From the NCBI GenBank assembly GCA_945878995.1, contig CAMCUN010000012.1:1-64000 (forward strand): 64,000 nucleotides of DNA, read 5' to 3'. This DNA is from Polaromonas sp. YR568 (GTDB lineage Bacteria > Pseudomonadota > Gammaproteobacteria > Burkholderiales > Burkholderiaceae_C). Each line of letters starts with the position of its first letter. Position 1 is the first letter of the stretch. Of this stretch, positions 1-64,000 are shown one piece after another. The notes beneath the pieces are model-generated. The model worked only from the letters and a program-made list of their open reading frames with translations, made no database searches and was not told the DNA's origin. The translations under genes were made by a program, and so were the position numbers.

Positions 1-797
1 AGACTGACCCGCACGCCGCAGCGCTTAAAGCGCCGGGTTCCTTCATGGAGCTCGACCTCCAGCTTGATTTTGGAGGCGTGCAGCTGCGCCTGGGTCTGGC
101 GGTCTGTGACCACGCCGGTGGTGTAGGGCACATCGTCGCCCCGGCCAGAAAAAAGCAAAGAGCCGCTCATGGTGTCGGTGGAGAAAAACAAAAAGGACAT
201 GACATGGCCTTTTTCGGCCAGCGTGACCTTGGGGCCGGTGACCGGCTCGGGCACGCCCATGCCCCGGCGCACGCCCCAGGAGTGGTCGCGGCAGGCCCAC
301 CAGCGGTCAATCTCTATGCGCTGGCCCTGGACCTCCAGCCAACCCGTGGCCTGGCCAATTTGGTCAAAGCGCCTGTAGTCTTCCACGGTGCGGCCCTGCA
401 GCCGGGTGTAGTGGGGGTGTTCCTCGTGCGCGGGCTCCACGCACTCCCAGTGAATCTCACCGTGCACGGCATGGTCTCCCGGGGCAATGTGCAGGTCAAA
501 GGCCTTGAGGGGCTCTGTCACGCGCACGCTCAAGGGGCCGCACACGGTGTTGGCGTCGCGGTGCAAGGAGCGCGAGACGCGCAGGTTGTACTGGCGCCCG
601 TCCACGATCACCACGGCGCCGCCGTCCATCACGTTCATGTTGCGGTAGGCGCCCATGGTGAACTGAATGGCCACCCGGCCATCGGGCGAGTAAATGGCAA
701 ACCAAAACCGGTCGAACCAGCGCGGATCGCTGGTCCAGACGTGGTCAAAGGTGGTGGGCAGTTGGTGCCAGAGCGTGTCGTCAAGGGGGGTCAGCAT
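1..797 (-). CDS. DUF7064/DUF7065-like protein, 3' end beyond the window
   Basis: An open frame of 265 codons starts at ATG 797 and runs off the left edge without a stop, so the C-terminus is missing. The product is rich in Trp and acidic residues and contains a conserved-looking core (RWWACRDHSWGVRRG, about residues 174-188) that I associate with the DUF7064/DUF7065 family found in lipid and steroid catabolic clusters. It has no signal peptide. It follows the 159-aa gene by 3 bp, so it is the last visible gene of the long minus-strand operon. The role is unknown; the beta-rich fold of this group resembles AttH/CrtC-type hydratases, but that link is inference. Confidence 0.75.
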   Translation of the reverse strand, partial: MLTPLDDTLWHQLPTTFDHVWTSDPRWFDRFWFAIYSPDGRVAIQFTMGAYRNMNVMDGGAVVIVDGRQYNLRVSRSLHRDANTVCGPLSVRVTEPLKAFDLHIAPGDHAVHGEIHWECVEPAHEEHPHYTRLQGRTVEDYRRFDQIGQATGWLEVQGQRIEIDRWWACRDHSWGVRRGMGVPEPVTGPKVTLAEKGHVMSFLFFSTDTMSGSLLFSGRGDDVPYTTGVVTDRQTQAQLHASKIKLEVELHEGTRRFKRCGVRVS

Positions 798-800
798 GGC

Positions 801-1280
801 TTAATTTTTAACTTGGGAAGATGGACTGGAAGGACTGGCAGGGCTGGGCGCGGTGGCCACGTAGCGCATGGGCATGCGGGAAGCGCGCGCGCTCATGTGC
901 GCCACCACGGCGCGGTGCTGCTCGGGCGTGAGCTGCGCGCTGCACACGGCCTCGGCCATGAGCTCGCGCAGCAGGTGGTTGTGCGCGTCCAGCGCAGCCA
1001 TATCGGCCACATCGGGCTCGGGCGTGGCGAGCGCAAGCGCCACTCGCTCGGCGAGTTCGGCGCTGACCGAGCGGTTCAGCTGCGCCAGCAACTGGCCGGT
1101 GGTCTGGTTGTCCTGGCGCAAAAAGGGCGCCACGCCGGGCAAGGCGTCGGTGAGCATGCGCAGGTTGGCCACCACACCGTCCAGCAGGGTGCGGGCCAGC
1201 GGGTCGTTCACACAAGGGGCCACCACGTCTTCAAGAATGCGGCAAGTGCCCTGGAGTTGCTCTTCCACGCTGGGCCTCAT
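801..1280 (-). CDS. conserved hypothetical protein of the catabolic operon
   Basis: This encodes a soluble, mostly helical protein of 159 aa. The start is ATG 1280, which overlaps the stop of the upstream phosphotransferase gene as ATGA, indicating translational coupling; a longer in-frame version would overlap that gene deeply and is unlikely. No catalytic motif is recognised. The protein has Leu/Ala-rich helices and a Pro/Ser-rich tail. Small helical proteins of this kind often accompany APH-like kinases and DUF7065 proteins in catabolic clusters, which fits the two neighbours, but I cannot assign a function. Confidence 0.7.
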   Translation of the reverse strand: MRPSVEEQLQGTCRILEDVVAPCVNDPLARTLLDGVVANLRMLTDALPGVAPFLRQDNQTTGQLLAQLNRSVSAELAERVALALATPEPDVADMAALDAHNHLLRELMAEAVCSAQLTPEQHRAVVAHMSARASRMPMRYVATAPSPASPSSPSSQVKN

Positions 1281-2344
1281 GAGGCAGCCTCCATCATTTG
1301 GAACATGGGGCGGTACAACCAGGTAGGCGTTTGGAACACGCGGTGGTAGCGGCCCGCCACAAACTCGGCCACCGCCGTGAGCTGGATGATGGACAGCTTC
1401 CAGCATGAAAACACGTTCCACCACAGCAGGTCGGCTTCTGCCACCTGCCGGCCTGTGCGCTCGCGGTAGGCTTGCACAATCTCGCGCCGCTCCCAGTGGC
1501 CAGGGATTTGGTGCTCGCGCTTGCGCACCGGGTTGGTGACCCAGCCCAGGTCTTCCAGCGGGTCGCCCAGTTGCGCGGTTTCCCAGTCGAGTTTGGCGGT
1601 GATGCGGCCCTGGTCGATCAGCGCATTGCCCGGCTTGAAGTCGCCGTGCACCAAGACCAAGGCCTCGGCCTGGGGCGCACGGCGGCGCAGCCAGCTCAGC
1701 ACGTAGTCCAGCTCGGGGTGGGGCTCGAGTTGAGCCTTGCGGTACTCGCCCTCCCAGTGCGCCAGGTCGCGCAAAGAAGGCGCGCCTTCGGGCACGCCCA
1801 AGCGCTCACCCAGGCCCAGGGCGCGCCAGTCCACCGCGTGGATGGTGGCCATCAAGGCCAAAAAGTCCTGCGCCAAGGACAAGCGCGCGTCCAGCGGGCC
1901 GGGGCCATTGAGGGCCATGTAGTCGCACACGCCTGGCATGCGCTCCATGACCACCGAGGGCGCGCCCAGGCGCTGGCCTTGTTCGTCCATCCAGAAAATT
2001 TTCGGGGCAGGCACGGCCGTGAGTTCCAGCGCCTTGAGCACCGCGCACTCGCGTGCGCGGTCGGTGTGCAGCAAGGTGCCTGCCGCGTCGCGCATGAGCA
2101 TGAGGCGGTGGTGGTGCGCGCCTTGCGCGTCGGTCCAGGTGGCGTCAAACGACCAGTTCTCGCGCGACAAACCACCGGCGCTTCTGAGCAGCCCGTCCAA
2201 GGCGATGCCCTGCGCCGAAGGGTGGGCGTCCAAGATGAGCTGGCGCAAACCGGCCAGCACCTGAACCGCAGGGTCCACGGCGTCCATGGCGGCACTGCCT
2301 GCGGCGCGGGCAGGGGCGGGGTCAGAGGAGCTGCGGTCGGACAT
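1277..2344 (-). CDS. phosphotransferase family protein (APH/ACAD10-11-like kinase fold)
   Basis: This 355-aa aminoglycoside-phosphotransferase-fold protein is of the type found with acyl-CoA dehydrogenases. The catalytic loop LVHGDFKPGNALID (about residues 230-243) supplies the HGDxxxxN motif, and AKLDWETAQLGDP supplies the metal-binding Asp. Related ACAD10/11 kinase domains phosphorylate 4-hydroxyacyl-CoAs to allow beta-oxidation of hydroxy acids, which would suit lactone-derived hydroxyacyl-CoA here; that role is inferred. It heads a three-gene unit (with the 159-aa and DUF7065-like genes) behind a 73-bp AT-rich gap that carries an island-type operator motif. Confidence 0.88.
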   Translation of the reverse strand: MSDRSSSDPAPARAAGSAAMDAVDPAVQVLAGLRQLILDAHPSAQGIALDGLLRSAGGLSRENWSFDATWTDAQGAHHHRLMLMRDAAGTLLHTDRARECAVLKALELTAVPAPKIFWMDEQGQRLGAPSVVMERMPGVCDYMALNGPGPLDARLSLAQDFLALMATIHAVDWRALGLGERLGVPEGAPSLRDLAHWEGEYRKAQLEPHPELDYVLSWLRRRAPQAEALVLVHGDFKPGNALIDQGRITAKLDWETAQLGDPLEDLGWVTNPVRKREHQIPGHWERREIVQAYRERTGRQVAEADLLWWNVFSCWKLSIIQLTAVAEFVAGRYHRVFQTPTWLYRPMFQMMEAAS

Positions 2345-2395
2345 GGGGGTGGGCTGTTGGCCGTGGAGGGTGCAGCTGCGAAATGAATATTACAC

Positions 2396-2425
2396 CAATT
2401 CGAATTGCATTTCGTATTTATGAAT
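2396..2425. promoter_or_regulatory. putative operator/promoter of the phosphotransferase unit
   Basis: The gap 2345-2417 is far more AT-rich than its surroundings and contains a perfect 12-bp palindrome, CAATTCGAATTG (2396-2407), followed by ATTTCGTATTTAT. The same TTCGAA core recurs in the other promoter gaps of the island. It suggests an internal regulated promoter for the three distal genes. Binding by the IclR protein encoded at 9833 is inferred. Confidence 0.5.
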
Positions 2426-2858
2426 TATTTGGGGTGGTTTCAAATGAAAAAACCAGCTCCGGCAAGTTGCCAGCAAGCTCAAATCGCCCGCGCACTGGCA
2501 GCCCTATGGCCAGCGGGCCGCCGCGCCAGCGGCCCAAGGCGCGCACGCCCTCTTGCAGGTCCACCGTGACCAGCACATAGGGCACATCGGCAGCAAAGCC
2601 CGGGTGGAACACATGGTGGCACACCGTCCAGCTGTGAATGTGGCCCAGCCCGCTGGCCGGAGTCCAGTGCGCCTCTGAGCTGTGGCACTGGGCACACAAC
2701 AAGCGCGGGTAATGGCGAATGGTGGCGCAGGCGCTGCATTGCTGCAGCACCAACTGGCCGCGCTGGGCCGCGTCCCAGTAGGGCTGGGTCAGCGCGCTGG
2801 GCACGGGCACAGGTTTGGCCGGCATGGGGCTTGGCAGGTCGGTGGAGGTATGGACCAT
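2418..2858 (-). CDS. Zn-ribbon domain OB-fold protein (DUF35/ChsH2-like)
   Basis: This 146-aa protein has an N-terminal four-cysteine zinc ribbon (C41, C44, C55, C58; spacing CxxC-x10-CxxC) followed by an OB-fold. Proteins of this family are obligate partners of thiolase-like enzymes: ChsH2's DUF35 domain with Ltp2 in steroid side-chain cleavage, and the archaeal acetoacetyl-CoA thiolase/HMG-CoA synthase complex. Here the thiolase-like gene is immediately upstream with only a 1-bp gap (2859), so the two products probably form one complex. The last gene before the internal AT-rich promoter. Confidence 0.9.
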   Translation of the reverse strand: MVHTSTDLPSPMPAKPVPVPSALTQPYWDAAQRGQLVLQQCSACATIRHYPRLLCAQCHSSEAHWTPASGLGHIHSWTVCHHVFHPGFAADVPYVLVTVDLQEGVRALGRWRGGPLAIGLPVRGRFELAGNLPELVFSFETTPNNS

Positions 2859-2859
2859 G

Positions 2860-4017
2860 TCAGCCCCTTCGCAAAATGGCCACGGCGCCGTCGCCCATGT
2901 CGCCGTAACCGGTCACCAGGCCGAGCTCGGCGCCCGGCACCTGGGCCAGCCCGGCCTGGCCACGCAGCTGCCGGGTCAGCTCCACCACATGGTTCAAGCC
3001 CCACACATGGGCTTGCGAGAGCAGGCCACCGTGGGTGTTGGTGGGCAGCGCGCCGCCCGGGCGCAGGCGGCCGTCGGCAATAAAGGGGCCGCCCTCGCCT
3101 TTGGCGCAAAAACCCAAGTCTTCAAGCTGGCGGATGACAGCGTAGGTGAAGCAGTCGTAAATTTCGAGCAGGTCCATGTCTTGGGGCGTGACGCCGGCCA
3201 TCTGAAAGGCTCGCGGCGCGCACTTGGCCAGGCCCAGGCTGGTCATGTCGGGGCGCTGGGTGATGGCGCCGGGTGAGTCGGGGTGGCCCTCGGCCACGCC
3301 CGAGATGTAGACCCGACGCTGGCGCAAATCGGCCGCCTGGTCGGCAGCCGAGACCACGATGGCCGCGCCACCGTCGCTCTCTAAACTGCAGTCCAGCAGA
3401 CGGAAAGGGTCGGCGATCATGCGCGAGCGGTGGTGGTCCTCCAGCGTGATGGGCTTTTTCATGAGGGCGTTGCTGTTGCGCAGCGCGTGCTCGCGGCAGG
3501 CAATGGCCACCTCTGCAAAGTGCGCCTCGGTGGTGCCGTAGAGCTCCATGTGCCGGCGCGCCATGGGGGCGTAAAGCTGGGCCGGTGCAATGGCCCCAAA
3601 GGGATATTCAAACTCGGTGACAAAGTGAAAGGCCGGCATGGTGTGGATGCGGGCACCCGCGCGGGTCAGCGCGGCGGCCGTGACGTTGCGCCCAAAGGTG
3701 ATCAGCACATGGCTGCACACCCCCGCGGCCACGGCGGCGGCGGCGCTTTGTAAAGCCATCACCGGACTGGCACCGCCGTGGGGCACCAGGGTGGAGAACT
3801 TCAGGTCCGGAATGCCAAAGTTGTCAATGAAGTCATCGGCCGTGCCGCTGACGATGCCTATCGGAATCACGCCGTCGATTTGCGCCGGCTTGAGCCCGGC
3901 ATCGGCAATGGCCGCGAGCGAGGCTTGCAGCTGCAGCTCAAAAGCGCTGCTGGTGGAGCCGCGCATGTAGACCGTCTCGCCTATGCCGGTGACACAGGCT
4001 TTGTCCTTGAGGGTCAT
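2860..4017 (-). CDS. thiolase-family protein, lipid-transfer/retro-aldolase type
   Basis: This 385-aa thiolase-fold protein belongs to the SCP-x/Ltp group. At the usual nucleophile position the sequence reads HGGASPVMALQSA (about residues 79-91) with no cysteine, while the C-terminal region keeps the family pattern IYDCFTYAV and NTHGGLLSQAH. Loss of the N-terminal Cys is what one expects for Ltp2-like enzymes, which do retro-aldol cleavage rather than Claisen thiolysis. The adjacent DUF35 gene supports such a complex. A conventional acetyl-transfer role is therefore less likely. Confidence 0.88.
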   Translation of the reverse strand: MTLKDKACVTGIGETVYMRGSTSSAFELQLQASLAAIADAGLKPAQIDGVIPIGIVSGTADDFIDNFGIPDLKFSTLVPHGGASPVMALQSAAAAVAAGVCSHVLITFGRNVTAAALTRAGARIHTMPAFHFVTEFEYPFGAIAPAQLYAPMARRHMELYGTTEAHFAEVAIACREHALRNSNALMKKPITLEDHHRSRMIADPFRLLDCSLESDGGAAIVVSAADQAADLRQRRVYISGVAEGHPDSPGAITQRPDMTSLGLAKCAPRAFQMAGVTPQDMDLLEIYDCFTYAVIRQLEDLGFCAKGEGGPFIADGRLRPGGALPTNTHGGLLSQAHVWGLNHVVELTRQLRGQAGLAQVPGAELGLVTGYGDMGDGAVAILRRG

Positions 4018-4047
4018 GGTGTGCTTTGCAAGTAAGTAGATGGCCGC

Positions 4048-5211
4048 TCAGCTGGGCTTGCGCGCCACTTTGGGCAGGATGGCGTTGGCCACGATTTGCT
4101 TCATTACCTCGGCCGTGCCGCCACCTATGCGGCACATGCGGGCATCGGCAAAGGCGCGGGCAATCGGGTACTCCCACATGTAGCCCCAACCGCCAAAAAA
4201 CTGCAGGCATTGGTCCATGACCTTGAACTGCAAATCGGTGGTGACGAGCTTGCAGGCGGCGGCATCGACCGCATCGAGCAAGCCCTGCACATGCAAGGCC
4301 ATGCAGCGGTCCACAAAAGTCCGTTGGGCCAGCACCTGGGCGTGCAAGTCGGCCAGCGTGAAGCGGGTGTTTTGAAAATCCGACAGGTTTTGGCCGAACA
4401 TTTTGCGGTCGGCCACGTAGCTCCGAGTCCACTCCAGCGCCGCTTCGCTGGCGCTGACAGCGCGTATGGCCTGAATCAAGCGCTCTTGGGCCAGTTGGGT
4501 CATCAGCACTGCAAAACCGCCGCCTTCGGTGCCCAGAAGGTTGGACGCGGGCACGCGCAAGTCGGTGAAAAAAAGCTCGGCCGTGTCTTGCGCCTTGCAG
4601 CCAATTTTTTCAAGGTGGCGGCCACGGGTAAAGCCCGGGCGGTCGGTCTCGACCAGCAGCAAGCTCACACCGCGTGCCTTTTCTTGCGGGTCGGTTTTGC
4701 AGGCCAAGAGCAGCAGGTCGGCGCTGTGGCCATTGGTGATGAACACCTTTTGCCCGTTGACCACGTAGTCGTCACCATCGCGAATGGCCTGGGTGCGAAT
4801 GGACTGCACATCGCTGCCGCCCGAAGGCTCGGACATGCCCAGGGCCACCACCACCTCGCCGGTGGCCATGCGGGGCAGCCACTTGCGTTTTTGCGCTTCG
4901 GTTCCGAAGTCCACCAAGTAAGGCGCGACGATGTCGGAATGCAGGTAAAAAGTGGGCCCGGTGGCGCCGGCGCGCGCCATTTCTTCAATCAAGATGGCGC
5001 TGTGCAAAAAATCACCGCCCATGCCGCCATAGGCCTCGGGGGCGTTGCACAACAAGAGCCCCAGCTCGCCCGCTTTGCGCCAGAGCGAGCGCGGCACCTG
5101 CCCGTCGCGCTCCCACTGGGCGTGGTGGGGGGTGACTTCGGCCTCTATAAAGCGGCGAACGGTGTCGCGAAAACCTTCATGCTCGGCGCTAAACAAAGTG
5201 CGTGGAATCAT
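4048..5211 (-). CDS. acyl-CoA dehydrogenase
   Basis: This 387-aa FAD-dependent acyl-CoA dehydrogenase has the family signature ALGMSEPSGGSDV (about residues 123-135) and the C-terminal GGWGYMWEYPIAR element. At the position of the MCAD-type catalytic Glu the sequence has IGGGTAEVM, with Gly instead of Glu; E260 in the LEWTRSYV helix aligns with the alternative catalytic base of long-chain/isovaleryl enzymes. This suggests a branched or bulky acyl-CoA substrate (inference). It sits between the cyclase and thiolase genes in one operon and would introduce the 2,3-double bond. Confidence 0.93.
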   Translation of the reverse strand: MIPRTLFSAEHEGFRDTVRRFIEAEVTPHHAQWERDGQVPRSLWRKAGELGLLLCNAPEAYGGMGGDFLHSAILIEEMARAGATGPTFYLHSDIVAPYLVDFGTEAQKRKWLPRMATGEVVVALGMSEPSGGSDVQSIRTQAIRDGDDYVVNGQKVFITNGHSADLLLLACKTDPQEKARGVSLLLVETDRPGFTRGRHLEKIGCKAQDTAELFFTDLRVPASNLLGTEGGGFAVLMTQLAQERLIQAIRAVSASEAALEWTRSYVADRKMFGQNLSDFQNTRFTLADLHAQVLAQRTFVDRCMALHVQGLLDAVDAAACKLVTTDLQFKVMDQCLQFFGGWGYMWEYPIARAFADARMCRIGGGTAEVMKQIVANAILPKVARKPS

Positions 5212-5230
5212 GGGGGCGGCTGGGCTTGAA

Positions 5231-6127
5231 TTACAAAATGGCCAGCGGTGTCATGGGGCTGGCGGTGGCGCCCACAATGGGCAGGGCGGCGGCCACGAAT
5301 AAAAACTCGCGCCGGCCGGTGCGCACCAGCGGCTCGAGTTGCATGCCCTCCAGCAGGGGAATGCCAAAGTCACGAATCACGCACTGGTGCACGGGAAACA
5401 CCGTCCCCTCGGCAAAGGGCAGCACCTCAATGGCGAAATTGTCGGCGCCAATGATGGCCACCTCTTGCTGGGCCAGCCACAGGCCGGCTTCATGGTCTAT
5501 GCCGGGCTCGGCGTTGAAGTCGACCACGGCCCGGCCTTGTTGCGCGGCCAGCCAGCCGGTGTGGATCAGCACCACGTCACCGGGCTCGATGTGCAGGCCG
5601 TCCTGGGCGAGGCACGCTTGAATGTCTTGGCGCGAGACCACCTCGCCGTCGTGCAGGGTTCGCCCGCGCAGCGCCACCACATCGATCAGCAGCCCGCGCG
5701 TGACGGCAGGCGGCATTTTGTCGACGCCCAAGCGCGTGGCGCCTGTGGTGCTGCGCATCGTTTCTTCACGGTAGTTGTTGAACATGCGGCCGTCGCCGCA
5801 CCAGGTGTGGCACAGCGCGTCAATGTGGGTGCCTATGTGCAGCGGCATGACCACCGTGTCTTCTGCAAACGAAAAGCCGCCTGGGCGCTTGGCGCCTGCG
5901 GCGTAGTCGCCGCCGTCGCGGCCCATGAAGTGCTGCAGGCCAGACCGGTGGGCGGGCACCGGGGTGCGTTTGGACAGCGGCTGCGCCAAGGCCACCACCT
6001 GGCCCGTGCGCACCAAGCTGGCCGCGCGCCGCACCTGCGCGGGGCCAATCAAGTTCAGGGCGCCGGCTTCGTCCTCTGGGCCCCAGCGGCCCCAGGCGTG
6101 GGGCAGTGTGTCGTTGCGGTCTTGCAT
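5231..6127 (-). CDS. cyclase family protein (metal-dependent, kynurenine-formamidase-like)
   Basis: This 298-aa protein carries the hallmark metal-binding motif HxGTHxDxxxH, seen as HIGTHIDALCH at residues 97-107. The family includes arylformamidases, isatin hydrolase and polyketide cyclases; most bacterial members hydrolyse amide or lactone bonds or open rings using Mn or Zn. In this operon a ring-opening or lactone-hydrolysing role downstream of the monooxygenases is plausible, but the substrate cannot be read from sequence. It lies 19 bp upstream of the acyl-CoA dehydrogenase gene in the same transcription unit. Confidence 0.87.
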   Translation of the reverse strand: MQDRNDTLPHAWGRWGPEDEAGALNLIGPAQVRRAASLVRTGQVVALAQPLSKRTPVPAHRSGLQHFMGRDGGDYAAGAKRPGGFSFAEDTVVMPLHIGTHIDALCHTWCGDGRMFNNYREETMRSTTGATRLGVDKMPPAVTRGLLIDVVALRGRTLHDGEVVSRQDIQACLAQDGLHIEPGDVVLIHTGWLAAQQGRAVVDFNAEPGIDHEAGLWLAQQEVAIIGADNFAIEVLPFAEGTVFPVHQCVIRDFGIPLLEGMQLEPLVRTGRREFLFVAAALPIVGATASPMTPLAIL

Positions 6128-6151
6128 GGGGGTTTTCCTATCGCTTGAATG

Positions 6152-7756
6152 TCAGGGCAGCAAAGTGTGCAACATCATTTTCTGCAACTTGCCGGTGGTG
6201 GTCAGCGGCAAGCGGTCCGTGGTGGTGAAGTGGTAGACCAAAGGTACTTTGTAAGCGGACAACTCGGTCTGGCAGTGGCGCTTGAGTTCCTCGGGCGTCA
6301 GTTGCACGCCGGCTTCAAGAATGACGATGGCGGCCAGGGCTTCGTCCAGCACCGGGTGAGGCACGCCGATGACGTAGGCGCTGCGCACGCCGGCGTAGCG
6401 CATCAGCGACTCTTCCACCTCCACCGGGGCAATGTTGATGCCGCCGCTTTTGACCATTTCTTTGAGCCTGCCCCGGTAGTAGAGGCGCCCTTGCGCATCC
6501 TGCCAGCCCAAGTCGCCGGAATGGAAAAACCCATGGTCATCAAAGGATTCGGCGGTTTTTTCAGGCTCGCGGTGGTAAGCCAAAAACAGGGGGCCTTTGA
6601 TGCGGATCTCGCCCACCTCACCGGCTGGCAGCACTTGGCCGGTTTCGATGTGGCAGATGCGCACCGTGACGTCGGGCAGCGGCGCGCCCACCGACTGCAG
6701 CCGCACCTCCAGCGGCTCGCCTGCGTCAATCACGGCGCAGTTGCCATAGGTTTCGCTCAGGCCGTAGACATTGCAAATCTCGTGGGCGCCCAAGTCAATG
6801 GCCACTTGAATTTGCTCGGGCGTGCCTATGATGGCGCCGCTGCGCAAGCTGCTCAGGTCGCGGCCAGGGCGGTCCGGGTGCTCTTGCAGGGCTTGCACGA
6901 TGTTGGGCGTGGCGTAGATGATGCTGCAGCGCTCGGCCTCGATCAGGCGCAGCCCCTCTTGCGCGTCAAAGTGCTCCTGCAACACCACGCAGCCCCCATG
7001 GGTGAGCAAATTGGGCAGGGCATTGACGCAGCCGTAACTCCAAAACAGCGACACCGCCAACCACAGGCGGTCTTCAGGGCCCACATGCTGGCGCTCACCA
7101 ATGTGAAAGCCGTTGCGTATCCAGTGGCCGTGCTGCAGCAAGATGCCCTTGGGCGCTGCGGTGGACCCCGAGGTGTACAGCAGCATGGCCACGTCGTCGG
7201 GACTTGCCACCAGGCCAGCGGCCTCCAGCACGGCCGCGGCTGTGGCCTGGCCTTGGGCCAACATGGCGTCCCAACCCAGCTCTGCAGCGGCCGCATTGAG
7301 CGGCGGGGGCTGCTGCGCATCTGCACTGACCCACACCGTGCGCCGCAAATCGGGCAGCTCGCCGGCGGCCTGCATGGCTGACACCTGGCTGTGCCAGGGC
7401 GTGCGCTTGAAGCGGTCCACGCACACCAGCACACTGATTTGGGCGTGGGTGAGGGCATACACAAACTCGCGCGGCGTGGCCCAGGTGTTCAGACCCACCG
7501 ACACCGCGCCCAGCTGCTGCAGGGCTAAAAAGCTCAACACCCACTCCTGGCGGTTGCCCATCAAAATGCCCACATGGTCGCCCCTGCGCACACCCAGCGC
7601 GTGCAAACCAGCGGCAGTGCGCATGACCTCGTGGCGCAGCTCGCTGTAGCTGAGCCGGTGCGGCCCAGCCACCAGGGCGGGACGCTCGCCAAAGCGCTGG
7701 ACCTGCTCCGAAAGCAAAGTGGGGATGGTCTGGCTGGTGGGCGGCTGAAAGCTCAT
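6152..7756 (-). CDS. AMP-dependent acyl-CoA synthetase/ligase (benzoate-CoA-ligase-like)
   Basis: This 534-aa adenylate-forming enzyme would activate a carboxylic acid with ATP and CoA. The P-loop-like A3 motif LLYTSGSTAAPKGI (near residue 195), the NVYGLSETYG segment, and the C-terminal YRGRLKEMVKSGGINIAPVEVE hinge are all present; the catalytic Lys near the C-terminus lies in LTTTGKLQK. The start is ATG 7756 (protein begins MSFQPPT); a longer frame to 7900 would invade the flavin reductase gene. The position between flavin reductase and cyclase genes suggests that it activates the acid released after ring oxidation. Confidence 0.92.
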   Translation of the reverse strand: MSFQPPTSQTIPTLLSEQVQRFGERPALVAGPHRLSYSELRHEVMRTAAGLHALGVRRGDHVGILMGNRQEWVLSFLALQQLGAVSVGLNTWATPREFVYALTHAQISVLVCVDRFKRTPWHSQVSAMQAAGELPDLRRTVWVSADAQQPPPLNAAAAELGWDAMLAQGQATAAAVLEAAGLVASPDDVAMLLYTSGSTAAPKGILLQHGHWIRNGFHIGERQHVGPEDRLWLAVSLFWSYGCVNALPNLLTHGGCVVLQEHFDAQEGLRLIEAERCSIIYATPNIVQALQEHPDRPGRDLSSLRSGAIIGTPEQIQVAIDLGAHEICNVYGLSETYGNCAVIDAGEPLEVRLQSVGAPLPDVTVRICHIETGQVLPAGEVGEIRIKGPLFLAYHREPEKTAESFDDHGFFHSGDLGWQDAQGRLYYRGRLKEMVKSGGINIAPVEVEESLMRYAGVRSAYVIGVPHPVLDEALAAIVILEAGVQLTPEELKRHCQTELSAYKVPLVYHFTTTDRLPLTTTGKLQKMMLHTLLP

Positions 7757-7793
7757 GGGCGGGTGTCCGGTGTCTCGGGTGTCAAAGTGGCGT

Positions 7794-8348
7794 TCAGCCC
7801 AAGCCAGCCCAGACCGCTTGGCGGTCGACATCGGCCGTGGGAGAGTACATGGGCAAAGCGGTGCAGTATTGTCCGGCGCTGAACACCAGGGGCTCGCCAT
7901 CGCGAAAGCTCAGGCGCAAGACCCGGCCCACAAAAAGCACATGGTCGCCGCCATCATGGGTGCGCTCGGTGGCGCATTCAAAGCTCGCCAAGGTACCGGC
8001 CAGCATGGGGCAGCCGCCCAGGCCCATGCTCACTTCCAGACCTTGGAACTTGTCTGCGCTGGGCACGGCAAAGCGGTGGGACAGCGCCGACTGGTCGGCC
8101 GCCAAGACCTGAATGGCGAAATGGCTGGCGGCCATGAAGCCGGGCAAGGACGATGACTTGCGCCCCAAGCTCCAAAGCACCAGGGGCGGGTCCAGCGACA
8201 GCGCTGAAAACGAGTTGGCCGTGAGACCTTCGCGTTTGCCGTGGGCCGTGGTGGTGACCACGGTCACACCGGTGGGAAAACGCCCCAGCGCGGTGCGCAG
8301 TTGGCGGCTGTCCAGGGTGCCGTCCAGGCTGACTTCGGCAGTGGGCAT
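7794..8348 (-). CDS. flavin reductase family protein (reductase partner of the adjacent monooxygenase)
   Basis: This 184-aa flavin:NAD(P)H reductase of the HpaC/DIM6 type has the FMN-binding core GVTVVTTTAHGKREGLTANSF and SLDPPLVLWSL. It would supply reduced flavin to the luciferase-like monooxygenase encoded directly upstream (gap of 26 bp), giving a two-component oxygenase. I chose ATG 8348; a TTG two codons upstream (8354) is an alternative. A paralogue with the same motifs is at 59300-59818 in this window. Confidence 0.92.
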   Translation of the reverse strand: MPTAEVSLDGTLDSRQLRTALGRFPTGVTVVTTTAHGKREGLTANSFSALSLDPPLVLWSLGRKSSSLPGFMAASHFAIQVLAADQSALSHRFAVPSADKFQGLEVSMGLGGCPMLAGTLASFECATERTHDGGDHVLFVGRVLRLSFRDGEPLVFSAGQYCTALPMYSPTADVDRQAVWAGLG

Positions 8349-8374
8349 GAACAAAGAAGCCGGGCTGCGCCTGC

Positions 8375-9451
8375 TCAGCGGCCCACGCGAGGGGCCACCT
8401 TCTCGGCCATCAGCGTCATGGACTGACGGGCCAGCGCCGGGTCTTTCCAGTCCACGCCCGCGTAAAGCAGGGTGCCAAAGTCGCCGGTGACTTCGCGCAA
8501 TTCATGGAGCTTGTCGACCACCCGGTCTGGCGAGCCATGGATGACCAACTGCTCCATGACGCTTTCGAGCGTGACCTGCTCGTCCGGCATTTGGGGGTCA
8601 GACTTGAACACCCCCAGGGCACCGCGGCGCTTGAGCTTTTTGAACAAGGTGTTGTAGTAGTAGTGGTATGGGCCTGCGGGGTCCATGGCGTAGGCCTTGG
8701 CAGTGGCGTCGTCTTCGGCCACAAACACCGTTTTGGCCACGCGCCAGTTGGCTGAATCGGCCACGCGGCCACTGCGCTCACAGCCCTCGACGTACTTGGT
8801 CCAATGCGTGCGCACCCACTTGGGCAGCAAAAAGTTGGCAGAAATCGGCTCCCACCCACGGGCGGCGGCCTCGGCAATGCCCTGCGAAAAAGGGGCCACC
8901 GCCGTCACCACAATGGGCGGATGCGGGCGCTGGAGCGGCTTGGGGATGGTGCCCATGCCTGTTTCAGGAATGTGCGTGCGCGCAGAGCTGATGTTCCAGT
9001 ACTGGCCCTGGATGTTGTAGGGCGGATCGCTGGCCCAAATTTGCAAGACCTGGTTGATGGCCTCCAAAAACATGGCCGGCCTGGCCATGTCCATGTTGCC
9101 AAAGACCTCGGCGTCCGAGGGCAGTGCGCCCGGGCTGATGCCCAAAATGAAGCGCCCGCCTAAGAGGTGGTCGAGCATGGCAATTTCACTGGCCACCGCA
9201 GCGGGGTGGTGGTTGGGCATGTTGAGCGTGCCCGTGCCCAGCTTGATGCGGCGCGTGGCGTGGGCCAGCGTGGCCATGAAAATCGCGCTGGAGGTGATGT
9301 TTTCTTCAGGGTCGGTGGAATGCTCTCCACAGTAACCCTCGACAAAGCCCAACTCGTCGGCCAAGATGAACGCCTCCCTGTCTTCACGCAGAGATTGCTG
9401 CCAATCCTTGCCGATGGGGTGCATGGGCATAGTGAAGAAGCCGAGCTTCAT
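8375..9451 (-). CDS. LLM-class flavin-dependent monooxygenase (luciferase-like, LimB-type)
   Basis: This 358-aa bacterial-luciferase-fold protein begins MKLGFFTMPMHP and contains the family patterns RIKLGTGTLNMPNHHP and GRFILGISPGALPSDAEVFG. It lacks its own FAD or NADPH Rossmann domain, so it needs reduced flavin from a partner, and a reductase gene follows immediately. Overall flavour is closest to limonene-monooxygenase/alkanal-type LLM proteins; type II Baeyer-Villiger or epoxidation chemistry on a cyclic compound is possible. It is the first gene of the long minus-strand operon and is divergent from the IclR gene. Confidence 0.9.
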   Translation of the reverse strand: MKLGFFTMPMHPIGKDWQQSLREDREAFILADELGFVEGYCGEHSTDPEENITSSAIFMATLAHATRRIKLGTGTLNMPNHHPAAVASEIAMLDHLLGGRFILGISPGALPSDAEVFGNMDMARPAMFLEAINQVLQIWASDPPYNIQGQYWNISSARTHIPETGMGTIPKPLQRPHPPIVVTAVAPFSQGIAEAAARGWEPISANFLLPKWVRTHWTKYVEGCERSGRVADSANWRVAKTVFVAEDDATAKAYAMDPAGPYHYYYNTLFKKLKRRGALGVFKSDPQMPDEQVTLESVMEQLVIHGSPDRVVDKLHELREVTGDFGTLLYAGVDWKDPALARQSMTLMAEKVAPRVGR

Positions 9452-9541
9452 GCGAAATATCTCCTGCTGTGGTGGGTAGGCGGTGGCGCTTTGACCACCG
9501 TTTTTGCGCTTGGGCCAAGAAAGCCGAGCCTAAAAATTCTT

Positions 9542-9573
9542 ATTTTCGAAATTTAGTCTTTACTTTCGAAAAT
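9542..9573. promoter_or_regulatory. inverted-repeat operator upstream of the LLM monooxygenase operon
   Basis: Two perfect 10-bp inverted arms, ATTTTCGAAA (9542-9551) and TTTCGAAAAT (9564-9573), are separated by 12 bp. Each arm carries a self-complementary TTTCGAAA core. The site lies 91-122 bp upstream of the LLM start within the AT-rich divergent gap 9452-9832. It is the best-formed example of the motif seen across the island. The likely binder, the divergently encoded IclR protein, is inferred from position. Confidence 0.65.
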
Positions 9574-9672
9574 GTTAGCAGAACTCTTGCCCTCGAGCAA
9601 GCCTGAGCAGCAACTGATTGGCTTGCAAGACAGCAAGCCCAAACAGGGTTGACAATTGGCAAGACCGCTTGT

Positions 9673-9692
9673 ATTTTCGTAATATTGAAAAT
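9673..9692. promoter_or_regulatory. second inverted-repeat operator in the LLM/IclR divergent gap
   Basis: ATTTTC (9673-9678) and GAAAAT (9687-9692) form an inverted repeat around GTAATATT. The site is nearer the IclR gene, about 140 bp upstream of its start, as expected for an autoregulatory operator. The stretch 9700-9832 that follows has ordinary GC content and no recognised element. Confidence 0.5.
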
Positions 9693-9832
9693 TTATGCCT
9701 CTCTAGGAATTTTTAAACTGGCCTCAACCGTTTTCGCCTTGCGCCCTGGCCCCAAGCCCACCCCATGAATGCGCCTGTGCCTCCAAGCGCTGGGCATGCG
9801 GGCAGCATGGCCATCAACCTACATTTTCAAGC

Positions 9833-10708
9833 ATGAATCCTGACCGATACCTCCGAACCTTCTACATACTTAACTTGCTGGTATCGCACAAGGAAGGGCT
9901 TCGCCTGACTGAGATCAAGGACGCCTTGAAGCTGCCCGTGAGCAGCGTGCACAACGTGTTGCAAACCATGGTCAGCGCGGAGGTGGTGGTGGTCAACGAG
10001 GACTTGCGCTACTCCATTGGCCCGCGCACCGTCTCGCTGGCTTTGCGCACCGTTCAATCGCTGGACGTGCGCACCTTGGCCAGGCGGCCACTGCAAGACC
10101 TCGCCCGCGACATTGGTGACGATGTTTACCTGGGCGTTCGCTCTGGCCGGCGGGTGGTCTATGCGGACCGCATCTTGGGCACGCAGCGCATTTCGCTGGA
10201 CATCCGACTGGGCGAGCCGCTCTACATGCACAGCACCGCCACGGGCAAGCTGTTTGCTGCCAACGACGAGAAAATGGAGGCACTGGCCATGACGCTGGCC
10301 ATGCCCAAGTTGACTGCCAACACCATCACCGACCCGGCCGAGTTGGCGCAGGAGTACGCGCGCATTCGCGCCATGGGCTACGCCAAAAGCCTGGAAGAAT
10401 CGGCGGCGGGCATCGTCGGCTATGCCTTTCCGATTCGCGATGCAGAAGGCGAAATGACCGCGGCAGTCCACGTCTCGGTGCTTGCTTCGCAAGCCACCCG
10501 AGCGCACGAGCGCAAGTTGCTCAGCGATGCGCAGGCCTGCGCAGAACACATTGAGCGCCTGCTGGGCCACATCCGTGAGGGATCGAACAGCACATCGGGC
10601 AAAAGCGGCAACAGCAGCAGCAAAAGGAACACCATGCTCAAAGCGGCCCCAGCAGCCAAAACAAGCAAGGCCGTGAAAAGCCCGTCACGCCCCGTCACCA
10701 AGGTCTGA
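9833..10708 (+). CDS. IclR-family transcriptional regulator of the catabolic island
   Basis: This 291-aa protein has an N-terminal winged helix (residues about 6-65, with SHKEGLRLTEIKDALKLPVS) and a C-terminal IclR effector domain (DVYLGVRSGRRVVYADRI, STATGKLFAA, GYAFPIRD). IclR proteins usually control adjacent aromatic or organic-acid catabolism in response to a pathway metabolite. Odd feature: after about residue 250 there is a Ser/Lys/Ala-rich low-complexity tail, absent from typical 250-270 aa members. The gene is divergent from the LLM operon, and inverted AT-rich repeats in the shared gap are its probable targets. Confidence 0.92.
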   Translation: MNPDRYLRTFYILNLLVSHKEGLRLTEIKDALKLPVSSVHNVLQTMVSAEVVVVNEDLRYSIGPRTVSLALRTVQSLDVRTLARRPLQDLARDIGDDVYLGVRSGRRVVYADRILGTQRISLDIRLGEPLYMHSTATGKLFAANDEKMEALAMTLAMPKLTANTITDPAELAQEYARIRAMGYAKSLEESAAGIVGYAFPIRDAEGEMTAAVHVSVLASQATRAHERKLLSDAQACAEHIERLLGHIREGSNSTSGKSGNSSSKRNTMLKAAPAAKTSKAVKSPSRPVTKV

Positions 10709-10772
10709 CGCAGCCCTGCGGCAGGCCACACCGATGGCGGCTTGACATGCGCCCTGCCGGCCGATTTTGGAC

Positions 10773-10956
10773 CTGGCGATGCGTGGCGGGCCTCCAGCTT
10801 CACCGCAGGCCAACATTCGCCGGCAGGCCGGCTCCTACAGGGGTCGGGGACAGTCCAGGCGCGCGCCCTGGCTTTGTGGGAGCCAGCCTGCTGGCGATGC
10901 GTGGCGGGCCTCCAACTTCACCGCAGGCCAACATTCGCCGACAGGCCGGCTCCTAC
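10773..10956. repeat. duplicated 66-bp block containing REP-like palindromic repeats
   Basis: The segments 10773-10838 and 10891-10956 are direct repeats of 66 bp with two mismatches. They contain REP-like units: 10814-10839 and 10932-10956 in reverse orientation and 10875-10899 in forward orientation (core GGAGCCAGCCTGCTGGCGA). The remainder of the gap 10709-11142 holds no gene that I can support; the frames spanning it are translations of the repeats. Confidence 0.85.
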
Positions 10957-11086
10957 GTTGGGCGGGGCAGTCTGGGTCGTCACACATGGGTCCCTTCGCT
11001 GTGCGCACCGACCCGCAACAAAGCCCGCAAAAGAGCAGCAGTGGGGAAACATCGCCTCGACGGTGGGCCCCGTCACTGCTATAGTT

Positions 11087-11117
11087 TATTTCGATAGTGC
11101 GCAATTAATTTCGAATT
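11087..11117. promoter_or_regulatory. putative operator/promoter of the Bug receptor operon
   Basis: An AT-rich patch 26-56 bp upstream of the first Bug receptor start contains TTATTTCGAT (near 11087-11094) and AATTTCGAATT (11107-11117), related to the TTTTCGAA motifs elsewhere in the island. It sits directly after the GC-rich REP block, so the compositional change is sharp. Confidence 0.5.
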
Positions 11118-11142
11118 GACGAAAAACACCCAAGGAAAGCCC

Positions 11143-12141
11143 ATGATCCCATGCCATCGCCCCACACGCCGAGTCACCCTGCGCTGCGCCAGCGCCCTGC
11201 TGGCCATGGCCGGTCTGGGCCTGAGCACGCTGACATCAGCGCAATCCAACTACCCAGACAGGCCGGTCCGCCTGGTGGTGGGCTTTGCGCCCGGCGGCTC
11301 AGACATTTCAGGCCGCATCATTGCGCAAAAGCTCTCACAAATGTGGGGCCAGCAAGTCATTGTGGACAACCGGCCCGGAGCTGGGGGCAACATTGGCGCA
11401 GACGCTGTGGCCAAGGCGGCGCCCGATGGCTACACCTTGTTGCTGGCGGTCAATTCCTACACCATCAACACCACGGCCTACAAAAGCTTGAGCTGGGACC
11501 TGCTGCGCGACTTTGCACCGCTGGGGCGCTACGGCTTGTCGCCCATGGTGGTGGTGGTCAACGACAAACTGCCCGTGCGCACCTTCGGCGAGTTGATCAC
11601 CTATGCCAAGGCCAACCCGGGCAAGCTCAATTACGGCTCGGCCGGGCCTGCCACCGCCCCGCACCTGGCCAGCGAAGACTTCTCGCACAAGACCGGCTTG
11701 AAAATGACTCACATCCCCTACAAGGGCTCTGGCCCCTCGGTACAAGCCCTGCTGGCCGATGAGGTGCAGCTGTCTTTTGGCGCGCAATCGGCCTTCGACG
11801 CCTTCATTAAGGCCGGCCGGCTGCGGCCACTGGCAGTGACCACAGCGACCCGACAGTCCCTGATGCCGGACGTTCCCACCATCAAAGAGGCCAGTGGCAT
11901 CGATTTTTCAGCCGAAATTTGGTATGGCCTGGTCGGTCCCGCCAAGATGCCAGCGGCCCTGGTCAACAAGATCAGTGAAGACCTGCGCAAAGTGGTCGCC
12001 GACCCCGACACCCAGGCGCGTTTGCGCGATACAGGTGTGCAGTCGGCGTTCTTGAATGCCGCAGACATGGGCGAGCTCATGAAGAGCAATGTCGCCACCT
12101 GGCGTGCCGTGATCAACCGATTACAAATCAGCCTCGACTGA
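11143..12141 (+). CDS. Bug-family tripartite tricarboxylate transporter substrate-binding protein
   Basis: This 332-aa periplasmic receptor has an Arg-rich N-terminus, a hydrophobic signal segment ending in TSAQ, and the family hallmarks YPDRPVRLVVGFAPGGSDI and VVDNRPGAGGNIGA. Bug proteins bind carboxylates and related small acids and normally feed TctAB, but no TctA or TctB gene is nearby. The start is ATG 11143, supported by AAGGAAA a few bases upstream; an upstream in-frame TTG (11116) is less likely. It is the first gene of a five-gene plus-strand operon. Confidence 0.92.
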   Translation: MIPCHRPTRRVTLRCASALLAMAGLGLSTLTSAQSNYPDRPVRLVVGFAPGGSDISGRIIAQKLSQMWGQQVIVDNRPGAGGNIGADAVAKAAPDGYTLLLAVNSYTINTTAYKSLSWDLLRDFAPLGRYGLSPMVVVVNDKLPVRTFGELITYAKANPGKLNYGSAGPATAPHLASEDFSHKTGLKMTHIPYKGSGPSVQALLADEVQLSFGAQSAFDAFIKAGRLRPLAVTTATRQSLMPDVPTIKEASGIDFSAEIWYGLVGPAKMPAALVNKISEDLRKVVADPDTQARLRDTGVQSAFLNAADMGELMKSNVATWRAVINRLQISLD

Positions 12142-12184
12142 GACTTTGCAAGCACCCACTTTAAAGCCAACAAGGAGACTCACC

Positions 12185-13183
12185 ATGAGCCAAGGTACCG
12201 CCGGTTTTTTACAACGCCGCCACATCCTCGGCGCCGCAGCCGGCCTGGGATTGGGCCTGAGCAGCCTGAGCGCCACGGCGCAAATGCCCGCCAGCGACAG
12301 CGCCGCCAGGCTGTTTGTAGGCTTTCCGCCGGGCGGCTCGGGAGACTTGTTTGCACGCATCTTGGCAGACGCTCTGCGCGAAGAGCTCAGCCGACCCGTG
12401 GTGGTGGAGAACCGCCCTGGCGCGGGCGGTCTGACCGTGGCGGTGAATTTCTTGCGGGCCCCCAAAGACGGCAGCCACCTCATGCTGGCCACTGGCTCCA
12501 CAGCGGTGTCGGCACCTATTTCTCGGGCCAAGCCACCTTACAACCCCATTGATGATTTTCAGTGGGTAGCGCTGCTCACCAATGCACCCTTTGTCATTGC
12601 GGTCAACCCTGCCCTGCCCGTGACCGACTTGCCCGGCTTGGTGGCCCACTGCAAAGCCAATGCGGGCAAGCTGTCGTATGGGCATGCCGGTTTGGGGACC
12701 ACGGTGCACTTGGCCGCCGAGCTGTTCAAAGACCGCGCCGGCCTGCAGGTGCTGGACGTGCCCTACGCTGGCAGTGCTGGCGCCATCACCGACACCATCG
12801 CGGGCAATGTGCAATTCATTGTGGAAACATCAGGCACCTTGCTGCCCCACCACAAGAGCGGCAAGCTGCGCATCATCAGCAGCATGGCCGAGGCGCGGGA
12901 GAAAATTTCACCCGACATTCCTACTGCGCGAGAAGCTGGCTACGACCTGATTGCAGGCACCTCCAACTTGTTGGCCGCGCCCCAAGGCACACCAGCCGAC
13001 ATAGTGGAGCACTTAGCGAGGTCCACAGTGCGCGCCATGCAAAGACCATCGGTCCAGCAAAGGCTTGACCAACTGGGCATTCAAGCCTTCACCAAGTCAA
13101 GCCCAGAGTTGGCGCGCCAGTATGTGACGGCCGAGGTCAACCGCTGGTCTGCAGTGGTCAAAAAGCTTGGCATCGCGCTCTGA
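12185..13183 (+). CDS. second Bug-family substrate-binding protein
   Basis: This 332-aa Bug receptor has a twin-Arg-like signal region (QRRHILGAAAGLGLGLSSLS, residues 11-30) before an AQ cleavage site, then the hallmarks LFVGFPPGGSGD and VVENRPGAGG. The start at ATG 12185 follows an AAGGAG Shine-Dalgarno. It is a divergent paralogue of the preceding gene, so the pair may sense or deliver two related acids. The absence of a membrane partner suggests use of a distant TctAB or a sensory role. Confidence 0.92.
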   Translation: MSQGTAGFLQRRHILGAAAGLGLGLSSLSATAQMPASDSAARLFVGFPPGGSGDLFARILADALREELSRPVVVENRPGAGGLTVAVNFLRAPKDGSHLMLATGSTAVSAPISRAKPPYNPIDDFQWVALLTNAPFVIAVNPALPVTDLPGLVAHCKANAGKLSYGHAGLGTTVHLAAELFKDRAGLQVLDVPYAGSAGAITDTIAGNVQFIVETSGTLLPHHKSGKLRIISSMAEAREKISPDIPTAREAGYDLIAGTSNLLAAPQGTPADIVEHLARSTVRAMQRPSVQQRLDQLGIQAFTKSSPELARQYVTAEVNRWSAVVKKLGIAL

Positions 13184-13190
13184 GAAATCC

Positions 13191-15398
13191 ATGCCCGTGG
13201 AAGACTTGCACGACAGCCAGTTGGCCGATGCCGCCCGAGCCTTGTTGGCGCCGCGCAGCGTGGTCCTGATAGGTGCCTCGGACAAATCCCGCTGGTCGAC
13301 CAGCGTGTACGACAACTTGACTCGCCACGCGTACGCGGGCGGCCTGCACCTGGTCAATCCACGCGGTGCCATAGCGCATGGCCGCGTTTGCGCCACCCAC
13401 TGCGCAGCCGTGGGCGAGCCACTGGACTTGGGGCTCATCATGGTGCCCCGTGAAGCCGTGCCTCAGGCCTTGGATGATTTGGCAGGCGCTGGCGGGCGCT
13501 CTGCCGTCATCTTGAGCGCGGGCTATGCCGAGCTTGGCCCCGCAGGCCGTGCCGAACAAGACGCTCTTTTGGGTTTGGCCAAGCAGCGCGGCATTCGGCT
13601 GCTGGGCCCCAACTGCTTGGGCTTCATCAATTTCACGCAAAACGCCATCGCCTGGACCACGCCCGTGCAGGCGCCTTCGCGCGCGCATGGTGTAGCGATC
13701 GTGTCACAAAGCGGCGCCACGGCGCATTTTCTTGCTCAGTTGGCGCATCAGCAGGACGTGGGGCTGAGCCATGTCATCTCCACCGGCAACGAGGCAGACC
13801 TGGACATCACCAGCTTTATCGACTGCTTGATTGAAGAGCCGCAGACACGCGCCATTGCGGTTTTTGCCGAGACAGTGCGGGATCCGGAGCGCTTTTTACG
13901 GGTGGCCGCACGGGCCTTGCGAGCTGGCAAACCCTTGGTGGTGCTCAAGGTCGGATCCAGCGAGGTGACCGCCCAATCTGCCTTGGCACACACCGGGGCC
14001 TTGGTCGGGGATGACAGGGTGTTCGACGGCATTTGCCAGCAGTTTGGAATCCTGCGCACCTGCGCCATGGAGGACCTGCTGGCCACCGCCGACATTGCCG
14101 GTCGCTGCGGCGTGTTGAGCGGGCGGGGCGTAGGCATAGTGACCAACTCGGGGGGGGTGGGCGAGATTGCGGCCGATACCGCGCACCGCCATGGCCTGGT
14201 GCTGCCACCACTTAATGACGCCGCAACAGCCGCCATGGTGTGCACCATCCCAGCCGTGGCCACCGCCCAAAACCCACTGGACCTCACCGGTACCGTCACT
14301 CCTGAACAATGCGAGGGCGCAGTGCGGGCCATGGCGGGCGTGACCGATTGCGCCGCACTTCTTTGCCCCTGGTACGACATTCCCAGCGAGCCCCACCAGG
14401 TCAGTGAACGATTGACCGCTTTGCACCTGCACCTGGCGCGCGGACTGCGTGAGGCAGGCGTGCCGGGGTTCTTGGTCAGCTACACGCCAGCAGTGGTCAA
14501 CGAGATGGCGCGCCAGACGATTGCCGAGATAGGCGCCAATTACTTGGCTTGCGGGATGGACCGAGCGCTGACGGGGCTGGCCGGTGCGGCGCGATGGTCA
14601 CAGCGTTATTTGGAAGCGTCCAATGGCTCAGCCGAGCCGCCGCCTCGCTCAGCGCCTGCGCCTGCTTTTAAAAACCACAGCCCTCACTGGCGACCGCGCT
14701 CTGAGCGCGAGGCACTGGACGCGCTGGCCTCTTGGGGCGTGCCAGTGGTCCCTGGCCGCATGGCCACGACGGCCGAGCAAGCGGTGCAATGCGCGCAAAC
14801 CTGGAACGGCCCTGTGGTGCTCAAGGTGGCCAGCGCCGATATTGCCCACAAAAGCGACATAGGCGGGGTGATTTTGAACCTGCGCGGTGAGGATGCGGTC
14901 AGACAAGCCTTTGCACAAATCACCCATGCAGCCCGCCTGCATGCGCCTGCGGCCAGGCTCGATGGGGTGGTGGTGGCCCCCATGCGGCCGCCGGGCACCG
15001 AGCTGCTGGTCGGATTCAGTCGCGATTCACTGTGGGGGCCTGTGATGGCCGTCGGCTTGGGCGGCGTCTGGGTCGAGGTGCTGCAAGACGTGGCTTTGCG
15101 CCCCCTGCCCGTCAGCGCCCAGGAAGCACTCCGCATGCTCCACAGCTTGCGGGGGCTGCCGCTGCTGCAAGGCCACCGCGGCTTGCCTGCCGCCCATCTG
15201 GACGTGCTGGCGACGGTGATCGCGCGCATCAGCCAGGCCATGACCGATCTGGGACCCGATCTGCTTGAACTCGACATCAACCCGCTGTGGGTGCGCGGCG
15301 ATCAGGTGGAGGCGCTTGACGCTCTGATGGTTTGGCGGCCCGATGAGCCAGCCGTCAACCCGCCCGAACACACCGCGCCTGCTGACCATTTAATGTGA
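13191..15398 (+). CDS. NDP-forming acyl-CoA synthetase (acetate-CoA ligase family)
   Basis: This 735-aa fusion enzyme has a CoA-binding Rossmann domain (VVLIGASDKSRWSTSVYDNL, residues about 22-41), succinyl-CoA-ligase-like domains (LLGPNCLGFIN) and a C-terminal ATP-grasp domain (GPVVLKVASADIAHKSDIGG). Such enzymes make acyl-CoA from an acid, CoA and ATP, giving ADP. The start ATG 13191 lies 7 bp after the upstream stop; a longer frame would overlap that gene. This is a second, mechanistically different CoA-activating enzyme in the island, possibly for a later acidic intermediate. Confidence 0.92.
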   Translation: MPVEDLHDSQLADAARALLAPRSVVLIGASDKSRWSTSVYDNLTRHAYAGGLHLVNPRGAIAHGRVCATHCAAVGEPLDLGLIMVPREAVPQALDDLAGAGGRSAVILSAGYAELGPAGRAEQDALLGLAKQRGIRLLGPNCLGFINFTQNAIAWTTPVQAPSRAHGVAIVSQSGATAHFLAQLAHQQDVGLSHVISTGNEADLDITSFIDCLIEEPQTRAIAVFAETVRDPERFLRVAARALRAGKPLVVLKVGSSEVTAQSALAHTGALVGDDRVFDGICQQFGILRTCAMEDLLATADIAGRCGVLSGRGVGIVTNSGGVGEIAADTAHRHGLVLPPLNDAATAAMVCTIPAVATAQNPLDLTGTVTPEQCEGAVRAMAGVTDCAALLCPWYDIPSEPHQVSERLTALHLHLARGLREAGVPGFLVSYTPAVVNEMARQTIAEIGANYLACGMDRALTGLAGAARWSQRYLEASNGSAEPPPRSAPAPAFKNHSPHWRPRSEREALDALASWGVPVVPGRMATTAEQAVQCAQTWNGPVVLKVASADIAHKSDIGGVILNLRGEDAVRQAFAQITHAARLHAPAARLDGVVVAPMRPPGTELLVGFSRDSLWGPVMAVGLGGVWVEVLQDVALRPLPVSAQEALRMLHSLRGLPLLQGHRGLPAAHLDVLATVIARISQAMTDLGPDLLELDINPLWVRGDQVEALDALMVWRPDEPAVNPPEHTAPADHLM

Positions 15399-15411
15399 CC
15401 CTGAAAGCCCC

Positions 15412-16542
15412 ATGAAAACCCCTTTGTGCCAACGGCTGGGCTGCGAGCTGCCGATTTTTGCTTTTTCTCACTGCCGCGACGTGGTGGTCGCTGTCACCCG
15501 CGCTGGCGGATTTGGGGTGTTGGGCGCGTCTACCTTTTCACCCCAGCAGCTCGAGGCCGAACTGAACTGGATCGACAAACATGTCGAGGGCAGGCCCTAT
15601 GGTGTCGATGTGATCATCCCCACGCGCTACGACCAGGCGTCAGAAAACAGCACCGAAGACTTGCGCGCGCTGATTCCACAGGTCCACAGGGATTTCATGG
15701 AAAACCTGCTGTCTCAGGCGGGCGTGGCAGACTTGCCCGCTGGTGAGAAAGAAAGGATCGAACAAGAAATTGTCGATGGTCGCGGCAACATGACCCCCGA
15801 CGGCGCCAGGCGGCTGCTGGCGGTCGCGCTGACCCATTCGCAGGTGAATTTTGTGGTCAGCGCCCTGGGCTCTCCGCCGCCTGACGTGGTGGCCGAGCTG
15901 CGTGGTCGCGGCATCTTGATTGGCGCCCTGTGTGGCAAAGCCGAGCACGCGGTGCGCCACATCGCAGCAGGCGTCGATGTGATCGTGGCCCAAGGCACCG
16001 AGGCGGGCGGCCACACGGGCGAGATTGCCACCATGGTGTTGGTGCCCCAGGTGGTCGAGGCCTGTGGCGACAGCGTGGCCGTGCTGGCCGCAGGCGGCAT
16101 TGCCCGTGGCAGCCAAATTGCAGCCGCTCTGGCGCTGGGTGCACAAGGTGTATGGTGCGGCACGGTGTGGCTGGGCACGCGAGAAAGCGAGCTCAACCCA
16201 TTTGAAAAGAGTGTGCTCTTTGGAGCCCGCGCTGACGATGCCGTCAGACGCAAGGCCCGCACAGGCAAAACTGTGCGCATGCTCAAAAGTCAGCTGTCTG
16301 AGGCCTGGGAGCAGCCAGGCGCGCCACCTTACCTGCCCACCCCTTTGCAGGGCATTCTCTACAACGAAGCACACGCACGCGTGGTGCGGGCCCAGCGCAA
16401 AGACCTTTACTCCGCGCCAGCCGGACAGGTGGTGGGCATGATCAACGAAGAAACCAGCGTGCGTGAGCTGATGTACCGCATGCAGACCGAATACCTGGAA
16501 GCCGTCGAACGCCTGCAGCGGCTCAACGTCGCCCACGATTGA
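15412..16542 (+). CDS. nitronate monooxygenase family protein (FMN, TIM barrel)
   Basis: This 376-aa protein is of the NPD/2-nitropropane-dioxygenase family. The FMN phosphate-binding region is visible as AQGTEAGGHTGE (about residues 193-204) followed by VLAAGGIARG and ALGAQGVWCGT. Members of this family in catabolic clusters often act as quinone reductases, enoyl reductases or unknown oxygenases rather than on nitronates. It is 13 bp downstream of the acyl-CoA synthetase gene and 12 bp upstream of the crotonase gene, in one operon. The substrate cannot be inferred. Confidence 0.88.
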   Translation: MKTPLCQRLGCELPIFAFSHCRDVVVAVTRAGGFGVLGASTFSPQQLEAELNWIDKHVEGRPYGVDVIIPTRYDQASENSTEDLRALIPQVHRDFMENLLSQAGVADLPAGEKERIEQEIVDGRGNMTPDGARRLLAVALTHSQVNFVVSALGSPPPDVVAELRGRGILIGALCGKAEHAVRHIAAGVDVIVAQGTEAGGHTGEIATMVLVPQVVEACGDSVAVLAAGGIARGSQIAAALALGAQGVWCGTVWLGTRESELNPFEKSVLFGARADDAVRRKARTGKTVRMLKSQLSEAWEQPGAPPYLPTPLQGILYNEAHARVVRAQRKDLYSAPAGQVVGMINEETSVRELMYRMQTEYLEAVERLQRLNVAHD

Positions 16543-16554
16543 AAAGAGCAGCCC

Positions 16555-17319
16555 ATGTCCGATGAAGTGCTGGTCGAACACGACGATGGCTTGGTGATCG
16601 TCACCATCAACCGCCCTGAGCAGCGCAACGCAGTCAACCGCGCTGTGTCTTACGCGGTGTGCGAGGCGATTGACGAGATGGACCGCAACCCAGCTCTGCG
16701 CGTGGGCATTTTGACCGGGGCCGGCGGTCACTTTTGTGCGGGCATGGACCTCAAGGCTTTTTTGCGGGGTGAGGTCACGCGCGTAGAAGGGCGCGGCATT
16801 TTGGGCTTGGCGCGCACGCCGCCTGTCAAACCTTTGATTGCCGCCGTGGAGGGCTACTGCCTGGCCGGGGGCTTTGAGTCCATGCTGTGCTGCGACCTGG
16901 CGGTGGTGGCGCGCAATGCGCAGTTCGGCCTGCCTGAAGCCAAGCGCGGCCTGGCCGCCGCTGCCGGCGGCCTGATGCGGCTGCCCCGCCTGTTGCCCCA
17001 GCGCATCGCCATGGAAATGGCTTTGACCGGCGACATGTACGGCGCCGAGCAGCTGGCCGCTTACGGCCTGTTCAATGCGGTGGTGGAGCCCGGTCAAGCG
17101 CTCCATGAAGCGCGCCAACTGGCGCGGCGCATCATGGTCAATGCGCCGCTGTCGGTGGCCGCGAGCAAGCGCGTGATTGTGGAGCAGCGCGACTGGCCGA
17201 TCTCCGAGATGTTTGAGCGCCAAGAGCCCATCACCGCACCCGTGCTGGCCAGCCAAGACGCCCGCGAGGGTGCGGCAGCGTTTGCGCAGCGCCGGCCGCC
17301 CCAGTGGCGCGGCCAGTGA
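16555..17319 (+). CDS. enoyl-CoA hydratase/isomerase (crotonase family)
   Basis: This 254-aa crotonase-fold enzyme has the oxyanion-hole segment GAGGHFCAGMDLKAF (about residues 55-69) and the second signature GYCLAGGFESMLCCDLAV. The FGLPEAKRGL element holds one acid residue typical of hydratases. It would add water to, or isomerise, an enoyl-CoA made by the acyl-CoA dehydrogenase of the divergent operon. It is the last gene of the plus-strand operon and converges on the SDR gene with only 13 bp between stops, where I see no terminator. Confidence 0.92.
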   Translation: MSDEVLVEHDDGLVIVTINRPEQRNAVNRAVSYAVCEAIDEMDRNPALRVGILTGAGGHFCAGMDLKAFLRGEVTRVEGRGILGLARTPPVKPLIAAVEGYCLAGGFESMLCCDLAVVARNAQFGLPEAKRGLAAAAGGLMRLPRLLPQRIAMEMALTGDMYGAEQLAAYGLFNAVVEPGQALHEARQLARRIMVNAPLSVAASKRVIVEQRDWPISEMFERQEPITAPVLASQDAREGAAAFAQRRPPQWRGQ

Positions 17320-17332
17320 GCCGCGCGCCCGC

Positions 17333-18064
17333 TCAAAGCGCGCAGCCGCCGTCTATGGCGAGCTCTGAGCCCGTCATGTAGCTGGCCTCGTCGCTCAGCA
17401 AAAACAGCACCAAACCAGCCACCTCGTCGGCCGTGCCCAAGCGCTTCATGGGCACTTGCTGGGTGCGTTTGTGGTTGTCCTCGGGCGTGCGCACCAGCAG
17501 CATGTCGGTGTCAATCGGGCCGGGGTGCACCGAGTTCACGCGTATGCCCTTGCCCACCAGCTCCAAAGCGGCGGCCTTGGTCATGCCGCGCACTGCCCAC
17601 TTGGTGGCGGTGTAGGCAATGGAGTTGGGCGCGCTGCGCAGCGCGACGGTGGACGAGAGGTTGACGATGGAACCGCCGCCGTGGCGTTCCAACACGGGCG
17701 CCACGGCTTGCAAGCCCAGAAAAACACCCGTTTGGTTGACGCGCACATGGCGCTCAAACTCTTCCACCGTCACCTGGTCCAGCGGCAAGGGCCGGTAGAC
17801 CCCGGCGTTGTTGACCAGGCCGCTCAAAGGCCCCAGGCGCTCGGCGGCAAGGACCGCGTGCTGCCACGCTTGGGGCTGGGTGACATCGAGCGGCTGGAAC
17901 ACGCAGCGCGCGCCCAGCTCGGTCGCCAGGGCTTGGCCTTGCTCTTGCAGCACATCGGCAATCAGCACCTGGCCGCCTTCGGCCACCAAGCGGCGCGCTT
18001 GCGCGGCGCCCAAGCCGCGTGCGCCGCCCGTGATCAAAAAAGTTTTGTCCTTGAAGCGGCTCAT
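17333..18064 (-). CDS. short-chain dehydrogenase/reductase (SDR)
   Basis: This 243-aa classical SDR has the cofactor motif TGGARGLG (residues about 12-19), the NNAG element, the catalytic Ser in NLSSTVALRS, and the active-site YTATK. The start ATG 18064 overlaps the BVMO stop as ATGA, so the two are translationally coupled. A typical job next to a BVMO is oxidation of a secondary cyclic alcohol to the ketone that the BVMO then converts to a lactone. Confidence 0.93.
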   Translation of the reverse strand: MSRFKDKTFLITGGARGLGAAQARRLVAEGGQVLIADVLQEQGQALATELGARCVFQPLDVTQPQAWQHAVLAAERLGPLSGLVNNAGVYRPLPLDQVTVEEFERHVRVNQTGVFLGLQAVAPVLERHGGGSIVNLSSTVALRSAPNSIAYTATKWAVRGMTKAAALELVGKGIRVNSVHPGPIDTDMLLVRTPEDNHKRTQQVPMKRLGTADEVAGLVLFLLSDEASYMTGSELAIDGGCAL

Positions 18065-19683
18065 GCGGGTGTTCCTGGTGAAAAAGTAAAGTGAGGGTAG
18101 CCAGCCGCGACCTCTTCGCGGCACAAGGCGGCATAGATGTGGAAGCCGCCGCCATAAGGCAAAAACACGCGTGGCTTGCCCGGCACGTTGGCGCCCATGT
18201 ACCAGGAGTTGGTGGTGGTGAACAGTGTGCCTTCGGCGACTTGGGCGACGTGGCGCACCCAGCGGTCTTCGGGCTCAGTCTGGGCCTCGACCAGCTGCTG
18301 CTGCTGCGCGCGCATGTGCGCCAGCAGCTCGGCAATCCATTCCACATGCTGCTCGATGGAGACAATCACATTGGTCAAAATAGACGGGCTGCCCGGGCCG
18401 GTGACCATGAAAAAATTGGGGTAGTCGGCCACCATCAGGCCCAGGTAGGCGCGTGGCCCGGCGGCCCACTTGTCTTTGAGCAGGCGCTGCTGGCGGCCTC
18501 GAATCTCCATGCGCTCGATGGCGCCGGTGACGGCGTCAAAGCCCGTGGCAAACACGACCGCGTCCAGCGCGTAGTCGCCGCTGGCGGTCTGCAAGCCGGT
18601 GGCGGTGAAGCGCTCAATGGGCGCGGCCTGCAGGTCGTGCAGCTGCACATGCGGCAGGTTGAAGGTGGCGTAGTAGTCGGTGTCCACGCACAAGCGCTTG
18701 GTGCCCAGCGCGTAACCCTTGGGGCTCAGGCGCTCGGCCGCCTCTGGATCGGTGACGATGGCGCGAATCTTCTCGCGCACAAACTCGGCCGCCAGCTCGT
18801 TGGACTTGGCGTTGACAAAAATGTCGTTGAAGCAGTGGTTGAAATTGGCGCCCCCTTTGCGCCAGCGCCGCTCGTACTCGGCCTGCCGCTCGGCCTCGTC
18901 GACCTCAAAGGTTGCGCGTTGGGCGTAGTCGTACAAAATGCCCGAGCGCGAATTGCGCGCCCGCTCGCGGTGCGCCTGGTAGTTTTGTTTCCAGGCCTGC
19001 TGCTCCTGCTCGGGCAGCGGCCGGTTCCAGGCGGGGATGCTGAAGTTGGGGGTGCGCTGGAACACCACCAGCTGGCCCGCCTGCTGGGCCAGCTGGGGAA
19101 TGGTCTGTATGCCCGATGAGCCTGTGCCTATCACCCCCACCCGCTTGCCCCTGAGGTCCACGCCTTCTTGGGGCCAGGCGCTGGTGTGCAGGCGCAGGCC
19201 AGCGAAGTCGTCCAGCCCCGCCATGTCGGGCGTGCGGGCGGCCGACAAGCAGCCTGCCGCTGAAATAAAGAACTGGGCGGTGACCTCGTCGCCCTGGTCG
19301 GTGCGCACACGCCAGCGGGCGTGCGCCTCTTCAAAGTCGGCCGAGAGCACACGGGTTTCAAGCTGAATGTCTGGGCGCAGCGCAAAGCGGTCGGCCACAT
19401 GGTTGATGTAGCTCAAAATTTCGCGCTGGGCCGGGTAGCGCTCGCTCCACTGCCACTCTTGCTGCAAGGCCTCGTCAAAAGAGTAGGAGTACTGCATGCT
19501 CTCCACATCACAGCGGGCACCGGGGTAGCGGTTCCAAAACCACGTGCCGCCCACGCCGTCGCCAGCCTCGTACAGCCGTGCGCGCAAGCCCAGCTGGCGC
19601 AGCTTGTGCAGCATGTACAGGCCCGCAAATCCCGCGCCCACGACCACGGCGTCATAGGAAGGTGAGGCAGAAGTGTTAGACAA
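18061..19683 (-). CDS. Baeyer-Villiger-type flavin monooxygenase 1
   Basis: This 540-aa class B monooxygenase has an N-terminal FAD Rossmann motif (VVVGAGFAGL), the BVMO fingerprint FxGxxxHTxxWP as FAGLRLHTSAWP at residues 160-171, and the NADPH Rossmann motif VIGTGSSGIQ near 184-193. Such enzymes use NADPH and oxygen to turn ketones into esters or lactones. It lies between the amidohydrolase and SDR genes, coupled to the latter. It is clearly similar to BVMO 2 at 30437-32113 (shared runs such as NRYPGARCDVES), so the two are paralogues. Confidence 0.94.
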   Translation of the reverse strand: MSNTSASPSYDAVVVGAGFAGLYMLHKLRQLGLRARLYEAGDGVGGTWFWNRYPGARCDVESMQYSYSFDEALQQEWQWSERYPAQREILSYINHVADRFALRPDIQLETRVLSADFEEAHARWRVRTDQGDEVTAQFFISAAGCLSAARTPDMAGLDDFAGLRLHTSAWPQEGVDLRGKRVGVIGTGSSGIQTIPQLAQQAGQLVVFQRTPNFSIPAWNRPLPEQEQQAWKQNYQAHRERARNSRSGILYDYAQRATFEVDEAERQAEYERRWRKGGANFNHCFNDIFVNAKSNELAAEFVREKIRAIVTDPEAAERLSPKGYALGTKRLCVDTDYYATFNLPHVQLHDLQAAPIERFTATGLQTASGDYALDAVVFATGFDAVTGAIERMEIRGRQQRLLKDKWAAGPRAYLGLMVADYPNFFMVTGPGSPSILTNVIVSIEQHVEWIAELLAHMRAQQQQLVEAQTEPEDRWVRHVAQVAEGTLFTTTNSWYMGANVPGKPRVFLPYGGGFHIYAALCREEVAAGYPHFTFSPGTPA

Positions 19684-19698
19684 GGGGTCTCTCCAAAG

Positions 19699-20745
19699 TC
19701 AAGGGGTGGGCGCATCGAGCCGGTAAATGCGGGCAGCGCTTGCGCTGAACAAGGCTCGCTTGTCGGCCTCGCTCAAACCTGCGGCCACGCGCTTGAACGC
19801 ATTCCACAGCACGGTGTAGCTGTAGCTGCCTTTGTCGACCGGAAAATTGCTTTCGAACATGCAGCGGTCTGCGCCAAAGTATTCAATGCAAGGTCCAAGA
19901 TACGGGCGCCAGGCATCGGCCAGCTCAACGGAGCTCGGGGGGTTCTCGCGCTCGGCAAAACCAAAGCCAAAAAGCCGCATGCCCATGCCGCCCAGCTTGA
20001 GCACCACATTCGGGCACTGGGCCAGCTCTTTGAGGTGCGCCAACCATTGGAGGCGCACTTCATCGCGGCGGCCCGCATAGGGGCCTATGCCCAGCACACC
20101 ACCCATGTGGTCCAGCACGATGGTGGTGGCCGGAAAAGCGCGGGCCAGATCGCTCAGCTCAGGCAGTTGAGTGTGGTAAATCCAGGCATCAAAGGACAGC
20201 CCCAGCGGGGCCAACTCGGCAAAGCCTGCGCGAAAGGCCGGGTCGGCCATCACATACGGCGGCGGGCGGGCCAAAGAGCCGCGGGCGGCCGGGTCCGGGT
20301 GCCACACCGCGCTGTAGCGAATGCCGCGAAAACGCCCGCCCCCTGCGTGCACATGCGCTTGCAGCACAGGCCGCACCTGGGCCCCCAGGCACAGGTCGGC
20401 GTGGCCGACGATGGCTGCCGCCACCCGGCAGGGGCCATGCTCGCCTCTGGCGCTCAAGGTGGCGGCCGCGTTGAGGAACTCGGTCTCGCCCACGGGCTCA
20501 AGCGCCACCGGGCCCTGCGTGCGGTACATGGCTTTGCATTCGACAGCCACCGTTGCGGTGATGCGGTGGCCACCAGCCAAATCTAGGAGCAAGTCATCTA
20601 AGAAATAGGGCGCACCCGGGTGGTCCCACAGGTGGTGATGGGCGTCGATGATGGGCAGGTCGGGCTCCAGCGCTTCTTCGCGCCAGCGGGCCAGCCAATC
20701 GGGGCGCACGCCCAGATGGGGCGCAGCGGCAGTTGCCAGGCTCAT
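19699..20745 (-). CDS. amidohydrolase family protein (lactonase-like TIM barrel)
   Basis: This 348-aa metal-dependent hydrolase of the amidohydrolase_2 type has the N-terminal HxH metal motif in IIDAHHHLWDHPG and the C-terminal FGADRCMFESNFPVDK pattern with the family Asp/Glu region. The closest known functions are L-fuconolactonase and 2-pyrone-4,6-dicarboxylate lactonase. As the first gene of the operon with a BVMO and an SDR, hydrolysis of the BVMO-made lactone is a reasonable inference. The start is taken as ATG 20745 (MSLATAA); upstream codons to 20790 lack a good start context. Confidence 0.88.
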   Translation of the reverse strand: MSLATAAAPHLGVRPDWLARWREEALEPDLPIIDAHHHLWDHPGAPYFLDDLLLDLAGGHRITATVAVECKAMYRTQGPVALEPVGETEFLNAAATLSARGEHGPCRVAAAIVGHADLCLGAQVRPVLQAHVHAGGGRFRGIRYSAVWHPDPAARGSLARPPPYVMADPAFRAGFAELAPLGLSFDAWIYHTQLPELSDLARAFPATTIVLDHMGGVLGIGPYAGRRDEVRLQWLAHLKELAQCPNVVLKLGGMGMRLFGFGFAERENPPSSVELADAWRPYLGPCIEYFGADRCMFESNFPVDKGSYSYTVLWNAFKRVAAGLSEADKRALFSASAARIYRLDAPTP

Positions 20746-21146
20746 GGGGCGCCAGCGGCCAAGCTTGCCGCGCCTGCGTGAGGTCCGCACACCAAAATGG
20801 CCCCGCCAAGCCGTTGCCCATCCGCGCGGTGCCTCAGGCCAAGGTGATAGGTTGATGGCATGCGAGAAGTCCTTTTTAGTCTGGGTGGGCCTTGCACAGG
20901 CACCTCATGTGTCAAGACGCAGCGCAAAATTTCCTAATTAAGAATTGGTTTCCCTTGTAACGAAAATTATAGGGTCAATGAAAAGCGTCAAAGCAAAAAG
21001 CAGTCAGGTCTAAAGGGAAAACCCGATAGGGCAACTGCCTGCTTTGAAGCAACAAATCCCTCTTTCTGAAATAAGATTCTTCAATTGGAAAAAAGTGGGC
21101 TTCTTGCCCGCTGGCATGAGCCACCGCCCGTGAAAGATCAGCGCCC
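20746..21146. promoter_or_regulatory. divergent promoter region, amidohydrolase operon / SMP-30 gene
   Basis: This 401-bp gap separates two divergent genes. Its first half has normal GC content and no supported gene. From about 20921 to 21090 it becomes AT-rich, with AAAATTTCCTAATTAAGAATT and TAACGAAAATTAT (20958-20970), the latter resembling the island TTTTCGTTA-type motif in reverse. I see no terminator or RNA gene here. Confidence 0.45.
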
Positions 21147-22106
21147 ATGAACATCGATTTGTCCGCCATCCGCCATGTGGGCGCAGGCTTGAGACGGCCA
21201 GAAAGTGTGATCGCCACGGCGCGCGGTGAGTTGTTTGTGTCCGACCATGACTGCGGCGTGCGCACCCTCTCCCGCCCGCCCACCCGGCCCCAGGGCATGC
21301 CCGAGGGCTTTTTGCCCAATGGCATCGCCTTGACGCCAGAGCGGGAGTTCTTGATTGCCAACCTGGGCACCAGCTGTGGCGGCGGCGTCTGGCGGCTGGA
21401 CCGGCAGCACCAGATGCGCCCCTGGTTGATGGAGGTCGACGGCCAGCCGCTGCCCAGCACCAACTTTGTCAGCCTTGACGGCCTGGGGCGCACCTGGGTG
21501 TCCATGAGCACGCGGCAAATCCCGCGCGAGCGTGCCTTCAATTCTGGCGCTGCCGATGGCTTTATTGCCGTGGTGGACGCGCGAGGCGCCCGCATCGTGG
21601 CCGATGGCATCGCTTTTACCAATGAGTGCCGGGTGGACCCCACGGGCCAATGGCTCTATGTGAACGAAACCTATGGCAGGCGGCTCAAGCGCTTTCCCAT
21701 TCAAGGTGGCGCGGCCGACTGGGCCTTGGGTGCGCCCGAGGTGGTTCACCAGTTCAGCGATGGGGACTTTCCTGACGGCCTGGCCTTTGACGCCGAAGGC
21801 GGCGTCTGGGTGGCCTGCGTGGTGTCCAACCGGGTGCTGCGCATTGCGCCTGGTGGCCAAACGCAAGTCATCATTGAAGACCCAGACGCGGCGCTGATCG
21901 CCACCGCCGAGGCCAACTACGCTCGCAACGCGCTGGGCCGCAGCGACATCGACGCCGGCGGCAGCCGCGCGCTGCGCAATGTCAGCAGCGTGGCTTTTGG
22001 CGGCCCGGACCTGCGCACGGTCTACCTGGGCAACCTGGCCGGCCAAAGCCTGGCCACGTTTGACTCACCCCTGGCCGGCGCCCAGCCGCCGCATTGGTTG
22101 TATTGA
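21147..22106 (+). CDS. SMP-30/gluconolactonase/LRE family protein
   Basis: This 319-aa beta-propeller lactonase-like protein lacks a signal peptide and so is cytoplasmic. The family blocks NGIALTPEREFLIANLG, GIAFTNECRVDPTGQWLYVNETYGRRLKRF and FPDGLAFDAEGGVWVA are present; the N and D residues in these blocks are the usual metal ligands. It probably hydrolyses a lactone. With the amidohydrolase and cyclase it makes three different candidate lactone hydrolases in the island. It starts a plus-strand unit followed by a CaiB relic and a cupin-like gene. Confidence 0.9.
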   Translation: MNIDLSAIRHVGAGLRRPESVIATARGELFVSDHDCGVRTLSRPPTRPQGMPEGFLPNGIALTPEREFLIANLGTSCGGGVWRLDRQHQMRPWLMEVDGQPLPSTNFVSLDGLGRTWVSMSTRQIPRERAFNSGAADGFIAVVDARGARIVADGIAFTNECRVDPTGQWLYVNETYGRRLKRFPIQGGAADWALGAPEVVHQFSDGDFPDGLAFDAEGGVWVACVVSNRVLRIAPGGQTQVIIEDPDAALIATAEANYARNALGRSDIDAGGSRALRNVSSVAFGGPDLRTVYLGNLAGQSLATFDSPLAGAQPPHWLY

Positions 22107-22114
22107 GGCGAGCC

Positions 22115-22326
22115 ATGCATCCCCAACGACCTTTGGAGAGCGTGCGTGTCCTGGAAATTGCATCCATTGTTTTCGGCCCCATGGCCGGCCCATGCCTGAG
22201 CTTGGCGGCCTTCAACATGAACGAGTACCCGTGGGGGACCTCTTCGAGCCGGCCCTGGCGCCAAGCTCGACCGACCGCGCAGCGCGCCGGCCAGGCGCTG
22301 TGCAGCTCAACCGATGGGAGAACGCT
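22115..22326 (+). pseudogene. decayed N-terminus of a CaiB/BaiF CoA-transferase gene
   Basis: From ATG 22115 the frame reads MHPQRPLESVRVLEIASIVF followed by GPMAGP, which matches the very conserved start of family III CoA-transferases (PLxGVRVLExxxxxxGPxAG). After about 30 codons the similarity is lost and the frame ends at 22328-22330; the expected DLGAxVIKVE block is not intact in any one frame, and the usual 390-400 aa length is absent. I read this as an internally deleted relic between the SMP-30 and cupin-like genes. Confidence 0.55.
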
Positions 22327-23115
22327 TTGATTCAACACGCCAGCCTTGAACACGCCAAGACCAGCAGGAGCCGGCGTGACACGCCTCAATTCAGCGGTTT
22401 TGTCACCGACCTGATCCTGCCCAACGAGCACTCCAGCGCGCCCCGGCCTCAGGCTTTTTTGGTCGAGCAGGTGCCCAACTGGTTGCTGCCTACCCACTAC
22501 CACCAGGAGCACCAATTTCAGGTGGTGGTGGGTGGCAGTGGCCGCATGGGCGCCAGTGCCATTGAGCTTTTGGGTGTGCACTACGCCTCGCCCCATGCCG
22601 CCTACGGACCGCTGGTCTCTGGCGAGGACGGCTTGTCTTACCTGACTTTGCGGGCCGTTCATGACAGCGGCGCATGGTATTTGCCCGATCAGCGCGAACA
22701 TTTGTTGCTGCGCATTCCAAAACGCCACGCCCACGGCGCGCCTGCGCTGCGGTCCACTGACGAGGCCTTGCCGCAGTTGGCAGCGCCCCTCACAGAGACC
22801 TTGATCGAGCCCGATGCCCAGGGTCTGGCGGCCTGGACAGTGAGCATGCCGGCCCACGCCTGCGTGCCAGACCCCGGGGGCGAGGCCCCCCATGGGGGCC
22901 GGTTCTATGTGGTGACGCGTGGCAGTCTGGTGCATGGCGGTGAGCCCTTGCCGGGGCTTGCGGTCATCTGGGTTGGCGCTCAAGACCTTTTTGAGCCCCA
23001 GGCCGGTGCACAAGGGGCAGAGCTGGTCGTTGTGCAGTTTCCACTGGCCGCGCAGCAGTCCTTCATTGAGGCCATGCAGCGGCCAGTGCGCCCCCCAGCC
23101 AAACCCACTCATTGA
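22327..23115 (+). CDS. cupin-like protein, function unknown
   Basis: This predicted 262-aa protein uses TTG 22327, which follows GGGAG by a few bases; no ATG fits, and the open frame extends further 5' through the CaiB relic, so the true start is uncertain. The N-terminal half contains THYHQEHQFQVVVGGSGRMG, a cupin-like metal or ligand pocket, and a second similar half has GGRFYVVTRGSLVHGGEPLPG, suggesting a bicupin. It may be an isomerase, dioxygenase or small-molecule binder; I cannot say which. No downstream partner is coupled to it. Confidence 0.7.
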   Translation: MIQHASLEHAKTSRSRRDTPQFSGFVTDLILPNEHSSAPRPQAFLVEQVPNWLLPTHYHQEHQFQVVVGGSGRMGASAIELLGVHYASPHAAYGPLVSGEDGLSYLTLRAVHDSGAWYLPDQREHLLLRIPKRHAHGAPALRSTDEALPQLAAPLTETLIEPDAQGLAAWTVSMPAHACVPDPGGEAPHGGRFYVVTRGSLVHGGEPLPGLAVIWVGAQDLFEPQAGAQGAELVVVQFPLAAQQSFIEAMQRPVRPPAKPTH

Positions 23116-23192
23116 CAAGGTCGCTCAAATGGGCATGCGAAGGGCTCGCAAGTGGGTCCAAGGAGCGGTATACTTTTATCGAGTTTTAAGAT

Positions 23193-23243
23193 GAGAATCC
23201 GAATTCTCGAATTTTTTGTGACCCTGCTCTTTTCGAATTTATA
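23193..23243. promoter_or_regulatory. putative operator/promoter of the esterase-ABC transporter operon
   Basis: The gap 23116-23269 is AT-rich and contains GAGAAT/ATTCTC inverted arms (23193-23198, 23203-23208), TTCTCGAATTTT (23204-23215) and CTTTTCGAATTTAT (23229-23242). These share the TCGAATTT core of the island motif. The second copy lies about 30 bp upstream of the esterase start. Confidence 0.5.
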
Positions 23244-23269
23244 AGTCGTTTTCTATTGCCACCGCCGCC

Positions 23270-24220
23270 ATGCCAGCTTACGACCCCGATCTTGCCCGCT
23301 TGCTAGAGATGATCCGCCAAGCGGCCAGACCTGCTTTTGAGGCACTCACGCCAGAGCAGGCCCGCCAAGCCTATGCGGCCTCGTGGGACATCTTGCAGCC
23401 ACCGGCGCAAGAGGTGGCCTCCGTGCGCGATGTCACCATCCACACGAATGCCGGTGGCCTGGCGCTGCGCATCTACCGAGGGGCCGGCACCCCAGCGTCT
23501 GAAGCCCTGCCTTGCACGCTTTACTTGCACGGGGGTGGCTGGGTCATAGGGAACCTGGACAGCCACGACCGACTGTGCCGTCAATTGGCCAACGAGGCCC
23601 GCATCTGCGTGGTGGCGGTGGACTACCGCCTGGCCCCAGAGCACCGCTTTCCTGCCGCCATCGACGACTGCGCCAGCGCCTGGCGCTGGCTGCATGAGCA
23701 GGCCAGCGATCTCCAGATAGACCCTGCCCGCTTGGGCGTGGCTGGCGACAGCGCAGGCGGCAACCTGGCCGCCGTGCTGGCGCTGATGGCGCGCGATGGC
23801 ACGCTGCCGCCCTGCAAGCTGCAGGCTTTGCTCTACCCGGCCACCGACTTGACCGCCGCTTCGGCCGGTTATGCACGCGTGACCGAGGGTGTGCCGCTGA
23901 CCGACAAGACCATGCATTACTTCATTGGCCACTACACCCCTGAGGCGCGCGACCGCCTCGATTGGCGGGCCTCCCCGGCCTTTGCCGCCAGTTTGGCGGG
24001 CCTGCCCAAGACACTGGTGCTGACGGTGGCACACGACCCCCTGTGCGAAGAGGGGCGCGACTACGCCAAGAGGCTGGAAGACGCCGATGTGGCGGTCACC
24101 TGCATTCACCTGGCCGACCACATGCACGGCATGCTGACCCAAGGCAAAGTGGTGCGCGCTGCCGTCGTGGTGTCCGGTTTTGTGAGCCAGTGGATAGGCC
24201 AGGCCTTGCGCCAAGACTGA
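23270..24220 (+). CDS. alpha/beta hydrolase, HSL-type esterase
   Basis: This 316-aa hormone-sensitive-lipase family esterase has the oxyanion motif YLHGGGWVIGNLDSHD (residues about 83-98) and the nucleophile motif GDSAGGNLAA (Ser about 160). The catalytic acid and His are probably in AHDPLCEEG and ADHMHGML near the C-terminus. It could hydrolyse esters produced by the BVMOs from acyclic or side-chain ketones. It precedes the ABC transporter genes by 156 bp, a stretch in which I see no separate regulatory element. Confidence 0.93.
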   Translation: MPAYDPDLARLLEMIRQAARPAFEALTPEQARQAYAASWDILQPPAQEVASVRDVTIHTNAGGLALRIYRGAGTPASEALPCTLYLHGGGWVIGNLDSHDRLCRQLANEARICVVAVDYRLAPEHRFPAAIDDCASAWRWLHEQASDLQIDPARLGVAGDSAGGNLAAVLALMARDGTLPPCKLQALLYPATDLTAASAGYARVTEGVPLTDKTMHYFIGHYTPEARDRLDWRASPAFAASLAGLPKTLVLTVAHDPLCEEGRDYAKRLEDADVAVTCIHLADHMHGMLTQGKVVRAAVVVSGFVSQWIGQALRQD

Positions 24221-24376
24221 CGCCATGGCTTGTTTTTTAGTCCCCATGGCCACTTTTTCTTTTTGCGCTCGCCCGCCTGCCAACAGTGCGCGGCGACCTC
24301 ACCCCGCTTCGGCGTTGCCGCTCTTGCTGGCAGACCGTTGACCGCTTCCCCTTACCAACCCCCCAATGGAGACACC

Positions 24377-25588
24377 ATGCAAATAAAGATCAAAGGCCTT
24401 CTCGCCGCCTTGGCCGCGAGCTCAATGGCGCTCAGCGCGCACGCCCAATTTGAATCACCCGGAGACGGCGTCTACAAAGACCGCATTGACTGGGGCGTGA
24501 TGATGGACATGAGCGGCCCCGCTTCCGGCTCACAAGGCATTTGGACCAACGGCTTCCAGGCCTTTATGCGCAGCCTGAATGAAAGAGGCGGCATCAATGG
24601 CAGGCGCATCAATGTGATGGCCGAAGACAGCCGCTTCAATCCAGCGCAAGACAAAATCAACTACGAAAAACTCACGCTGCAAACCCCCGTGCTGGGCATC
24701 TCCGGCGTGGGCTCGTCGAGCTCGCAGGTCTCGCTGGCCCCGACCATTCGCTCGGGCAAGGTGCCTATTGTGGGCACCTACACCAGCACCAAGCCCTTGT
24801 CAGAGCCCATCTCGCCACTGGTCTACGGCGGTTTTTGCACCTACCCAGAAATGGCCAAGGCAGGCGTGGGCTACATGAGCGACAAGCTCAAGCTCAAGGC
24901 GCCCAAGGTCATGGTGATGTCTATCGAGAGCGCGGGCGGCGTGGAGTACGCCCAGTTCATCGCTGATGCCGTGGGCAAGTTGGGCGGCACATCCTCACTG
25001 GTGACCATGAAAATCACCGCGGTGGATGTCACCCCGCAGATTCAGGAAATCATCAAGCAAAAGCCTGACTTCATCACCATTTACGGCGTGCCCAACACCG
25101 CCATTTTGACCATGAAGGGCATGCAGCAGTACGGCCTGAAAGTGCCGGCCTTTGGAATTTCATACCTGCTGTCGCCGCAAATCTACGCCTCCATTGGCGC
25201 TGAAGCGGGCGCCAACTACAACGTCATCAGCTGCTTCACCCCTGGTGGTGCGGACCAGTCTGTCGGCAACCGCGAGGTGATGGCCGCCGCTGACAAGTAC
25301 AACCACAGCGGACTGAAGGAGGACATCAACTACGTGGCTGGCTGGGCTGTGGGACAGATGGTGGCGCAGGCTGTGCAAATGGCAGGGCCTGAGCCCACAC
25401 GCAGCAAAATTGTGGCGGCCATGTCCAAAGGCTTCACGGTCGACACCAAGGGCTTGGCTGCACCGATTGTGTTTTCACCGACCAACCAATCAGGACCCTC
25501 GTCTTTCCGCATGATTGGCTATGACTTCAACGCCAAGCGTTACACCGCCTTTGGCGAGTTCCGCGACTACGACAAGTTCATGAAGTAA
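24377..25588 (+). CDS. Liv-type ABC transporter periplasmic substrate-binding protein
   Basis: This 403-aa type-I periplasmic binding protein has a clear signal peptide (MQIKIKGLLAALAASSMALS ending at AHAQ) and the peripla_BP_6 fold (DWGVMMDMSGPASGSQGIW). It is the receptor of the HAAT/Liv importer encoded by the next four genes. In catabolic islands such receptors usually bind aromatic or aliphatic acids rather than amino acids, so the substrate is probably the island's own compound. ATG 24377 follows GGAG. Confidence 0.93.
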   Translation: MQIKIKGLLAALAASSMALSAHAQFESPGDGVYKDRIDWGVMMDMSGPASGSQGIWTNGFQAFMRSLNERGGINGRRINVMAEDSRFNPAQDKINYEKLTLQTPVLGISGVGSSSSQVSLAPTIRSGKVPIVGTYTSTKPLSEPISPLVYGGFCTYPEMAKAGVGYMSDKLKLKAPKVMVMSIESAGGVEYAQFIADAVGKLGGTSSLVTMKITAVDVTPQIQEIIKQKPDFITIYGVPNTAILTMKGMQQYGLKVPAFGISYLLSPQIYASIGAEAGANYNVISCFTPGGADQSVGNREVMAAADKYNHSGLKEDINYVAGWAVGQMVAQAVQMAGPEPTRSKIVAAMSKGFTVDTKGLAAPIVFSPTNQSGPSSFRMIGYDFNAKRYTAFGEFRDYDKFMK

Positions 25589-25617
25589 TCAGCCCATAAA
25601 CCCCAAGGTCACACACC

Positions 25618-26484
25618 ATGCTCATACAAGTTCTTCTCAGCGGGATTGCTCTCGGGAGCATCTATGGGCTGGTTGCCCTGGGGTTCGCGGTGGTCTTTAA
25701 AGCCACCGATGTCTTTAACTTTGCCCAGGGTATGTTTGTGGCGTTTGGGGCGTTTTTCGCCGTGACGACCATCACGACCCTGGGCCTGCCTTTTCCCATT
25801 GCGGTGGTGGCCATTCTTGCGGCCTCATCCTTGCTGGGTGTGCTGATCCATATGTTTTTGATACAGCCTCTGTTTGGCCGGCCCATGCTGGCCGTGATCA
25901 TGCTGACCATTGCCTTGTCCATTGTGATGCGGGCGGTGATTGAAATTTTTTACGGCGTGCAGGCCCGCACCCTCATCACCCCCATACCCACGGGTGTGTT
26001 TATGGTGGGCGATGTGCGCATTTCACAGCTTCATTTGGTGGCGGCCATGGTCAGCTGGCTGTGCATGGCCGCCTTCGGTGCCTTTTTCAAATTCACCTCG
26101 GTGGGCTTGCTGATGCGTGCCACCGCCGATGGCCAAGAGGCCGCGCTGGTCTCGGGCGTGAATGTCAAGGTCATGAACCGCCTGGCCTGGGCCATTGGTG
26201 CCTCGCTCGCTGCCATTGGCGGCTTGTTTTTGGGGCAGTTGCAAATCGTTTCGACCGAGCTCGAGCACATTGGCCTGCTGGCGCTGCCTGCGGTGGTCAT
26301 AGGCGGCTTACAGAGCATCCCGGGCGCCATCATTGGCGGCTTGTTGGTCGGCTTGATCGAGCAGTTGTCGGCTTCTTATATTTCTCCTAAATCCAGTGAC
26401 ATCTTGGTGTATGTGTTGCTGCTCTTGATTTTGATGGTCCGCCCCTGGGGGCTGTTTGGGCAGCGGGAACTTGGCCGCGTTTGA
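25618..26484 (+). CDS. branched-chain amino-acid-type ABC transporter permease (LivH-like)
   Basis: This 288-aa polytopic inner-membrane protein of the LivH group has roughly eight hydrophobic segments and the characteristic GSIYGLVALGFAVVFKATDVFNFAQG start and AIGGLFLGQLQ region. It forms the translocation pore with the LivM-like protein encoded 3 bp downstream. It lies 29 bp after the binding-protein gene in the same operon. Confidence 0.93.
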   Translation: MLIQVLLSGIALGSIYGLVALGFAVVFKATDVFNFAQGMFVAFGAFFAVTTITTLGLPFPIAVVAILAASSLLGVLIHMFLIQPLFGRPMLAVIMLTIALSIVMRAVIEIFYGVQARTLITPIPTGVFMVGDVRISQLHLVAAMVSWLCMAAFGAFFKFTSVGLLMRATADGQEAALVSGVNVKVMNRLAWAIGASLAAIGGLFLGQLQIVSTELEHIGLLALPAVVIGGLQSIPGAIIGGLLVGLIEQLSASYISPKSSDILVYVLLLLILMVRPWGLFGQRELGRV

Positions 26485-26487
26485 GAT

Positions 26488-27582
26488 ATGACTACAAGCT
26501 CTAATCATCCTCCTGCTGCTCGAGCCCAGGGTACGAGCCTGCTGCGCTGGCTGGCTGTGCTGCTGGGCATTGCGGCCTTGATTTACCTGCCCTTTTTGCT
26601 GACCGAGCGCACCATTTTTGGTCACCGCCTGTCCAACATGCAGCTGTTGAACATGGGTCTGAGCCAAATGAACCTGATGCTCATCACCATGCTGGGCGCC
26701 CTGTCACTGAACTACCTGACCGGCAGTGCCGGGTTGATCTCCATCGGTCATGCGGCTTTTTACGCCGTCGGCGCCATGACCGCAGCCATCACCGGTTCGC
26801 AATGGGGCTGGCCCTTTCCGCTGGTGCTGGTCAGTGCGGCCGTTACGGGTGCCGTAGCGGGTCTGATTGCGGGCTTGCCGTCCCTCAGGGTGCGGGGGCT
26901 GTACTTTGTGCTGTCGACCTTTGCACTGCACTACCTTGTGGTGTTTGTGTTCATGGAGTACCAGTTCAAGTTTTTCAGCGTGGTGGGTATCCCCTACAAC
27001 GCTGCATCCTTGGGCGCTTGGGAGCTCAACACACCGATGCGTTGGTATTTCTTTTTGTTGCCCCTGGTGGTCATCACCTACTGGTTGTTGCGCAACAGCT
27101 TGAACACGCGTGAGGGCCGCGCCATGCAAGCCATGCGCGACCATGAACTGGCGGCCACAGCCAGCGGCATTGATGTGCGCTTTCTTCGCTTGAAAGCTTT
27201 TTCTTTCAGCTCTGCCATTGCGGCGGTTGCAGGTGCGCTGTTTGCCTACTACCTGAGCAACGTGACGTCCGAGTACTTTGGGATCCAGTTTGCGATTCAA
27301 TTCATCGCCATGATCATCATTGGCGGCATGGGCTCCTTGCCGGGGGCCTTGGTGGGTGCGGCGGTGTGGCTGCTGTTGCCCTCGGTGATCACCGGCATGG
27401 CCTCGCAAATGGGTGACAGCACGGGCTTGCTCAGAAGTGCGTTTGTGGACCACAAACCCCAGTTGGTGCAAGCCATCTTCGGCTCATTGGTGGTGGTGTT
27501 GCTGATTTTTGCCCCATGGGGCATTGCGGGAATGGCCAGCCGAATCAAAGCTCGCATGAGCGCCATGTGGGACAAATCATGA
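26488..27582 (+). CDS. branched-chain amino-acid-type ABC transporter permease (LivM-like)
   Basis: This 364-aa polytopic permease of the LivM group shows the conserved LNYLTGSAGLISIGHAAFYA segment and the EAA-like cytoplasmic loop GRAMQAMRDHELAATASGI that contacts the ATPases. Its stop overlaps the next start as ATGA, so pore and ATPase synthesis are coupled. The N-terminus carries an extra 25-30 polar residues before the first helix. Confidence 0.93.
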   Translation: MTTSSNHPPAARAQGTSLLRWLAVLLGIAALIYLPFLLTERTIFGHRLSNMQLLNMGLSQMNLMLITMLGALSLNYLTGSAGLISIGHAAFYAVGAMTAAITGSQWGWPFPLVLVSAAVTGAVAGLIAGLPSLRVRGLYFVLSTFALHYLVVFVFMEYQFKFFSVVGIPYNAASLGAWELNTPMRWYFFLLPLVVITYWLLRNSLNTREGRAMQAMRDHELAATASGIDVRFLRLKAFSFSSAIAAVAGALFAYYLSNVTSEYFGIQFAIQFIAMIIIGGMGSLPGALVGAAVWLLLPSVITGMASQMGDSTGLLRSAFVDHKPQLVQAIFGSLVVVLLIFAPWGIAGMASRIKARMSAMWDKS

Positions 27583-28331
27583 GCGCTGCTCTAGAGATTC
27601 GCGATCTGTCGGTTCGCTACGCCAGCAAAGGGTTTGCGCTGGACGGTGTCAACTTGACCATTCCAAAAGGAAGCATCGTCGCTCTGCTGGGTGCCAACGG
27701 AGCGGGCAAGACCACCTTGATACGCTCGGTCTCCGGCCTGCTGCCTTTGCACAGCGGCCAGATCACCGGCGGCAGCATACACATGGACGGTCAATCCATC
27801 TTGAACATGGCTTCCCACAAGTTGGTGCGCATGGGCATGGGCCAGGTGCCAGAGGGCAGGCTGGTGTTCAAACAGTTGACGGTGGAAGAAAACCTGCGGG
27901 TGGGTGCGGCCGTGCTGCCCCGCTCCACCGAGAAAGAACGCATGGACGCGGTGTACGATTTATTTCCCCGCCTGCTTGAGCGGCGCACACAGTCTGCCGG
28001 CTGGCTCTCGGGTGGCGAGCAGCAAATGCTGGCCTTGGGCCGCGCCCTGGTCACTCAGCCCAGATTGCTGTTGGTCGACGAGCTCTCACTGGGCTTGGCG
28101 CCGCTGATCGTCAGCGCCATTTACAAGCAACTCAAAATGGTGGGCGAGACCTTGGGTGCGTCCATCTTGGTGGTGGAACAAAACGCCAGGTTGGCACTGG
28201 ACTTTGCCTCCACCGCCTATGTGCTGGAGCGCGGACGCATCTCGCTGCACGGCACCGCCGCCGAGGTCGCCGCCAGCGACTTGGTGCGCGAGTCCTACCT
28301 GGGCGTGGCCCAAAAAGGAGCGGCGTCATGA
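27579..28331 (+). CDS. ABC transporter ATP-binding protein (LivF-like)
   Basis: This 250-aa ATPase has Walker A GANGAGKTT, the LivF-type Q-loop region MGQVPEGRLVFKQLTVEENL, signature LSGGEQQML and Walker B LLLVDELSLGLAP. In Walker B the residue after Asp is Glu, as needed for hydrolysis, and the usual Pro is replaced by Leu. The ATG at 27579 overlaps the LivM-like stop, and its own stop overlaps the next start (ATGA), so three genes are chained by 4-bp overlaps. Confidence 0.93.
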   Translation: MSAALEIRDLSVRYASKGFALDGVNLTIPKGSIVALLGANGAGKTTLIRSVSGLLPLHSGQITGGSIHMDGQSILNMASHKLVRMGMGQVPEGRLVFKQLTVEENLRVGAAVLPRSTEKERMDAVYDLFPRLLERRTQSAGWLSGGEQQMLALGRALVTQPRLLLVDELSLGLAPLIVSAIYKQLKMVGETLGASILVVEQNARLALDFASTAYVLERGRISLHGTAAEVAASDLVRESYLGVAQKGAAS

Positions 28332-29092
28332 GCTCGCCCATGCTTGAAGTCACCGAGCTTTTGATGCAGTTTCAGGGCTTGACGGCGCTGGACCGGGTGT
28401 CATTTTCAATGGATGAGGGCTCCATCACCTCGCTGATGGGCCCCAATGGTGCAGGCAAGACCACCATGTTCAACTGCATCACGGGCATGTACACGCCCAC
28501 CAGCGGCCAGGTCCATTTCAGGACCCAGGACATCACGGCCAGACCGGCCTATGAGGTTTCGCGCCACGGCATTGCCCGCACCTTTCAAAACCTGGCGCTA
28601 TTTTCAGGGCTGTCGGTCATCGATAACCTCTTGGTGGGCTCTTACCTGCAAGGCTCCAGCGGCGTGCTGCAAGGTGCATTCAAATCCCCACAGGCCCGTA
28701 AGGAGCAGGCGCAGTCGCTGGAGGCGGCCTACACCGTGCTGGATTACCTGGGCCTGACCGACACGGCCAAACTGCTGCCAGGCGAGTTGTCCTATGGCCG
28801 GCAAAAACAACTCGAATTTGGCCGGGCTTTGATGCAAAAAGCCAAGCTGGTGCTGCTTGATGAACCCATGGCCGGCATGAGCAGCTCAGAAAAAGACGTG
28901 ATGACCTCTTTGATCAAGCGGGTGCGCCGCGAGATGGGCGTGAGCTTCATGCTGGTCGAGCATGATGTGCCTGTGATCATGGACATCTCAGACAAGATTG
29001 TGGTGCTCGACTTTGGCAAAAAAATCGCTGAAGGCACGCCCAGCGAGGTGCAAAACAACCCTGCTGTGATTGCCGCTTACCTGGGGACGTGA
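28328..29092 (+). CDS. ABC transporter ATP-binding protein (LivG-like)
   Basis: This 254-aa ATPase has Walker A GPNGAGKTT, the LivG-type segment GIARTFQNLALFSGLSVIDNL, signature LSYGRQKQLEFGRAL and Walker B LVLLDEPMAGM. The signature has SYG rather than SGG, which is normal for LivG proteins. It is the last gene of the importer operon and converges on the FMO-like gene with a 13-bp gap and no visible terminator. Confidence 0.93.
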   Translation: MSSPMLEVTELLMQFQGLTALDRVSFSMDEGSITSLMGPNGAGKTTMFNCITGMYTPTSGQVHFRTQDITARPAYEVSRHGIARTFQNLALFSGLSVIDNLLVGSYLQGSSGVLQGAFKSPQARKEQAQSLEAAYTVLDYLGLTDTAKLLPGELSYGRQKQLEFGRALMQKAKLVLLDEPMAGMSSSEKDVMTSLIKRVRREMGVSFMLVEHDVPVIMDISDKIVVLDFGKKIAEGTPSEVQNNPAVIAAYLGT

Positions 29093-29105
29093 GGCCTGCA
29101 AACGC

Positions 29106-30440
29106 TCAGCTTTGGGCGGCTTGCAATTTGTGCTGGCCTGCCCGTCGCTGACGCTGGAGCTGTTGGCGGTAAAAAGCCGGGTCCAACTCCAAGGCATAGC
29201 GAGCGCTCTGCGGGTAGTTGCGCCGCAGATAGTCTTGCTCCTGAGCCATGACTTGGCGCATCCGAGGCTCTGAGGGCAGCACTTGCGTGCCTGCGACAAG
29301 CTCTGTTATCCACTGGGCCTGATCGTCCATCATTCGGATGTTGCCGCCACCGGCCACATTGAACATCCCAATGAAATACAGCCCCTGGTGGCGGGGATGC
29401 ACCACTCTAAGAAACAGGTCCAGCTGGTGCCCATTCAGTGGCTTGAGCTCTGGCGCCAAAAAAGGCAGATCAACGTGGTAGCCCGTGCCCGCGATGATGG
29501 TGTCAAACACTTCGACGTGCCCGTCGCTGAACTCGACCTCTAGGCCCTTCACGTTGCGTATGCCAGGACGTGCACGGATGCGGTCCCACACGAAATGGGC
29601 CATCAAGCTGGGATGGCTGGTTGGGTGTGTCCGTGTTTGTGGCGTCACAAACCCCCACTGCTCCATGCGGCCATGCACCACGCGGGTGAGCGTTTGGCGC
29701 ATGAAACGGCGCAGCGGCCAAGGCATCCAGGGCTTTTCAAGCCGGCCGAGCACGCGCGACGTCGGCACGCCAAAGAGCATGCGCGGCATCACCAGCACAG
29801 GGGAGCGGGCCGACAGCACGGTGCTGCGGGTGATGGTGCAAATGTCAGCCGCAATGTCTACGGCACTGTTGCCCACCCCCACCACCAACACACGCGTGTC
29901 TCTGAAGGGCTCAGGCACCCGGTAACTGTGTGAATGCAAATACTCCCCGCTGAACTGCGAGCGCCATTCAGGGTGCGCGGGTCGGTTTTGATGGCCGCTG
30001 CCCACGACCACCGCATCGAACACCTTGTCGCTGCCGTCGGCCAGCGTGACTCGCCATTGAGTTCCCTGCGCTTGCACCTGCTGGACCTTTACACCAAAGC
30101 GAATGTGAGGCATCACCCCAAAAAAGTGGGCATAAGCCGCCAAGTAGCTGTACACCTGCTTGTGGTCTGGGTACAGCGGTGCATCGGCAGGAAAAGGAAA
30201 GTCAGCATAGGCCGTGACCCGATTTTCAGAGTTAAGGTGCAAAGACGCATAGGCCGCAGAGATGCCGTTATCGTTCTCATACACCCACAAGCCACCCACT
30301 TGGCTGCCCATTTCGTAGACGGTGACTTCTGCGCCTATGCTCAACAGGTGTTTGGCTGCACACAGCCCAGCTGCGCCAGCGCCTATGACAGCCACGCGTC
30401 TGGCCTGGCCGGGGATGGGCAAATGAGGGTCCGCGCTCAT
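29106..30440 (-). CDS. FMO-like flavin-containing monooxygenase
   Basis: This 444-aa class B flavoprotein has the FAD motif VIGAGAAGLCAAKHLL (residues about 18-33), the FMO-type identifying sequence FSGEYLHSHSY (163-173) in place of the strict BVMO fingerprint, and the NADPH motif VVGVGNSAVD near 187. It may oxygenate a heteroatom or a ketone. Its start overlaps the BVMO 2 stop (ATGA), so the two are co-translated and probably act on related substrates. Confidence 0.92.
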   Translation of the reverse strand: MSADPHLPIPGQARRVAVIGAGAAGLCAAKHLLSIGAEVTVYEMGSQVGGLWVYENDNGISAAYASLHLNSENRVTAYADFPFPADAPLYPDHKQVYSYLAAYAHFFGVMPHIRFGVKVQQVQAQGTQWRVTLADGSDKVFDAVVVGSGHQNRPAHPEWRSQFSGEYLHSHSYRVPEPFRDTRVLVVGVGNSAVDIAADICTITRSTVLSARSPVLVMPRMLFGVPTSRVLGRLEKPWMPWPLRRFMRQTLTRVVHGRMEQWGFVTPQTRTHPTSHPSLMAHFVWDRIRARPGIRNVKGLEVEFSDGHVEVFDTIIAGTGYHVDLPFLAPELKPLNGHQLDLFLRVVHPRHQGLYFIGMFNVAGGGNIRMMDDQAQWITELVAGTQVLPSEPRMRQVMAQEQDYLRRNYPQSARYALELDPAFYRQQLQRQRRAGQHKLQAAQS

Positions 30441-32113
30441 GGCCGCACAGCCATGTCTGAGGGTGTGTGGCTTTGAGCAGTAGAAGCATCACCCAGCCCT
30501 GCCCTTTTGAAACCCTCATAGTTGTTGGCGGCGATGCGATCGCACTCGGCCCTGTACAGACCAATCTTGCTCACATAGGGCATGAACACCCGTGGTTTGC
30601 CAGGAACATTGGCGCCCAAGTACCAGGACTTGGCCAAGGGGAACAGTGTTTTATCGGCCGCCTCATTGACATGCGTGACCCAGCGCGTTTGCGCCGACTG
30701 TTCAGCCTCAATGGTGCTCAAGCCGTCGCGCCGCATATCGTCCAGACAGCGGGCGATCCAATCCACATGTTGCTCTACCCCCACCACCATATTGACCAAC
30801 ACCGAGGGACTGCCCGCGCCTGTGATGATGAACATATTGGGAAAACCCACCGTCATCAAACCCAAGAAGGTGCCTGGACCGTCGCGCCATTGCTCCCGCA
30901 GTGACACTCCATCCCGTCCTGTGATGTCAATTTGCAGCACCGCTCCAGTGAGCGCGTCATAACCGGTGGCGCACACCAACGCATCAAGTGGGAATGCTTC
31001 ATCGCGAGTCCATACGCTGTCATCAGTGACGCTTTCAATCGGCGTGGCTTGGAGGTCCACCAAACGCACATTGGGCCGGTTGTAAGTTTCAAAGTAGTCG
31101 ATATCCACGCAAATACGTTTGGTACCCAAGGGATGGTCTTTGGGACACAGGGCCTGTGCGACCGCAGGGTCGTGCACCACTCGGCGTATCCGCTCGCGCA
31201 CAAAGTCGGCCACGGTGTCGTTGGAGGTCTTGTTGACCATGAGGTCGGTGAAGGCATGGACAAAGTTGACGCCACCTTTGTTCCAGCGCCGCTCATATTC
31301 GCGCTCGCGGTCTTGGTCTGACACCTCAAAGGCTTTTTTATCGCTGAACTCATAAAGCGTGCCCACTTCGCGCGCTCGTGCGCGATGCGCGGGGTAAGCC
31401 TGCTTGAAGGCCTTCTGATCCTCATGTGACAAAGGGGTGTTGCGCGCAGGAATTGAGAAATTCGGCGTGCGCTGAAACACATTCAGCTGCAATGCTTGCT
31501 TGGCGATTTGCGGAATCACCTGAATGCCTGAGGAACCTGTGCCAATCACACCCACCCGCAGGCCCGTGAAGTCCACACCTTCATGTGGCCAGTGACCGGT
31601 GTGGTGGACAGGGCCCTTAAAGCGTGAGATGCCCGGAACCTCAGGCAAACGAGGAACAGACAAGGCGCCCGTGGCCATCACGCAAAAACGAGCGTCAAAC
31701 ACCTCGCCTTGCTCGGTGTGCACCTGCCAGTGCTCGCACTGCTCGTCAAAGCGCATGGCCCGCACGCGGGTGTTGAATTGAATGTCCGGGCGCAATTCAA
31801 AGCGCTGCGCGACATGCTGCAGGTAGCGCAAAATTTCTGGCTGGCTGGCGTATTTCTCGCTCCACTCCCACTCCTGTTCGAGCTCAGAAGAAAAAGAATA
31901 GGAGTACTGCAGGCTTTCAACGTCGCAGCGCGCCCCAGGATAACGGTTCCAATACCAAACGCCGCCTACGTCGGCAGCCGCTTCAAGCACACACACCTTC
32001 CAGCCCATGCTGCGCAATCTGTGCAGCGCATACAGGCCCGCAAAGCCGGCGCCTATGACAATTGCGTCCACGCTTGTATGCTGTCCGTTTGAGAACTTTC
32101 CGTTTTCGCTCAT
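30437..32113 (-). CDS. Baeyer-Villiger-type flavin monooxygenase 2
   Basis: This 558-aa BVMO has the FAD motif VIGAGFAGLYALHRL (residues about 19-33), the fingerprint FKGPVHHTGHWP at 165-176 and the NADPH motif VIGTGSSGIQVI. The start is ATG 32113 (MSENGKF); a longer frame to 32152 would run into the AT-rich promoter. It is strongly similar to BVMO 1 but its DNA is visibly less GC-rich, so the duplicate may have been acquired separately. It is coupled to the FMO-like gene downstream. Confidence 0.94.
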   Translation of the reverse strand: MSENGKFSNGQHTSVDAIVIGAGFAGLYALHRLRSMGWKVCVLEAAADVGGVWYWNRYPGARCDVESLQYSYSFSSELEQEWEWSEKYASQPEILRYLQHVAQRFELRPDIQFNTRVRAMRFDEQCEHWQVHTEQGEVFDARFCVMATGALSVPRLPEVPGISRFKGPVHHTGHWPHEGVDFTGLRVGVIGTGSSGIQVIPQIAKQALQLNVFQRTPNFSIPARNTPLSHEDQKAFKQAYPAHRARAREVGTLYEFSDKKAFEVSDQDREREYERRWNKGGVNFVHAFTDLMVNKTSNDTVADFVRERIRRVVHDPAVAQALCPKDHPLGTKRICVDIDYFETYNRPNVRLVDLQATPIESVTDDSVWTRDEAFPLDALVCATGYDALTGAVLQIDITGRDGVSLREQWRDGPGTFLGLMTVGFPNMFIITGAGSPSVLVNMVVGVEQHVDWIARCLDDMRRDGLSTIEAEQSAQTRWVTHVNEAADKTLFPLAKSWYLGANVPGKPRVFMPYVSKIGLYRAECDRIAANNYEGFKRAGLGDASTAQSHTPSDMAVRP

Positions 32114-32164
32114 GTGGCCTCCAAAGGGCTGAATGGCTTGATGCCTGTGCAATGAAAATGAATG

Positions 32165-32212
32165 ATTTATTTTCGAAGTTTCGAATAAGATCTCGGTTTT
32201 TCGATAATTTTA
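32165..32212. promoter_or_regulatory. putative operators in the BVMO 2 / MFS divergent gap
   Basis: The gap 32114-32334 holds ATTTATTTTCGAAGTTTCGAATAA (about 32165-32187), with two overlapping TTCGAA cores, and TTTTTCGATAATTTTA (32197-32212). They lie 52-99 bp upstream of the BVMO 2 start. This is one of the densest clusters of the island motif and places the BVMO 2-FMO pair in the same putative regulon. Confidence 0.55.
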
Positions 32213-32334
32213 GCTTGTTGGACCAGCACTTCAAGCGCCGCTTGTCGCCCAAGAGCCAAGCATCGGCCATTTGCACAAGCCCATGAAGCTGCCAAAGCAA
32301 ATTCATCACACTTTGATGCACAGTTGTTTGTTCC

Positions 32335-33933
32335 ATGTTTCAAAATTCACCGCTGCGCCACCCCGTATTTAGCTTGTTTTACAGCGGCTGTGTGTGCACC
32401 GCCTTGGGCTACACCATGCAGGGCACTTTAGCGGCCTGGCTGATGGCGACGCTGTCCACTTCGGCCGTGATGGTGGCCCTGGTGCAGACGGCCACCGCAG
32501 GCCCGGTGCTGGTGTTGGGCTTGATTGCAGGCTTTGTGGCCGACAGCATGGACCGCAGGCGCATGATTTTGATCACCCAATGGGTCATGTTGGCTGCGGT
32601 GCTGGCCCTGAGCGCCATGGAATCCACACACCACCTCACACCCGCTGTGCTGCTGTCATTGACTGTGCTTGTCGGTGTTGGCTTTGCTTTTTACTTGCCC
32701 GCCCAAATGGCCAGCATCCAAAGCATGGTCACGCGTGCAGAGTTGCCTGCCGCATCGGCACTCAACGCGGTGGCTTTCAATGCGGCACGGGCGGTGGGCC
32801 CTGCCTTCGCAGGTGCGCTGGTCATTGGCTTGAGTGCCGGCAGCGCACTGCTGGCCAGTGCTGCTTTTTTTATGGTGACCATCGCCATCGTTTACCGCTG
32901 GCAACCAGGTCCACAACTGCTGCCGGGGCCCACAGAAGGCTTGCTCAAAGGTGTTCAAGCAGGTTTGCGCTTCGCCTGGCATTCGCAGGCGCTGCGCGCC
33001 GTCACAGCACGCAATGTGAGTTTCAGTTTTTGCGCCAGCGCGTTTTGGGCCTTGCTGCCTTTGATAGCCAAAGAACAACTGCGCGCCGGTGCCGGGGGCT
33101 TTGGGCTGCTGTTCACCGCCTTTGGTTTGGGTGCCATTTTTGGCGCCTGGTTAACACCTGCCTTGATACGCCGCACCTCGCTGAACGCCACCACCAACTG
33201 GGGGGCGTTGGTCTGGGCCGCCGCTGTGGCCGTGGTGGCCTGGGCCGACTGGCCCAGCGCGATCATTGGCGGTGCGTTTGTGGCCGGCAGTGCTTGGGTG
33301 GCGGTGTTGTCCAGCCTGTCGGCGGGAACCCAAAGCCGAGCACCCACATGGATGCGTGCACGTGCAGTGTCTATTTACATCGTAGGCACCCAGGCAGGCT
33401 TGGCCATTGGCAGTGCCGTTTGGGGCACGGTGGCCAGTTTGATAGGTGTTCGCTTGGCCTTGCTGTGCTCGGTGGGGGTGTTGTTGGTGGCTTATGTCTT
33501 GTTGCGGCAACTGCGTATACAGCCTGGCACAGAAGCCGATACATTACCCAACCCTTCGGTGGCTGAGCTGAGCATCACACACACACCTGACCCAGAGGAT
33601 GGACCCGTGTTGATTCAATTTGAATACCACATTGACCTCGTCTATCAGGCTGAATTTGTACAGGCCATGGACGCTGTGGGCCCAGCCCGTAGGCGCAGTG
33701 GTGCCAGCAATTGGGGGGTGTTCAGAGACCTCAATGACAGCAGCAGATTTGTGGAGCGCTATGTCATCACGTCATGGGCAGATTACCTTCGCCAGCGTGA
33801 ACGCATGACCCAGGCCGATAAACTGCGGCACGAGAAGGCCACACGTTTTCAAAAAGCAAATGTGCCCATCAAATTGTCCAGGTTCATCGGTGTGGAGGCT
33901 GGCAGTCTCAGCGGCGACAAAACCATCGCCTAA
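32335..33933 (+). CDS. MFS transporter (MFS_3/transmembrane secretion effector type)
   Basis: This 532-aa major-facilitator protein has about twelve hydrophobic segments in residues 10-395, the loop DSMDRRRMILITQW after helix 2, and a soluble C-terminal domain of about 120 residues (FEYHIDLVYQAEF ... RQRERMTQADKLRHEKATRFQ). That MFS plus ABM-like tail is typical of the MFS_3 (PF05977) group, which includes EntS-like exporters. In this setting it may export a toxic intermediate. The adjacent AT-rich divergent promoter suggests co-regulation with BVMO 2. Confidence 0.88.
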   Translation: MFQNSPLRHPVFSLFYSGCVCTALGYTMQGTLAAWLMATLSTSAVMVALVQTATAGPVLVLGLIAGFVADSMDRRRMILITQWVMLAAVLALSAMESTHHLTPAVLLSLTVLVGVGFAFYLPAQMASIQSMVTRAELPAASALNAVAFNAARAVGPAFAGALVIGLSAGSALLASAAFFMVTIAIVYRWQPGPQLLPGPTEGLLKGVQAGLRFAWHSQALRAVTARNVSFSFCASAFWALLPLIAKEQLRAGAGGFGLLFTAFGLGAIFGAWLTPALIRRTSLNATTNWGALVWAAAVAVVAWADWPSAIIGGAFVAGSAWVAVLSSLSAGTQSRAPTWMRARAVSIYIVGTQAGLAIGSAVWGTVASLIGVRLALLCSVGVLLVAYVLLRQLRIQPGTEADTLPNPSVAELSITHTPDPEDGPVLIQFEYHIDLVYQAEFVQAMDAVGPARRRSGASNWGVFRDLNDSSRFVERYVITSWADYLRQRERMTQADKLRHEKATRFQKANVPIKLSRFIGVEAGSLSGDKTIA

Positions 33934-33977
33934 GATCTGAATGAACAAAGTTCATCGTGCTTTCAATCAATTCATCC

Positions 33978-34628
33978 ATGCTCCGCTATCAAACCATCCC
34001 CGTCACCGCCTTTGCCCAAAACTGCTCTTTGGTATGGGACGACGACAGCTTGCAAGCCGCTGTGATCGACCCCGGCGGGGACTTGGAGCGTTTGTTGTCC
34101 GAGGTCGAGCGCCTGGGTTTGAAACTCGGACAAATTTGGCTGACCCATGCACACATTGACCACGCAGGCGGCACGGCCGCTTTGGCACGCCGCTCAGGGT
34201 TGCCCATTGTGGGCCCACACCCGGGCGACCAGTTCTGGATCGATGGCTTGCCGCAACAAAGCCGCATGTTTGGTTTTCCAGAGGCGCAAACCTTCACACC
34301 CACGCGCTGGTTGTACGACGGTGACCAAGTGAAAGTGGGGGCGCATGTGCTCCATGTGCGCCACTGCCCGGGCCACACGCCTGGCCATGTGGTGTTTTAT
34401 TCGCCCGAAATTCAACGCGCTTTTGTAGGTGACGTGCTCTTTGCGGGCAGCATTGGACGGACAGACTTTCCGCAGGGCAATCATGGCCAGCTCGTTCAAA
34501 GCATCACTGAGCGCTTGTGGCCCATGGGCGATGACACCGTCTTCATTCCAGGCCATGGGCCAGAAAGCAGCTTTGGCCAAGAGCGGCAAAGCAACCCGCA
34601 TGTGGCAGACCGGGTGCTCAATCGTTGA
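33978..34628 (+). CDS. MBL-fold metallo-hydrolase (glyoxalase II-like)
   Basis: This 216-aa metallo-beta-lactamase fold protein has the metal motif THAHIDHAGG (HxHxDH, about residues 54-63), HCPGHTPGHVVFY supplying the next His, the bridging Asp in FVGDVLFAGSIGRTDFP, and a final IPGHGPES. This pattern is that of YcbL/GloB-like hydrolases acting on thioesters such as S-lactoylglutathione. The start is ATG 33978 (MLRYQTIPV). It lies 44 bp after the MFS gene. Confidence 0.93.
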   Translation: MLRYQTIPVTAFAQNCSLVWDDDSLQAAVIDPGGDLERLLSEVERLGLKLGQIWLTHAHIDHAGGTAALARRSGLPIVGPHPGDQFWIDGLPQQSRMFGFPEAQTFTPTRWLYDGDQVKVGAHVLHVRHCPGHTPGHVVFYSPEIQRAFVGDVLFAGSIGRTDFPQGNHGQLVQSITERLWPMGDDTVFIPGHGPESSFGQERQSNPHVADRVLNR

Positions 34629-34659
34629 GTTTTGAGGCTTGAAGTCTGAGCCAATGACA

Positions 34660-34920
34660 ACACTGTGGACAGAAATGGGACAAGGACCGTGTTATCCACA
34701 GCACAAGGCGTGTGCGCCAAGTTGTTCATGAAAGCGTGACAGCAGGGCAAGCCCGCCACGCACACGGTTTAAAGATAGCTAAGCCCTTGTCCATACAGGT
34801 GATTTTTGACTTGTCCACAAAAACAGGCTTGCTCTACTAACTACTACTACTCTTCAATAAAGAAATTCATAAGAAGATAGAAAAAAACCAGCTGAAATCA
34901 GAACATCCTCAAACCCGTCA
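34660..34920. other. putative chromosomal replication origin (oriC-like: DnaA boxes, trio repeats, AT-rich tract)
   Basis: The sequence shows an exact DnaA box TTATCCACA (34692-34700), a one-mismatch box TTGTCCACA (34811-34819), a two-mismatch TTGTCCATA (34787-34795) and, in reverse, TGTGGACAG (34664-34672). About 13 bp after the 34811 box comes CTACTAACTACTACTACT (about 34834-34851), matching the DnaA-trio element, then an AT-rich stretch to about 34908. This order (box, spacer, trios, AT-rich) is that of a basal unwinding system. parS sites lie 15 kb away. No dnaA, dnaN or rpmH is adjacent, so function is inferred. Confidence 0.6.
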
Positions 34921-34989
34921 AATGGACACTTGGCCAAAAAATTTGGTCACCGGACAACCCAGCTTTTGGAAAAAAGGCCTTTGAGAAGC

Positions 34990-35055
34990 GTTTTAAAGCG
35001 CCCACAGGCGCTTTAAAACAAGTTTTGACACCCGCCCCCTGGACCCTCGTATAAA
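34990..35055 (+). promoter_or_regulatory. 13-bp perfect inverted repeat followed by a sigma-70-like promoter
   Basis: GTTTTAAAGCGCC (34990-35002) and GGCGCTTTAAAAC (35007-35019) are perfect arms around CACA. Next come TTGACA (35025-35030) and TATAAA (35050-35055), with a 19-bp spacer that is slightly long. The promoter reads rightward into the small open frame at 35179 and its terminator. The palindrome may be a terminator for leftward traffic or a protein site. Confidence 0.5.
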
Positions 35056-35178
35056 GCGCTTCAAGCACACGCGACTTCGTCTGACAACAAAGTCTGGCGC
35101 GGCTTTCAGGATGTGTTTTTACACTTGTGAAAAGGCAAGACCATGGCGCGCAAACAGGCTAAAAGTTAGGGCAAATCC

Positions 35179-35343
35179 ATGCCAAATCGGCAAGGCTCTG
35201 GCGGCAAAGCGGCCAGTGTGGCCCAACAACAGGGCGAAAAGGTTTCTATGCAAAAAAATGAAACCCGTCGCAACGATCAAAATCAAAGCGACAAAGACAA
35301 GCGAGCCCACACTGGCGCACCTAGAGGCAGAAAAAAGCACTGA
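35179..35343 (+). CDS. possible 54-aa basic, low-complexity small protein
   Basis: The frame starts at ATG 35179 and ends at TGA 35341-35343. The product is rich in Lys, Arg, Gln, Asn and Ser with an RGRKKH C-terminus and looks disordered. Support comes from context: a TTGACA/TATAAA promoter lies about 125 bp upstream and an intrinsic terminator begins 9 bp after the stop, so a transcript of roughly 300 nt is likely. It could equally be a non-coding RNA. I do not recognise a family. Confidence 0.4.
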   Translation: MPNRQGSGGKAASVAQQQGEKVSMQKNETRRNDQNQSDKDKRAHTGAPRGRKKH

Positions 35344-35351
35344 GCCCAGGC

Positions 35352-35387
35352 GAAAAAAAACCTCTTTGTTGAAAAAGAGGCCTTTTT
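35352..35387. terminator. bidirectional intrinsic terminator between the small frame and minE
   Basis: An A-run (35353-35360) precedes a hairpin, CCTCTTT (35361-35367) paired with AAAGAGG (35374-35380), followed by CCTTTTT. The A-run and T-run on opposite sides suit termination from both directions: the rightward small transcript and the leftward minCDE transcript. Confidence 0.75.
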
Positions 35388-35430
35388 AAAGGGGAAGTCA
35401 AAGAACTCTCGCTCTTGAGCACCGCAGCGC

Positions 35431-35694
35431 TTACTTGGCGTCGGGCAACTCGATTTTGACTTCCAGCACGTCCAGGTTGTCCTGGCGCTCCAGATTGACT
35501 TTGATGTCGTCTGGGTTGATTTTGATGTACTTGCAAATCACGGCCACCAGGTCGCGCTGCAACTGGGGCAGGTAGTCCGGTTGGTGGTTGCGGTTGCCTG
35601 TGCGCTCGTGCGCCAAGATAATTTGCAGGCGCTCTTTGGCAACACTGGCGGTTTTTTTCTTCTCGCCCAGAAGGAATGAGAGGAAAGAGGCCAT
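35431..35694 (-). CDS. minE: cell division topological specificity factor MinE
   Basis: This 87-aa MinE begins [23 protein letters not shown], with the membrane-targeting and anti-MinCD segment at the N-terminus, then ILAHERTG and the topological-specificity domain [18 protein letters not shown]. It stimulates MinD ATPase and drives pole-to-pole oscillation. Length matches the family (80-90 aa). It directly abuts the minD stop with no gap, as the third gene of a minC-minD-minE operon. Confidence 0.97.
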
Positions 35695-36510
35695 TTACTT
35701 GCCTCCGAACAGGCGTTTGAAAAAGCCTTGTTTTTGTGCTTCTGTGAAGCGCAAAGGCTTGTCTTCACCTAAAAAGCGGTCAATCACATCTTTGTAGGCT
35801 TCAGACACATCGCTGCCCTGCATGTGGATAGTGGGCAGGCCCTGGTTTGACGCTTGCAGCACGGTTTCAGACTCAGGGATCACACCAATGAGCTTGATGC
35901 GCAAGATGTCTTTAATGTCTTCAAGCGAGAGCATTTGGCCCTGGTCCACGCGGTTCGGGTTATAGCGCGTGATCAACAAGTGTTCTTTGACCGGCTCTGA
36001 GCCTTCAATGCCGCGCTTGGTTTTGCTTGACAGCATGCCCAAAATGCGGTCGGAGTCGCGCACCGACGAGACTTCGGGATTGGTCACGATCAAGGCCTCG
36101 TCGGCAAAGTGCATGGCCATCAATGCGCCGGTTTCAATGCCGGCGGGTGAATCGCACACCACATAGTCAAAACCCATTTCGCCCAAGTCTTTGAGCACAC
36201 GCTCTACGCCATCTTGGGTCAGGGCTTCTTTGTCACGTGTTTGCGAGGCGGCCAGCACAAAGAGGTTCTCACACTGCTTGTCTTTGATCAGCGCTTGATG
36301 CAAGTTGGCTTCGTTGTGGATGACGTTGATGAGGTCGTACACCACGCGCCGCTCGCAGCCCATGATCAGGTCGAGGTTGCGCAGGCCAACGTCAAAGTCG
36401 ATCACTGCTGTTTTAAAACCGCGCAAGGCCAAGCCGGCGGCAAAGCTGGCGCTGGTGGTGGTTTTGCCCACACCGCCTTTGCCGGAGGTCACCACAATGA
36501 TTCGTGCCAT
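35695..36510 (-). CDS. minD: septum site-determining ATPase MinD
   Basis: This 271-aa ParA/MinD-family ATPase has the deviant Walker A GKGGVGKTT (residues 10-18), the switch region VIDFDVGLRNLD, DSPAGIE, and the C-terminal amphipathic membrane-targeting helix ending in KQGFFKRLFGGK. With ATP it binds the membrane and recruits MinC and then MinE. The gene is in the standard minC-minD-minE order, 97 bp after minC. Confidence 0.97.
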   Translation of the reverse strand: MARIIVVTSGKGGVGKTTTSASFAAGLALRGFKTAVIDFDVGLRNLDLIMGCERRVVYDLINVIHNEANLHQALIKDKQCENLFVLAASQTRDKEALTQDGVERVLKDLGEMGFDYVVCDSPAGIETGALMAMHFADEALIVTNPEVSSVRDSDRILGMLSSKTKRGIEGSEPVKEHLLITRYNPNRVDQGQMLSLEDIKDILRIKLIGVIPESETVLQASNQGLPTIHMQGSDVSEAYKDVIDRFLGEDKPLRFTEAQKQGFFKRLFGGK

Positions 36511-36607
36511 GAGTGATAGTCTTTCTTCTTATTGCTGGTTCAATGAACAGGCGGGTTGAGTGTGTGTGTAACTGGTGCAAGTGAAGGGGCAACTGAGTTG
36601 GCTTGGG

Positions 36608-37411
36608 TCATGCCAGGGCCTCCATCACCAGTTTGTCGCCATCGCCGCTTGATTGCAGACTCACCATGGCGGGCTTGCCGCGCACATGGGCGGGCAGTGC
36701 CACGTCGCTGGTGCGGTAAATGCCAGCAATGGAAATCAGCTCGGCCTCCAGGCTAAGCGCAAAAATGCGTGCCTCGGTGTTGCCGCGCGCACCGGCCATG
36801 GCCTTGCCGCGCAGGGGGGCGTACACATGGATGTGGCCGTCGGCAATGACTTCAGCGCCCGCATTGACCATGGCCATGATCACCAGGTCGCGGCCGCGGG
36901 CATAGACCTGTTGGCCAGAGCGCAATGGTCGGCTGATGACCATGGCGCCCAGCGGTGCTTCAGGGGGCGTGGATACAGCCGCCGGTGCTGGAGAAGCCGC
37001 TGGGGACTCGGCTTGTGTTTGCTCGGCGGCTGGCGATGCGCTGGCCACCACGCGGGCATCTGGTGCGGGCAACAAGCCGCAGGCCAGACCGGCAGCCATG
37101 TGCTCCGGCGTGCCACCTCGCAGTGCGATGGCTTTGATTTTGTAGCTGGTCAGCAGTTGTAAAAGGGCTTTAAAGTCGATGGCATCTGCCGGCGCTGCGT
37201 TGCGTTTGGCGGCCGCAGTCAGCGGCGTGAGGTCGATCACCAGGGGGTCGTTGTCAAAAAAATCTGGAATATCACCAAAGCGCTGGGCCAGGTCTTGGGT
37301 CAGCACTTGCAGGTTGGCTGTCTTCAGCAGCAGGGCCACCAATGGCAGGTTGGCGCTCTTGATTTCAAAAGAGACAGGGGGTGAAGAAGGAGCCTGGTGG
37401 GCAGCAGTCAT
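36608..37411 (-). CDS. minC: septum formation inhibitor MinC
   Basis: This 267-aa FtsZ-assembly inhibitor has an N-terminal MinC_N domain (SFEIKSANLPLVALLLKTAN) and a C-terminal beta-helical domain (RSGQQVYARGRDLVIMAMVNAGAEVIADGHIHVYAPLRGKAMAG). An Ala/Pro/Glu linker of about 40 residues joins them. The start is ATG 37411; the frame upstream to 37489 lacks a better start. It is the first gene of the min operon. Confidence 0.96.
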   Translation of the reverse strand: MTAAHQAPSSPPVSFEIKSANLPLVALLLKTANLQVLTQDLAQRFGDIPDFFDNDPLVIDLTPLTAAAKRNAAPADAIDFKALLQLLTSYKIKAIALRGGTPEHMAAGLACGLLPAPDARVVASASPAAEQTQAESPAASPAPAAVSTPPEAPLGAMVISRPLRSGQQVYARGRDLVIMAMVNAGAEVIADGHIHVYAPLRGKAMAGARGNTEARIFALSLEAELISIAGIYRTSDVALPAHVRGKPAMVSLQSSGDGDKLVMEALA

Positions 37412-37727
37412 GAAAAGGTGTTCGAGGCGAAAGGTATGGACGGGTGTTCCGTTAGAGTTATAGGTATGAGCCTGCTCGAATTGAAGCAAATTTTAACAGT
37501 CAGACGCTGCCGCACAAGCGCCTTATTTCCCCTCTTTTAAGGACAAGGGGTGCAGCACAAACAAGCTGCCAGCCAATAAAAAGTAAACCAACCAGCGGGT
37601 TACCAAAGACAGGCATAAGCCCGCACACTGGCCACGACCTCGGCCCACGCGATTTGCCGTGCTTGCTGCACCGTCAAACAGTCACCCCCGTCAAAAAAGG
37701 CGATCAGCAGTGCCAGCTTGGGCGGGC

Positions 37728-37880
37728 TTATTCCAAATGCTGGGGCTGGTGCATGGGCAGCCAGCCGGTCCATAAAGGGCAGTGCCTGAGCACCCGGAAT
37801 ACAAAAAGACTGCGCACCACCCGCCACCAACTGGTTTCTTTCAACTCCTCGGCCAGCACTTCATTCTGGCTACCCAGGGC
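37728..37880 (-). pseudogene. probable C-terminal relic of cardiolipin synthase clsB
   Basis: In the 522-bp gap 37412-37933 the minus strand reads NEVLAEELKETSWWRVVRSL then FVFRVLRHCPLWTGWLPMH before a stop. I recognise this tail as resembling the C-terminus of ClsB-type phospholipase D proteins of Comamonadaceae, in which clsB normally follows the EEP-family gene, exactly the gene upstream here. No HKD motifs or upstream ClsB sequence remain. Another frame stays open to 37600 without recognisable features. The identification rests on memory of the family tail and should be taken as tentative. Confidence 0.35.
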
Positions 37881-37933
37881 CCAATGTGTTGTCATGGCTG
37901 GGGTGGCAGAGCCCGGGGGCCTTGTGGGGTGGT

Positions 37934-38764
37934 TTAAAGCACGATGTGCGCGGCCAGGGGGGCGTGGTCTGACAGGTGGGACCAAGGTTGACGAGGCAGC
38001 ACCACAGGCGAATAGGCCACGGCGTTGCGCACGTAAATGCGGTCCAGCTGCAGCAGCGGCATGCGCGCTGGAAAGGTGCGCGCAGGCCGACCGTTGGCTT
38101 TGACAAACACCTCATGCAGGCCCGCGCCTTTTTCCAGCAGAGCGTTGGCGCTGCGGCGCCAATCATTGAAGTCGCCCGCCACCACCACAGGCGCGTCGCT
38201 GGGCAGGTCTTGCCTGACCATGCGGCACAGCATGTTCATTTGCAGGCGCCGGTGGGCTTCCAGCAGGCCCAGGTGCACGCAAAAGGCATGCACCTGGCCG
38301 CGCCCCTCGGGCAATGCCAGTACGCAGTGAAGCAGGCCGCGCCGCTCTGGGCCGCGGATGGAAATATCGCAGTTTTCGGTGTGCGTGATGGGAAACTTGG
38401 ACAGCACGGCGTTGCCGTGGTGGCCGTCGGTGTAGACCGCGTTGCGGCCATAGGCGTACTGAGGCCAAATGCTGTCGGCCAAAAACTCGTAATGCGGTGT
38501 TTCTGGGTAGTTGTCCCAGCGCCCGGGGTGGGTGGTGTGACCGCCGGCCACCTCTTGCAGGAACACCACGTCAGCACCCACTTGGCGCACGGCTTCGCGC
38601 AGCTCATGGAGCATGAACTTGCGGTTGAACGCGGTAAAGCCTTTGTGGATGTTCACGGTGAGCACCTTGAACGAGAAGTCAGAAGTGGCAGGCGGTGGCT
38701 GGCCCAGCCGCACGGGTTTGAGGGCCAAGGCCTGGCCGGTTTTGTCATTGCGCTGGACGAGCAT
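37934..38764 (-). CDS. endonuclease/exonuclease/phosphatase family protein
   Basis: This 276-aa EEP-fold protein has TVNIHKGF near residue 34, the metal-binding Glu in [20 protein letters not shown] (catalytic Asp and Asn) and [11 protein letters not shown] (catalytic Asp-His) at the C-terminus. Such proteins are Mg-dependent phosphodiesterases or phosphatases; the variant encoded next to clsB is thought to relate to phospholipid metabolism. The usual clsB partner seems lost here. It is divergent from nnrU across a 216-bp gap. Confidence 0.9.
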
Positions 38765-38980
38765 GGATGTTGTGTGCGGCGACGCGGTGAAAGGCTGCGG
38801 TGATGCCTTGTTTGTACCGTGTCAAGTGCGACAAGCCGTGTAGGACGCAGAGCAAGCGGCCGCGCCCAGGCATCGCCAATCCCAGGACAAGCGGTTTATC
38901 TTTGATTGCTTTGAAGCTTTTCATGCGCTGGACAAAGCGCTTTCCTATACTGCATCTATTCACTCACAAGGACTTGAAAA

Positions 38981-39568
38981 ATGGCTTATCTGCTGGTTGG
39001 TTTGCTGCTGTTTTTGGGCGTCCACTCCTTGCGCATCTTCGCAGACGGCTGGCGTACACAGCAGGTAGCGCGCATCGGGCCTTTGCCTTGGAAGGGGCTG
39101 GTCAGCGTGCTCTCGCTGGCCGGCTTTGCGCTGCTGGTGTGGGGTTGGGGCATGGCCAGGCAAACGCCTGTGGTGCTGTGGCAGCCGCCCGTGGGCATGC
39201 GGCACGCCGCCTCGCTGCTGACCTTGCTGGCCTTTGTGCTGCTGGCCGCTGCTTACGTGCCGGGCAACGCCATCAAGGCGCGCTTTCACCACCCCATGGT
39301 GCTGGGCGTCAAAACCTGGGCCTTGGCGCATTTGCTGTCCAACGGAAGTGTGGCCCATGTGGTGCTCTTCGGGTCATTTTTGGCCTGGGGTGTGCTGCTG
39401 TTTATTGCTTCGCGCCGGCGTGACCGCCGCGAGGCCACGGTGTACGCACCCGGGCGCCTGGCGCCTACGCTGGTGACTGTGGTGGTGGGCGTGGCGGCCT
39501 GGGCCGTTTTTGCCTTTAAACTCCATGGGATGTGGATAGGCGTGAGGCCTTTTGGCGGCGCGATGTGA
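38981..39568 (+). CDS. NnrU family membrane protein
   Basis: This 195-aa inner-membrane protein has about six hydrophobic segments, beginning AYLLVGLLLFLGVHSLRIFAD, and the typical VLGVKTWALAHLLSNG block. NnrU was linked to nitric-oxide and nitrite metabolism in Rhodobacter, but its biochemical role is unsettled; distant similarity to isoprenylcysteine methyltransferase-like membrane enzymes has been noted. It is monocistronic, closed by a strong intrinsic terminator. Confidence 0.9.
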   Translation: MAYLLVGLLLFLGVHSLRIFADGWRTQQVARIGPLPWKGLVSVLSLAGFALLVWGWGMARQTPVVLWQPPVGMRHAASLLTLLAFVLLAAAYVPGNAIKARFHHPMVLGVKTWALAHLLSNGSVAHVVLFGSFLAWGVLLFIASRRRDRREATVYAPGRLAPTLVTVVVGVAAWAVFAFKLHGMWIGVRPFGGAM

Positions 39569-39602
39569 ATGGCGCCTAGTGAAGGGCGCTGGTTGAGCTG
39601 AC

Positions 39603-39646
39603 GCACGGGCCACCAGAAGGCGCCACCAAGGGCCCGTGCTGTTTTT
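39603..39646 (+). terminator. intrinsic terminator after nnrU
   Basis: GCACGGGCC (39603-39611) and GGCCCGTGC (39631-39639) form a perfect 9-bp stem around a 19-nt loop, followed by GTTTTT. It lies 35 bp after the nnrU stop, in the convergent gap with the Spy-like gene. Confidence 0.8.
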
Positions 39647-39686
39647 AAAGCCCGCGGGGTGTCAGCTCAAGGTGAGCCAAGCGGGT

Positions 39687-40274
39687 TCAGCTTTGACCTC
39701 TACCGCCGTGCATGCCGTGGCCGTGGCCGTGGCCGTGTCCGCGCGTTTTCATCATGCGGGCAGTTTCCGCATCAAAGACCTTTTGCTGCTCTGGGCTGAG
39801 TGCGGCGTACAAGGCTTTGGTGGCGTCGGCGCGGCGGTCCATGAAGGCGTTCATCTCTGATTGGTGCTGGGTGCGCATGGCTTTCATGCGCTCTAAGCGC
39901 TCGGGCGTGCTCAGCTGCGCCAAATCTTGGCCTGCTCCAGGCGCGGTATGGGGCGTGGGCCGTGCTTGCAGCACGCCTGTGAAGCCGGTCCAGGCCGCGT
40001 CTTGCGTGGGCGCCAGTTGCAGCTTGGCTTTGAGCTCTTGCAGGTGCTTGGCCTGCCGGGCTTGCATGCGTTCGTTCATGCGTTCGTTCATGTGGCCCGA
40101 GTGCCCAGCCTTGTCCCCGCCCTCATGGTGGCCCTGGTGCACGCCTTGGTGGGCTGGCCCAACGGGCATGGCGGGTGTGGTGCCAGTGGTTTGGGCCTGG
40201 GCGAGCAAGCTGGCCGTGCCCAGCAGCAGCATCAGGGTGTGGCGGCGAAAAGTAAAAGCGTGTCGTGGCGTCAT
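39687..40274 (-). CDS. Spy/CpxP-like periplasmic protein with His/Gly-rich tail
   Basis: This 195-aa protein has a signal peptide (RRHTLMLLLGTASLLAQAQ), a His-rich segment (HQGVHQGHHEGGDKAGHSGH), an all-helical LTxxQ-type core (LSPEQQKVFDAETARMM), and a C-terminal GHGHGHGHGMHGGRG tail. Spy-like proteins are periplasmic chaperones or metal-stress sensors. The His-rich ends and position directly after copZ-cueR suggest copper or zinc binding. The start is ATG 40274. Confidence 0.85.
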   Translation of the reverse strand: MTPRHAFTFRRHTLMLLLGTASLLAQAQTTGTTPAMPVGPAHQGVHQGHHEGGDKAGHSGHMNERMNERMQARQAKHLQELKAKLQLAPTQDAAWTGFTGVLQARPTPHTAPGAGQDLAQLSTPERLERMKAMRTQHQSEMNAFMDRRADATKALYAALSPEQQKVFDAETARMMKTRGHGHGHGHGMHGGRGQS

Positions 40275-40387
40275 GGTCTGTTCCTTGGGTGTCGGCAAGC
40301 CCTTGCTGGCCGTGCCTTCAGTGTCTGTCGCCCATGTGTCTGTCGCATGCGGGTGCGGTGAGTGGATGTAAAGATGGGGTGAAGGCT

Positions 40388-40798
40388 TCAGTGGCAAGCC
40401 GCGCTGCTTGGCTGGCCAGCGAGCGTGTCCAGAATCGGGCAATCAGGCCGCTCGTTGCCGCCGCAGCCCTCCATCAGGTGGGCCAGGGTGTGCTGCATGT
40501 CTTGCAAGGCCGCCACGCGCTGGCTGAGCTCGTCAAGGTGCTTTTGGGCAATGCGCTTGACCTTGGCGCTGGCGCGCTGCTTGTCTTTCCACAGGCCCAC
40601 CAGCTCGCCGATTTCGGCCATGGAAAAGCCCAGGTCGCGGGCGCGTTTGATGAAGCGCAGCACATGCACGTCGGCCGGGCTGTACTGGCGGTAGCCCTTG
40701 TCCGTGCGCTGTACGCGGCCCAGCAGCCCCAGCAGCTCGTAGTGCCTGACCATCTTGGCCGACACGCCCGACTGCTCGGCCGCCTGGCCGATGTTCAC
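40388..40798 (-). CDS. cueR: MerR-family copper-responsive regulator CueR
   Basis: This protein has a winged-helix MerR DNA-binding domain (NIGQAAEQSGVSAKMVRHYELLGLL), a dimerisation coiled coil, and the C-terminal metal loop CGGNERPDCPIL, whose two Cys fit Cu(I)-sensing CueR rather than HgR/ZntR proteins. I chose GTG 40798 (136 aa) because it puts NIGQAA at the start as in the family; a TTG at 40831 preceded by GAGGG is an alternative and would overlap copZ. It likely activates both copZ and copA promoters. Confidence 0.9.
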   Translation of the reverse strand: MNIGQAAEQSGVSAKMVRHYELLGLLGRVQRTDKGYRQYSPADVHVLRFIKRARDLGFSMAEIGELVGLWKDKQRASAKVKRIAQKHLDELSQRVAALQDMQHTLAHLMEGCGGNERPDCPILDTLAGQPSSAACH

Positions 40799-40823
40799 GG
40801 GCGCATCGCAAGGAGCAGAAATT

Positions 40824-41018
40824 TCAGGCAACTTGGTAGCCCTCGTTGGTGATGGCCTGGGCCAGGGCCAGTCGCGGGAGCCCGCTGTGCACCTGCACTT
40901 GCTTGGCGCTGCGGTCAATCTGGACTTGGGCTTGCGGGTCCAGGGCCAGTACGGCTTGGGTGATGGCGCGCTCGCAGTGGTTGCAGCTCATGCCGGTGAC
41001 GGTGAAATGCTGGTTCAT
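40824..41018 (-). CDS. copZ: copper chaperone CopZ (heavy-metal-associated domain)
   Basis: This 64-aa single HMA-domain protein has the metal-binding motif GMSCNHC at residues 9-15 in MNQHFTVTGMSCNHCERAI. It would carry Cu(I) in the cytoplasm and pass it to CopA. It is divergent from copA and upstream of cueR on the same strand, so CueR would be autoregulated through this promoter. Confidence 0.94.
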   Translation of the reverse strand: MNQHFTVTGMSCNHCERAITQAVLALDPQAQVQIDRSAKQVQVHSGLPRLALAQAITNEGYQVA

Positions 41019-41049
41019 CAAAGACCTTTGAGGTGTGTCAAACCAGCAT

Positions 41050-41080
41050 AGTCTCAAGCTTGCCACCATGGCAAGGTCAA
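41050..41080 (-). promoter_or_regulatory. CueR-type operator/promoter of copZ-cueR
   Basis: On the minus strand the -35 TTGACC (41080-41075) is followed by CTTGCCATGGTGGCAAG, an inverted repeat (plus-strand arms CTTGCC 41059-41064 and GGCAAG 41070-41075), and a weak -10 near 41055-41049. The 19-20 bp overlong spacer containing the palindrome is the MerR/CueR hallmark. Confidence 0.75.
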
Positions 41081-41129
41081 GCGGGGCCATGGGGCTGGCA
41101 TTTGACCGACGTCAACCCGCGCTCAAAAG

Positions 41130-41162
41130 CCTTGACCCTGACCCCGTGTCAAGGTTTAAGCT
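41130..41162 (+). promoter_or_regulatory. CueR-type operator/promoter of copA
   Basis: CCTTGAC (41130-41136) and GTCAAGG (41148-41154) form a perfect inverted repeat lying within a promoter with -35 TTGACC (41132-41137), a 19-bp spacer and -10 TAAGCT (41157-41162). The copA ATG begins 8 bp after the -10, so the copA mRNA may be leaderless or nearly so. Confidence 0.7.
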
Positions 41163-41169
41163 GACCTGC

Positions 41170-43458
41170 ATGAACCACCACGCTGACGCCTTGAATGCGC
41201 CTGCACCGCCCGACGAGCTCAGCCTGGACCTGGGCATAGACGGCATGACTTGTGCGTCTTGCGTGATGCGCGTGGAGCGGGCCATTCAAAAAGTGCCTGG
41301 CGTGCATTCAGCCAGCGTGAACTTGGCCACCGAGTCGGCGCGGGTGCGCATGCAGCCTTCTGCGGAAGCTGCGGCCTTGGTGCGCCGGGCGGTGCGCGAG
41401 GCCGGCTACGGCGTGCGCGAGCAAGTGCTGGCCGATGAGCTGGCCCCACCGCCTGCCTGGGCCGGCTTTGGGCCGGTGGCCTGGGGTCTGGCTTTGTCTT
41501 TGCCTTTGGTCTTGCCCATGCTGGCTGAACCCTTGGGCGTGCACTGGATGCTGCCTGCATGGTTGCAGTTTGCGCTGGCCACACCGGTCCAGTTTGTGTT
41601 GGGCGTGCACTTTTACCGGGCCGCTTGGTACGCGCTCAAGGCCGGCACGGGCAATATGGACCTGCTGGTGGCTGTGGGCACCTCGGCAGGTTGGGGCTTG
41701 TCGGTGTGGCTGTGGCTGACGGCCGAGCCGGGGCAGATGACGCACCTTTACTTTGAGGCCTCGGCCGTGGTCATCACCCTGGTGATGCTGGGCAAGTGGC
41801 TGGAGCTGCGCGCCAAGCGGCAAACCACCTCGGCCATACGCGCTTTGCATGCGCTGCGCCCGCCGCTGGCCCATGTGATGCTCAAGTCGGGCGAGACGGT
41901 GGATGTGCCCGTGTCCGAGGTTTTGTGTGGCGATGTCGTGGTGGTGATGCCGGGTGAGCGCATGCCGGTGGACGGCGAGCTCAGCGAGGGCCACACGCAG
42001 GTGGACGAGTCCATGCTCACCGGCGAGCCCTTGCCCGTGGCCAAGGCGCCTGGCGCGCTGCTCACGGGCGGCAGCATCAACGGCGACGGCCAAGTGCGCA
42101 TGCGCGTGACGGCCGTGGGCGCGGACACCGTGCTGGCCCGCATCATTGGCCTGGTGGAAGACGCGCAGGCTGGCAAGGCGCCCATTCAGCGTTTGGTGGA
42201 CCAGGTCTCGGCGGTGTTTGTGCCGGTGGTCATGCTGGTGGCGCTGGCCACCCTGGTGGGCTGGCTGTGGGCGGGTGAGTCGGTGGAGGTGGCGCTCATC
42301 CGCGCGGTGGCGGTGCTGGTGATTGCCTGCCCCTGCGCGTTGGGTTTGGCCACGCCGGTGGCCATCATGGCGGGCACCGGGGTGGCGGCGCGCCACGGCA
42401 TCCTCATCAAAGACGCGCAGGCGCTGGAGTTGGCGCACCAGGCGCGCGTGGTGGCTTTTGACAAGACGGGCACGCTCACCGTGGGCAGGCCGCGCTTGGT
42501 GGCGTTTGAGGTGCTGGCTGACGCTGCGCAGACTCAGGATGCGGCGGCTGCAGACGCCTTGGCCGTGGCGGCCAGCTTGCAAAGCGGCAGCGAACACCCC
42601 TTGGCCCGGGCGGTGGTGAATGCCGCCCGAGAGCAAGGTTTGAGCGTGGTTGCCGCGCAAGCGCTGCAGGCCGTGCCCGGGCGCGGCCTGCAGGGCCAGG
42701 TGGGCGGCCACAGCCATGCGATTGTCAGCCTGGCATGGCTGCAAGAGCTCGGTGTGCCGCTGGGCGGTTTGCAGCTTGCCGCCGAGCAGCAACAAGCGCA
42801 AGGTGCCACGGTGTCTGTGCTGCTCAGGCAAGAGCTGGCCTCGGCAGGCGCCAGTCCGCCAGCCCAGATGCAGGTGGTGGCCTTGATGGCCTTTGCCGAC
42901 GAGCCCAAGCCCGAGGCTCAAGCAGCCCTGGCGGCCTTGCGTGCGCGTGGCCTGCAGCTGCGCATGATTTCGGGTGACAACCGCGCAGCGGCTCTGGCCA
43001 TGGGCCAGCGCTTGGGGCTGGCGCCTGAGGAGGTGATGGCCGAGGTGTTGCCGGGCCAAAAGGCCGAGCGCGTGGCCGAGCTCAAAGCGGCTTTGAACGG
43101 CCACGGCGCGGTGGTGATGGTGGGCGACGGCGTGAACGACGCGCCTGCGCTCGCGGCCGCCGACGTGGGCATGGCCATGGGCACAGGCACCGACGTGGCC
43201 ATGCACGCGGCGGGCGTGACGCTGATGCGCGGCGACCTGGCCCTGGTGGCGGCGGCACTCGATATTTCGCACCGCACCGTCATCAAGATTCGGCAAAACC
43301 TGTTTTGGGCCTTTGCCTACAACGTGGCTGGCATCCCGCTGGCCGCGCTGGGCTACCCCAACCCGGTGGTGGCGGGCGCGGCCATGGCGCTGTCGAGTGT
43401 GAGCGTGATGGCCAATGCGCTCTTGCTCAAGCGCTGGCGGCCCAAGGCGAGCCGCTGA
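41170..43458 (+). CDS. copA: copper-exporting P1B-type ATPase CopA
   Basis: This 762-aa P-type ATPase has one N-terminal HMA domain (GMTCASC, near residue 25), eight membrane helices, the actuator TGEPLPV, the transport motif [11 protein letters not shown], the phosphorylation site DKTGTLT and the hinge [14 protein letters not shown] classes it as a Cu(I) exporter. The start is ATG 41170, inside a longer frame from 41035 that would cover both CueR-type operators. It is divergent from copZ-cueR. Confidence 0.95.
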
Positions 43459-43519
43459 ACCCAGAGTCTGGCGGGGCTGGCTGTGTCAAGCCCGCCCGCC
43501 AGCTCAGCCCGGTTCAGGC

Positions 43520-44518
43520 TTATTCGGCTTTGGCGCCCGACTTTTTCACATACTCGGCCGTGCGCACGGTCTCGGTGCGCATGAGCGCACTCATTTGCTC
43601 GGGCGTGCCGCCCATGGCCGACATGCCCTGGCTGGTCATTTGCTTTTCTACAAAGTCGCGGTCGGCCAAGATGGTGTTGATGGTCGCGTTGAGCTTGTCC
43701 ACCACGTCTTTGGGGGTGCCGGCGGGGGCCAAAAAGCCATACCAGGCGCCCATGTCCAGCTCGCCAAAACCGGCCTCGGTGAAGGTGGGCACGTCGGGCA
43801 GCAAGGGCACGCGTTTGTCGCCGCTGACGGCCAGCACCTTGAGCTTGCCGCCGTTCAAGTGGCCTTGCAAGGTGGGAAAGGCGGGGAAGGTCAGCAAAAT
43901 TTGGTTGCCCAGCACGTCGGTGAGCGCGGGGCCCGCGCCCTTGTAGGGCACATGAACGAGGTCGGAGGCGCCCGTGAGTTTCTTGAGCATTTCACCCATC
44001 AGGTGTGACTGGCTGCCCGCGCCAAAGGAGCCGTAGCTGAGGTCGCGCCGGCTGCGCATGTAGGTGGCCAGCTCGCGCATGTTTTGCACGGGTGTGACGG
44101 TGTTGACGGCCAGCGCCAGCGCCACATAGGTGACGGCGGCCACGGGCGTGAAGTCGCGCTGCACGTTGTAGGGCAGCTTGGCGTAGAGCACCGGGTTGGC
44201 CACAAAGGTGGCGTCGTTGGTGAACAGCAGGGTGTGGCCGTCAGGGGTGGCCTTGGCCACCAACTCGGCGCCAATGCCGGTGTTGGCGCCAGAGCGGTTT
44301 TCCACCACCACGGGTTGGCCCAGCAGCTCGCTCATGCGCTGGCCCATGCGCCGCCCGACGATGTCGGTGGTGCCGCCCGGTGCGTAGGGCACGATGATGC
44401 GCAAGGTCTTGCTCGGAAAGCTGGCCTGGGCCATGGCCGCGCCCGGCAGGGCGCATGCCAGGGCCAGGCCCAGCGAGGTCTGCAGCCATTGGCGGCGTGG
44501 TTGGGTGGGGTGGGTCAT
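43520..44518 (-). CDS. Bug-family substrate-binding protein
   Basis: This 332-aa periplasmic receptor has a signal peptide (RRQWLQTSLGLALACALPGA, cleavage near AMAQ) and the family hallmarks KTLRIIVPYAPGGTTDIVGR and VVVENRSGANTGIGA. The start is ATG 44518; a longer frame to 44557 adds a polar leader before the signal and is unlikely. It stands alone between copA and the ene-reductase gene, with no TctAB partner, and its ligand is unknown. Confidence 0.92.
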   Translation of the reverse strand: MTHPTQPRRQWLQTSLGLALACALPGAAMAQASFPSKTLRIIVPYAPGGTTDIVGRRMGQRMSELLGQPVVVENRSGANTGIGAELVAKATPDGHTLLFTNDATFVANPVLYAKLPYNVQRDFTPVAAVTYVALALAVNTVTPVQNMRELATYMRSRRDLSYGSFGAGSQSHLMGEMLKKLTGASDLVHVPYKGAGPALTDVLGNQILLTFPAFPTLQGHLNGGKLKVLAVSGDKRVPLLPDVPTFTEAGFGELDMGAWYGFLAPAGTPKDVVDKLNATINTILADRDFVEKQMTSQGMSAMGGTPEQMSALMRTETVRTAEYVKKSGAKAE

Positions 44519-44702
44519 GTCGGTCTCCTGGATGTGTGCACTCGTTTTATGGGTCAAGCGCCCGGGCGCTGAGCGGAGGGCTTTGCGCGGGTCATCGCTA
44601 TTGTGCGTGTTGGCAGTGGTCTGTAAACAAGCGTTTCCCCGCTACCCGCATGGGCGCTCAGGGGTAGCGAAAAGAGGCTGGATGTCTTGTGGCTGCGTGC
44701 AC

Positions 44703-45809
44703 TCAAGCCAGCGCGGGGTAGTCGGTGTAGCCGGGGGCTGCGCCCCCATAGATGGTGGCTTTGTCCAGCGGGTTCAGGGCCGCGCCCTCTTTGAGGCGCC
44801 GCACCAGGTCGGGGTTGGCAATGAAAGGGCGGCCAAAGGCCACCAGGTCGGCGCCGTTTGCCAGCGCCTTTTCGGCCATGGCTAAGTCGTAGCCGTTGTT
44901 GACCATCCAGGCGCCACGGCCGCCGGCCTGGCGGTAGTGCAGCTTGAGCTCGGCGTAGTCGAAAGCTTGGCCTGGCACCTCGCGCGCACCGCCCGTGACG
45001 CCCTCGACCACATGCACATAGGCCAGGTTCAATGTGGCCAGCCCTTGCACCAGGTGGTTGAACAACGCCTGCGGGTCGCTGTCGTGCGCGTCGTTGGAGG
45101 TGGTCACTGGCGCCAGGCGTATGCCGCAGCGCTCGCCGCCTATGGCGTCGGCCACGGCGCGCGTGACTTCCAGCGAGAGCCGGCAGCGGTGGGCGATGCG
45201 GCCGCCGTAGTCGTCGCGCCTGTGGTTGCTGCCGTCTTTCATGAACTGGTCGAGCAAATAGCCGTTGGCGGCGTGGATTTCTACCCCGTCAAAGCCCGCT
45301 GTTTCTACCGCGTTGCGGGCGGCGACCTGGTAGCTGTGCACCAGTGCGGGCAGCTCCTCGGCGAGCAGCGCGCGCGGCGTGCTGGTCTCGACAAACTCGG
45401 CGCGGCCTTCTCTGATCAGCACGGTTTTGGCTTGTGCGCGCAGGGCCGAGGGCGCCACCGGTGCTTGGCCTAAGGGCTGCAGACTGTGGTGCGAGACGCG
45501 GCCCACATGCCACAGCTGCACCACCATCTTGCCGCCAGCCTGGTGCACGGCGTGGGTGATGCGCTTCCATCCATCGAGCTGCTCGGTGCCGTAAAGACCC
45601 GGCACGTCGGCATAGCCCTGACCTTGGTGGCTGATGGCGGTGGCCTCGCTGATGATCAGCCCGGCCGAGGCGCGCTGGGTGTAGTACACGGCCATGAGCG
45701 CGTTGGGCACGGCGTCTGGGGCGCGGTTGCGCGTCAGTGGCGCCATCACGATGCGGTTGGCCAGCCGCAGTTGGCCGACCTGTGTGGCGTCAAACAGCGC
45801 GGTGCTCAC
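44703..45809 (-). CDS. alkene reductase / Old Yellow Enzyme family (NemA-like)
   Basis: This 368-aa FMN-dependent TIM-barrel ene-reductase has LANRIVMAPLTRNRA near the N-terminus, QLWHVGRVSH, the substrate-binding EIHAANGYLLDQF (His-Asn pair HAAN) and the C-terminal FGRPFIANPDLVRR. It would reduce activated C=C bonds or nitro-esters with NAD(P)H. Its start overlaps the upstream GST stop as ATGA, so GST and reductase form a coupled electrophile-detoxification pair. Confidence 0.94.
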   Translation of the reverse strand: MSTALFDATQVGQLRLANRIVMAPLTRNRAPDAVPNALMAVYYTQRASAGLIISEATAISHQGQGYADVPGLYGTEQLDGWKRITHAVHQAGGKMVVQLWHVGRVSHHSLQPLGQAPVAPSALRAQAKTVLIREGRAEFVETSTPRALLAEELPALVHSYQVAARNAVETAGFDGVEIHAANGYLLDQFMKDGSNHRRDDYGGRIAHRCRLSLEVTRAVADAIGGERCGIRLAPVTTSNDAHDSDPQALFNHLVQGLATLNLAYVHVVEGVTGGAREVPGQAFDYAELKLHYRQAGGRGAWMVNNGYDLAMAEKALANGADLVAFGRPFIANPDLVRRLKEGAALNPLDKATIYGGAAPGYTDYPALA

Positions 45810-46414
45810 CGAAGCAAGCCCTCGGCTTTGAGGGCCGCTTGCACGCCCGGTCGCTCTGACATGCGCTGCCTGAAGGCGGCAATGTGGGCCAAGTGCGCGA
45901 TGTCCACCTTGACCAGCTTGGCCCAGCTGGTGACCACAAAAAGGTAGGTGTCTGCCACATTGAACTCCTCGCCCATGAGGTAGGCGCGGCCGTCCAGCTG
46001 TTGGTCCACCCAGGCCAGGCGTGTCAGCAGGCGCTCTATGACTTGGGGCCTGTAGTCGGCGGGCGTGGCCGGGTTAAAAAGCGGTGCAAAGCCTCTGTGC
46101 AGCTCGGTGCCAATGAGGTTCAGCCAGGACTGCACCTGGTAGCGGGCCAAGCTGCCGTTGGCTGGCGCCAGCTGCTTGTCAGGCACCAAGTCGGCGATGT
46201 ATTGCACGATGGCCGGGGTTTCTGACAGGCGTGTGCCGTCTTCCAGCTCCAACAGTGGCACATAGCCCAGGGGGTTGATGCTGTAGTAGTCGGTGCCATC
46301 GCTCAGCTGGTGCGTTTTGGTGTTGACTTTGACGGCCGTGAAAGGCAGGCCCGCCTCGTGCAGCACGATGTGTGGGGACAGGGAGCAGGCGCCGGTGGCG
46401 TAATAAAGTTTCAT
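45806..46414 (-). CDS. gstA: glutathione S-transferase (beta class, GstA-like)
   Basis: This 202-aa GST begins MKLYYATGACSLSPHIVLHE; Cys10 in GACSLSPHI is the beta-class catalytic or mixed-disulfide cysteine. The N-terminal thioredoxin fold has the cis-Pro in GYVPLLEL, followed by ETPAIVQYIAD and an all-helical C-terminal domain. It would conjugate or reduce electrophiles using glutathione and is translationally coupled to the ene-reductase. Confidence 0.94.
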   Translation of the reverse strand: MKLYYATGACSLSPHIVLHEAGLPFTAVKVNTKTHQLSDGTDYYSINPLGYVPLLELEDGTRLSETPAIVQYIADLVPDKQLAPANGSLARYQVQSWLNLIGTELHRGFAPLFNPATPADYRPQVIERLLTRLAWVDQQLDGRAYLMGEEFNVADTYLFVVTSWAKLVKVDIAHLAHIAAFRQRMSERPGVQAALKAEGLLR

Positions 46415-47435
46415 GGGATCTTTGGTGAGTAAAAGTCGATCTTAAGGCGCACGCCGGTCTCTGGCGAGCGCGGCAACAAGCTTAAAAGAAAGCGTGGCCA
46501 CAGGTGTGTAAAGAAAGGTTCAAGAAGGGGCGCCATGGTCGACGCGCCAGCTGAGCAGCCCATCTGTTTGTTCTACAAAGCCATGGACGCCCCACTGAGC
46601 AGGCCGCTGCGGCACTAAGCATGCTTAGTTCAAGCCAGGCGGAGCGTTCACAGCAGCAAAGCGCTCAACGCCTGAGCGCACAAGGACACAGGCGCCCCTG
46701 CTTTGCCTTCAGCGCCTGCGCTGATCGCCCATCAACGGGAGAAAAACCAGACGTTCAATTTTTTGCAACCATGCGCTACATCGGCAGGCCGAAGGTTTGC
46801 CTTCCTTCTGCGCTGTTGCGAGCTGCTTTGTCTGTGAGCTTGTTGTGTCCCGCCTGCCTCTCCATGGGGCGGCGGGTGAATGACGGCGGTGTTTCCTTGT
46901 TACCGGCCGTGTGCACTGCCGGCTTCGACCCTGGGTGCGAGCCTGGGCGCTCTCCACTTGCCGCTGCGCAATTCAGCCCTGCACAGCCATGCCGCCCGCT
47001 GGCCTGAGGTTTTGTCGGCGCCCCAGACCACTTCTTCAGGCCCTGGTCGTCGCCTGCTGAGCTTGCGTGCGGGCATGGCCGAGCTGGTGCGGCCCAACCA
47101 GCTGCTAGCGCGCACCCGGCGCGAACTGACTCAGGTTACTTTGGAGCGAGCGGCCCGCATCATTGAGTTGAAGGCGCGCAATTGGCTCAGAGACGAGCTG
47201 TAGAAGCCAGCCTGCTGGCGATGTGTGCCTGTCAACGGGAGTGTCTTCATTCCAACATTCGCCGGCAGGCCGGCTCCCACAAAGTCAAAAAGGTCTCTTC
47301 GCAGGAGCCAGCGTGCAGGCGATGCGTGCTTGTCAGCGGGCATGAACGCAGGCCCACCTAAAAGCAGGGGTTTGCGCGACATCGCTCAAAGCCCCCTCCC
47401 TGAAGGTGGTTCTCTGACACGCATGGAGAGACGAT
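46415..47435. other. 1-kb gap with no supported gene; REP-like repeats at the right end
   Basis: Two overlapping plus-strand frames (46621-47007 and 46880-47203) fill part of this gap. Neither has a convincing start, and I recognise no family; only the last 45 residues of the second (RPNQLLARTRRELTQVTLERAARIIELKARNW) look protein-like, so a decayed gene is possible. A 16-bp palindrome (46614-46629, ACTAAGCATGCTTAGT) and three REP-like units (47199-47223, 47256-47282, 47301-47324) are present. Confidence 0.5.
47199..47324. repeat. REP-like repeat cluster upstream of the thiolase stop
   Basis: Three units of the GTAGGAGCCAGCCTGCTGGCGA family occur in forward (47199-47223), reverse (47256-47282) and degenerate forward (47301-47324) orientation. 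The first overlaps the end of a doubtful frame. The layout of alternating orientation resembles that at 10814-10956. Confidence 0.8.
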
Positions 47436-48620
47436 TTACGCGCGCTCAAACACCGCCGCAATACCCTGGCCACCGCCAATGCACATGGTCACCAGGGCGT
47501 AGCGGCCCTGAATGCGCTGGAGCTCATAAAGCGCTTTGACGGTGATCAGCGCGCCGGTGGCGCCAATGGGGTGGCCCAGCGAGATGCCCGAGCCGTTGGG
47601 GTTGACTTTGGCAGGGTCCAGGCCCAGCTCTTGGGTGACGGCGCAGGCCTGGGCGGCAAAGGCTTCGTTGGCCTCGATCACGTCCAGGTCATGGACCGAC
47701 AGGCCCGTGCGCTTGAGCACGGCTTGGGTGGCAGAAATGGGGCCCACGCCCATGTACTTGGGGTCCAGGCCGGTGTGGGCATACCCCACCAGGCGGGCCA
47801 TGGGCGCCAGGCCCCGGGCTTTGGCGGTGGCCGCTTCCATCAGCACCACGGCGGCGGCGGCGTCGTTGATGCCTGAGGCGTTGCCGGCGGTCACGGTGCC
47901 GTTTTCTTTGACAAACACAGCTTTGAGCTTGGCAAAGTCCTCGGCTTTGGCGCCAGCGCGGAAATGCTCGTCCAGCGTGTAAGCCACATCGCCTTTTTTG
48001 CTTTTGAGCATGATGGGCAAAATTTGGTCTTTGAAGTAGCCTGCCGCCGTGGCTTTTTCAGCCCGGTTGTGGCTTTGCGCGGCCAGCGTGTCTTGCATCT
48101 CGCGGGTGATGCCGTATTGGGCGGCCACGTTCTCGGCGGTGATGCCCATGTGGATGCCGTGAAAGGGGTCGTGCAAGGCGCCGACCATCATGTCGACCAG
48201 CTTGACGTCACCCATGCGCGTGCCCCAGCGTTGGCTGAGGTTGGCATAGGGCCCGCGGCTCATGTTCTCGGCGCCGCCGCCAATGGCGACGTCGCAGTCG
48301 CCCAGCAAAATCGACTGTGACGCCGACACGATGGCCTGCAGGCCTGAGCCGCACAGGCGGTTGACGTTGAAGGCGGGCGTGGCCTCGCTGCAGCCGCCAT
48401 TTAAGGCCGCCACGCGCGAGAGGTACATGTCTTTGGGCTCGGTGTTGACCACATGGCCAAACACCACATGGCCCACATCTTTGCCCTCGACCTGGGCGCG
48501 GGCCAGGGCCTCGCGCACCACCTGAGCGGCCAATTCGGTGGGGGCGATGTCTTTGAGACTGCCACCGTAAGTGCCAATGGCGGTGCGCACACCGCTGACC
48601 ACAACTACTTCACGACCCAT
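47436..48620 (-). CDS. acetyl-CoA C-acyltransferase (thiolase; BktB/PhaA-like)
   Basis: This 394-aa canonical thiolase has the nucleophile Cys in NRLCGSGLQAI (about residues 88-98), the GHPIGATGA His motif, and the C-terminal CIGGGQGIA with the second active-site Cys. It makes or cleaves beta-ketoacyl-CoA, as in the first step of PHB synthesis or the last of beta-oxidation. Unlike the thiolase-like protein at 2860, all catalytic residues are present. It is monocistronic and divergent from mnmG. Confidence 0.95.
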   Translation of the reverse strand: MGREVVVVSGVRTAIGTYGGSLKDIAPTELAAQVVREALARAQVEGKDVGHVVFGHVVNTEPKDMYLSRVAALNGGCSEATPAFNVNRLCGSGLQAIVSASQSILLGDCDVAIGGGAENMSRGPYANLSQRWGTRMGDVKLVDMMVGALHDPFHGIHMGITAENVAAQYGITREMQDTLAAQSHNRAEKATAAGYFKDQILPIMLKSKKGDVAYTLDEHFRAGAKAEDFAKLKAVFVKENGTVTAGNASGINDAAAAVVLMEAATAKARGLAPMARLVGYAHTGLDPKYMGVGPISATQAVLKRTGLSVHDLDVIEANEAFAAQACAVTQELGLDPAKVNPNGSGISLGHPIGATGALITVKALYELQRIQGRYALVTMCIGGGQGIAAVFERA

Positions 48621-48793
48621 GCTCTTTTCCTCCTGTGTTGAAACTTTGATTGTGACTGTCGTTGATGCAGGCTACACGGCGCTGACGCCAGCTCGTCACC
48701 CCAGAGACAAGGGTTTACCCTTGTTTTTGCGCCGTGCTCGGTTCACCAGGGCGGTGGTTTGGATGGCGACCTCCAGACATTGGTGGGACAATC

Positions 48794-48852
48794 TTGCCCT
48801 TTGCCCTTTGCCCTTTGCCCTTTGCCTGCGCTGACTTTCGTCAGTCAGCGCC
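48794..48852. repeat. heptamer tandem repeat and perfect hairpin in the mnmG leader
   Basis: Four tandem copies of TTGCCCT (48794-48821) are followed by a hairpin, GCGCTGAC (48829-48836) paired with GTCAGCGC (48845-48852), about 50 bp upstream of the mnmG ATG. The tandem array may be a slippage-prone site. The hairpin could be a leader-RNA element. No T-run follows it, so it is not a standard terminator. Confidence 0.6.
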
Positions 48853-48902
48853 CTTGAGGCTTTTGATTGCTTGATAGGCCAGGCGAGCCGGAGTGTTCCA
48901 CC

Positions 48903-50888
48903 ATGTTGTACCCCCAAGAGTTTGATGTCATTGTTGTAGGCGGCGGCCATGCCGGCTGCGAGGCGGCCCTGGCCAGCGCCCGCATGGGCTGCAAAACGCT
49001 GCTGCTCACGCACAACATCGAGACCTTGGGCCAGATGAGCTGCAACCCCTCCATAGGCGGCATTGGCAAGGGTCATTTGGTCAAAGAGGTGGACGCCTTG
49101 GGCGGCGCCATGGCCTTGGCAACCGACGAGAGCGGCATTCAGTTTCGCATTTTGAATTCCAGCAAAGGCCCGGCCGTGCGCGCCACCCGCGCCCAGGCCG
49201 ATCGCATTTTGTACAAGTCCGCCATCCGCCGCATGCTGGAGAACCAGCCCAACTTGTCATTGTTCCAGCAGGCGGTGGACGACCTCATGGTTGAGGGCGA
49301 CCGGGTGGTGGGTGCCATCACGCAGGTGGGCATTCGCTTTCGCGCCCGCACCGTGGTGCTGACGGCGGGCACGTTTTTGGACGGCAAGATCCATGTGGGC
49401 CTGAGCCACCATTCGGCGGGGCGCGCAGGTGACCCACCGGCCTTGAGTTTGAGCGCCCGCCTCAAAGAGCTCAAGCTGCCGCAAGGCCGCTTGAAGACAG
49501 GTACACCGCCGCGCCTGGACGGGCGCAGCATTGATTTTTCGAAGTGCGCGCGCCAGCCGGGTGACGGCATGGAAGGCGGCGAGGGCGACAAGGTGCCGGT
49601 GTTCAGCTTCATGGGCCACGGCATTGCCCACCCCCAGCAAGTGCCGTGCTGGGTGACGCACACCAACGAGCGCACGCACGAGATCATTCGCTCGGGTTTT
49701 GACCGCAGCCCCATGTTCACCGGCAAGATTGACGGTGTGGGCCCGCGCTACTGCCCCAGCGTGGAAGACAAGATCAACCGCTTTGCCGGCAAAGACAGCC
49801 ACCAGATCTTTCTGGAGCCCGAGGGCCTGAGCACGCACGAGTACTACCCCAACGGCATCTCGACCAGCTTGCCCTTTGACATCCAGTACGCGCTGGTGCG
49901 CTCCATGGTGGGGCTGGAAAACGCCCACATTCTGCGGCCGGGCTATGCCATTGAGTACGACTTTTTTGACCCGCGCTCGCTCAAAAGCAGCTTTGAAACG
50001 CGTCAAATCCAGGGCTTGTTTTTTGCGGGCCAAATCAACGGTACTACCGGTTATGAAGAGGCCGCCGCCCAGGGTTTGTTTGCTGGCGTCAACGCCGCCT
50101 TGCAATGCCAAGGCAAAGACGCCTGGCTGCCCCGCCGTGACGAGGCTTACCTGGGCGTGCTGGTGGACGACCTCATCACCCAGGGCGTGACTGAGCCTTA
50201 CCGCATGTTCACCAGCCGGGCCGAGTACCGGCTGATGCTGCGCGAAGACAACGCCGACATGCGCCTGACCGAAGTCGGTCGCCTCATGGGCTTGGTGGAC
50301 GATGCCCGCTGGGACGCCTTCAACCGCAAGCGAGACGCTGTTTCACGTGAAACACAGCGACTTGCCTCCATTTGGGTCAACCCCAACAACCTGCCGGCGG
50401 CCGAGTCTGAGCGCGTGCTGGGCAAGGCCATTGAGCGCGAGCACAAGCTCTTTGACTTGTTGCGCCGCCCTGGCGTTAACTACGCCGCCTTGATGTCTTT
50501 GGACGGTGGCAAGCACGCCAGTCCCGAGCTTGTTTCACGTGAAACAGAGGGCGGCTTGATGCCCTCCTTCATGCGTGCCGAGGTGGTGGAGCAGGTGGAA
50601 ATTTCGGCCAAGTACGCCGGCTACATAGACCTGCAAAAAACCGAGGTCGAACGCGCTGCGCACTACGAGAACTTGAAGCTACCGCTCGAGTTGGACTACC
50701 TGCAAGTGTCGGCGCTGAGTGTGGAGGCCAGGCAAAAACTCGCCAAGCACAGGCCAGAGACCTTGGGCCTGGCTTCTCGCATTTCCGGCATCACGCCGGC
50801 GAGCATTTCGCTGCTTTTGGTTCACCTCAAAAAAGGCCTGTGGAAAGGCCAAGCCAGGCCAGAAGAGGCCGACAAGGCGCCTGCATGA
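48903..50888 (+). CDS. mnmG: tRNA uridine-5-carboxymethylaminomethyl modification enzyme MnmG (GidA)
   Basis: This 661-aa FAD-binding enzyme has the N-terminal [19 protein letters not shown] motif and the family signature [15 protein letters not shown] near residue 280. With MnmE it modifies U34 of several tRNAs. The start is ATG 48903 (MLYPQEF). It carries two perfect parS sites in its 3' half, both encoding Val-Ser-Arg-Glu-Thr, showing that the site fits the reading frame twice in the same phase. Its stop overlaps the rsmG start (ATGA). Confidence 0.97.
50339..50354. other. parS centromere site 1, inside mnmG
   Basis: TGTTTCACGTGAAACA is a perfect 16-bp match to the universal chromosomal parS palindrome recognised by ParB. 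It lies within the mnmG coding sequence, 3.3 kb upstream of parB. Confidence 0.95.
50531..50546. other. parS centromere site 2, inside mnmG
   Basis: A second perfect TGTTTCACGTGAAACA lies 192 bp after site 1, in the same reading frame of mnmG. Confidence 0.95.
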
Positions 50889-51538
50889 GCGCACAGGCTG
50901 CAAGCGACGCCTTGGCTGCAGGGCTTGAGGCTCTGGGTTTGGTGCTCTCGCCCGAGCAGCGCCGTCAACTTTTGGCCTACCTGGGCTTGATCGTCAAGTG
51001 GAACAAGGTTTACAACCTCACGGCCGTGCGTGATCCAGCCGACATGCTGACCCACCATCTGCTTGACAGCCTGTCCGCCCTTGGGCCTTTGCAGCGCCAC
51101 CTGTCTGCACAAGGCCTGCAGCACGCCAGCTTGCTGGACGTGGGCTCTGGCGCGGGCTTGCCCGGCATTGTTTTTGCCATTGGCTGCCCAGGCTTGCAAG
51201 TGAGTTGCGTGGACACGGTGAGCAAGAAAGCGGCGTTCATCCAGCAAGCTGCGGGTGAGTTGGGACTTAAAAACCTTCGCGGCGTGCATGCGCGGGTGGA
51301 GTCGCTGGCTGGGCCTTTTGATGTGGTGTGCTCGCGCGCCTTTGCTTCCCTGCTTGATTTCACGGCCTGGTCGCGCCAAGCCCTGGCCCCGGGGGGCGTG
51401 TGGTTGGCCATGAAGGGCAAACACCCGGCCGACGAGTTGGCTGCCCTGCCTGCCCAGGTGCAGGTGTTTCACGTGGAACCTTTGAGTGTGCCTGGCCTGC
51501 AAGCCGAGCGCTGCATGGTGTGGATGCGGGCTTCCTGA
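50885..51538 (+). CDS. rsmG: 16S rRNA (guanine(527)-N7)-methyltransferase RsmG (GidB)
   Basis: This 217-aa SAM-dependent methyltransferase has [24 protein letters not shown] near residue 40, motif [14 protein letters not shown], and [11 protein letters not shown]. It methylates G527 of 16S rRNA; loss causes low-level streptomycin resistance. The start at 50885 overlaps the mnmG stop. A degenerate parS lies in its 3' end, encoding FHVEP. Confidence 0.97.
51465..51480. other. degenerate parS-like site, 3' end of rsmG
   Basis: TGTTTCACGTGGAACC differs from the consensus parS at two positions (12 and 16). It may be a weak ParB site. Confidence 0.55.
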
Positions 51539-51565
51539 CCGTTCCAGCCTGATGCTGGCTGCCCA

Positions 51566-51581
51566 TGTTTCACGTGAAACA
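51566..51581. other. parS centromere site 3, between rsmG and the LysE-family gene
   Basis: A perfect TGTTTCACGTGAAACA lies 28 bp after the rsmG stop, the only intergenic perfect copy in the window. Confidence 0.95.
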
Positions 51582-51639
51582 CAGCCGATCCACGCACCCT
51601 GCCTTTACACTAGCGCTCCTTTCTTTCTGAGACACACAC

Positions 51640-52266
51640 ATGCTAGGTTCACTGGCCGGTATCGCGGATTACGGCGCTTTTGTGCTGGCCATCGTGGTCT
51701 TTTTGGCCATACCTGGGCCTGGCAATTTGGCGCTGGTGACCTCCACCGGCAAGGGTGGCATGCGCGGCGGCTTGGCCGCCACCCTGGGGGTGATCGCGGG
51801 CGACCAGTTGCTCATGTGGGCGGCGGTGGCCGGTGTGGCGGCGGTGCTCACCACCTCGCCTGTGTTGTTCGAGGCGGTGCAGTGGGCGGGCGCGGCTTAT
51901 TTGGCCTGGCTGGGGGCCAAGATGTTGCTGGCCAAGCCGGGTGACGCGCCTATTTTGAACATGCGGGCAGGCCAGTACTTTCGCCAGGCCATGCTCATCA
52001 CCTTGCTTAACCCCAAGGCCATTGTGTTTTACATGGCGTTTTTCCCGCTGTTTGTGGACCCGGTTCAGCACCAGGGCCTGCTGACCTTTGGCGTGATGGC
52101 CGTGACCATTGCGGCCCTGACATTTTTGTATGGCCTGGGCGCCACCTTGCTGACATACTTTTTAGCCGAACGCCTGCGCGCTCGGCCCTGGGTCAAGTCG
52201 CTGCTGGAAAAAACAGCCGGCGCCTTGCTCATTGGTTTTGGCGCCAAGCTCGCCCTGTCTCGTTGA
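51640..52266 (+). CDS. LysE/RhtB family amino-acid exporter
   Basis: This 208-aa inner-membrane protein has about six hydrophobic helices and the family segment FLAIPGPGNLALVTSTGKGGMRGGLAATLGV near residues 21-51, with NPKAIVFYMAFFPLFV later. Members export amino acids or homoserine lactones. It sits between rsmG and parA, an insertion into the usual rsmG-parA order. Confidence 0.92.
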   Translation: MLGSLAGIADYGAFVLAIVVFLAIPGPGNLALVTSTGKGGMRGGLAATLGVIAGDQLLMWAAVAGVAAVLTTSPVLFEAVQWAGAAYLAWLGAKMLLAKPGDAPILNMRAGQYFRQAMLITLLNPKAIVFYMAFFPLFVDPVQHQGLLTFGVMAVTIAALTFLYGLGATLLTYFLAERLRARPWVKSLLEKTAGALLIGFGAKLALSR

Positions 52267-52284
52267 ACCTTCAAGGTCATCCCC

Positions 52285-53070
52285 ATGGCAAAAATTTTCT
52301 GTGTGGCCAACCAAAAGGGCGGGGTGGGAAAAACCACCACCACTGTCAACCTGGCCGCGGGCCTGGCCCAAGTGGGCCAGCGTGTGCTCATGATCGATTT
52401 GGACCCGCAGGGCAACGCCACCATGGGCTCGGGCGTGGACAAGCGCGAGCTCGAACTCACGGTCTACGACGTGCTGCTGGAATCAGCCAGCATTGAAGAG
52501 GCCCGCGTCACCAGCCAAAAACTCATAGACGCCGGTTGCGGCTTTGACGTGCTGGGCGCCAACCGCGAGTTGGCCGGTGCCGAGCTGGAGCTGGTGGACT
52601 TGGAGCGCCGAGAAAAGCGCTTGCGCACGGCCATTGCCGAGGTGGACGGGCAGTACGACATCATCCTCCTTGACTGCCCGCCGTCTTTGTCGCTGCTCAC
52701 GCTCAACGGCCTGTGCTCGGCGCACGGCGTGATCGTGCCCATGCAGTGCGAGTACTTTGCGCTCGAAGGCCTCACGGACCTGGTCAACACCATCAAGCAG
52801 GTGCATGCCCACCTCAACAGCGACCTCAAAATCATAGGCCTCTTGCGCGTGATGTTCGACCCCCGCATCACCTTGCAGCAGCAAGTCGCCGACCAGCTCA
52901 AGGAGCACTTTGGCGACAAGGTCTTCAACACCGTCATCCCGCGCAATGTGCGTCTGGCCGAGGCGCCCAGCTACGGCCTGCCTGGCGTGGCTTTTGACCC
53001 GCAGGCCAAGGGATCGCTGGCCTTTGTGGCTTTTGCCCAAGAGATGGTGGAGCGCATACAGCGCTGGTGA
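52285..53070 (+). CDS. parA: chromosome partitioning ATPase ParA (Soj)
   Basis: This 261-aa ParA has the deviant Walker A KGGVGKTTTT near residues 10-19, LMIDLDPQGNATMGSG, and DIILLDCPPSLSLLTLNGL. It binds DNA non-specifically with ATP and moves ParB-parS complexes. It starts 18 bp after the LysE-family stop, and parB follows with one hydrolase gene between, which is unusual. Confidence 0.97.
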   Translation: MAKIFCVANQKGGVGKTTTTVNLAAGLAQVGQRVLMIDLDPQGNATMGSGVDKRELELTVYDVLLESASIEEARVTSQKLIDAGCGFDVLGANRELAGAELELVDLERREKRLRTAIAEVDGQYDIILLDCPPSLSLLTLNGLCSAHGVIVPMQCEYFALEGLTDLVNTIKQVHAHLNSDLKIIGLLRVMFDPRITLQQQVADQLKEHFGDKVFNTVIPRNVRLAEAPSYGLPGVAFDPQAKGSLAFVAFAQEMVERIQRW

Positions 53071-53097
53071 TGTGTACTTATTGGTTAATTTCTTTCT

Positions 53098-53646
53098 ATG
53101 CCCTCCATCCATGTTCTTGTGTTGTCCGGCTGGCAAGGCAGCAGCCCTGGCCATTGGCAAAGCCGTTGGGAGTTGCGCCATGGCTACCAGCGCGTGGAGC
53201 AGCACGACTGGCAGCGCCCGCTGCGCGGCGACTGGTCCATGCGCCTGGAAGAAACCCTGCTGAGCTTGCACGCCAGCCCAGGCTCTGCCGTGCTGGTGGC
53301 CCACAGCCTGGCTTGCCACTTGGTGGCGGCCTGGGCCGCGCATTCCAAGCAAACCCAGCTCGTCAAAGCGGCTTTGCTGGTGGCGCCCGCCGATGTGGAG
53401 CGCCAACAGTTGCGCGCCCAGCTGCCCAGCTGGTCGCCCTGGGCCAGTCAGCGCCTGCCGTTTCAAACGCGGCTGCTGGCCAGCCGAAACGATCCGTTTT
53501 GCAGTTCTGAGCGGGCCCAGCAGTTTGCCGCCGCCTGGGGCAGCGAATTCGTGGACATGGGCCCCGCGGGCCATGTGAACGCCGACAGCGGCCTGGGCGA
53601 CTGGCCTTGGGGCCACGCCCAGCTGCAAGCCCTGCTTCAAGATTGA
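53098..53646 (+). CDS. RBBP9/YdeN family alpha/beta hydrolase
   Basis: This 182-aa small serine hydrolase has LSGWQGSSPGHWQSRWE at the N-terminus, the nucleophile VAHSLACHL (Ser about 64) and a C-terminal GPAGHVNADSGLGDWPWG with the catalytic His. The family is common in Burkholderiales, of unknown physiological role. It is inserted between parA and parB, 27 bp from both, so it is probably co-transcribed with the partition genes. Confidence 0.92.
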   Translation: MPSIHVLVLSGWQGSSPGHWQSRWELRHGYQRVEQHDWQRPLRGDWSMRLEETLLSLHASPGSAVLVAHSLACHLVAAWAAHSKQTQLVKAALLVAPADVERQQLRAQLPSWSPWASQRLPFQTRLLASRNDPFCSSERAQQFAAAWGSEFVDMGPAGHVNADSGLGDWPWGHAQLQALLQD

Positions 53647-53672
53647 CCCCATTTCCCCCAAACACACACACC

Positions 53673-54611
53673 ATGGTCACCAAAAAACCCAAAGGCCTAG
53701 GACGCGGCCTGAGCGCCCTGCTGGGCCCCGCTGTGGTGGACGCACCCGCACCCGCCGACTTGCCGCCTGGCAGCAGCCCTGGCGTGCCCACTGCTCTCAA
53801 GCTGGACAACATGGTGGCCGGCCAGTACCAGCCGCGCACGCGCATGGACGAGGGCGCGCTTTACGAGCTGGCCGAGTCCATCAAGGCCCAGGGCATCATG
53901 TCGCCGATTTTGGTGCGCCAGCTCAGCAGCGGTGAGCACGCGGGCAAGTACGAGATCATTGCCGGCGAGCGGCGCTTTCGGGCGGCCAAGCTGGCGGGGC
54001 TGGACAGCGTGCCCGTGCTGGTGCGCGATGTGCCCGACGAGGCGGCCGCGGCCATGGCGCTGATTGAAAACATACAGCGCGAAGACCTCAACCCGCTGGA
54101 AGAAGCCCAAGGCCTGCAGCGCTTGGTCAAAGAGTTTGGCCATACGCACGAGGCCGCCGCGCAAGCCGTGGGCCGCTCGCGCAGCGCCGCCAGCAACTTG
54201 CTGCGCCTGCTCAACCTGGCCGAACCAGTGCAAGTGATGCTGATGGCCGGCGACATTGACATGGGCCACGCCCGCGCGCTGCTCAGCTTGGATCGCGGCA
54301 CCCAAATCACGGCGGCCAACCAAATCAGCGCCAAAAAAATGTCGGTGCGCGAGGCCGAGAGCTTGGTTAAAAAATTGGGCGCAGAGTTCTCGCTGCAGCC
54401 GCCCAAGGTCACCAAAGAAAAGTCGCGCGACGTGCGCCGCGTGGAAGAAGAACTCTCAGACCTGCTGATGGCCGAGGTCGAGGTGCGCATTAAAAAACAA
54501 GTCAAACGCCACGGCAAACGCGACGACGTGGGCGAAGTCACCATACAGTTCGGCTCGCTCGACGAGCTCAACGGGCTGATCGACAAACTGCGCGCCGCAG
54601 CGGGCGGCTAA
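53673..54611 (+). CDS. parB: chromosome partitioning protein ParB (Spo0J)
   Basis: This 312-aa CTP-dependent clamp has the conserved start KKPKGLGRGLSALLG, the CTP-binding ParB/Srx motif GEHAGKYEIIAGERRFRAAKLAG, the ENIQREDLNPLEEAQGLQRL block, and the helix-turn-helix with VGRSRSAASNLLRLLNL that reads parS. The start is ATG 53673; the longer frame from 53607 overlaps the hydrolase gene. Its parS sites lie 2.1-3.3 kb upstream. Confidence 0.97.
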   Translation: MVTKKPKGLGRGLSALLGPAVVDAPAPADLPPGSSPGVPTALKLDNMVAGQYQPRTRMDEGALYELAESIKAQGIMSPILVRQLSSGEHAGKYEIIAGERRFRAAKLAGLDSVPVLVRDVPDEAAAAMALIENIQREDLNPLEEAQGLQRLVKEFGHTHEAAAQAVGRSRSAASNLLRLLNLAEPVQVMLMAGDIDMGHARALLSLDRGTQITAANQISAKKMSVREAESLVKKLGAEFSLQPPKVTKEKSRDVRRVEEELSDLLMAEVEVRIKKQVKRHGKRDDVGEVTIQFGSLDELNGLIDKLRAAAGG

Positions 54612-54634
54612 AGCGGCAGCTCAGAAAAAACATT

Positions 54635-54699
54635 GACAGCAGGCTGGCTTCTACAAAAAACGAGTGGCTCCCTGTAGGAGCCGGCCTGCCGGCGATTCG
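54635..54699. repeat. inverted REP-like pair after parB
   Basis: A reverse unit (54635-54655, GACAGCAGGCTGGCTTCTACA) and a forward unit (54673-54693, TGTAGGAGCCGGCCTGCCGGC) can fold into a long hairpin with four mismatches. The REPIN-like pair lies 24 bp after the parB stop and may act as a transcription end. Confidence 0.75.
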
Positions 54700-54752
54700 T
54701 TGCAGGCCACCACCAGGCTTGGCCGCGTCACCAACGAGCGGCCAGCTGCAGC

Positions 54753-56174
54753 TCACAGCGTGAAAATCTTGCCTGGGTTCAGGATGTTGTGCGGGTCCAG
54801 CGCGCGCTTGAGCGTGCGCATCATCTCCACGGCCCCGTCGCCCGCCTCGTCCACCAAAAAGCCCATTTTGTGCAGCCCAATGCCGTGCTCGCCCGTGCAG
54901 GTGCCGCCCAGGCGCAAGGAGCGCTGGACCAGCAGTTCATTGAGTCCTTCGGCCACGCGGCGCTCTTCTGGGTTGTCAGGGTCTATCAGGTAGCCAAAGT
55001 GAAAGTTGCCGTCACCCACATGGCCCAGCAAAAAATAAGGAATGCCACTGGCTTTGACCTCGTCCACAGACTCCAGCATGGCATCGGCCAGGCGCGAGAT
55101 AGGCACGCAGGTATCGGTGGCAATGACGCGGCAGCCAGGGCGCGACTGCAGGGCCGCAAAGTAGGCGTTGTGGCGCGCCGTCCACAAGCGCGTGCGCTCC
55201 TCGGGCGTGCTGGCCCACTCAAAGGCCTGGCCACCTTCGCCGCTGGCGAGTTCTTGCACCATCTCGGCCTGCTCCTTCACACTGGCGGGCGAGCCGTGGA
55301 ATTCCATCAGCAGCAGCGGCTCTTCACGCAGCCCCAACTTGGCGTGCTGGTTCACCATGCGCACGGTGTTGCCGTCAATCAGCTCCACGCGCGCAATCGG
55401 AATGCCCAGCTGAATGATTTGAATGGTGGTGCGCACGGCCGCCGCAATGCTGGGAAAAGAGCACACCGCCGCCGAGATGGCCTCGGGCAGCGGGTAAAGG
55501 CGCAGCGTTACCTCGGTGATGATGCCCAGCGTGCCCTCGCTGCCCACCATCAGCCGCGTGAGGTCGTAGCCGGCCGAGGACTTGCGCGCCTTGGTGCCTG
55601 TGCGTATGACCTCGCCCGAGGCGGTGACCACCTCCAAGGCCAGCACGTTCTCGCGCATGGTGCCGTAGCGCACCGCGTTCGTGCCGCTGGCCCGCGTGGC
55701 ACACATGCCGCCCAGCGAGGCGTCGGCGCCCGGGTCAATCGGGAAAAACAAGCCCGTGTGCTTGATCTCTTCATTGAGCTGCTTGCGCGTCACGCCCGGC
55801 TGCAGCGTGACCAGCAGGTCGTCGTTGTCCACCGCCAGCACGCGATTCATGCGCGACAGGTCCAGGCTGATGCCGCCTTGCACCGCTAGCAAATGACCTT
55901 CGAGTGAGCTGCCCACGCCAAAAGGAATCACCGGCGTGCGGTGCTCGGCACACAGGCGCACCGCGTCTGACACGTCGGCCGTGCTTTGGGCAAACACCAC
56001 GGCCGCTGGCGGTGGCGCGGTGAACGAGGACTCATCGCGCCCATGCTGCTCGCGCACCACCAGCGCGGTTGAACACCGCTCACCAAAGCGCGCCTTGAGT
56101 GCATCCAACAAAGCCGCAGGTACTTCGCGAGGCTCAATGGCAGGCAACAGGTGAGCAGGCAGGGGAGCGTTCAT
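54753..56174 (-). CDS. FAD-linked oxidase (D-lactate dehydrogenase/GlcD-like)
   Basis: This 473-aa FAD_binding_4 plus FAD-oxidase_C protein has VIPFGVGSSLEGHLLAV for FAD binding near residue 95, DPGADASLGGMCATRASGTNAVRYGTM, the SGTCTGEHGIGLHKMGFL metal/His region and the ending LDPHNILNPGKIF. The family oxidises D-2-hydroxyacids such as D-lactate or glycolate. No glcE or glcF partner is adjacent, favouring the single-subunit D-lactate type. Confidence 0.92.
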   Translation of the reverse strand: MNAPLPAHLLPAIEPREVPAALLDALKARFGERCSTALVVREQHGRDESSFTAPPPAAVVFAQSTADVSDAVRLCAEHRTPVIPFGVGSSLEGHLLAVQGGISLDLSRMNRVLAVDNDDLLVTLQPGVTRKQLNEEIKHTGLFFPIDPGADASLGGMCATRASGTNAVRYGTMRENVLALEVVTASGEVIRTGTKARKSSAGYDLTRLMVGSEGTLGIITEVTLRLYPLPEAISAAVCSFPSIAAAVRTTIQIIQLGIPIARVELIDGNTVRMVNQHAKLGLREEPLLLMEFHGSPASVKEQAEMVQELASGEGGQAFEWASTPEERTRLWTARHNAYFAALQSRPGCRVIATDTCVPISRLADAMLESVDEVKASGIPYFLLGHVGDGNFHFGYLIDPDNPEERRVAEGLNELLVQRSLRLGGTCTGEHGIGLHKMGFLVDEAGDGAVEMMRTLKRALDPHNILNPGKIFTL

Positions 56175-56379
56175 GGCGGGTCCTTCAAGGGCATGGGACT
56201 TTTAGTTTACGTGGTGGCGGGTTGTGTGAGGTTGGGACAAGTGCGCATGCCTATCGCCGGCGCGCCCACGGCGCCAGCGCTGCTTAGTTAGGCGCTGAAC
56301 ATCTCGCCCAGGGGCTGAGTCCACGCCGGCCACTACACTGAAAGACTTTTTTTCACCTGGCCCCCGCGCCACCCAAACC

Positions 56380-56949
56380 ATGGCCAACCGCCTCACGCAA
56401 ATCGCCACCCGCACCGGAGACCAGGGCACCACCGGCCTGGGCGATAACACACGTGTCTCCAAAGACAGCTTGCGCGTGCATGCCATGGGCGACGTGGACG
56501 AGCTCAACTCCCACCTTGGGCTGTTGCTCTGCGAGGACATGCCAGGTGATGTGCGCGAGCGGCTGGTGGAGATTCAGCACCAGCTCTTTAACCTGGGCGG
56601 CGAGTTGTCCATTCCCGGTTTTGAATTGCTCAAAGACGAGGCTGTGCTCGAACTTGATCAGGCCCTGGAGCACTACAACGCGCAACTGCCGCGCTTGCAA
56701 GAGTTCATCTTGCCTGCGGGCACCCGCGCCGCCTCGCAGGCCCATGTGTGCCGCACCGTGGCCCGCCGAGCCGAGCGCGCCGTGGTGGCCTTGGGCCAAG
56801 CCGAGACCCTTCGCGATGCGCCACGCCAGTACCTCAACCGGCTGAGCGATTTGCTGTTTGTGCTGGCCCGCGTGCTCAACCGCATGAACGGTGGCGACGA
56901 CGTGTATTGGAAAAGCCAGCGCATGGCGCAAGCGGCGGCTCCCCTGTAG
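56380..56949 (+). CDS. cob(I)yrinic acid a,c-diamide adenosyltransferase (PduO-type)
   Basis: This 189-aa PduO-type ATP:corrinoid adenosyltransferase has the nucleotide-binding start TRTGDQGTTGLGDNTRVSKDS and the ILPAGTRAASQAHVCRTVARRAERAVV block with the conserved Arg pair, plus YLNRLSDLLFVLAR. It makes adenosylcobalamin. Its 5' region (56175-56379) has no recognisable B12-box, so cobalamin riboswitch control is not evident. Confidence 0.95.
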   Translation: MANRLTQIATRTGDQGTTGLGDNTRVSKDSLRVHAMGDVDELNSHLGLLLCEDMPGDVRERLVEIQHQLFNLGGELSIPGFELLKDEAVLELDQALEHYNAQLPRLQEFILPAGTRAASQAHVCRTVARRAERAVVALGQAETLRDAPRQYLNRLSDLLFVLARVLNRMNGGDDVYWKSQRMAQAAAPL

Positions 56950-57090
56950 GAGCCAGCCTGCTGGCGATTCTTGGCGTGAGGTGATGTCCTTTGCCCTGCA
57001 CGCATCGCTTGCAGGCAAGCGCCTCCAAAATACAAGCGGCTGTTCCCCTGTAGGAGCCAGCCTGCTGGCGATTCTTGGCGTGAGGTGATG
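56941..57090. repeat. REP-like repeats in a duplicated 46-bp block
   Basis: 56941-56986 and 57045-57090 are identical 46-bp copies with the forward GTAGGAGCCAGCCTGCTGGCGATTC unit. A reverse GCTTGCAGGCAAGCGCCTCC unit (about 57002-57030) lies between them. The block starts inside the last codons of the cobalamin adenosyltransferase gene. Confidence 0.85.
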
Positions 57091-57109
57091 CCCGTTGTCC
57101 GGCTTATGA

Positions 57110-57529
57110 CTAGGGGTGCAACACCGCCATGGTCAGCCGTGAGGTACAGACCCGCTTGCCAGCGTCGTCGTGCAAGTCTATTTGCCAAACCTGTGTGCTG
57201 CGGCCCAGATGCACGGCGCGGGCCACACCTGTGACCCAGCCTTCACTGACGCCGCGCAGGTGGTTGGCGTTGATGTCCAGGCCCACCACCTTGACGCCTT
57301 CGGGCACCGTAAATGCGGCGCCGCAGGAGCCCAGGGTTTCAGCCAGCACCACGGACACACCGCCATGCAAGAGGCCATAGGGCTGGCAGGTTTGGCGGTT
57401 GACTGGCACGCGCGCGCTCAGCCAGTCGTCGCCGACCTCTAAAAACTCAATGCCCAAGTGGCTCACTGCAGTGTTGGCCGTGGTGTGGCGCAGCAGGTCT
57501 GTGCTGATGGGTTGTTTCCAGATGGCCAT
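57110..57529 (-). CDS. hotdog-fold thioesterase (PaaI/EntH-like)
   Basis: This 139-aa protein begins MAIWKQPISTDLLRHTTANT and has the family segment MAxCQPYGLLHGGVSVVLAETLGS (about residues 45-70, with HGGVS), the active-site Glu in the helix and VGLDINANHLRGV. It probably hydrolyses small acyl- or aryl-CoA thioesters. It stands alone between repeat DNA and the unknown gene at 57609. Confidence 0.9.
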   Translation of the reverse strand: MAIWKQPISTDLLRHTTANTAVSHLGIEFLEVGDDWLSARVPVNRQTCQPYGLLHGGVSVVLAETLGSCGAAFTVPEGVKVVGLDINANHLRGVSEGWVTGVARAVHLGRSTQVWQIDLHDDAGKRVCTSRLTMAVLHP

Positions 57530-57608
57530 GTCAGTTGCACGAAGTAGGACTAGATCGCCAGACTATACGGCGTGACTTGGGTGCTTGAGCCTGGACTGGC
57601 TGCGCGGC

Positions 57609-58238
57609 TCACTGCACACCGGTGATGGCTTGGTAGGCCTTGAGGGTGTCAGGAGCCACCGAGGCCAGCACTTTTTGGTGCGGTGTTTGATGGCGCACCA
57701 GCAGCCTGGCCGAGGCCACCTGGCGGGATTTGCAAAACCAGTGGCAGCTGTGCTGCATGAGCATCAGCTCGGCCAGCATGGTGAAGGCTTTTTCAGAAGC
57801 CGGCAGCGCCGTGGCTTGCGCCGCTTGGCTGAGGGCTTGTGCATGCAGCGCCAACAGCCGGCGCATGTCAAAGCTGTGGCGCTCAAGCAAGCGGGGGAAC
57901 ACCGGCGCCAGCCACAGCAGCAAGGCAGACACCGGCCAGGCCGGCCGCATGACGCGGCTGTCGACCTCGCTGTCTTGGCTAAAGCGCTGCGCGAATTGGC
58001 TGAACTGCTCGCAGATTTTGCGCTCTGACGGCTCGAGCAAGGCCCAGATGGCTTGCCTGCGCTGCGCATCTTCCTCGCCAATGGCGCGCAAATAGCCTTC
58101 GCTGAGGGTCTCCATCAGTTTTTCAATGTCGTACTGCCGCAAATGCGTGGCCAAGCGGGCAATGCGGGCGCGCTCGGCGCGTGTCTTGAACATCAAGGCC
58201 AGTGCAAGGGCAACGGCGGCCACAAAAAAAAGATCCAT
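57609..58238 (-). CDS. conserved hypothetical protein with one N-terminal membrane segment
   Basis: This 209-aa protein starts MDLFFVAAVALALALMFKTRAERARIA, a single membrane anchor followed by a basic stretch, so the bulk should be cytoplasmic. The rest is helical, with an internal hydrophobic WPVSALLLWLAPVFPRLLERH and a QHSCHWFCKSR motif near the end. I do not recognise a family and no neighbour suggests a role. Confidence 0.8.
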   Translation of the reverse strand: MDLFFVAAVALALALMFKTRAERARIARLATHLRQYDIEKLMETLSEGYLRAIGEEDAQRRQAIWALLEPSERKICEQFSQFAQRFSQDSEVDSRVMRPAWPVSALLLWLAPVFPRLLERHSFDMRRLLALHAQALSQAAQATALPASEKAFTMLAELMLMQHSCHWFCKSRQVASARLLVRHQTPHQKVLASVAPDTLKAYQAITGVQ

Positions 58239-58335
58239 GAGGGAAAAAGCCGATGAAGGCCAACAAGCGCAGCCGCGCGGGATGAGGGTTAGTGCAGTGT
58301 AGTCAGTGGCTTCTGAAAAGGTGATGCTGTGGGCC

Positions 58336-59247
58336 TCAGCCCGCCGCCTTGCGGTTCATCAACGCCATGCCGGCAGCCACGGCGCCAATGGCCACCAGCA
58401 CGCCGGGTGTGACGGTCTCGTCCAGCCACCATGCGCCAAACAGCAGCGCGAACAAGGGCGTGAAAAACACAAAGCTGGACATGCGCGTGGCCGGGTAGCG
58501 GCCCAGCATCCACATCCAAATCAAAAAGCTTACGAACCCACCCACCGTGGCCTGCGCCAGCACCGAGCCCCAGGCAAAGGCCGAAGGCGGCCAGACCCAC
58601 ACCTCCCCCAGTGCCAGCGACAGCACAGGCAGCAGCACCGCGCTCACGCCCACTTGGTAAAAAAGCAGTTTCTCAGTCGAAATTTGCGCCAACTTGGAGC
58701 CGCGTATGACCAGTGTGGTCAGGCCCCAGAACATGCCCGCGGCCAGGCCGAGCAAGTCGCCTTGCAGGCTCTGGCCCTGGGCGGGGTCCAGGCCTTCACG
58801 GAGCGCAAAAACCACGGCAGCAAAGGCCAGTGCCAGGCCCAACCACTGCACACCGTGCAGTCGCTCGGCGGGAATTTTCAGGGGCAACAGCAGCGCCACC
58901 CAAAACGGCGCCGTGTACAAAAACACCGTCAGCCGGGAGGCGCTGGTGTGCTGCAGCCCCACGTAAATGCAGGCGAATTCACCGGCAAAAAACAGCCCAG
59001 CCAGCAGCCCGGCGCCCAGCGAGCCGTCGCGGCCCCACAGCGAAATGCCTTTGAGCAGGCACCACAGCAGCACCAAGAGCGTCGCTCCGCCCAGCCGCAA
59101 CCAGGCTTGGAACACCGCCGGCAACTCGGGCAAGGTGGCCTTGATCAGCACCTGCTGGCCGCCCCAGAGCAGGCAGCACAGCATGAGCAGGCTCACGGCC
59201 AGCAGGTCCAGATGGTTTTTGCGTTCAGGTGGGCTGGCAAGGGGCAT
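58336..59247 (-). CDS. DMT-superfamily (EamA) transporter
   Basis: This 303-aa permease has ten hydrophobic segments in two EamA repeats, with LLWGGQQVLIKATLPELPAVFQAWLRL in the first and FSAEFACIYVGLQHTSASR-like and YPATRMSSFVFFTPLFALLFG segments later. Substrate unknown; relatives export amino acids, nucleosides or drugs. The start is given as ATG 59247 (MPLASPP); an upstream ATG at 59285 is possible and neither has a clear Shine-Dalgarno. Confidence 0.87.
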   Translation of the reverse strand: MPLASPPERKNHLDLLAVSLLMLCCLLWGGQQVLIKATLPELPAVFQAWLRLGGATLLVLLWCLLKGISLWGRDGSLGAGLLAGLFFAGEFACIYVGLQHTSASRLTVFLYTAPFWVALLLPLKIPAERLHGVQWLGLALAFAAVVFALREGLDPAQGQSLQGDLLGLAAGMFWGLTTLVIRGSKLAQISTEKLLFYQVGVSAVLLPVLSLALGEVWVWPPSAFAWGSVLAQATVGGFVSFLIWMWMLGRYPATRMSSFVFFTPLFALLFGAWWLDETVTPGVLVAIGAVAAGMALMNRKAAG

Positions 59248-59299
59248 GGCCGCATGGTAGCTGCCGCCGCCGCGCTGTATGCTCATTGGCCGCGGCTGC

Positions 59300-59818
59300 T
59301 CAGAGCGGATGCTCGGTGTAGAACTTGCCGCCGTGAAACAGCAGGGGCGGCTCGCCCGGTCGGCTGGTGCAGCGCTCGACCTCACCCACAAAAATGACGT
59401 GGTCACCCTCTTGGTACTGGCTGCGGTTAAAGCACTCGAACACCGCCACGCAGCCCGGCAACACAGGCGCGCCACAGGCCCCTGGCTCGTGGGCCACGCC
59501 TGTCCAGCGCTGCTCTTGGGGGCCGGCAAAGCGCTCGGCCAGGGCTTGCTGGTCGGCGCCCAAAATGTTGATGGCGTAGTGGGAAGCCGGGGCCAACACA
59601 TTCATGGCGCTGGAGGCCAGCTTCAGGCTCCACAGCACCAGCGGTGGCTCTAGCGATACCGAGCTGAAGGAGTTGGCCGTCAGGCCCACCAACTCGCCAT
59701 GCACGCCGCGGGCGGTGATGATGGTCACGCCCGTGGCGAACAGGCTCAGGGCTTGGCGAAACTGCAATCGAGAAAATTCGGGCGGTGCGGCTTGATTAAG
59801 GAGGGAGGTGATGGGCAT
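59300..59818 (-). CDS. flavin reductase family protein
   Basis: This 172-aa DIM6/NTAB-type flavin reductase has GVTIITARGVHGELVGLTANSF and SLEPPLVLWSL for FMN binding and GDHVIFVGEVERC near the C-terminus. It is a paralogue of the reductase at 7794-8348. The start is ATG 59818 (MPITSLL), preceded by a purine-rich patch; the longer open frame runs through repeat DNA and is not real. No oxygenase partner is nearby. Confidence 0.92.
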   Translation of the reverse strand: MPITSLLNQAAPPEFSRLQFRQALSLFATGVTIITARGVHGELVGLTANSFSSVSLEPPLVLWSLKLASSAMNVLAPASHYAINILGADQQALAERFAGPQEQRWTGVAHEPGACGAPVLPGCVAVFECFNRSQYQEGDHVIFVGEVERCTSRPGEPPLLFHGGKFYTEHPL

Positions 59819-59894
59819 GTCGGTAACTGGAGGCAGCAGCTGCCATTGAAGTAGACATTGTCGGTGATCGTTGCCCAGCAGGCGCTTGCGCGAT

Positions 59895-60100
59895 GGAGAA
59901 GGCCTGCGCATGATGACAGGGCGGTGCCGCGCGATGCCCCCACCCCAGCCCTCCCCCAGAGGGGGAGGGAGGAAATCGGGGTCTGAGCAATGCGCCCTCG
60001 CGCTTTGGGGGAGAAGGCCTGCGCATGATGACAAGGCGGTGATGCGCGATGCCCCCACCCCAGCCCTCCCCCAGAGGGGGAGGGAGGAAATCGGGGTCTG
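59895..60100. repeat. duplicated 91-bp repeat with a GC palindrome
   Basis: 59895-59985 and 60010-60100 are near-identical 91-bp copies with a 115-bp period. Each contains CCCTCCCCC-AGA-GGGGGAGGG (59949-59969 in the first), a strong hairpin typical of dispersed betaproteobacterial repeats. The second copy ends 10 bp from the esterase relic and may have caused its truncation. Confidence 0.85.
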
Positions 60101-60110
60101 CGCTTGACAA

Positions 60111-60380
60111 ATGCGGTGTGACTTCAGTGGCTGCCCGACGCATGGCAGACAAAGCCGACGTCACGTCATTGGCCGCGCCCGTGGGCAGGCCTGAATGCGC
60201 GCCCAAGGCGCAGAACAGGTCGCGATAAAGCGCGGCCACCACGGCGGCCATGGCGCCGCCTGCTGACAGGCCTGCAATGTAGATGCGGTGGGGGTCTGCC
60301 CCTTGGGCTTGCGCTACCTCGCGCGTGAGTGCTGCAATCATGTCCGTCTCGCCCGCGCGGCCGTGGGACGGCTGGCTGCC
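60111..60380 (-). pseudogene. fragment of a PHB-depolymerase-family esterase
   Basis: The frame reads GETDMIAALTREVAQAQGAD then PHRIYIAGLSAGGAMAAVVA and ALGAHSGLPTGAANDVTSAL, matching the middle of PHB-depolymerase/esterase_PHB proteins, with the GLSAGG nucleophile box. There is no N-terminal domain upstream and no C-terminus; the open frame continues only into the duplicated repeat. The fragment is about 90 of the usual 300-400 residues and should be inactive. Confidence 0.75.
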
Positions 60381-60469
60381 CATGGACTCGAGCGCCTACA
60401 AGTGCGCTTGACCAGGACCGGTATGCCGCCAGGCGATGGACCGGGCGCATCGCGCGCCTGAGTCCATGG
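60380..60469. repeat. 90-bp segment flanked by imperfect 16-bp inverted repeats
   Basis: CCATGGACTCGAGCGC (60380-60395) and GCGCCTGAGTCCATGG (60454-60469) are inverted with one mismatch. The left arm coincides with the point where the esterase relic loses similarity. The segment could be a small mobile element; no target-site duplication is evident. The remaining stretch to 60687 shows nothing I can name. Confidence 0.45.
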
Positions 60470-60687
60470 CCAGCCGGCACGCTCAGCGCAAGCGCGTGTC
60501 CCGGCGTTCGGGCCTGAGGCACACTCATTGTTCACCGCTATGCTGCGCCCAATGGACCCCTGGGCGCAGGCCTGCAGGCGGGGACCAATCCTGAGCCAGC
60601 CCCTGGGTTGGCCTCGAAAGGCGAAAATAACACCATGTATCACTGCCCACCCCCATCCCATATCTATCGCCTTAGGCGAGTTGAGCC

Positions 60688-61485
60688 ATGAGGGTCGAGG
60701 CCAAGCCATGTGCTGCGCCTGACGGTGCCCAGCTGGCTGCGCTGCAAGAACGCGTGGCGCAGCTCGAGCAGTCACAGGCCGAGTTGGAGGCCTTTGCCCA
60801 TGCCGTGTCCCACGAGTTGCGAACACCACTGAGTGCGGCCAACAGTTTTTGCAGCCTGCTTCAAGAGGCCTTGGCCGCCCTGCCGGGTGAGCCTGCCCGC
60901 ATCAGCGCGCACTATGCCAGCCGAGTGCACATGGGCCTGCAGCACATGGGCCAATTGACCGAGGCCTTGGTCACGCTGGCCCGCGCCAGTCGGGCGTCCT
61001 TGCGCATGGAGGCCGTGGACCTGAGCCTCCTGGCGCGCGAGGTCATCGATGGCCTGCAATCTCGTGATCCTGGCCGCGAGTGCCAGTTTCAAGTTCAGCC
61101 TGGCTTGCAAGACTGGGGCGATCGCGCCTTGCTGCGCCAGGTGCTGGAAAACCTGCTGGGCAACGCCTGGAAGTTCAGCGTCAAACAAGCCTTGGTGAAC
61201 ATCGAGTTTGGGCGACAGCCCCCCCATGAAGGTGGTGCCTACTTTGTGCGTGACCGCGGCGTCGGCTTTGACATGGCCCAAGTCTCGCGTCTGTTCCAGA
61301 ACTTTCAGCGGCTGCACAGCGGTGCGGAATTTCCGGGCAGCGGCATCGGTTTGTCCTTGGTCAAACGCATTGTGGCCAGCCACGGTGGCGGGGTGCGCGC
61401 CCAGTCTTCACCCGGCCAAGGGGCCACCTTCTTTTTCACCTTGGGCGCCCTCCTTGAGGGCGCCCACCCAAAAGCCAAGCCATGA
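60688..61485 (+). CDS. membrane-free sensor histidine kinase
   Basis: This 265-aa kinase starts with a coiled coil (AALQERVAQLEQSQAELEAF), then HisKA with the H-box FAHAVSHELRTPLSA (His about 41), the N-box LENLLGNAWKFS, and the ATP-lid elements DRGVGFDM and GSGIGLSLVKRI. There is no sensor domain, transmembrane segment or response regulator partner, so it looks like the kinase half of a phytochrome-like or hybrid protein. It is coupled by ATGA overlap to a TetR gene, an unusual pairing. Confidence 0.9.
   Translation: MRVEAKPCAAPDGAQLAALQERVAQLEQSQAELEAFAHAVSHELRTPLSAANSFCSLLQEALAALPGEPARISAHYASRVHMGLQHMGQLTEALVTLARASRASLRMEAVDLSLLAREVIDGLQSRDPGRECQFQVQPGLQDWGDRALLRQVLENLLGNAWKFSVKQALVNIEFGRQPPHEGGAYFVRDRGVGFDMAQVSRLFQNFQRLHSGAEFPGSGIGLSLVKRIVASHGGGVRAQSSPGQGATFFFTLGALLEGAHPKAKP
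61443..61465 (+). other. perfect 10-bp hairpin at the kinase-TetR junction
   Basis: GGGCGCCCTC (61443-61452) and GAGGGCGCCC (61456-61465) pair around CTT inside the last codons of the kinase gene, 17 bp before the TetR ATG. It has no T-run, so it is more likely a translational or RNA-stability element than a terminator. Confidence 0.6.
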
Positions 61486-62147
61486 GCCTGTCCGTCAGTT
61501 CCGCCGTTCACCCCCTCGAACCCGCAGCGCCTGCGGCAGGCCCGGGTCGCAAGGCCACCTTCAAGGCCCAGATGCTGCAAGTCCGGGAAGACGCCATCAT
61601 CAGCGCCGTCAACCGTTTGTTGTCCGAAAAAGGTTTTGATTTGATGACCGTGGACGAGGTGGCCGCCGAGGTGGGCATTGCCAAGGCCAGCCTCTACAAG
61701 CACTTTCCCAGCAAAGAAGACCTGGCCGCTGCCGCCATGGTGCGCGTGCTGATCAAAGCGCAGGCTTTTTTGGACACGCTGGACCCCAGTGCCGAGCCTC
61801 TGCTGCAACTCAAGGCGGTGGTGCGCTGGATGATGGCGCTGCAGCTGGCCGGCGAAATGCCCTCGTTGCCCAGCCAAAACTCCAGCCTGCGCACCAAACT
61901 CATGGCCAACACCGAGTACCTTGGCCTGTTGATGGCTGTCAGCGAACGCATAGGTGCCTGGATAGAGGCCGCGCAGCACAGCGCCCATTTGAGCCCCACG
62001 CTGCCGCCCATTTTGGTGCTCTACACCTTGTACTCGCGCGCCTGCGACCCGGTGCTTGAATTCATGAAAGCGGGCGGCCAATACAGCGACGAGGCCATCG
62101 TCGAATGGGTCGTCAGCACCTGTTTTGACGGCTTGCGCAGCCGCTGA
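61482..62147 (+). CDS. TetR/AcrR family transcriptional regulator
   Basis: This 221-aa regulator has a TetR N-terminal HTH (EDAIISAVNRLLSEKGFDLMTVDEVAAEVGIAKASLYKHFPSKEDL, residues about 34-79) after a Pro/Ala-rich leader, and a helical ligand-binding domain. Its start overlaps the kinase stop (ATGA), so the two are translated together. Targets are not evident; the nearest divergent partner is none. Confidence 0.92.
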   Translation: MSLSVSSAVHPLEPAAPAAGPGRKATFKAQMLQVREDAIISAVNRLLSEKGFDLMTVDEVAAEVGIAKASLYKHFPSKEDLAAAAMVRVLIKAQAFLDTLDPSAEPLLQLKAVVRWMMALQLAGEMPSLPSQNSSLRTKLMANTEYLGLLMAVSERIGAWIEAAQHSAHLSPTLPPILVLYTLYSRACDPVLEFMKAGGQYSDEAIVEWVVSTCFDGLRSR

Positions 62148-62167
62148 GCCAAATCAGCCGTACCCGT

Positions 62168-62412
62168 GTAGGAGCCAGCCTGTTGGCGAATCGTGGCTGT
62201 GAACTGGCATCACCGCAGGCAAAGATTCGCTTGCAGGCAAGCTCCCACAGGGGGGGAGCCCGACTTTGGTATGTGTAGGAGCCAGCCTGCTGGCGAATCG
62301 TGGCTGTGAACGGGCATCACCGCAGGCAAAGATTCGCTTGCAGGCAAGCTCCCACAGGGGGAAAGCCCGACTTTGGTATGCGTAGGAGCCAGCCTGCTGG
62401 CGAATCGTGGCG
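62168..62412. repeat. 107-bp tandem repeat of REP-like elements
   Basis: GTAGGAGCC starts at 62168, 62275 and 62382, a fixed period of 107 bp, giving two full units and a partial third. Each unit has a forward GTAGGAGCCAGCCTGCTGGCGAATC and a reverse GATTCGCTTGCAGGCAAGCTCC. It fills the convergent gap 62148-62442. Confidence 0.9.
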
Positions 62413-62442
62413 GTCCAGAGCCCTTGGTTTGACCCCCTCCAT

Positions 62443-63288
62443 CTACGCCACCTCAATCAACAAACCCGGCCTGTGCCCCTGCTGTTCGCCCTTGCGCGCA
62501 TAGCCCAGGGGGTTGGCCACGATGCGGCAGCCCGCTCGCACCACATCCACCGCGCAATGCAGGTGGCCGTGCAGCCAAGTGTGGGCCAGCGGCAGCAGCT
62601 CGTCCAGGGCGTTGCAAAAGCCGGCCGTGCCGGGTGTCAAGCCGTAGCGCGGGTCGGCGCTGGCCAGCGTGGGTGCAAAGTGGGTGATGACGACGGTGGG
62701 GCCCGCAAAGGGCTGGGCCAGGGCCTCGCGCAGCCAGGCCTGGCACAGGCGGGCTTGCGCTTGAACCTGCTCGGCCAGCATGGGCTGGCCGCTGTATTGC
62801 GTGCCAGTTTTGCGCAGGTAAAAGTTGGCCGCACGAAAGGCCTTGTCCAGCAGCTTGGCTTGCTTGGCCGGGGTGTCGGCCGGGCTGTCCGGCAGGCGCA
62901 GCAGGCATTCAAAGTCGGTCCACAAGGTCGTGCCTATCAGTCGCACGCCGTTCATCACCAGGCTTTGGCGCTCCAGCCACACCAAGCCCAGGCGCTGGCA
63001 GACTTCGCGCAGCTGGGCGTGGGCACCTTCAAAGTCCAGACCGTCGTATTCGTGGTTGCCCGGCACAAACACCACCGGCGTGGGCCAGCCCGCCCCGCCC
63101 TGGCTGGGCGGCAGCGGCGAGAAGCGGGCCAGGCCAAAGTCGGGTTCTTTGAGGTCCAGCAGCGCCGAGCCTGGTTGGTAGGAGCCAATGTCGCCGGCCA
63201 GCACCAGCAGGTCGGCGCCGGGCAGAGGCTGGGCCTGAAAGTGGGGGTGGCTTTCCAGGTGCAGGTCTGACAGCAGCTGAATTTTCAC
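62443..63288 (-). CDS. metallophosphoesterase
   Basis: This 281-aa calcineurin-like phosphoesterase has all metal motifs: SDLHLESHP, LAGDIGSYQ, VPGNHEYDGLD, VITHFAPT and LHGHLHCAV. I chose GTG 63288 (KIQLLSDLH...), because its first codon overlaps the LysR stop (GTGA); a longer frame would overlap the LysR gene. Substrate unknown. Confidence 0.92.
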   Translation of the reverse strand: MKIQLLSDLHLESHPHFQAQPLPGADLLVLAGDIGSYQPGSALLDLKEPDFGLARFSPLPPSQGGAGWPTPVVFVPGNHEYDGLDFEGAHAQLREVCQRLGLVWLERQSLVMNGVRLIGTTLWTDFECLLRLPDSPADTPAKQAKLLDKAFRAANFYLRKTGTQYSGQPMLAEQVQAQARLCQAWLREALAQPFAGPTVVITHFAPTLASADPRYGLTPGTAGFCNALDELLPLAHTWLHGHLHCAVDVVRAGCRIVANPLGYARKGEQQGHRPGLLIEVA

Positions 63289-64000
63289 GGCGAGGCAGGC
63301 GTCAGAGTGGGCTGCAGGGCCGGCTGCAAAGCGCGTTGGGCCACGCGCATGAGGGCTTGGCGCAGCCATTGGTGGCTGGCGCGCAGCTGGGCCCGGCGGT
63401 GCCACACGGCGTCCACATGCACGGGGGCAATGTCAAAAGGCAGCTTTTGCAGCGCCAGCTGCTCGGCAATGCCGGTGACGCTGACAAAGTGGCGCGGCAG
63501 CACGGTGAGCAAATTGGACGCGGCCACCACCCGGCCGGCCGTGAAGAACTGGTTGACGGTGAGCACCACCTGGCGCCTGCGCCCCAGCGAGGCCAGTGCC
63601 TCGTCAATAAAGCCATAGGCCCGGCCCGAAAAACTCACCAGCATGTGGCGCGCTGCGCAAAACGCGTCCAGCGTGAGGGCGCGGTCGGCCAGGGGGTGAC
63701 CCTTGCGCATCACGCACACGTACTCGCCGTCGTAAATGCGCTGGTGCGCAAAGGGCAGCGGGTCGTCGCTTTGGCTGCGGGCCGTGAGCTCGGCCAGCAC
63801 AGACGGAAAGTAGCCCACGGCCAGGTCGCAGCTGTCCTCGTCGAGCAGGCGGCGCGGGTCGCGGGTGGTCAGCGGCACCACGCGCAGTGTCACACCCGGG
63901 GCTTCGTTTTCCAAAATCTCCACCAGCCCTGGCATCAGCTCGGCGGCGGTGGCGTCGGCCATGGACAGCACGAAGGTGGTGTGGGCCTGGGCCGGGATGA
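63285..64000 (-). CDS. LysR-family transcriptional regulator, 5' end beyond the window
   Basis: The frame is open to the right edge, so the N-terminal HTH is missing. The visible 238 residues form a LysR substrate-binding domain (THTTFVLSMADATAAELMPGLVEILENEAPGVTLRVVPL at the start, CDLAVGYFP, MRKGHPLADRALTLD, LPRHFVS). Such Arg/PLP-like patterns resemble NodD/LinR-type members acting on aromatic effectors. Its stop overlaps the metallophosphoesterase start. Confidence 0.88.
   Translation of the reverse strand, partial: IPAQAHTTFVLSMADATAAELMPGLVEILENEAPGVTLRVVPLTTRDPRRLLDEDSCDLAVGYFPSVLAELTARSQSDDPLPFAHQRIYDGEYVCVMRKGHPLADRALTLDAFCAARHMLVSFSGRAYGFIDEALASLGRRRQVVLTVNQFFTAGRVVAASNLLTVLPRHFVSVTGIAEQLALQKLPFDIAPVHVDAVWHRRAQLRASHQWLRQALMRVAQRALQPALQPTLTPASP

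Follow-up and report, generated by a model that had tools for sequence, protein, structure and literature searches.

Results

The window, that is, the whole stretch of 64,000 nucleotides that was analyzed, covers nearly all of a contig of 64,139 bp, and the catabolic block at positions 1-34628 is therefore truncated on its left side. Gene families were assigned by Pfam/NCBIfam profile scans of the window proteins, which represent a subset of the open reading frames. The host is a freshwater-type bacterium, and the right part of the window includes genes for MinC, MinD, a heavy-metal ATPase, a TctC, a thiolase, MnmG, ParA, and ParB.

Operon A lies on the minus strand and, read leftward, starts with a luciferase-like monooxygenase (LLM, 8375..9451; PF00296) and a flavin reductase, its likely partner (7794..8354; PF01613, 146.8 bits). 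They are followed by an AMP-forming acyl-CoA ligase (6152..7900; PF00501, 256.6 bits), a PF04199 family hydrolase with an HxGTHxD motif (CYC, 5231..6127), an acyl-CoA dehydrogenase (ACAD, 4048..5211; PF02771, PF00441, PF02770), a thiolase-fold protein (THL, 2860..4017) in which residue comparison identified the Sal-type aldolase residues Y287 and C289, and a DUF35/ChsH2-type partner (2418..2858; PF01796, PF12172) with a C4 zinc finger, C-x2-C-x10-C-x2-C. The ligase probably starts near 7777 rather than at 7900, since the alignments with the relatives at loci L041 and L049 begin at residue 42. Operon A extends leftward into a module that the initial annotation had left out. It consists of an APH-type kinase with the motif HGDFKPGN, a possible hydroxyacyl-CoA kinase (1277..2344; PF01636, 103.7 bits), a small conserved protein with no Pfam match (801..1280; 58-67% identity in L068, L165, L166, and L169), and a DUF7065-type protein whose 3′ part is cut by the contig end (1..797; PF23213, 27.8 bits against a cut-off of 27). 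The latter is 82% identical to the full-length L068 protein, and its predicted structure had a mean pLDDT of 32.7. In L068, a relative with a 96% identical LLM, a CoA transferase comes after the kinase/small protein/DUF7065 module.

On the plus strand, a gene for an IclR-family regulator (9833..10708; PF01614, PF09339) precedes an operon that encodes two TctC solute receptors (11116..12141, the longest frame, for which a later ATG may be the true start, and 12146..13183; both PF03401), an NDP-forming acyl-CoA ligase (NDPL, 13167..15398; PF13549, PF13607, PF13380), an NMO-family protein of the nitronate monooxygenase/FabK-type reductase family (15412..16542; PF03060), and an enoyl-CoA hydratase (ECH) family protein (16555..17319; NF006100 above cut-off). 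The two mechanistically different CoA ligases reported initially were both recovered by Pfam, as an AMP-forming (6152 to ~7777) and an NDP-forming enzyme. The beta-oxidation set is only partial: ACAD, ECH, the 'thiolase', and DUF35 were found, and the 3-hydroxyacyl-CoA dehydrogenase (3HCDH) family had no match among the window proteins scanned (a subset of the open reading frames).

The minus strand then carries an SDR dehydrogenase (17333..18124; PF13561), a type I Baeyer-Villiger monooxygenase (BVMO1, 18061..19683), and an amidohydrolase-2 family protein, a candidate lactonase (19699..20790; PF04909), which scored 69 bits against the L-fuconolactonase model (cut-off 400). An SMP-30/gluconolactonase family protein (SGL, 21147..22106; PF08450), a conserved protein with no Pfam match (about 22300..23115; 37-53% identity in L067-L071 and L077), and an HSL-type alpha/beta hydrolase (23270..24220; PF07859, 244 bits) are encoded on the plus strand. 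PF04199, PF04909, PF08450, and PF07859 account for the four hydrolase candidates noted before, and an MBL-fold hydrolase (33957..34628, plus strand; PF00753), 76-78% identical to proteins of the G013 and G085 clusters, is additional. The ABC importer was confirmed by the profile scans as a Liv-type system in the order K-H-M-F-G on the plus strand (24230..29092; LivK 24230-25588, LivH 25618-26484, LivM 26488-27582, LivF 27516-28331, LivG 28328-29092). A class B flavin monooxygenase (FMO, 29106..30440; PF00743, 196.9 bits; FSGEYLHSHSY) and a second type I BVMO (BVMO2, 30437..32152) are found on the minus strand, and an MFS transporter (32335..33933; PF05977) on the plus strand.

Flavin monooxygenases

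The presence of four flavin monooxygenases in the block was corroborated by Pfam/NCBIfam. Type I BVMOs are recognized by the fingerprint FxGxxxHxxxW[PD] located between two GxGxxG motifs. BVMO1 has FAGLRLHTSAWP at residue 160 and BVMO2 has FKGPVHHTGHWP at residue 178, in each case with GxGxxG on both sides. The nearest solved relatives of both proteins are phenylacetone and steroid monooxygenases (PAMO and STMO; 1w4x, 4ap3; 603-657 bits), the steroid monooxygenase being the best one for BVMO1. An OTEMO-type identity, as in the camphor pathway, was rejected because OTEMO scored well below PAMO and STMO for both (657 versus 476 bits and 617 versus 429 bits). These motifs and relatives indicate that ketone oxygenation of the Baeyer-Villiger type is the likely reaction class of BVMO1 and BVMO2, as had been proposed. 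The LLM pairs a PF00296 oxygenase with a PF01613 flavin reductase in the adjoining gene, as expected of a two-component enzyme, and is a candidate type II BVMO; its best PDB match is 3,6-diketocamphane monooxygenase (4uwm, 115 bits). In 69 of the best 80 LLM loci, the LLM orthologue (64-71% identity) had no close pathway homologues nearby, and the LLM is therefore not specific to this pathway.

A candidate Sal-type retro-aldolase

The 'thiolase' has YDCF at residues 287-290 and no cysteine between residues 9 and 100. Since the nucleophilic catalytic cysteine is absent from its TLVPHGGASPV stretch, identity as a thiolytic thiolase was discarded. The YDC motif, the missing nucleophile, and a C4 DUF35 protein encoded in the adjoining gene are the features of Sal/Ltp2-DUF35 retro-aldolases. 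Each of the six THL orthologue loci that were compared, from five genomes, has YDCF, and each of the seven DUF35 loci, from six genomes, has the C4 finger. CtSal-CtShy and TcLtp2-ChsH2, as described in PMC12329534, also combine a YDC motif, a nucleophile stretch without cysteine, and a DUF35 partner. This comparison supports the 'thiolase'-DUF35 pair as a candidate Sal-type retro-aldolase, in line with the retro-aldol step suggested originally. Unlike in those systems, the DUF35 protein of the window is a separate small C4 protein rather than a portion of a MaoC hydratase that has C3H1, and the hydratase candidate is a crotonase. The product of CtSal is an aldehyde, not a ketone, and consequently an aldolase that feeds the BVMOs is a guess.

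An apparent shared operator

The operons have an apparent operator in common, made of TTTCGAAA boxes 20 (and 28) bp apart, which is a further addition to the initial annotation. Two perfect boxes 20 bp apart are located between the LLM and IclR genes (9544..9571), and operators with two mismatches precede the TctC-NDP ligase-NMO-ECH operon (11089..11116) and lie between BVMO2 and MFS (32179..32206, with a further box from 32171). Imperfect boxes are found before the hydrolase-Liv operon (23200..23240), including one exact TTCGAA at 23232, and no operator box was detected in the common promoter region of the amidohydrolase and SGL genes (20791-21146). The 4.1 Mb genome has four operator sites with at most two mismatches: three are at window promoters and the fourth precedes a second Liv importer outside the window.

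In 33 relative loci, 20 TTTCGAAA pairs were spaced at 20 and 17 at 28, while every other spacing from 9 to 60 occurred 0-2 times; one of 20 spaced pairs falls inside an aligned gene. Across 11 genomes that carry the cluster, all nine operator sites with 0-1 mismatch were on pathway loci, as were 23 of the 32 with up to two mismatches (the other nine were elsewhere). A set of 11 hand-chosen, cluster-free genomes had six sites in total. The backward pattern gave 17 matches against the 32 real ones in the carrier genomes at up to two mismatches, so site counts alone are not decisive and it is position and mismatch class that are. Counts are given at two mismatches because at three the backward control was equally high and hence uninformative. 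With the regulator gene in the locus and the common motif before the target operons, as in an IclR regulon, the IclR protein probably controls the regulon through this multi-box operator. TetR in L060 and LysR in L070 are encoded close to the cluster in relatives, and IclR as the predicted binder is therefore not secure.

Conservation in relatives

Marker genes of the block co-occur in 7-10 of 87 genomes of the same genus: CYC in 10, a close orthologue of NMO (at least 77%) in nine, and BVMO2 (61% or more, one partial) together with LivK in an identical set of seven. Genomes G007, G013, G022, and G023 share window genes (LLM 81-82%, NMO 78-82%, LivH 82-91%), and the 11 best-scoring loci among named records, L067-L077, share them in part. 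A Rhodococcus ZPP plasmid has the consecutive genes FMO-THL-DUF35-ECH-ACS-CYC-CoA transferase-APH. In the window the FMO gene is outside the aldolase operon. The co-occurrence of markers and the presence of the core on the Rhodococcus plasmid indicate that the gene block is not a chance pile-up. Conserved neighborhoods, matching phylogenetic profiles, and the common operator also bear out the earlier view of a single functional unit. The equal standing it gave to all parts was not supported, as BVMO2 and LivK accompany the core genes in only seven genomes and the amidohydrolase/SGL promoter region has no operator box. BVMO2 and Liv resemble an accessory funnel that feeds a CYC-ACAD-FMO-aldolase/NDPL-NMO-ECH core.

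Discussion

Gene content, conserved linkage, the motif before the operons, and catalytic residues were observed directly, and on balance they favor a block that represents most of one catabolic regulon, apparently directed at a ring- or ketone-type compound, for CoA activation, dehydrogenation, hydration, and retro-aldol side-chain cleavage, plus Baeyer-Villiger oxygenation and hydrolysis. The binding of IclR, the order of the steps, and every substrate are what we infer. The substrate would be imported through the Liv and TctC systems and activated by the AMP- or NDP-forming ligase. Dehydrogenation by ACAD and hydration by ECH would yield a 3-hydroxyacyl-CoA that the Sal/Ltp2-kind aldolase and DUF35 could cleave to a short acyl-CoA and a carbonyl compound. 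The FMO, the two BVMOs, and the two-component LLM would convert ketones to esters or lactones, to be opened by CYC, the HSL-type hydrolase, SGL, and the amidohydrolase, and the APH module may phosphorylate the freed hydroxyl for elimination. A kinase near an acyl-CoA dehydrogenase is also found in the levulinate lva operon and in ACAD10-ACAD11, where it serves for hydroxyacyl-CoA (PMC11342911). The window, whose APH kinase is at most a candidate counterpart, differs in having the DUF7065 protein.

No gene of the block names a substrate. Searches of an open-licence library yielded no recognizable description of this gene cluster, in agreement with the claim that it is not tied to a described pathway, and none of the papers that one of them listed had the TTTCGAAA motif; no relevant genes were seen in the accessible part of an abscisic-acid paper (PMC7996341). 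It is possible, although we consider it doubtful, that the block represents a new pathway common to Comamonadaceae and Rhodococcus. In it, the Sal-like aldolase would unmask a ketone on CoA-activated alicyclic acids, the FMO-type enzyme would be a further Baeyer-Villiger oxygenase that opens the ring, the kinase/DUF7065 module would remove the resulting hydroxyl by phosphorylation and elimination, and BVMO and Liv would be exchangeable funnels, all under one multi-box IclR operator. Alicyclic oxidation has been predicted for the type II BVMO expansion of SAR202, in which LLM-type BVMOs occur with CoA transferases and SDRs; these are paralogue families in marine Chloroflexi and not one regulon (PMC5395668).

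Two type I BVMOs, one LLM, and one FMO in a regulon recognizable by its motif mean that the inducer can be sought with a reporter. Many Baeyer-Villiger monooxygenases have no known native role. Should the chemistry be as proposed, the block would explain the attack of these bacteria on alicyclic organic matter and serve as a genomic marker for the trait, with CYC occurring in 10 of the 87 genomes from a single genus.

A route for alkylaryl compounds or linear methyl ketones is somewhat unlikely. It would resemble the way Comamonas testosteroni KF-1 degrades 3-(4-sulfophenyl)butyrate, with side-chain shortening to an aryl ketone, conversion to an ester by a BVMO, and an esterase. The BVMOs are PAMO-like, and an HSL-type esterase gene adjoins BVMO1 in G007, G013, G022, and G023, much as in the KF-1 4-sulfoacetophenone route, where a BVMO and the esterase next to it act once the side chain has been shortened (PMC3746432, which also places this surfactant pathway between IS1071 elements). 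A slight gain comes from G013, where an intradiol-type dioxygenase gene (PF00775/PF04444) adjoins the TctC1 gene, which has an operator site within its 5′ part. However, no aromatic ring-cleavage gene was present among the window proteins scanned, and several lactonase-type families and the kinase module fit ring/lactone chemistry at least equally.

Degradation of a bicyclic or monocyclic terpenoid of the camphor type, by a diketocamphane-like type II BVMO, a CoA ligase, a second BVMO, and lactone hydrolysis, is unlikely. While ligase, BVMO, hydrolases, and SDR are all present and the LLM has its best solved match in 3,6-diketocamphane monooxygenase, that likeness is distant, both BVMOs are far closer to PAMO/STMO than to OTEMO, and no cytochrome P450 was found among the window proteins scanned.

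A route for steroids or bile acids, in which the Sal/Ltp2-type aldolase shortens the side chain and the STMO-like BVMO and the LLM cleave the C17 acetyl in the manner of the pdc cluster of Caenibius tardaugens, is quite improbable. Searches of five carrier genomes for NF009473 (PRK12835), a 3-ketosteroid dehydrogenase model, reached at best 429 bits against a cut-off of 837, and KshA_C gave 20-35 bits (cut-off 23.3; four of the five just above), both without a steroid-degrader positive control; they weakly disfavor a steroid-like substrate. The match of the THL residues with CtSal (PMC12329534) and the steroid monooxygenase as the best solved relative of BVMO1 point the other way. So does pdc, a small cluster whose type I BVMO and LLM are both Baeyer-Villiger enzymes and oxidize progesterone (PMC12239570); of the four pdc genes, two encode regulators and none a ligase, aldolase, or importer.

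A patchwork of unrelated catabolic operons adjacent by chance, for which the distribution of the cluster genes of G007, G013, and G022 over two contigs and the other contexts of the LLM could be cited, is hardly credible, given that phylogenetic profiles match and the common motif recurs in the two clusters and also precedes a third block.

Oxygenases and Gene Content

The block is a real and conserved catabolic gene set, probably co-regulated as one regulon. Gene and family scans of the window found all the genes that the initial annotation had listed for an oxygenase-rich catabolic island. Motif inspection showed that the Baeyer-Villiger monooxygenases BVMO1 and BVMO2 both keep the fingerprint and nucleotide-binding motifs, and that the FMO keeps the FMO-type variant of the fingerprint. 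The closest solved structures were a steroid monooxygenase for BVMO1 (617 bits), phenylacetone monooxygenase for BVMO2 (657 bits), and 3,6-diketocamphane monooxygenase for the luciferase-like monooxygenase (LLM, 115 bits). The gene next to LLM, at 7794-8354, encodes a flavin reductase (PF01613, 146.8 bits). The Caenibius pdc cluster is a precedent for a single substrate being served by an LLM together with a type I BVMO (PMC12239570). A second PF01613 flavin reductase gene lies at 59303-60058, distant from LLM, and the genome has a further BVMO (52% identity to BVMO2; L053, G000:C8:45001-65000) beside an HSL-type hydrolase, an acyl-CoA dehydrogenase (ACAD) and Liv importer genes.

The left edge holds a kinase module missing from the initial list, with genes for the kinase APH, a DUF7065 protein and, between them, a small conserved protein. 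The minus-strand operon A is cut at this edge because the window is nearly the entire contig of 64,139 bases. A record titled Comamonadaceae pond MAG contains the locus L068, in which LLM is 96% identical and a CoA transferase comes next in the continuation of the operon. One idea for APH, by analogy with what PMC11342911 describes for LvaA and ACAD10/11, is that it may have a comparable kinase role.

A Thiolase-Fold Protein as Candidate Aldolase

The best PDB alignment of the thiolase-fold protein (THL) was 4u4e, titled only "Thiolase" (253 bits), followed by TcLtp2 (6ok1, 238 bits); CtSal (9myr) gave 171 bits. CtSal depends on two residues of its YDCY motif, Tyr302 and Cys304, and a Gly replaces the nucleophilic Cys of SCP-2 thiolases (PMC12329534). 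THL carries YDCF at residues 287-290, and no Cys was found in residues 9 to 100, including the nucleophile stretch TLVPHGGASPV. The DUF35 protein of the window has the C4 finger. Six THL orthologue loci from five genomes conserve YDCF, and seven loci from six genomes conserve the C4 finger; the distant L075 thiolase (38%) carries YDSF instead. From these residues, THL is more likely an aldolase than a thiolase, and its product may be a ketone or an aldehyde. The orthologue is rare, being found at E 1e-110 in 3 of 300 genomes of the order, including its own.

Co-occurrence in Relatives

When 61 genomes (our own and 60 relatives) were searched, LLM matches were present in 14 and BVMO1 matches in 10. 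Besides G000, our own genome, four of the same genus (G007, G013, G022 and G023) hold LLM at 81-82% and BVMO1 at 60-66% identity. The two genes are together in G000 and G023; in G007, G013 and G022 they are on two contigs each and therefore apart, or at least not shown joined. Gene profiles were then compared across 87 same-genus genomes as raw counts that ignore species kinship. Matches were found in 10 genomes for the PF04199 hydrolase (CYC), in 14 for the nitronate-monooxygenase-family protein (NMO; 9 at 77% or more), in 13 for BVMO2 (among them 6 full-length orthologues of at least 61% identity and a partial one of 73%) and in 7 for the receptor gene LivK. The LivK set and the BVMO2-orthologue set are the identical seven genomes, all of which have a close NMO orthologue and six of which have CYC; in the seventh, G022, the contig stops right after the AMP-forming ligase gene (ACS), short of CYC. 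In G092 and G104, both CYC and NMO had matches while neither BVMO2 nor LivK did, which makes the latter two accessory. The counter-pattern, CYC without a close NMO orthologue, occurs in G108, which is 82% complete, and G109.

Beyond the genus, at least 571 LLM relatives were confirmed and the best 80 analysed. The 11 best of these 80 (L067-L077) carry pathway neighbours; their titles are mostly Comamonadaceae, Ramlibacter, Burkholderiales and betaproteobacteria, with one "Akkermansia" and one "uncultured bacterium". Around the other 69, mostly with alphaproteobacterial titles and several on short contigs, no other gene of the window exceeded about 44% identity in the alignments. These loci (L078-L146), whose LLM orthologues of 64-71% identity come from Bradyrhizobium, Pseudolabrys, Afipia and other genera, represent another LLM context, often with Liv genes nearby or a PF04199 hydrolase of distant similarity. 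The title of L067, Akkermansia muciniphila, appears to reflect an error of binning or naming: its LLM is 97% identical, and its pathway neighbours resemble those in Comamonadaceae records.

Plasmid pRZP2 of Rhodococcus sp. ZPP has the order FMO-THL-DUF35-ECH-ACS-CYC-CoA transferase-APH-hypothetical-hypothetical, where ECH is an enoyl-CoA hydratase family gene. Identities are 53% (FMO), 67% (THL), 51% (DUF35), 69% (ECH), 38% (ACS), 48% (CYC), 39% (CoA transferase) and 45% (APH), with ACAD (68%) and IclR (48%) nearby; the last hypothetical protein, without a Pfam match, is 26% identical to the DUF7065 protein. The arrangement is partial on R. opacus pRop44186_a, where THL, DUF35 and ECH are absent from the stretch read. 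FMO directly precedes THL-DUF35 in seven loci (L060, L070, L073, L148, L159, L162 and L167); it does not in the window, L040, L046 or L169.

A Probable Shared Operator

The 64-kb window contains nine copies of TTCGAA. Six fall in four catabolic promoter regions totalling 1,124 bp, and the remaining three start at 2399 (the 73-bp DUF35-APH gap), 19852 (within the amidohydrolase gene) and 49538 (within mnmG). None was found in nine other presumed intergenic stretches (3,870 bp, including 7901-8374, later found mostly coding). A Markov simulation of these four regions never yielded six occurrences in 3,000 sequences (mean 0.39), a result that overstates the case because the regions were picked after the motif had been seen there. 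When up to 3 mismatches are allowed, the window contains three copies of the double box TTTCGAAA-N12-TTTCGAAA, versus 0.08 expected. Across 33 relative loci (582,375 bp), box pairs at up to 2 mismatches numbered 20 at spacing 20 and 17 at spacing 28, spacings already noticed in some of the loci counted, and 0-2 at each other spacing from 9 to 60. Nineteen of the 20 spacing-20 pairs lie outside aligned genes, next to LLM, TctC, LivK, hydrolase, CaiB-type CoA transferase, IclR or SDR-BVMO2 genes; the remaining one is inside a TctC frame as aligned.

Genome-wide, 11 genomes carrying the cluster had 32 sites at up to 2 mismatches, 23 of which were assigned to pathway loci, counting G022:C120 from its contig and likeness to a G013 site and C36:17381 only after inspection of its surroundings. 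At 0-1 mismatch, 9 of 9 were on pathway loci. Eleven hand-picked genomes without CYC, NMO, BVMO2 or LivK matches had 6 sites in all; the backward control gave 17 sites in the carriers and 12 in the cluster-free genomes. G024, a genome without the cluster, has a strong double box with 1 mismatch (L172, C1:221546), and no pathway homologue aligned in the 19 kb around it. Our own genome has four sites, three in the window and C36:17381, which precedes a second Liv importer; the block around it also has 2-oxoacid dehydrogenase, AMP-binding ligase-like and thiolase-like genes. There (L170, G000:C36:8001-28000), the 2-oxoacid dehydrogenase genes share 93-99% identity with their counterparts near G013 cluster 1, in contrast to about 54-91% for most other shared pathway genes, reflecting either recent transfer or strong constraint. 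Position and co-conservation make IclR the predicted binder of the operator; other regulator genes near the cluster in relatives are TetR (L060) and LysR (L070).

Pathway and Flanking Regions

Gene content, linkage, the shared motif and catalytic residues were observed, whereas the order of steps, the part played by IclR and the substrates are inferred. In a rival reading, the route is that of an alkylaryl compound whose side chain is shortened to give an aryl ketone, which a BVMO and an esterase would then process; an intradiol-type dioxygenase adjoining TctC1 and an operator site in G013 favours this a little. G013 cluster 2 contains a 3HCDH gene. As to novelty, the block is a variant within known Baeyer-Villiger catabolism rather than a separate category.

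The interval from IclR to the TctC operon contains a GC-rich 77-nt direct repeat twice (10773-10849 and 10891-10967, 92% identical); a third copy of its 54-base core was looked for within the window and none was found. Genes for MinD, MinC, MnmG/GidA, ParA and ParB lie right of the block (35695-54611), which suggests that the block is near the replication origin.
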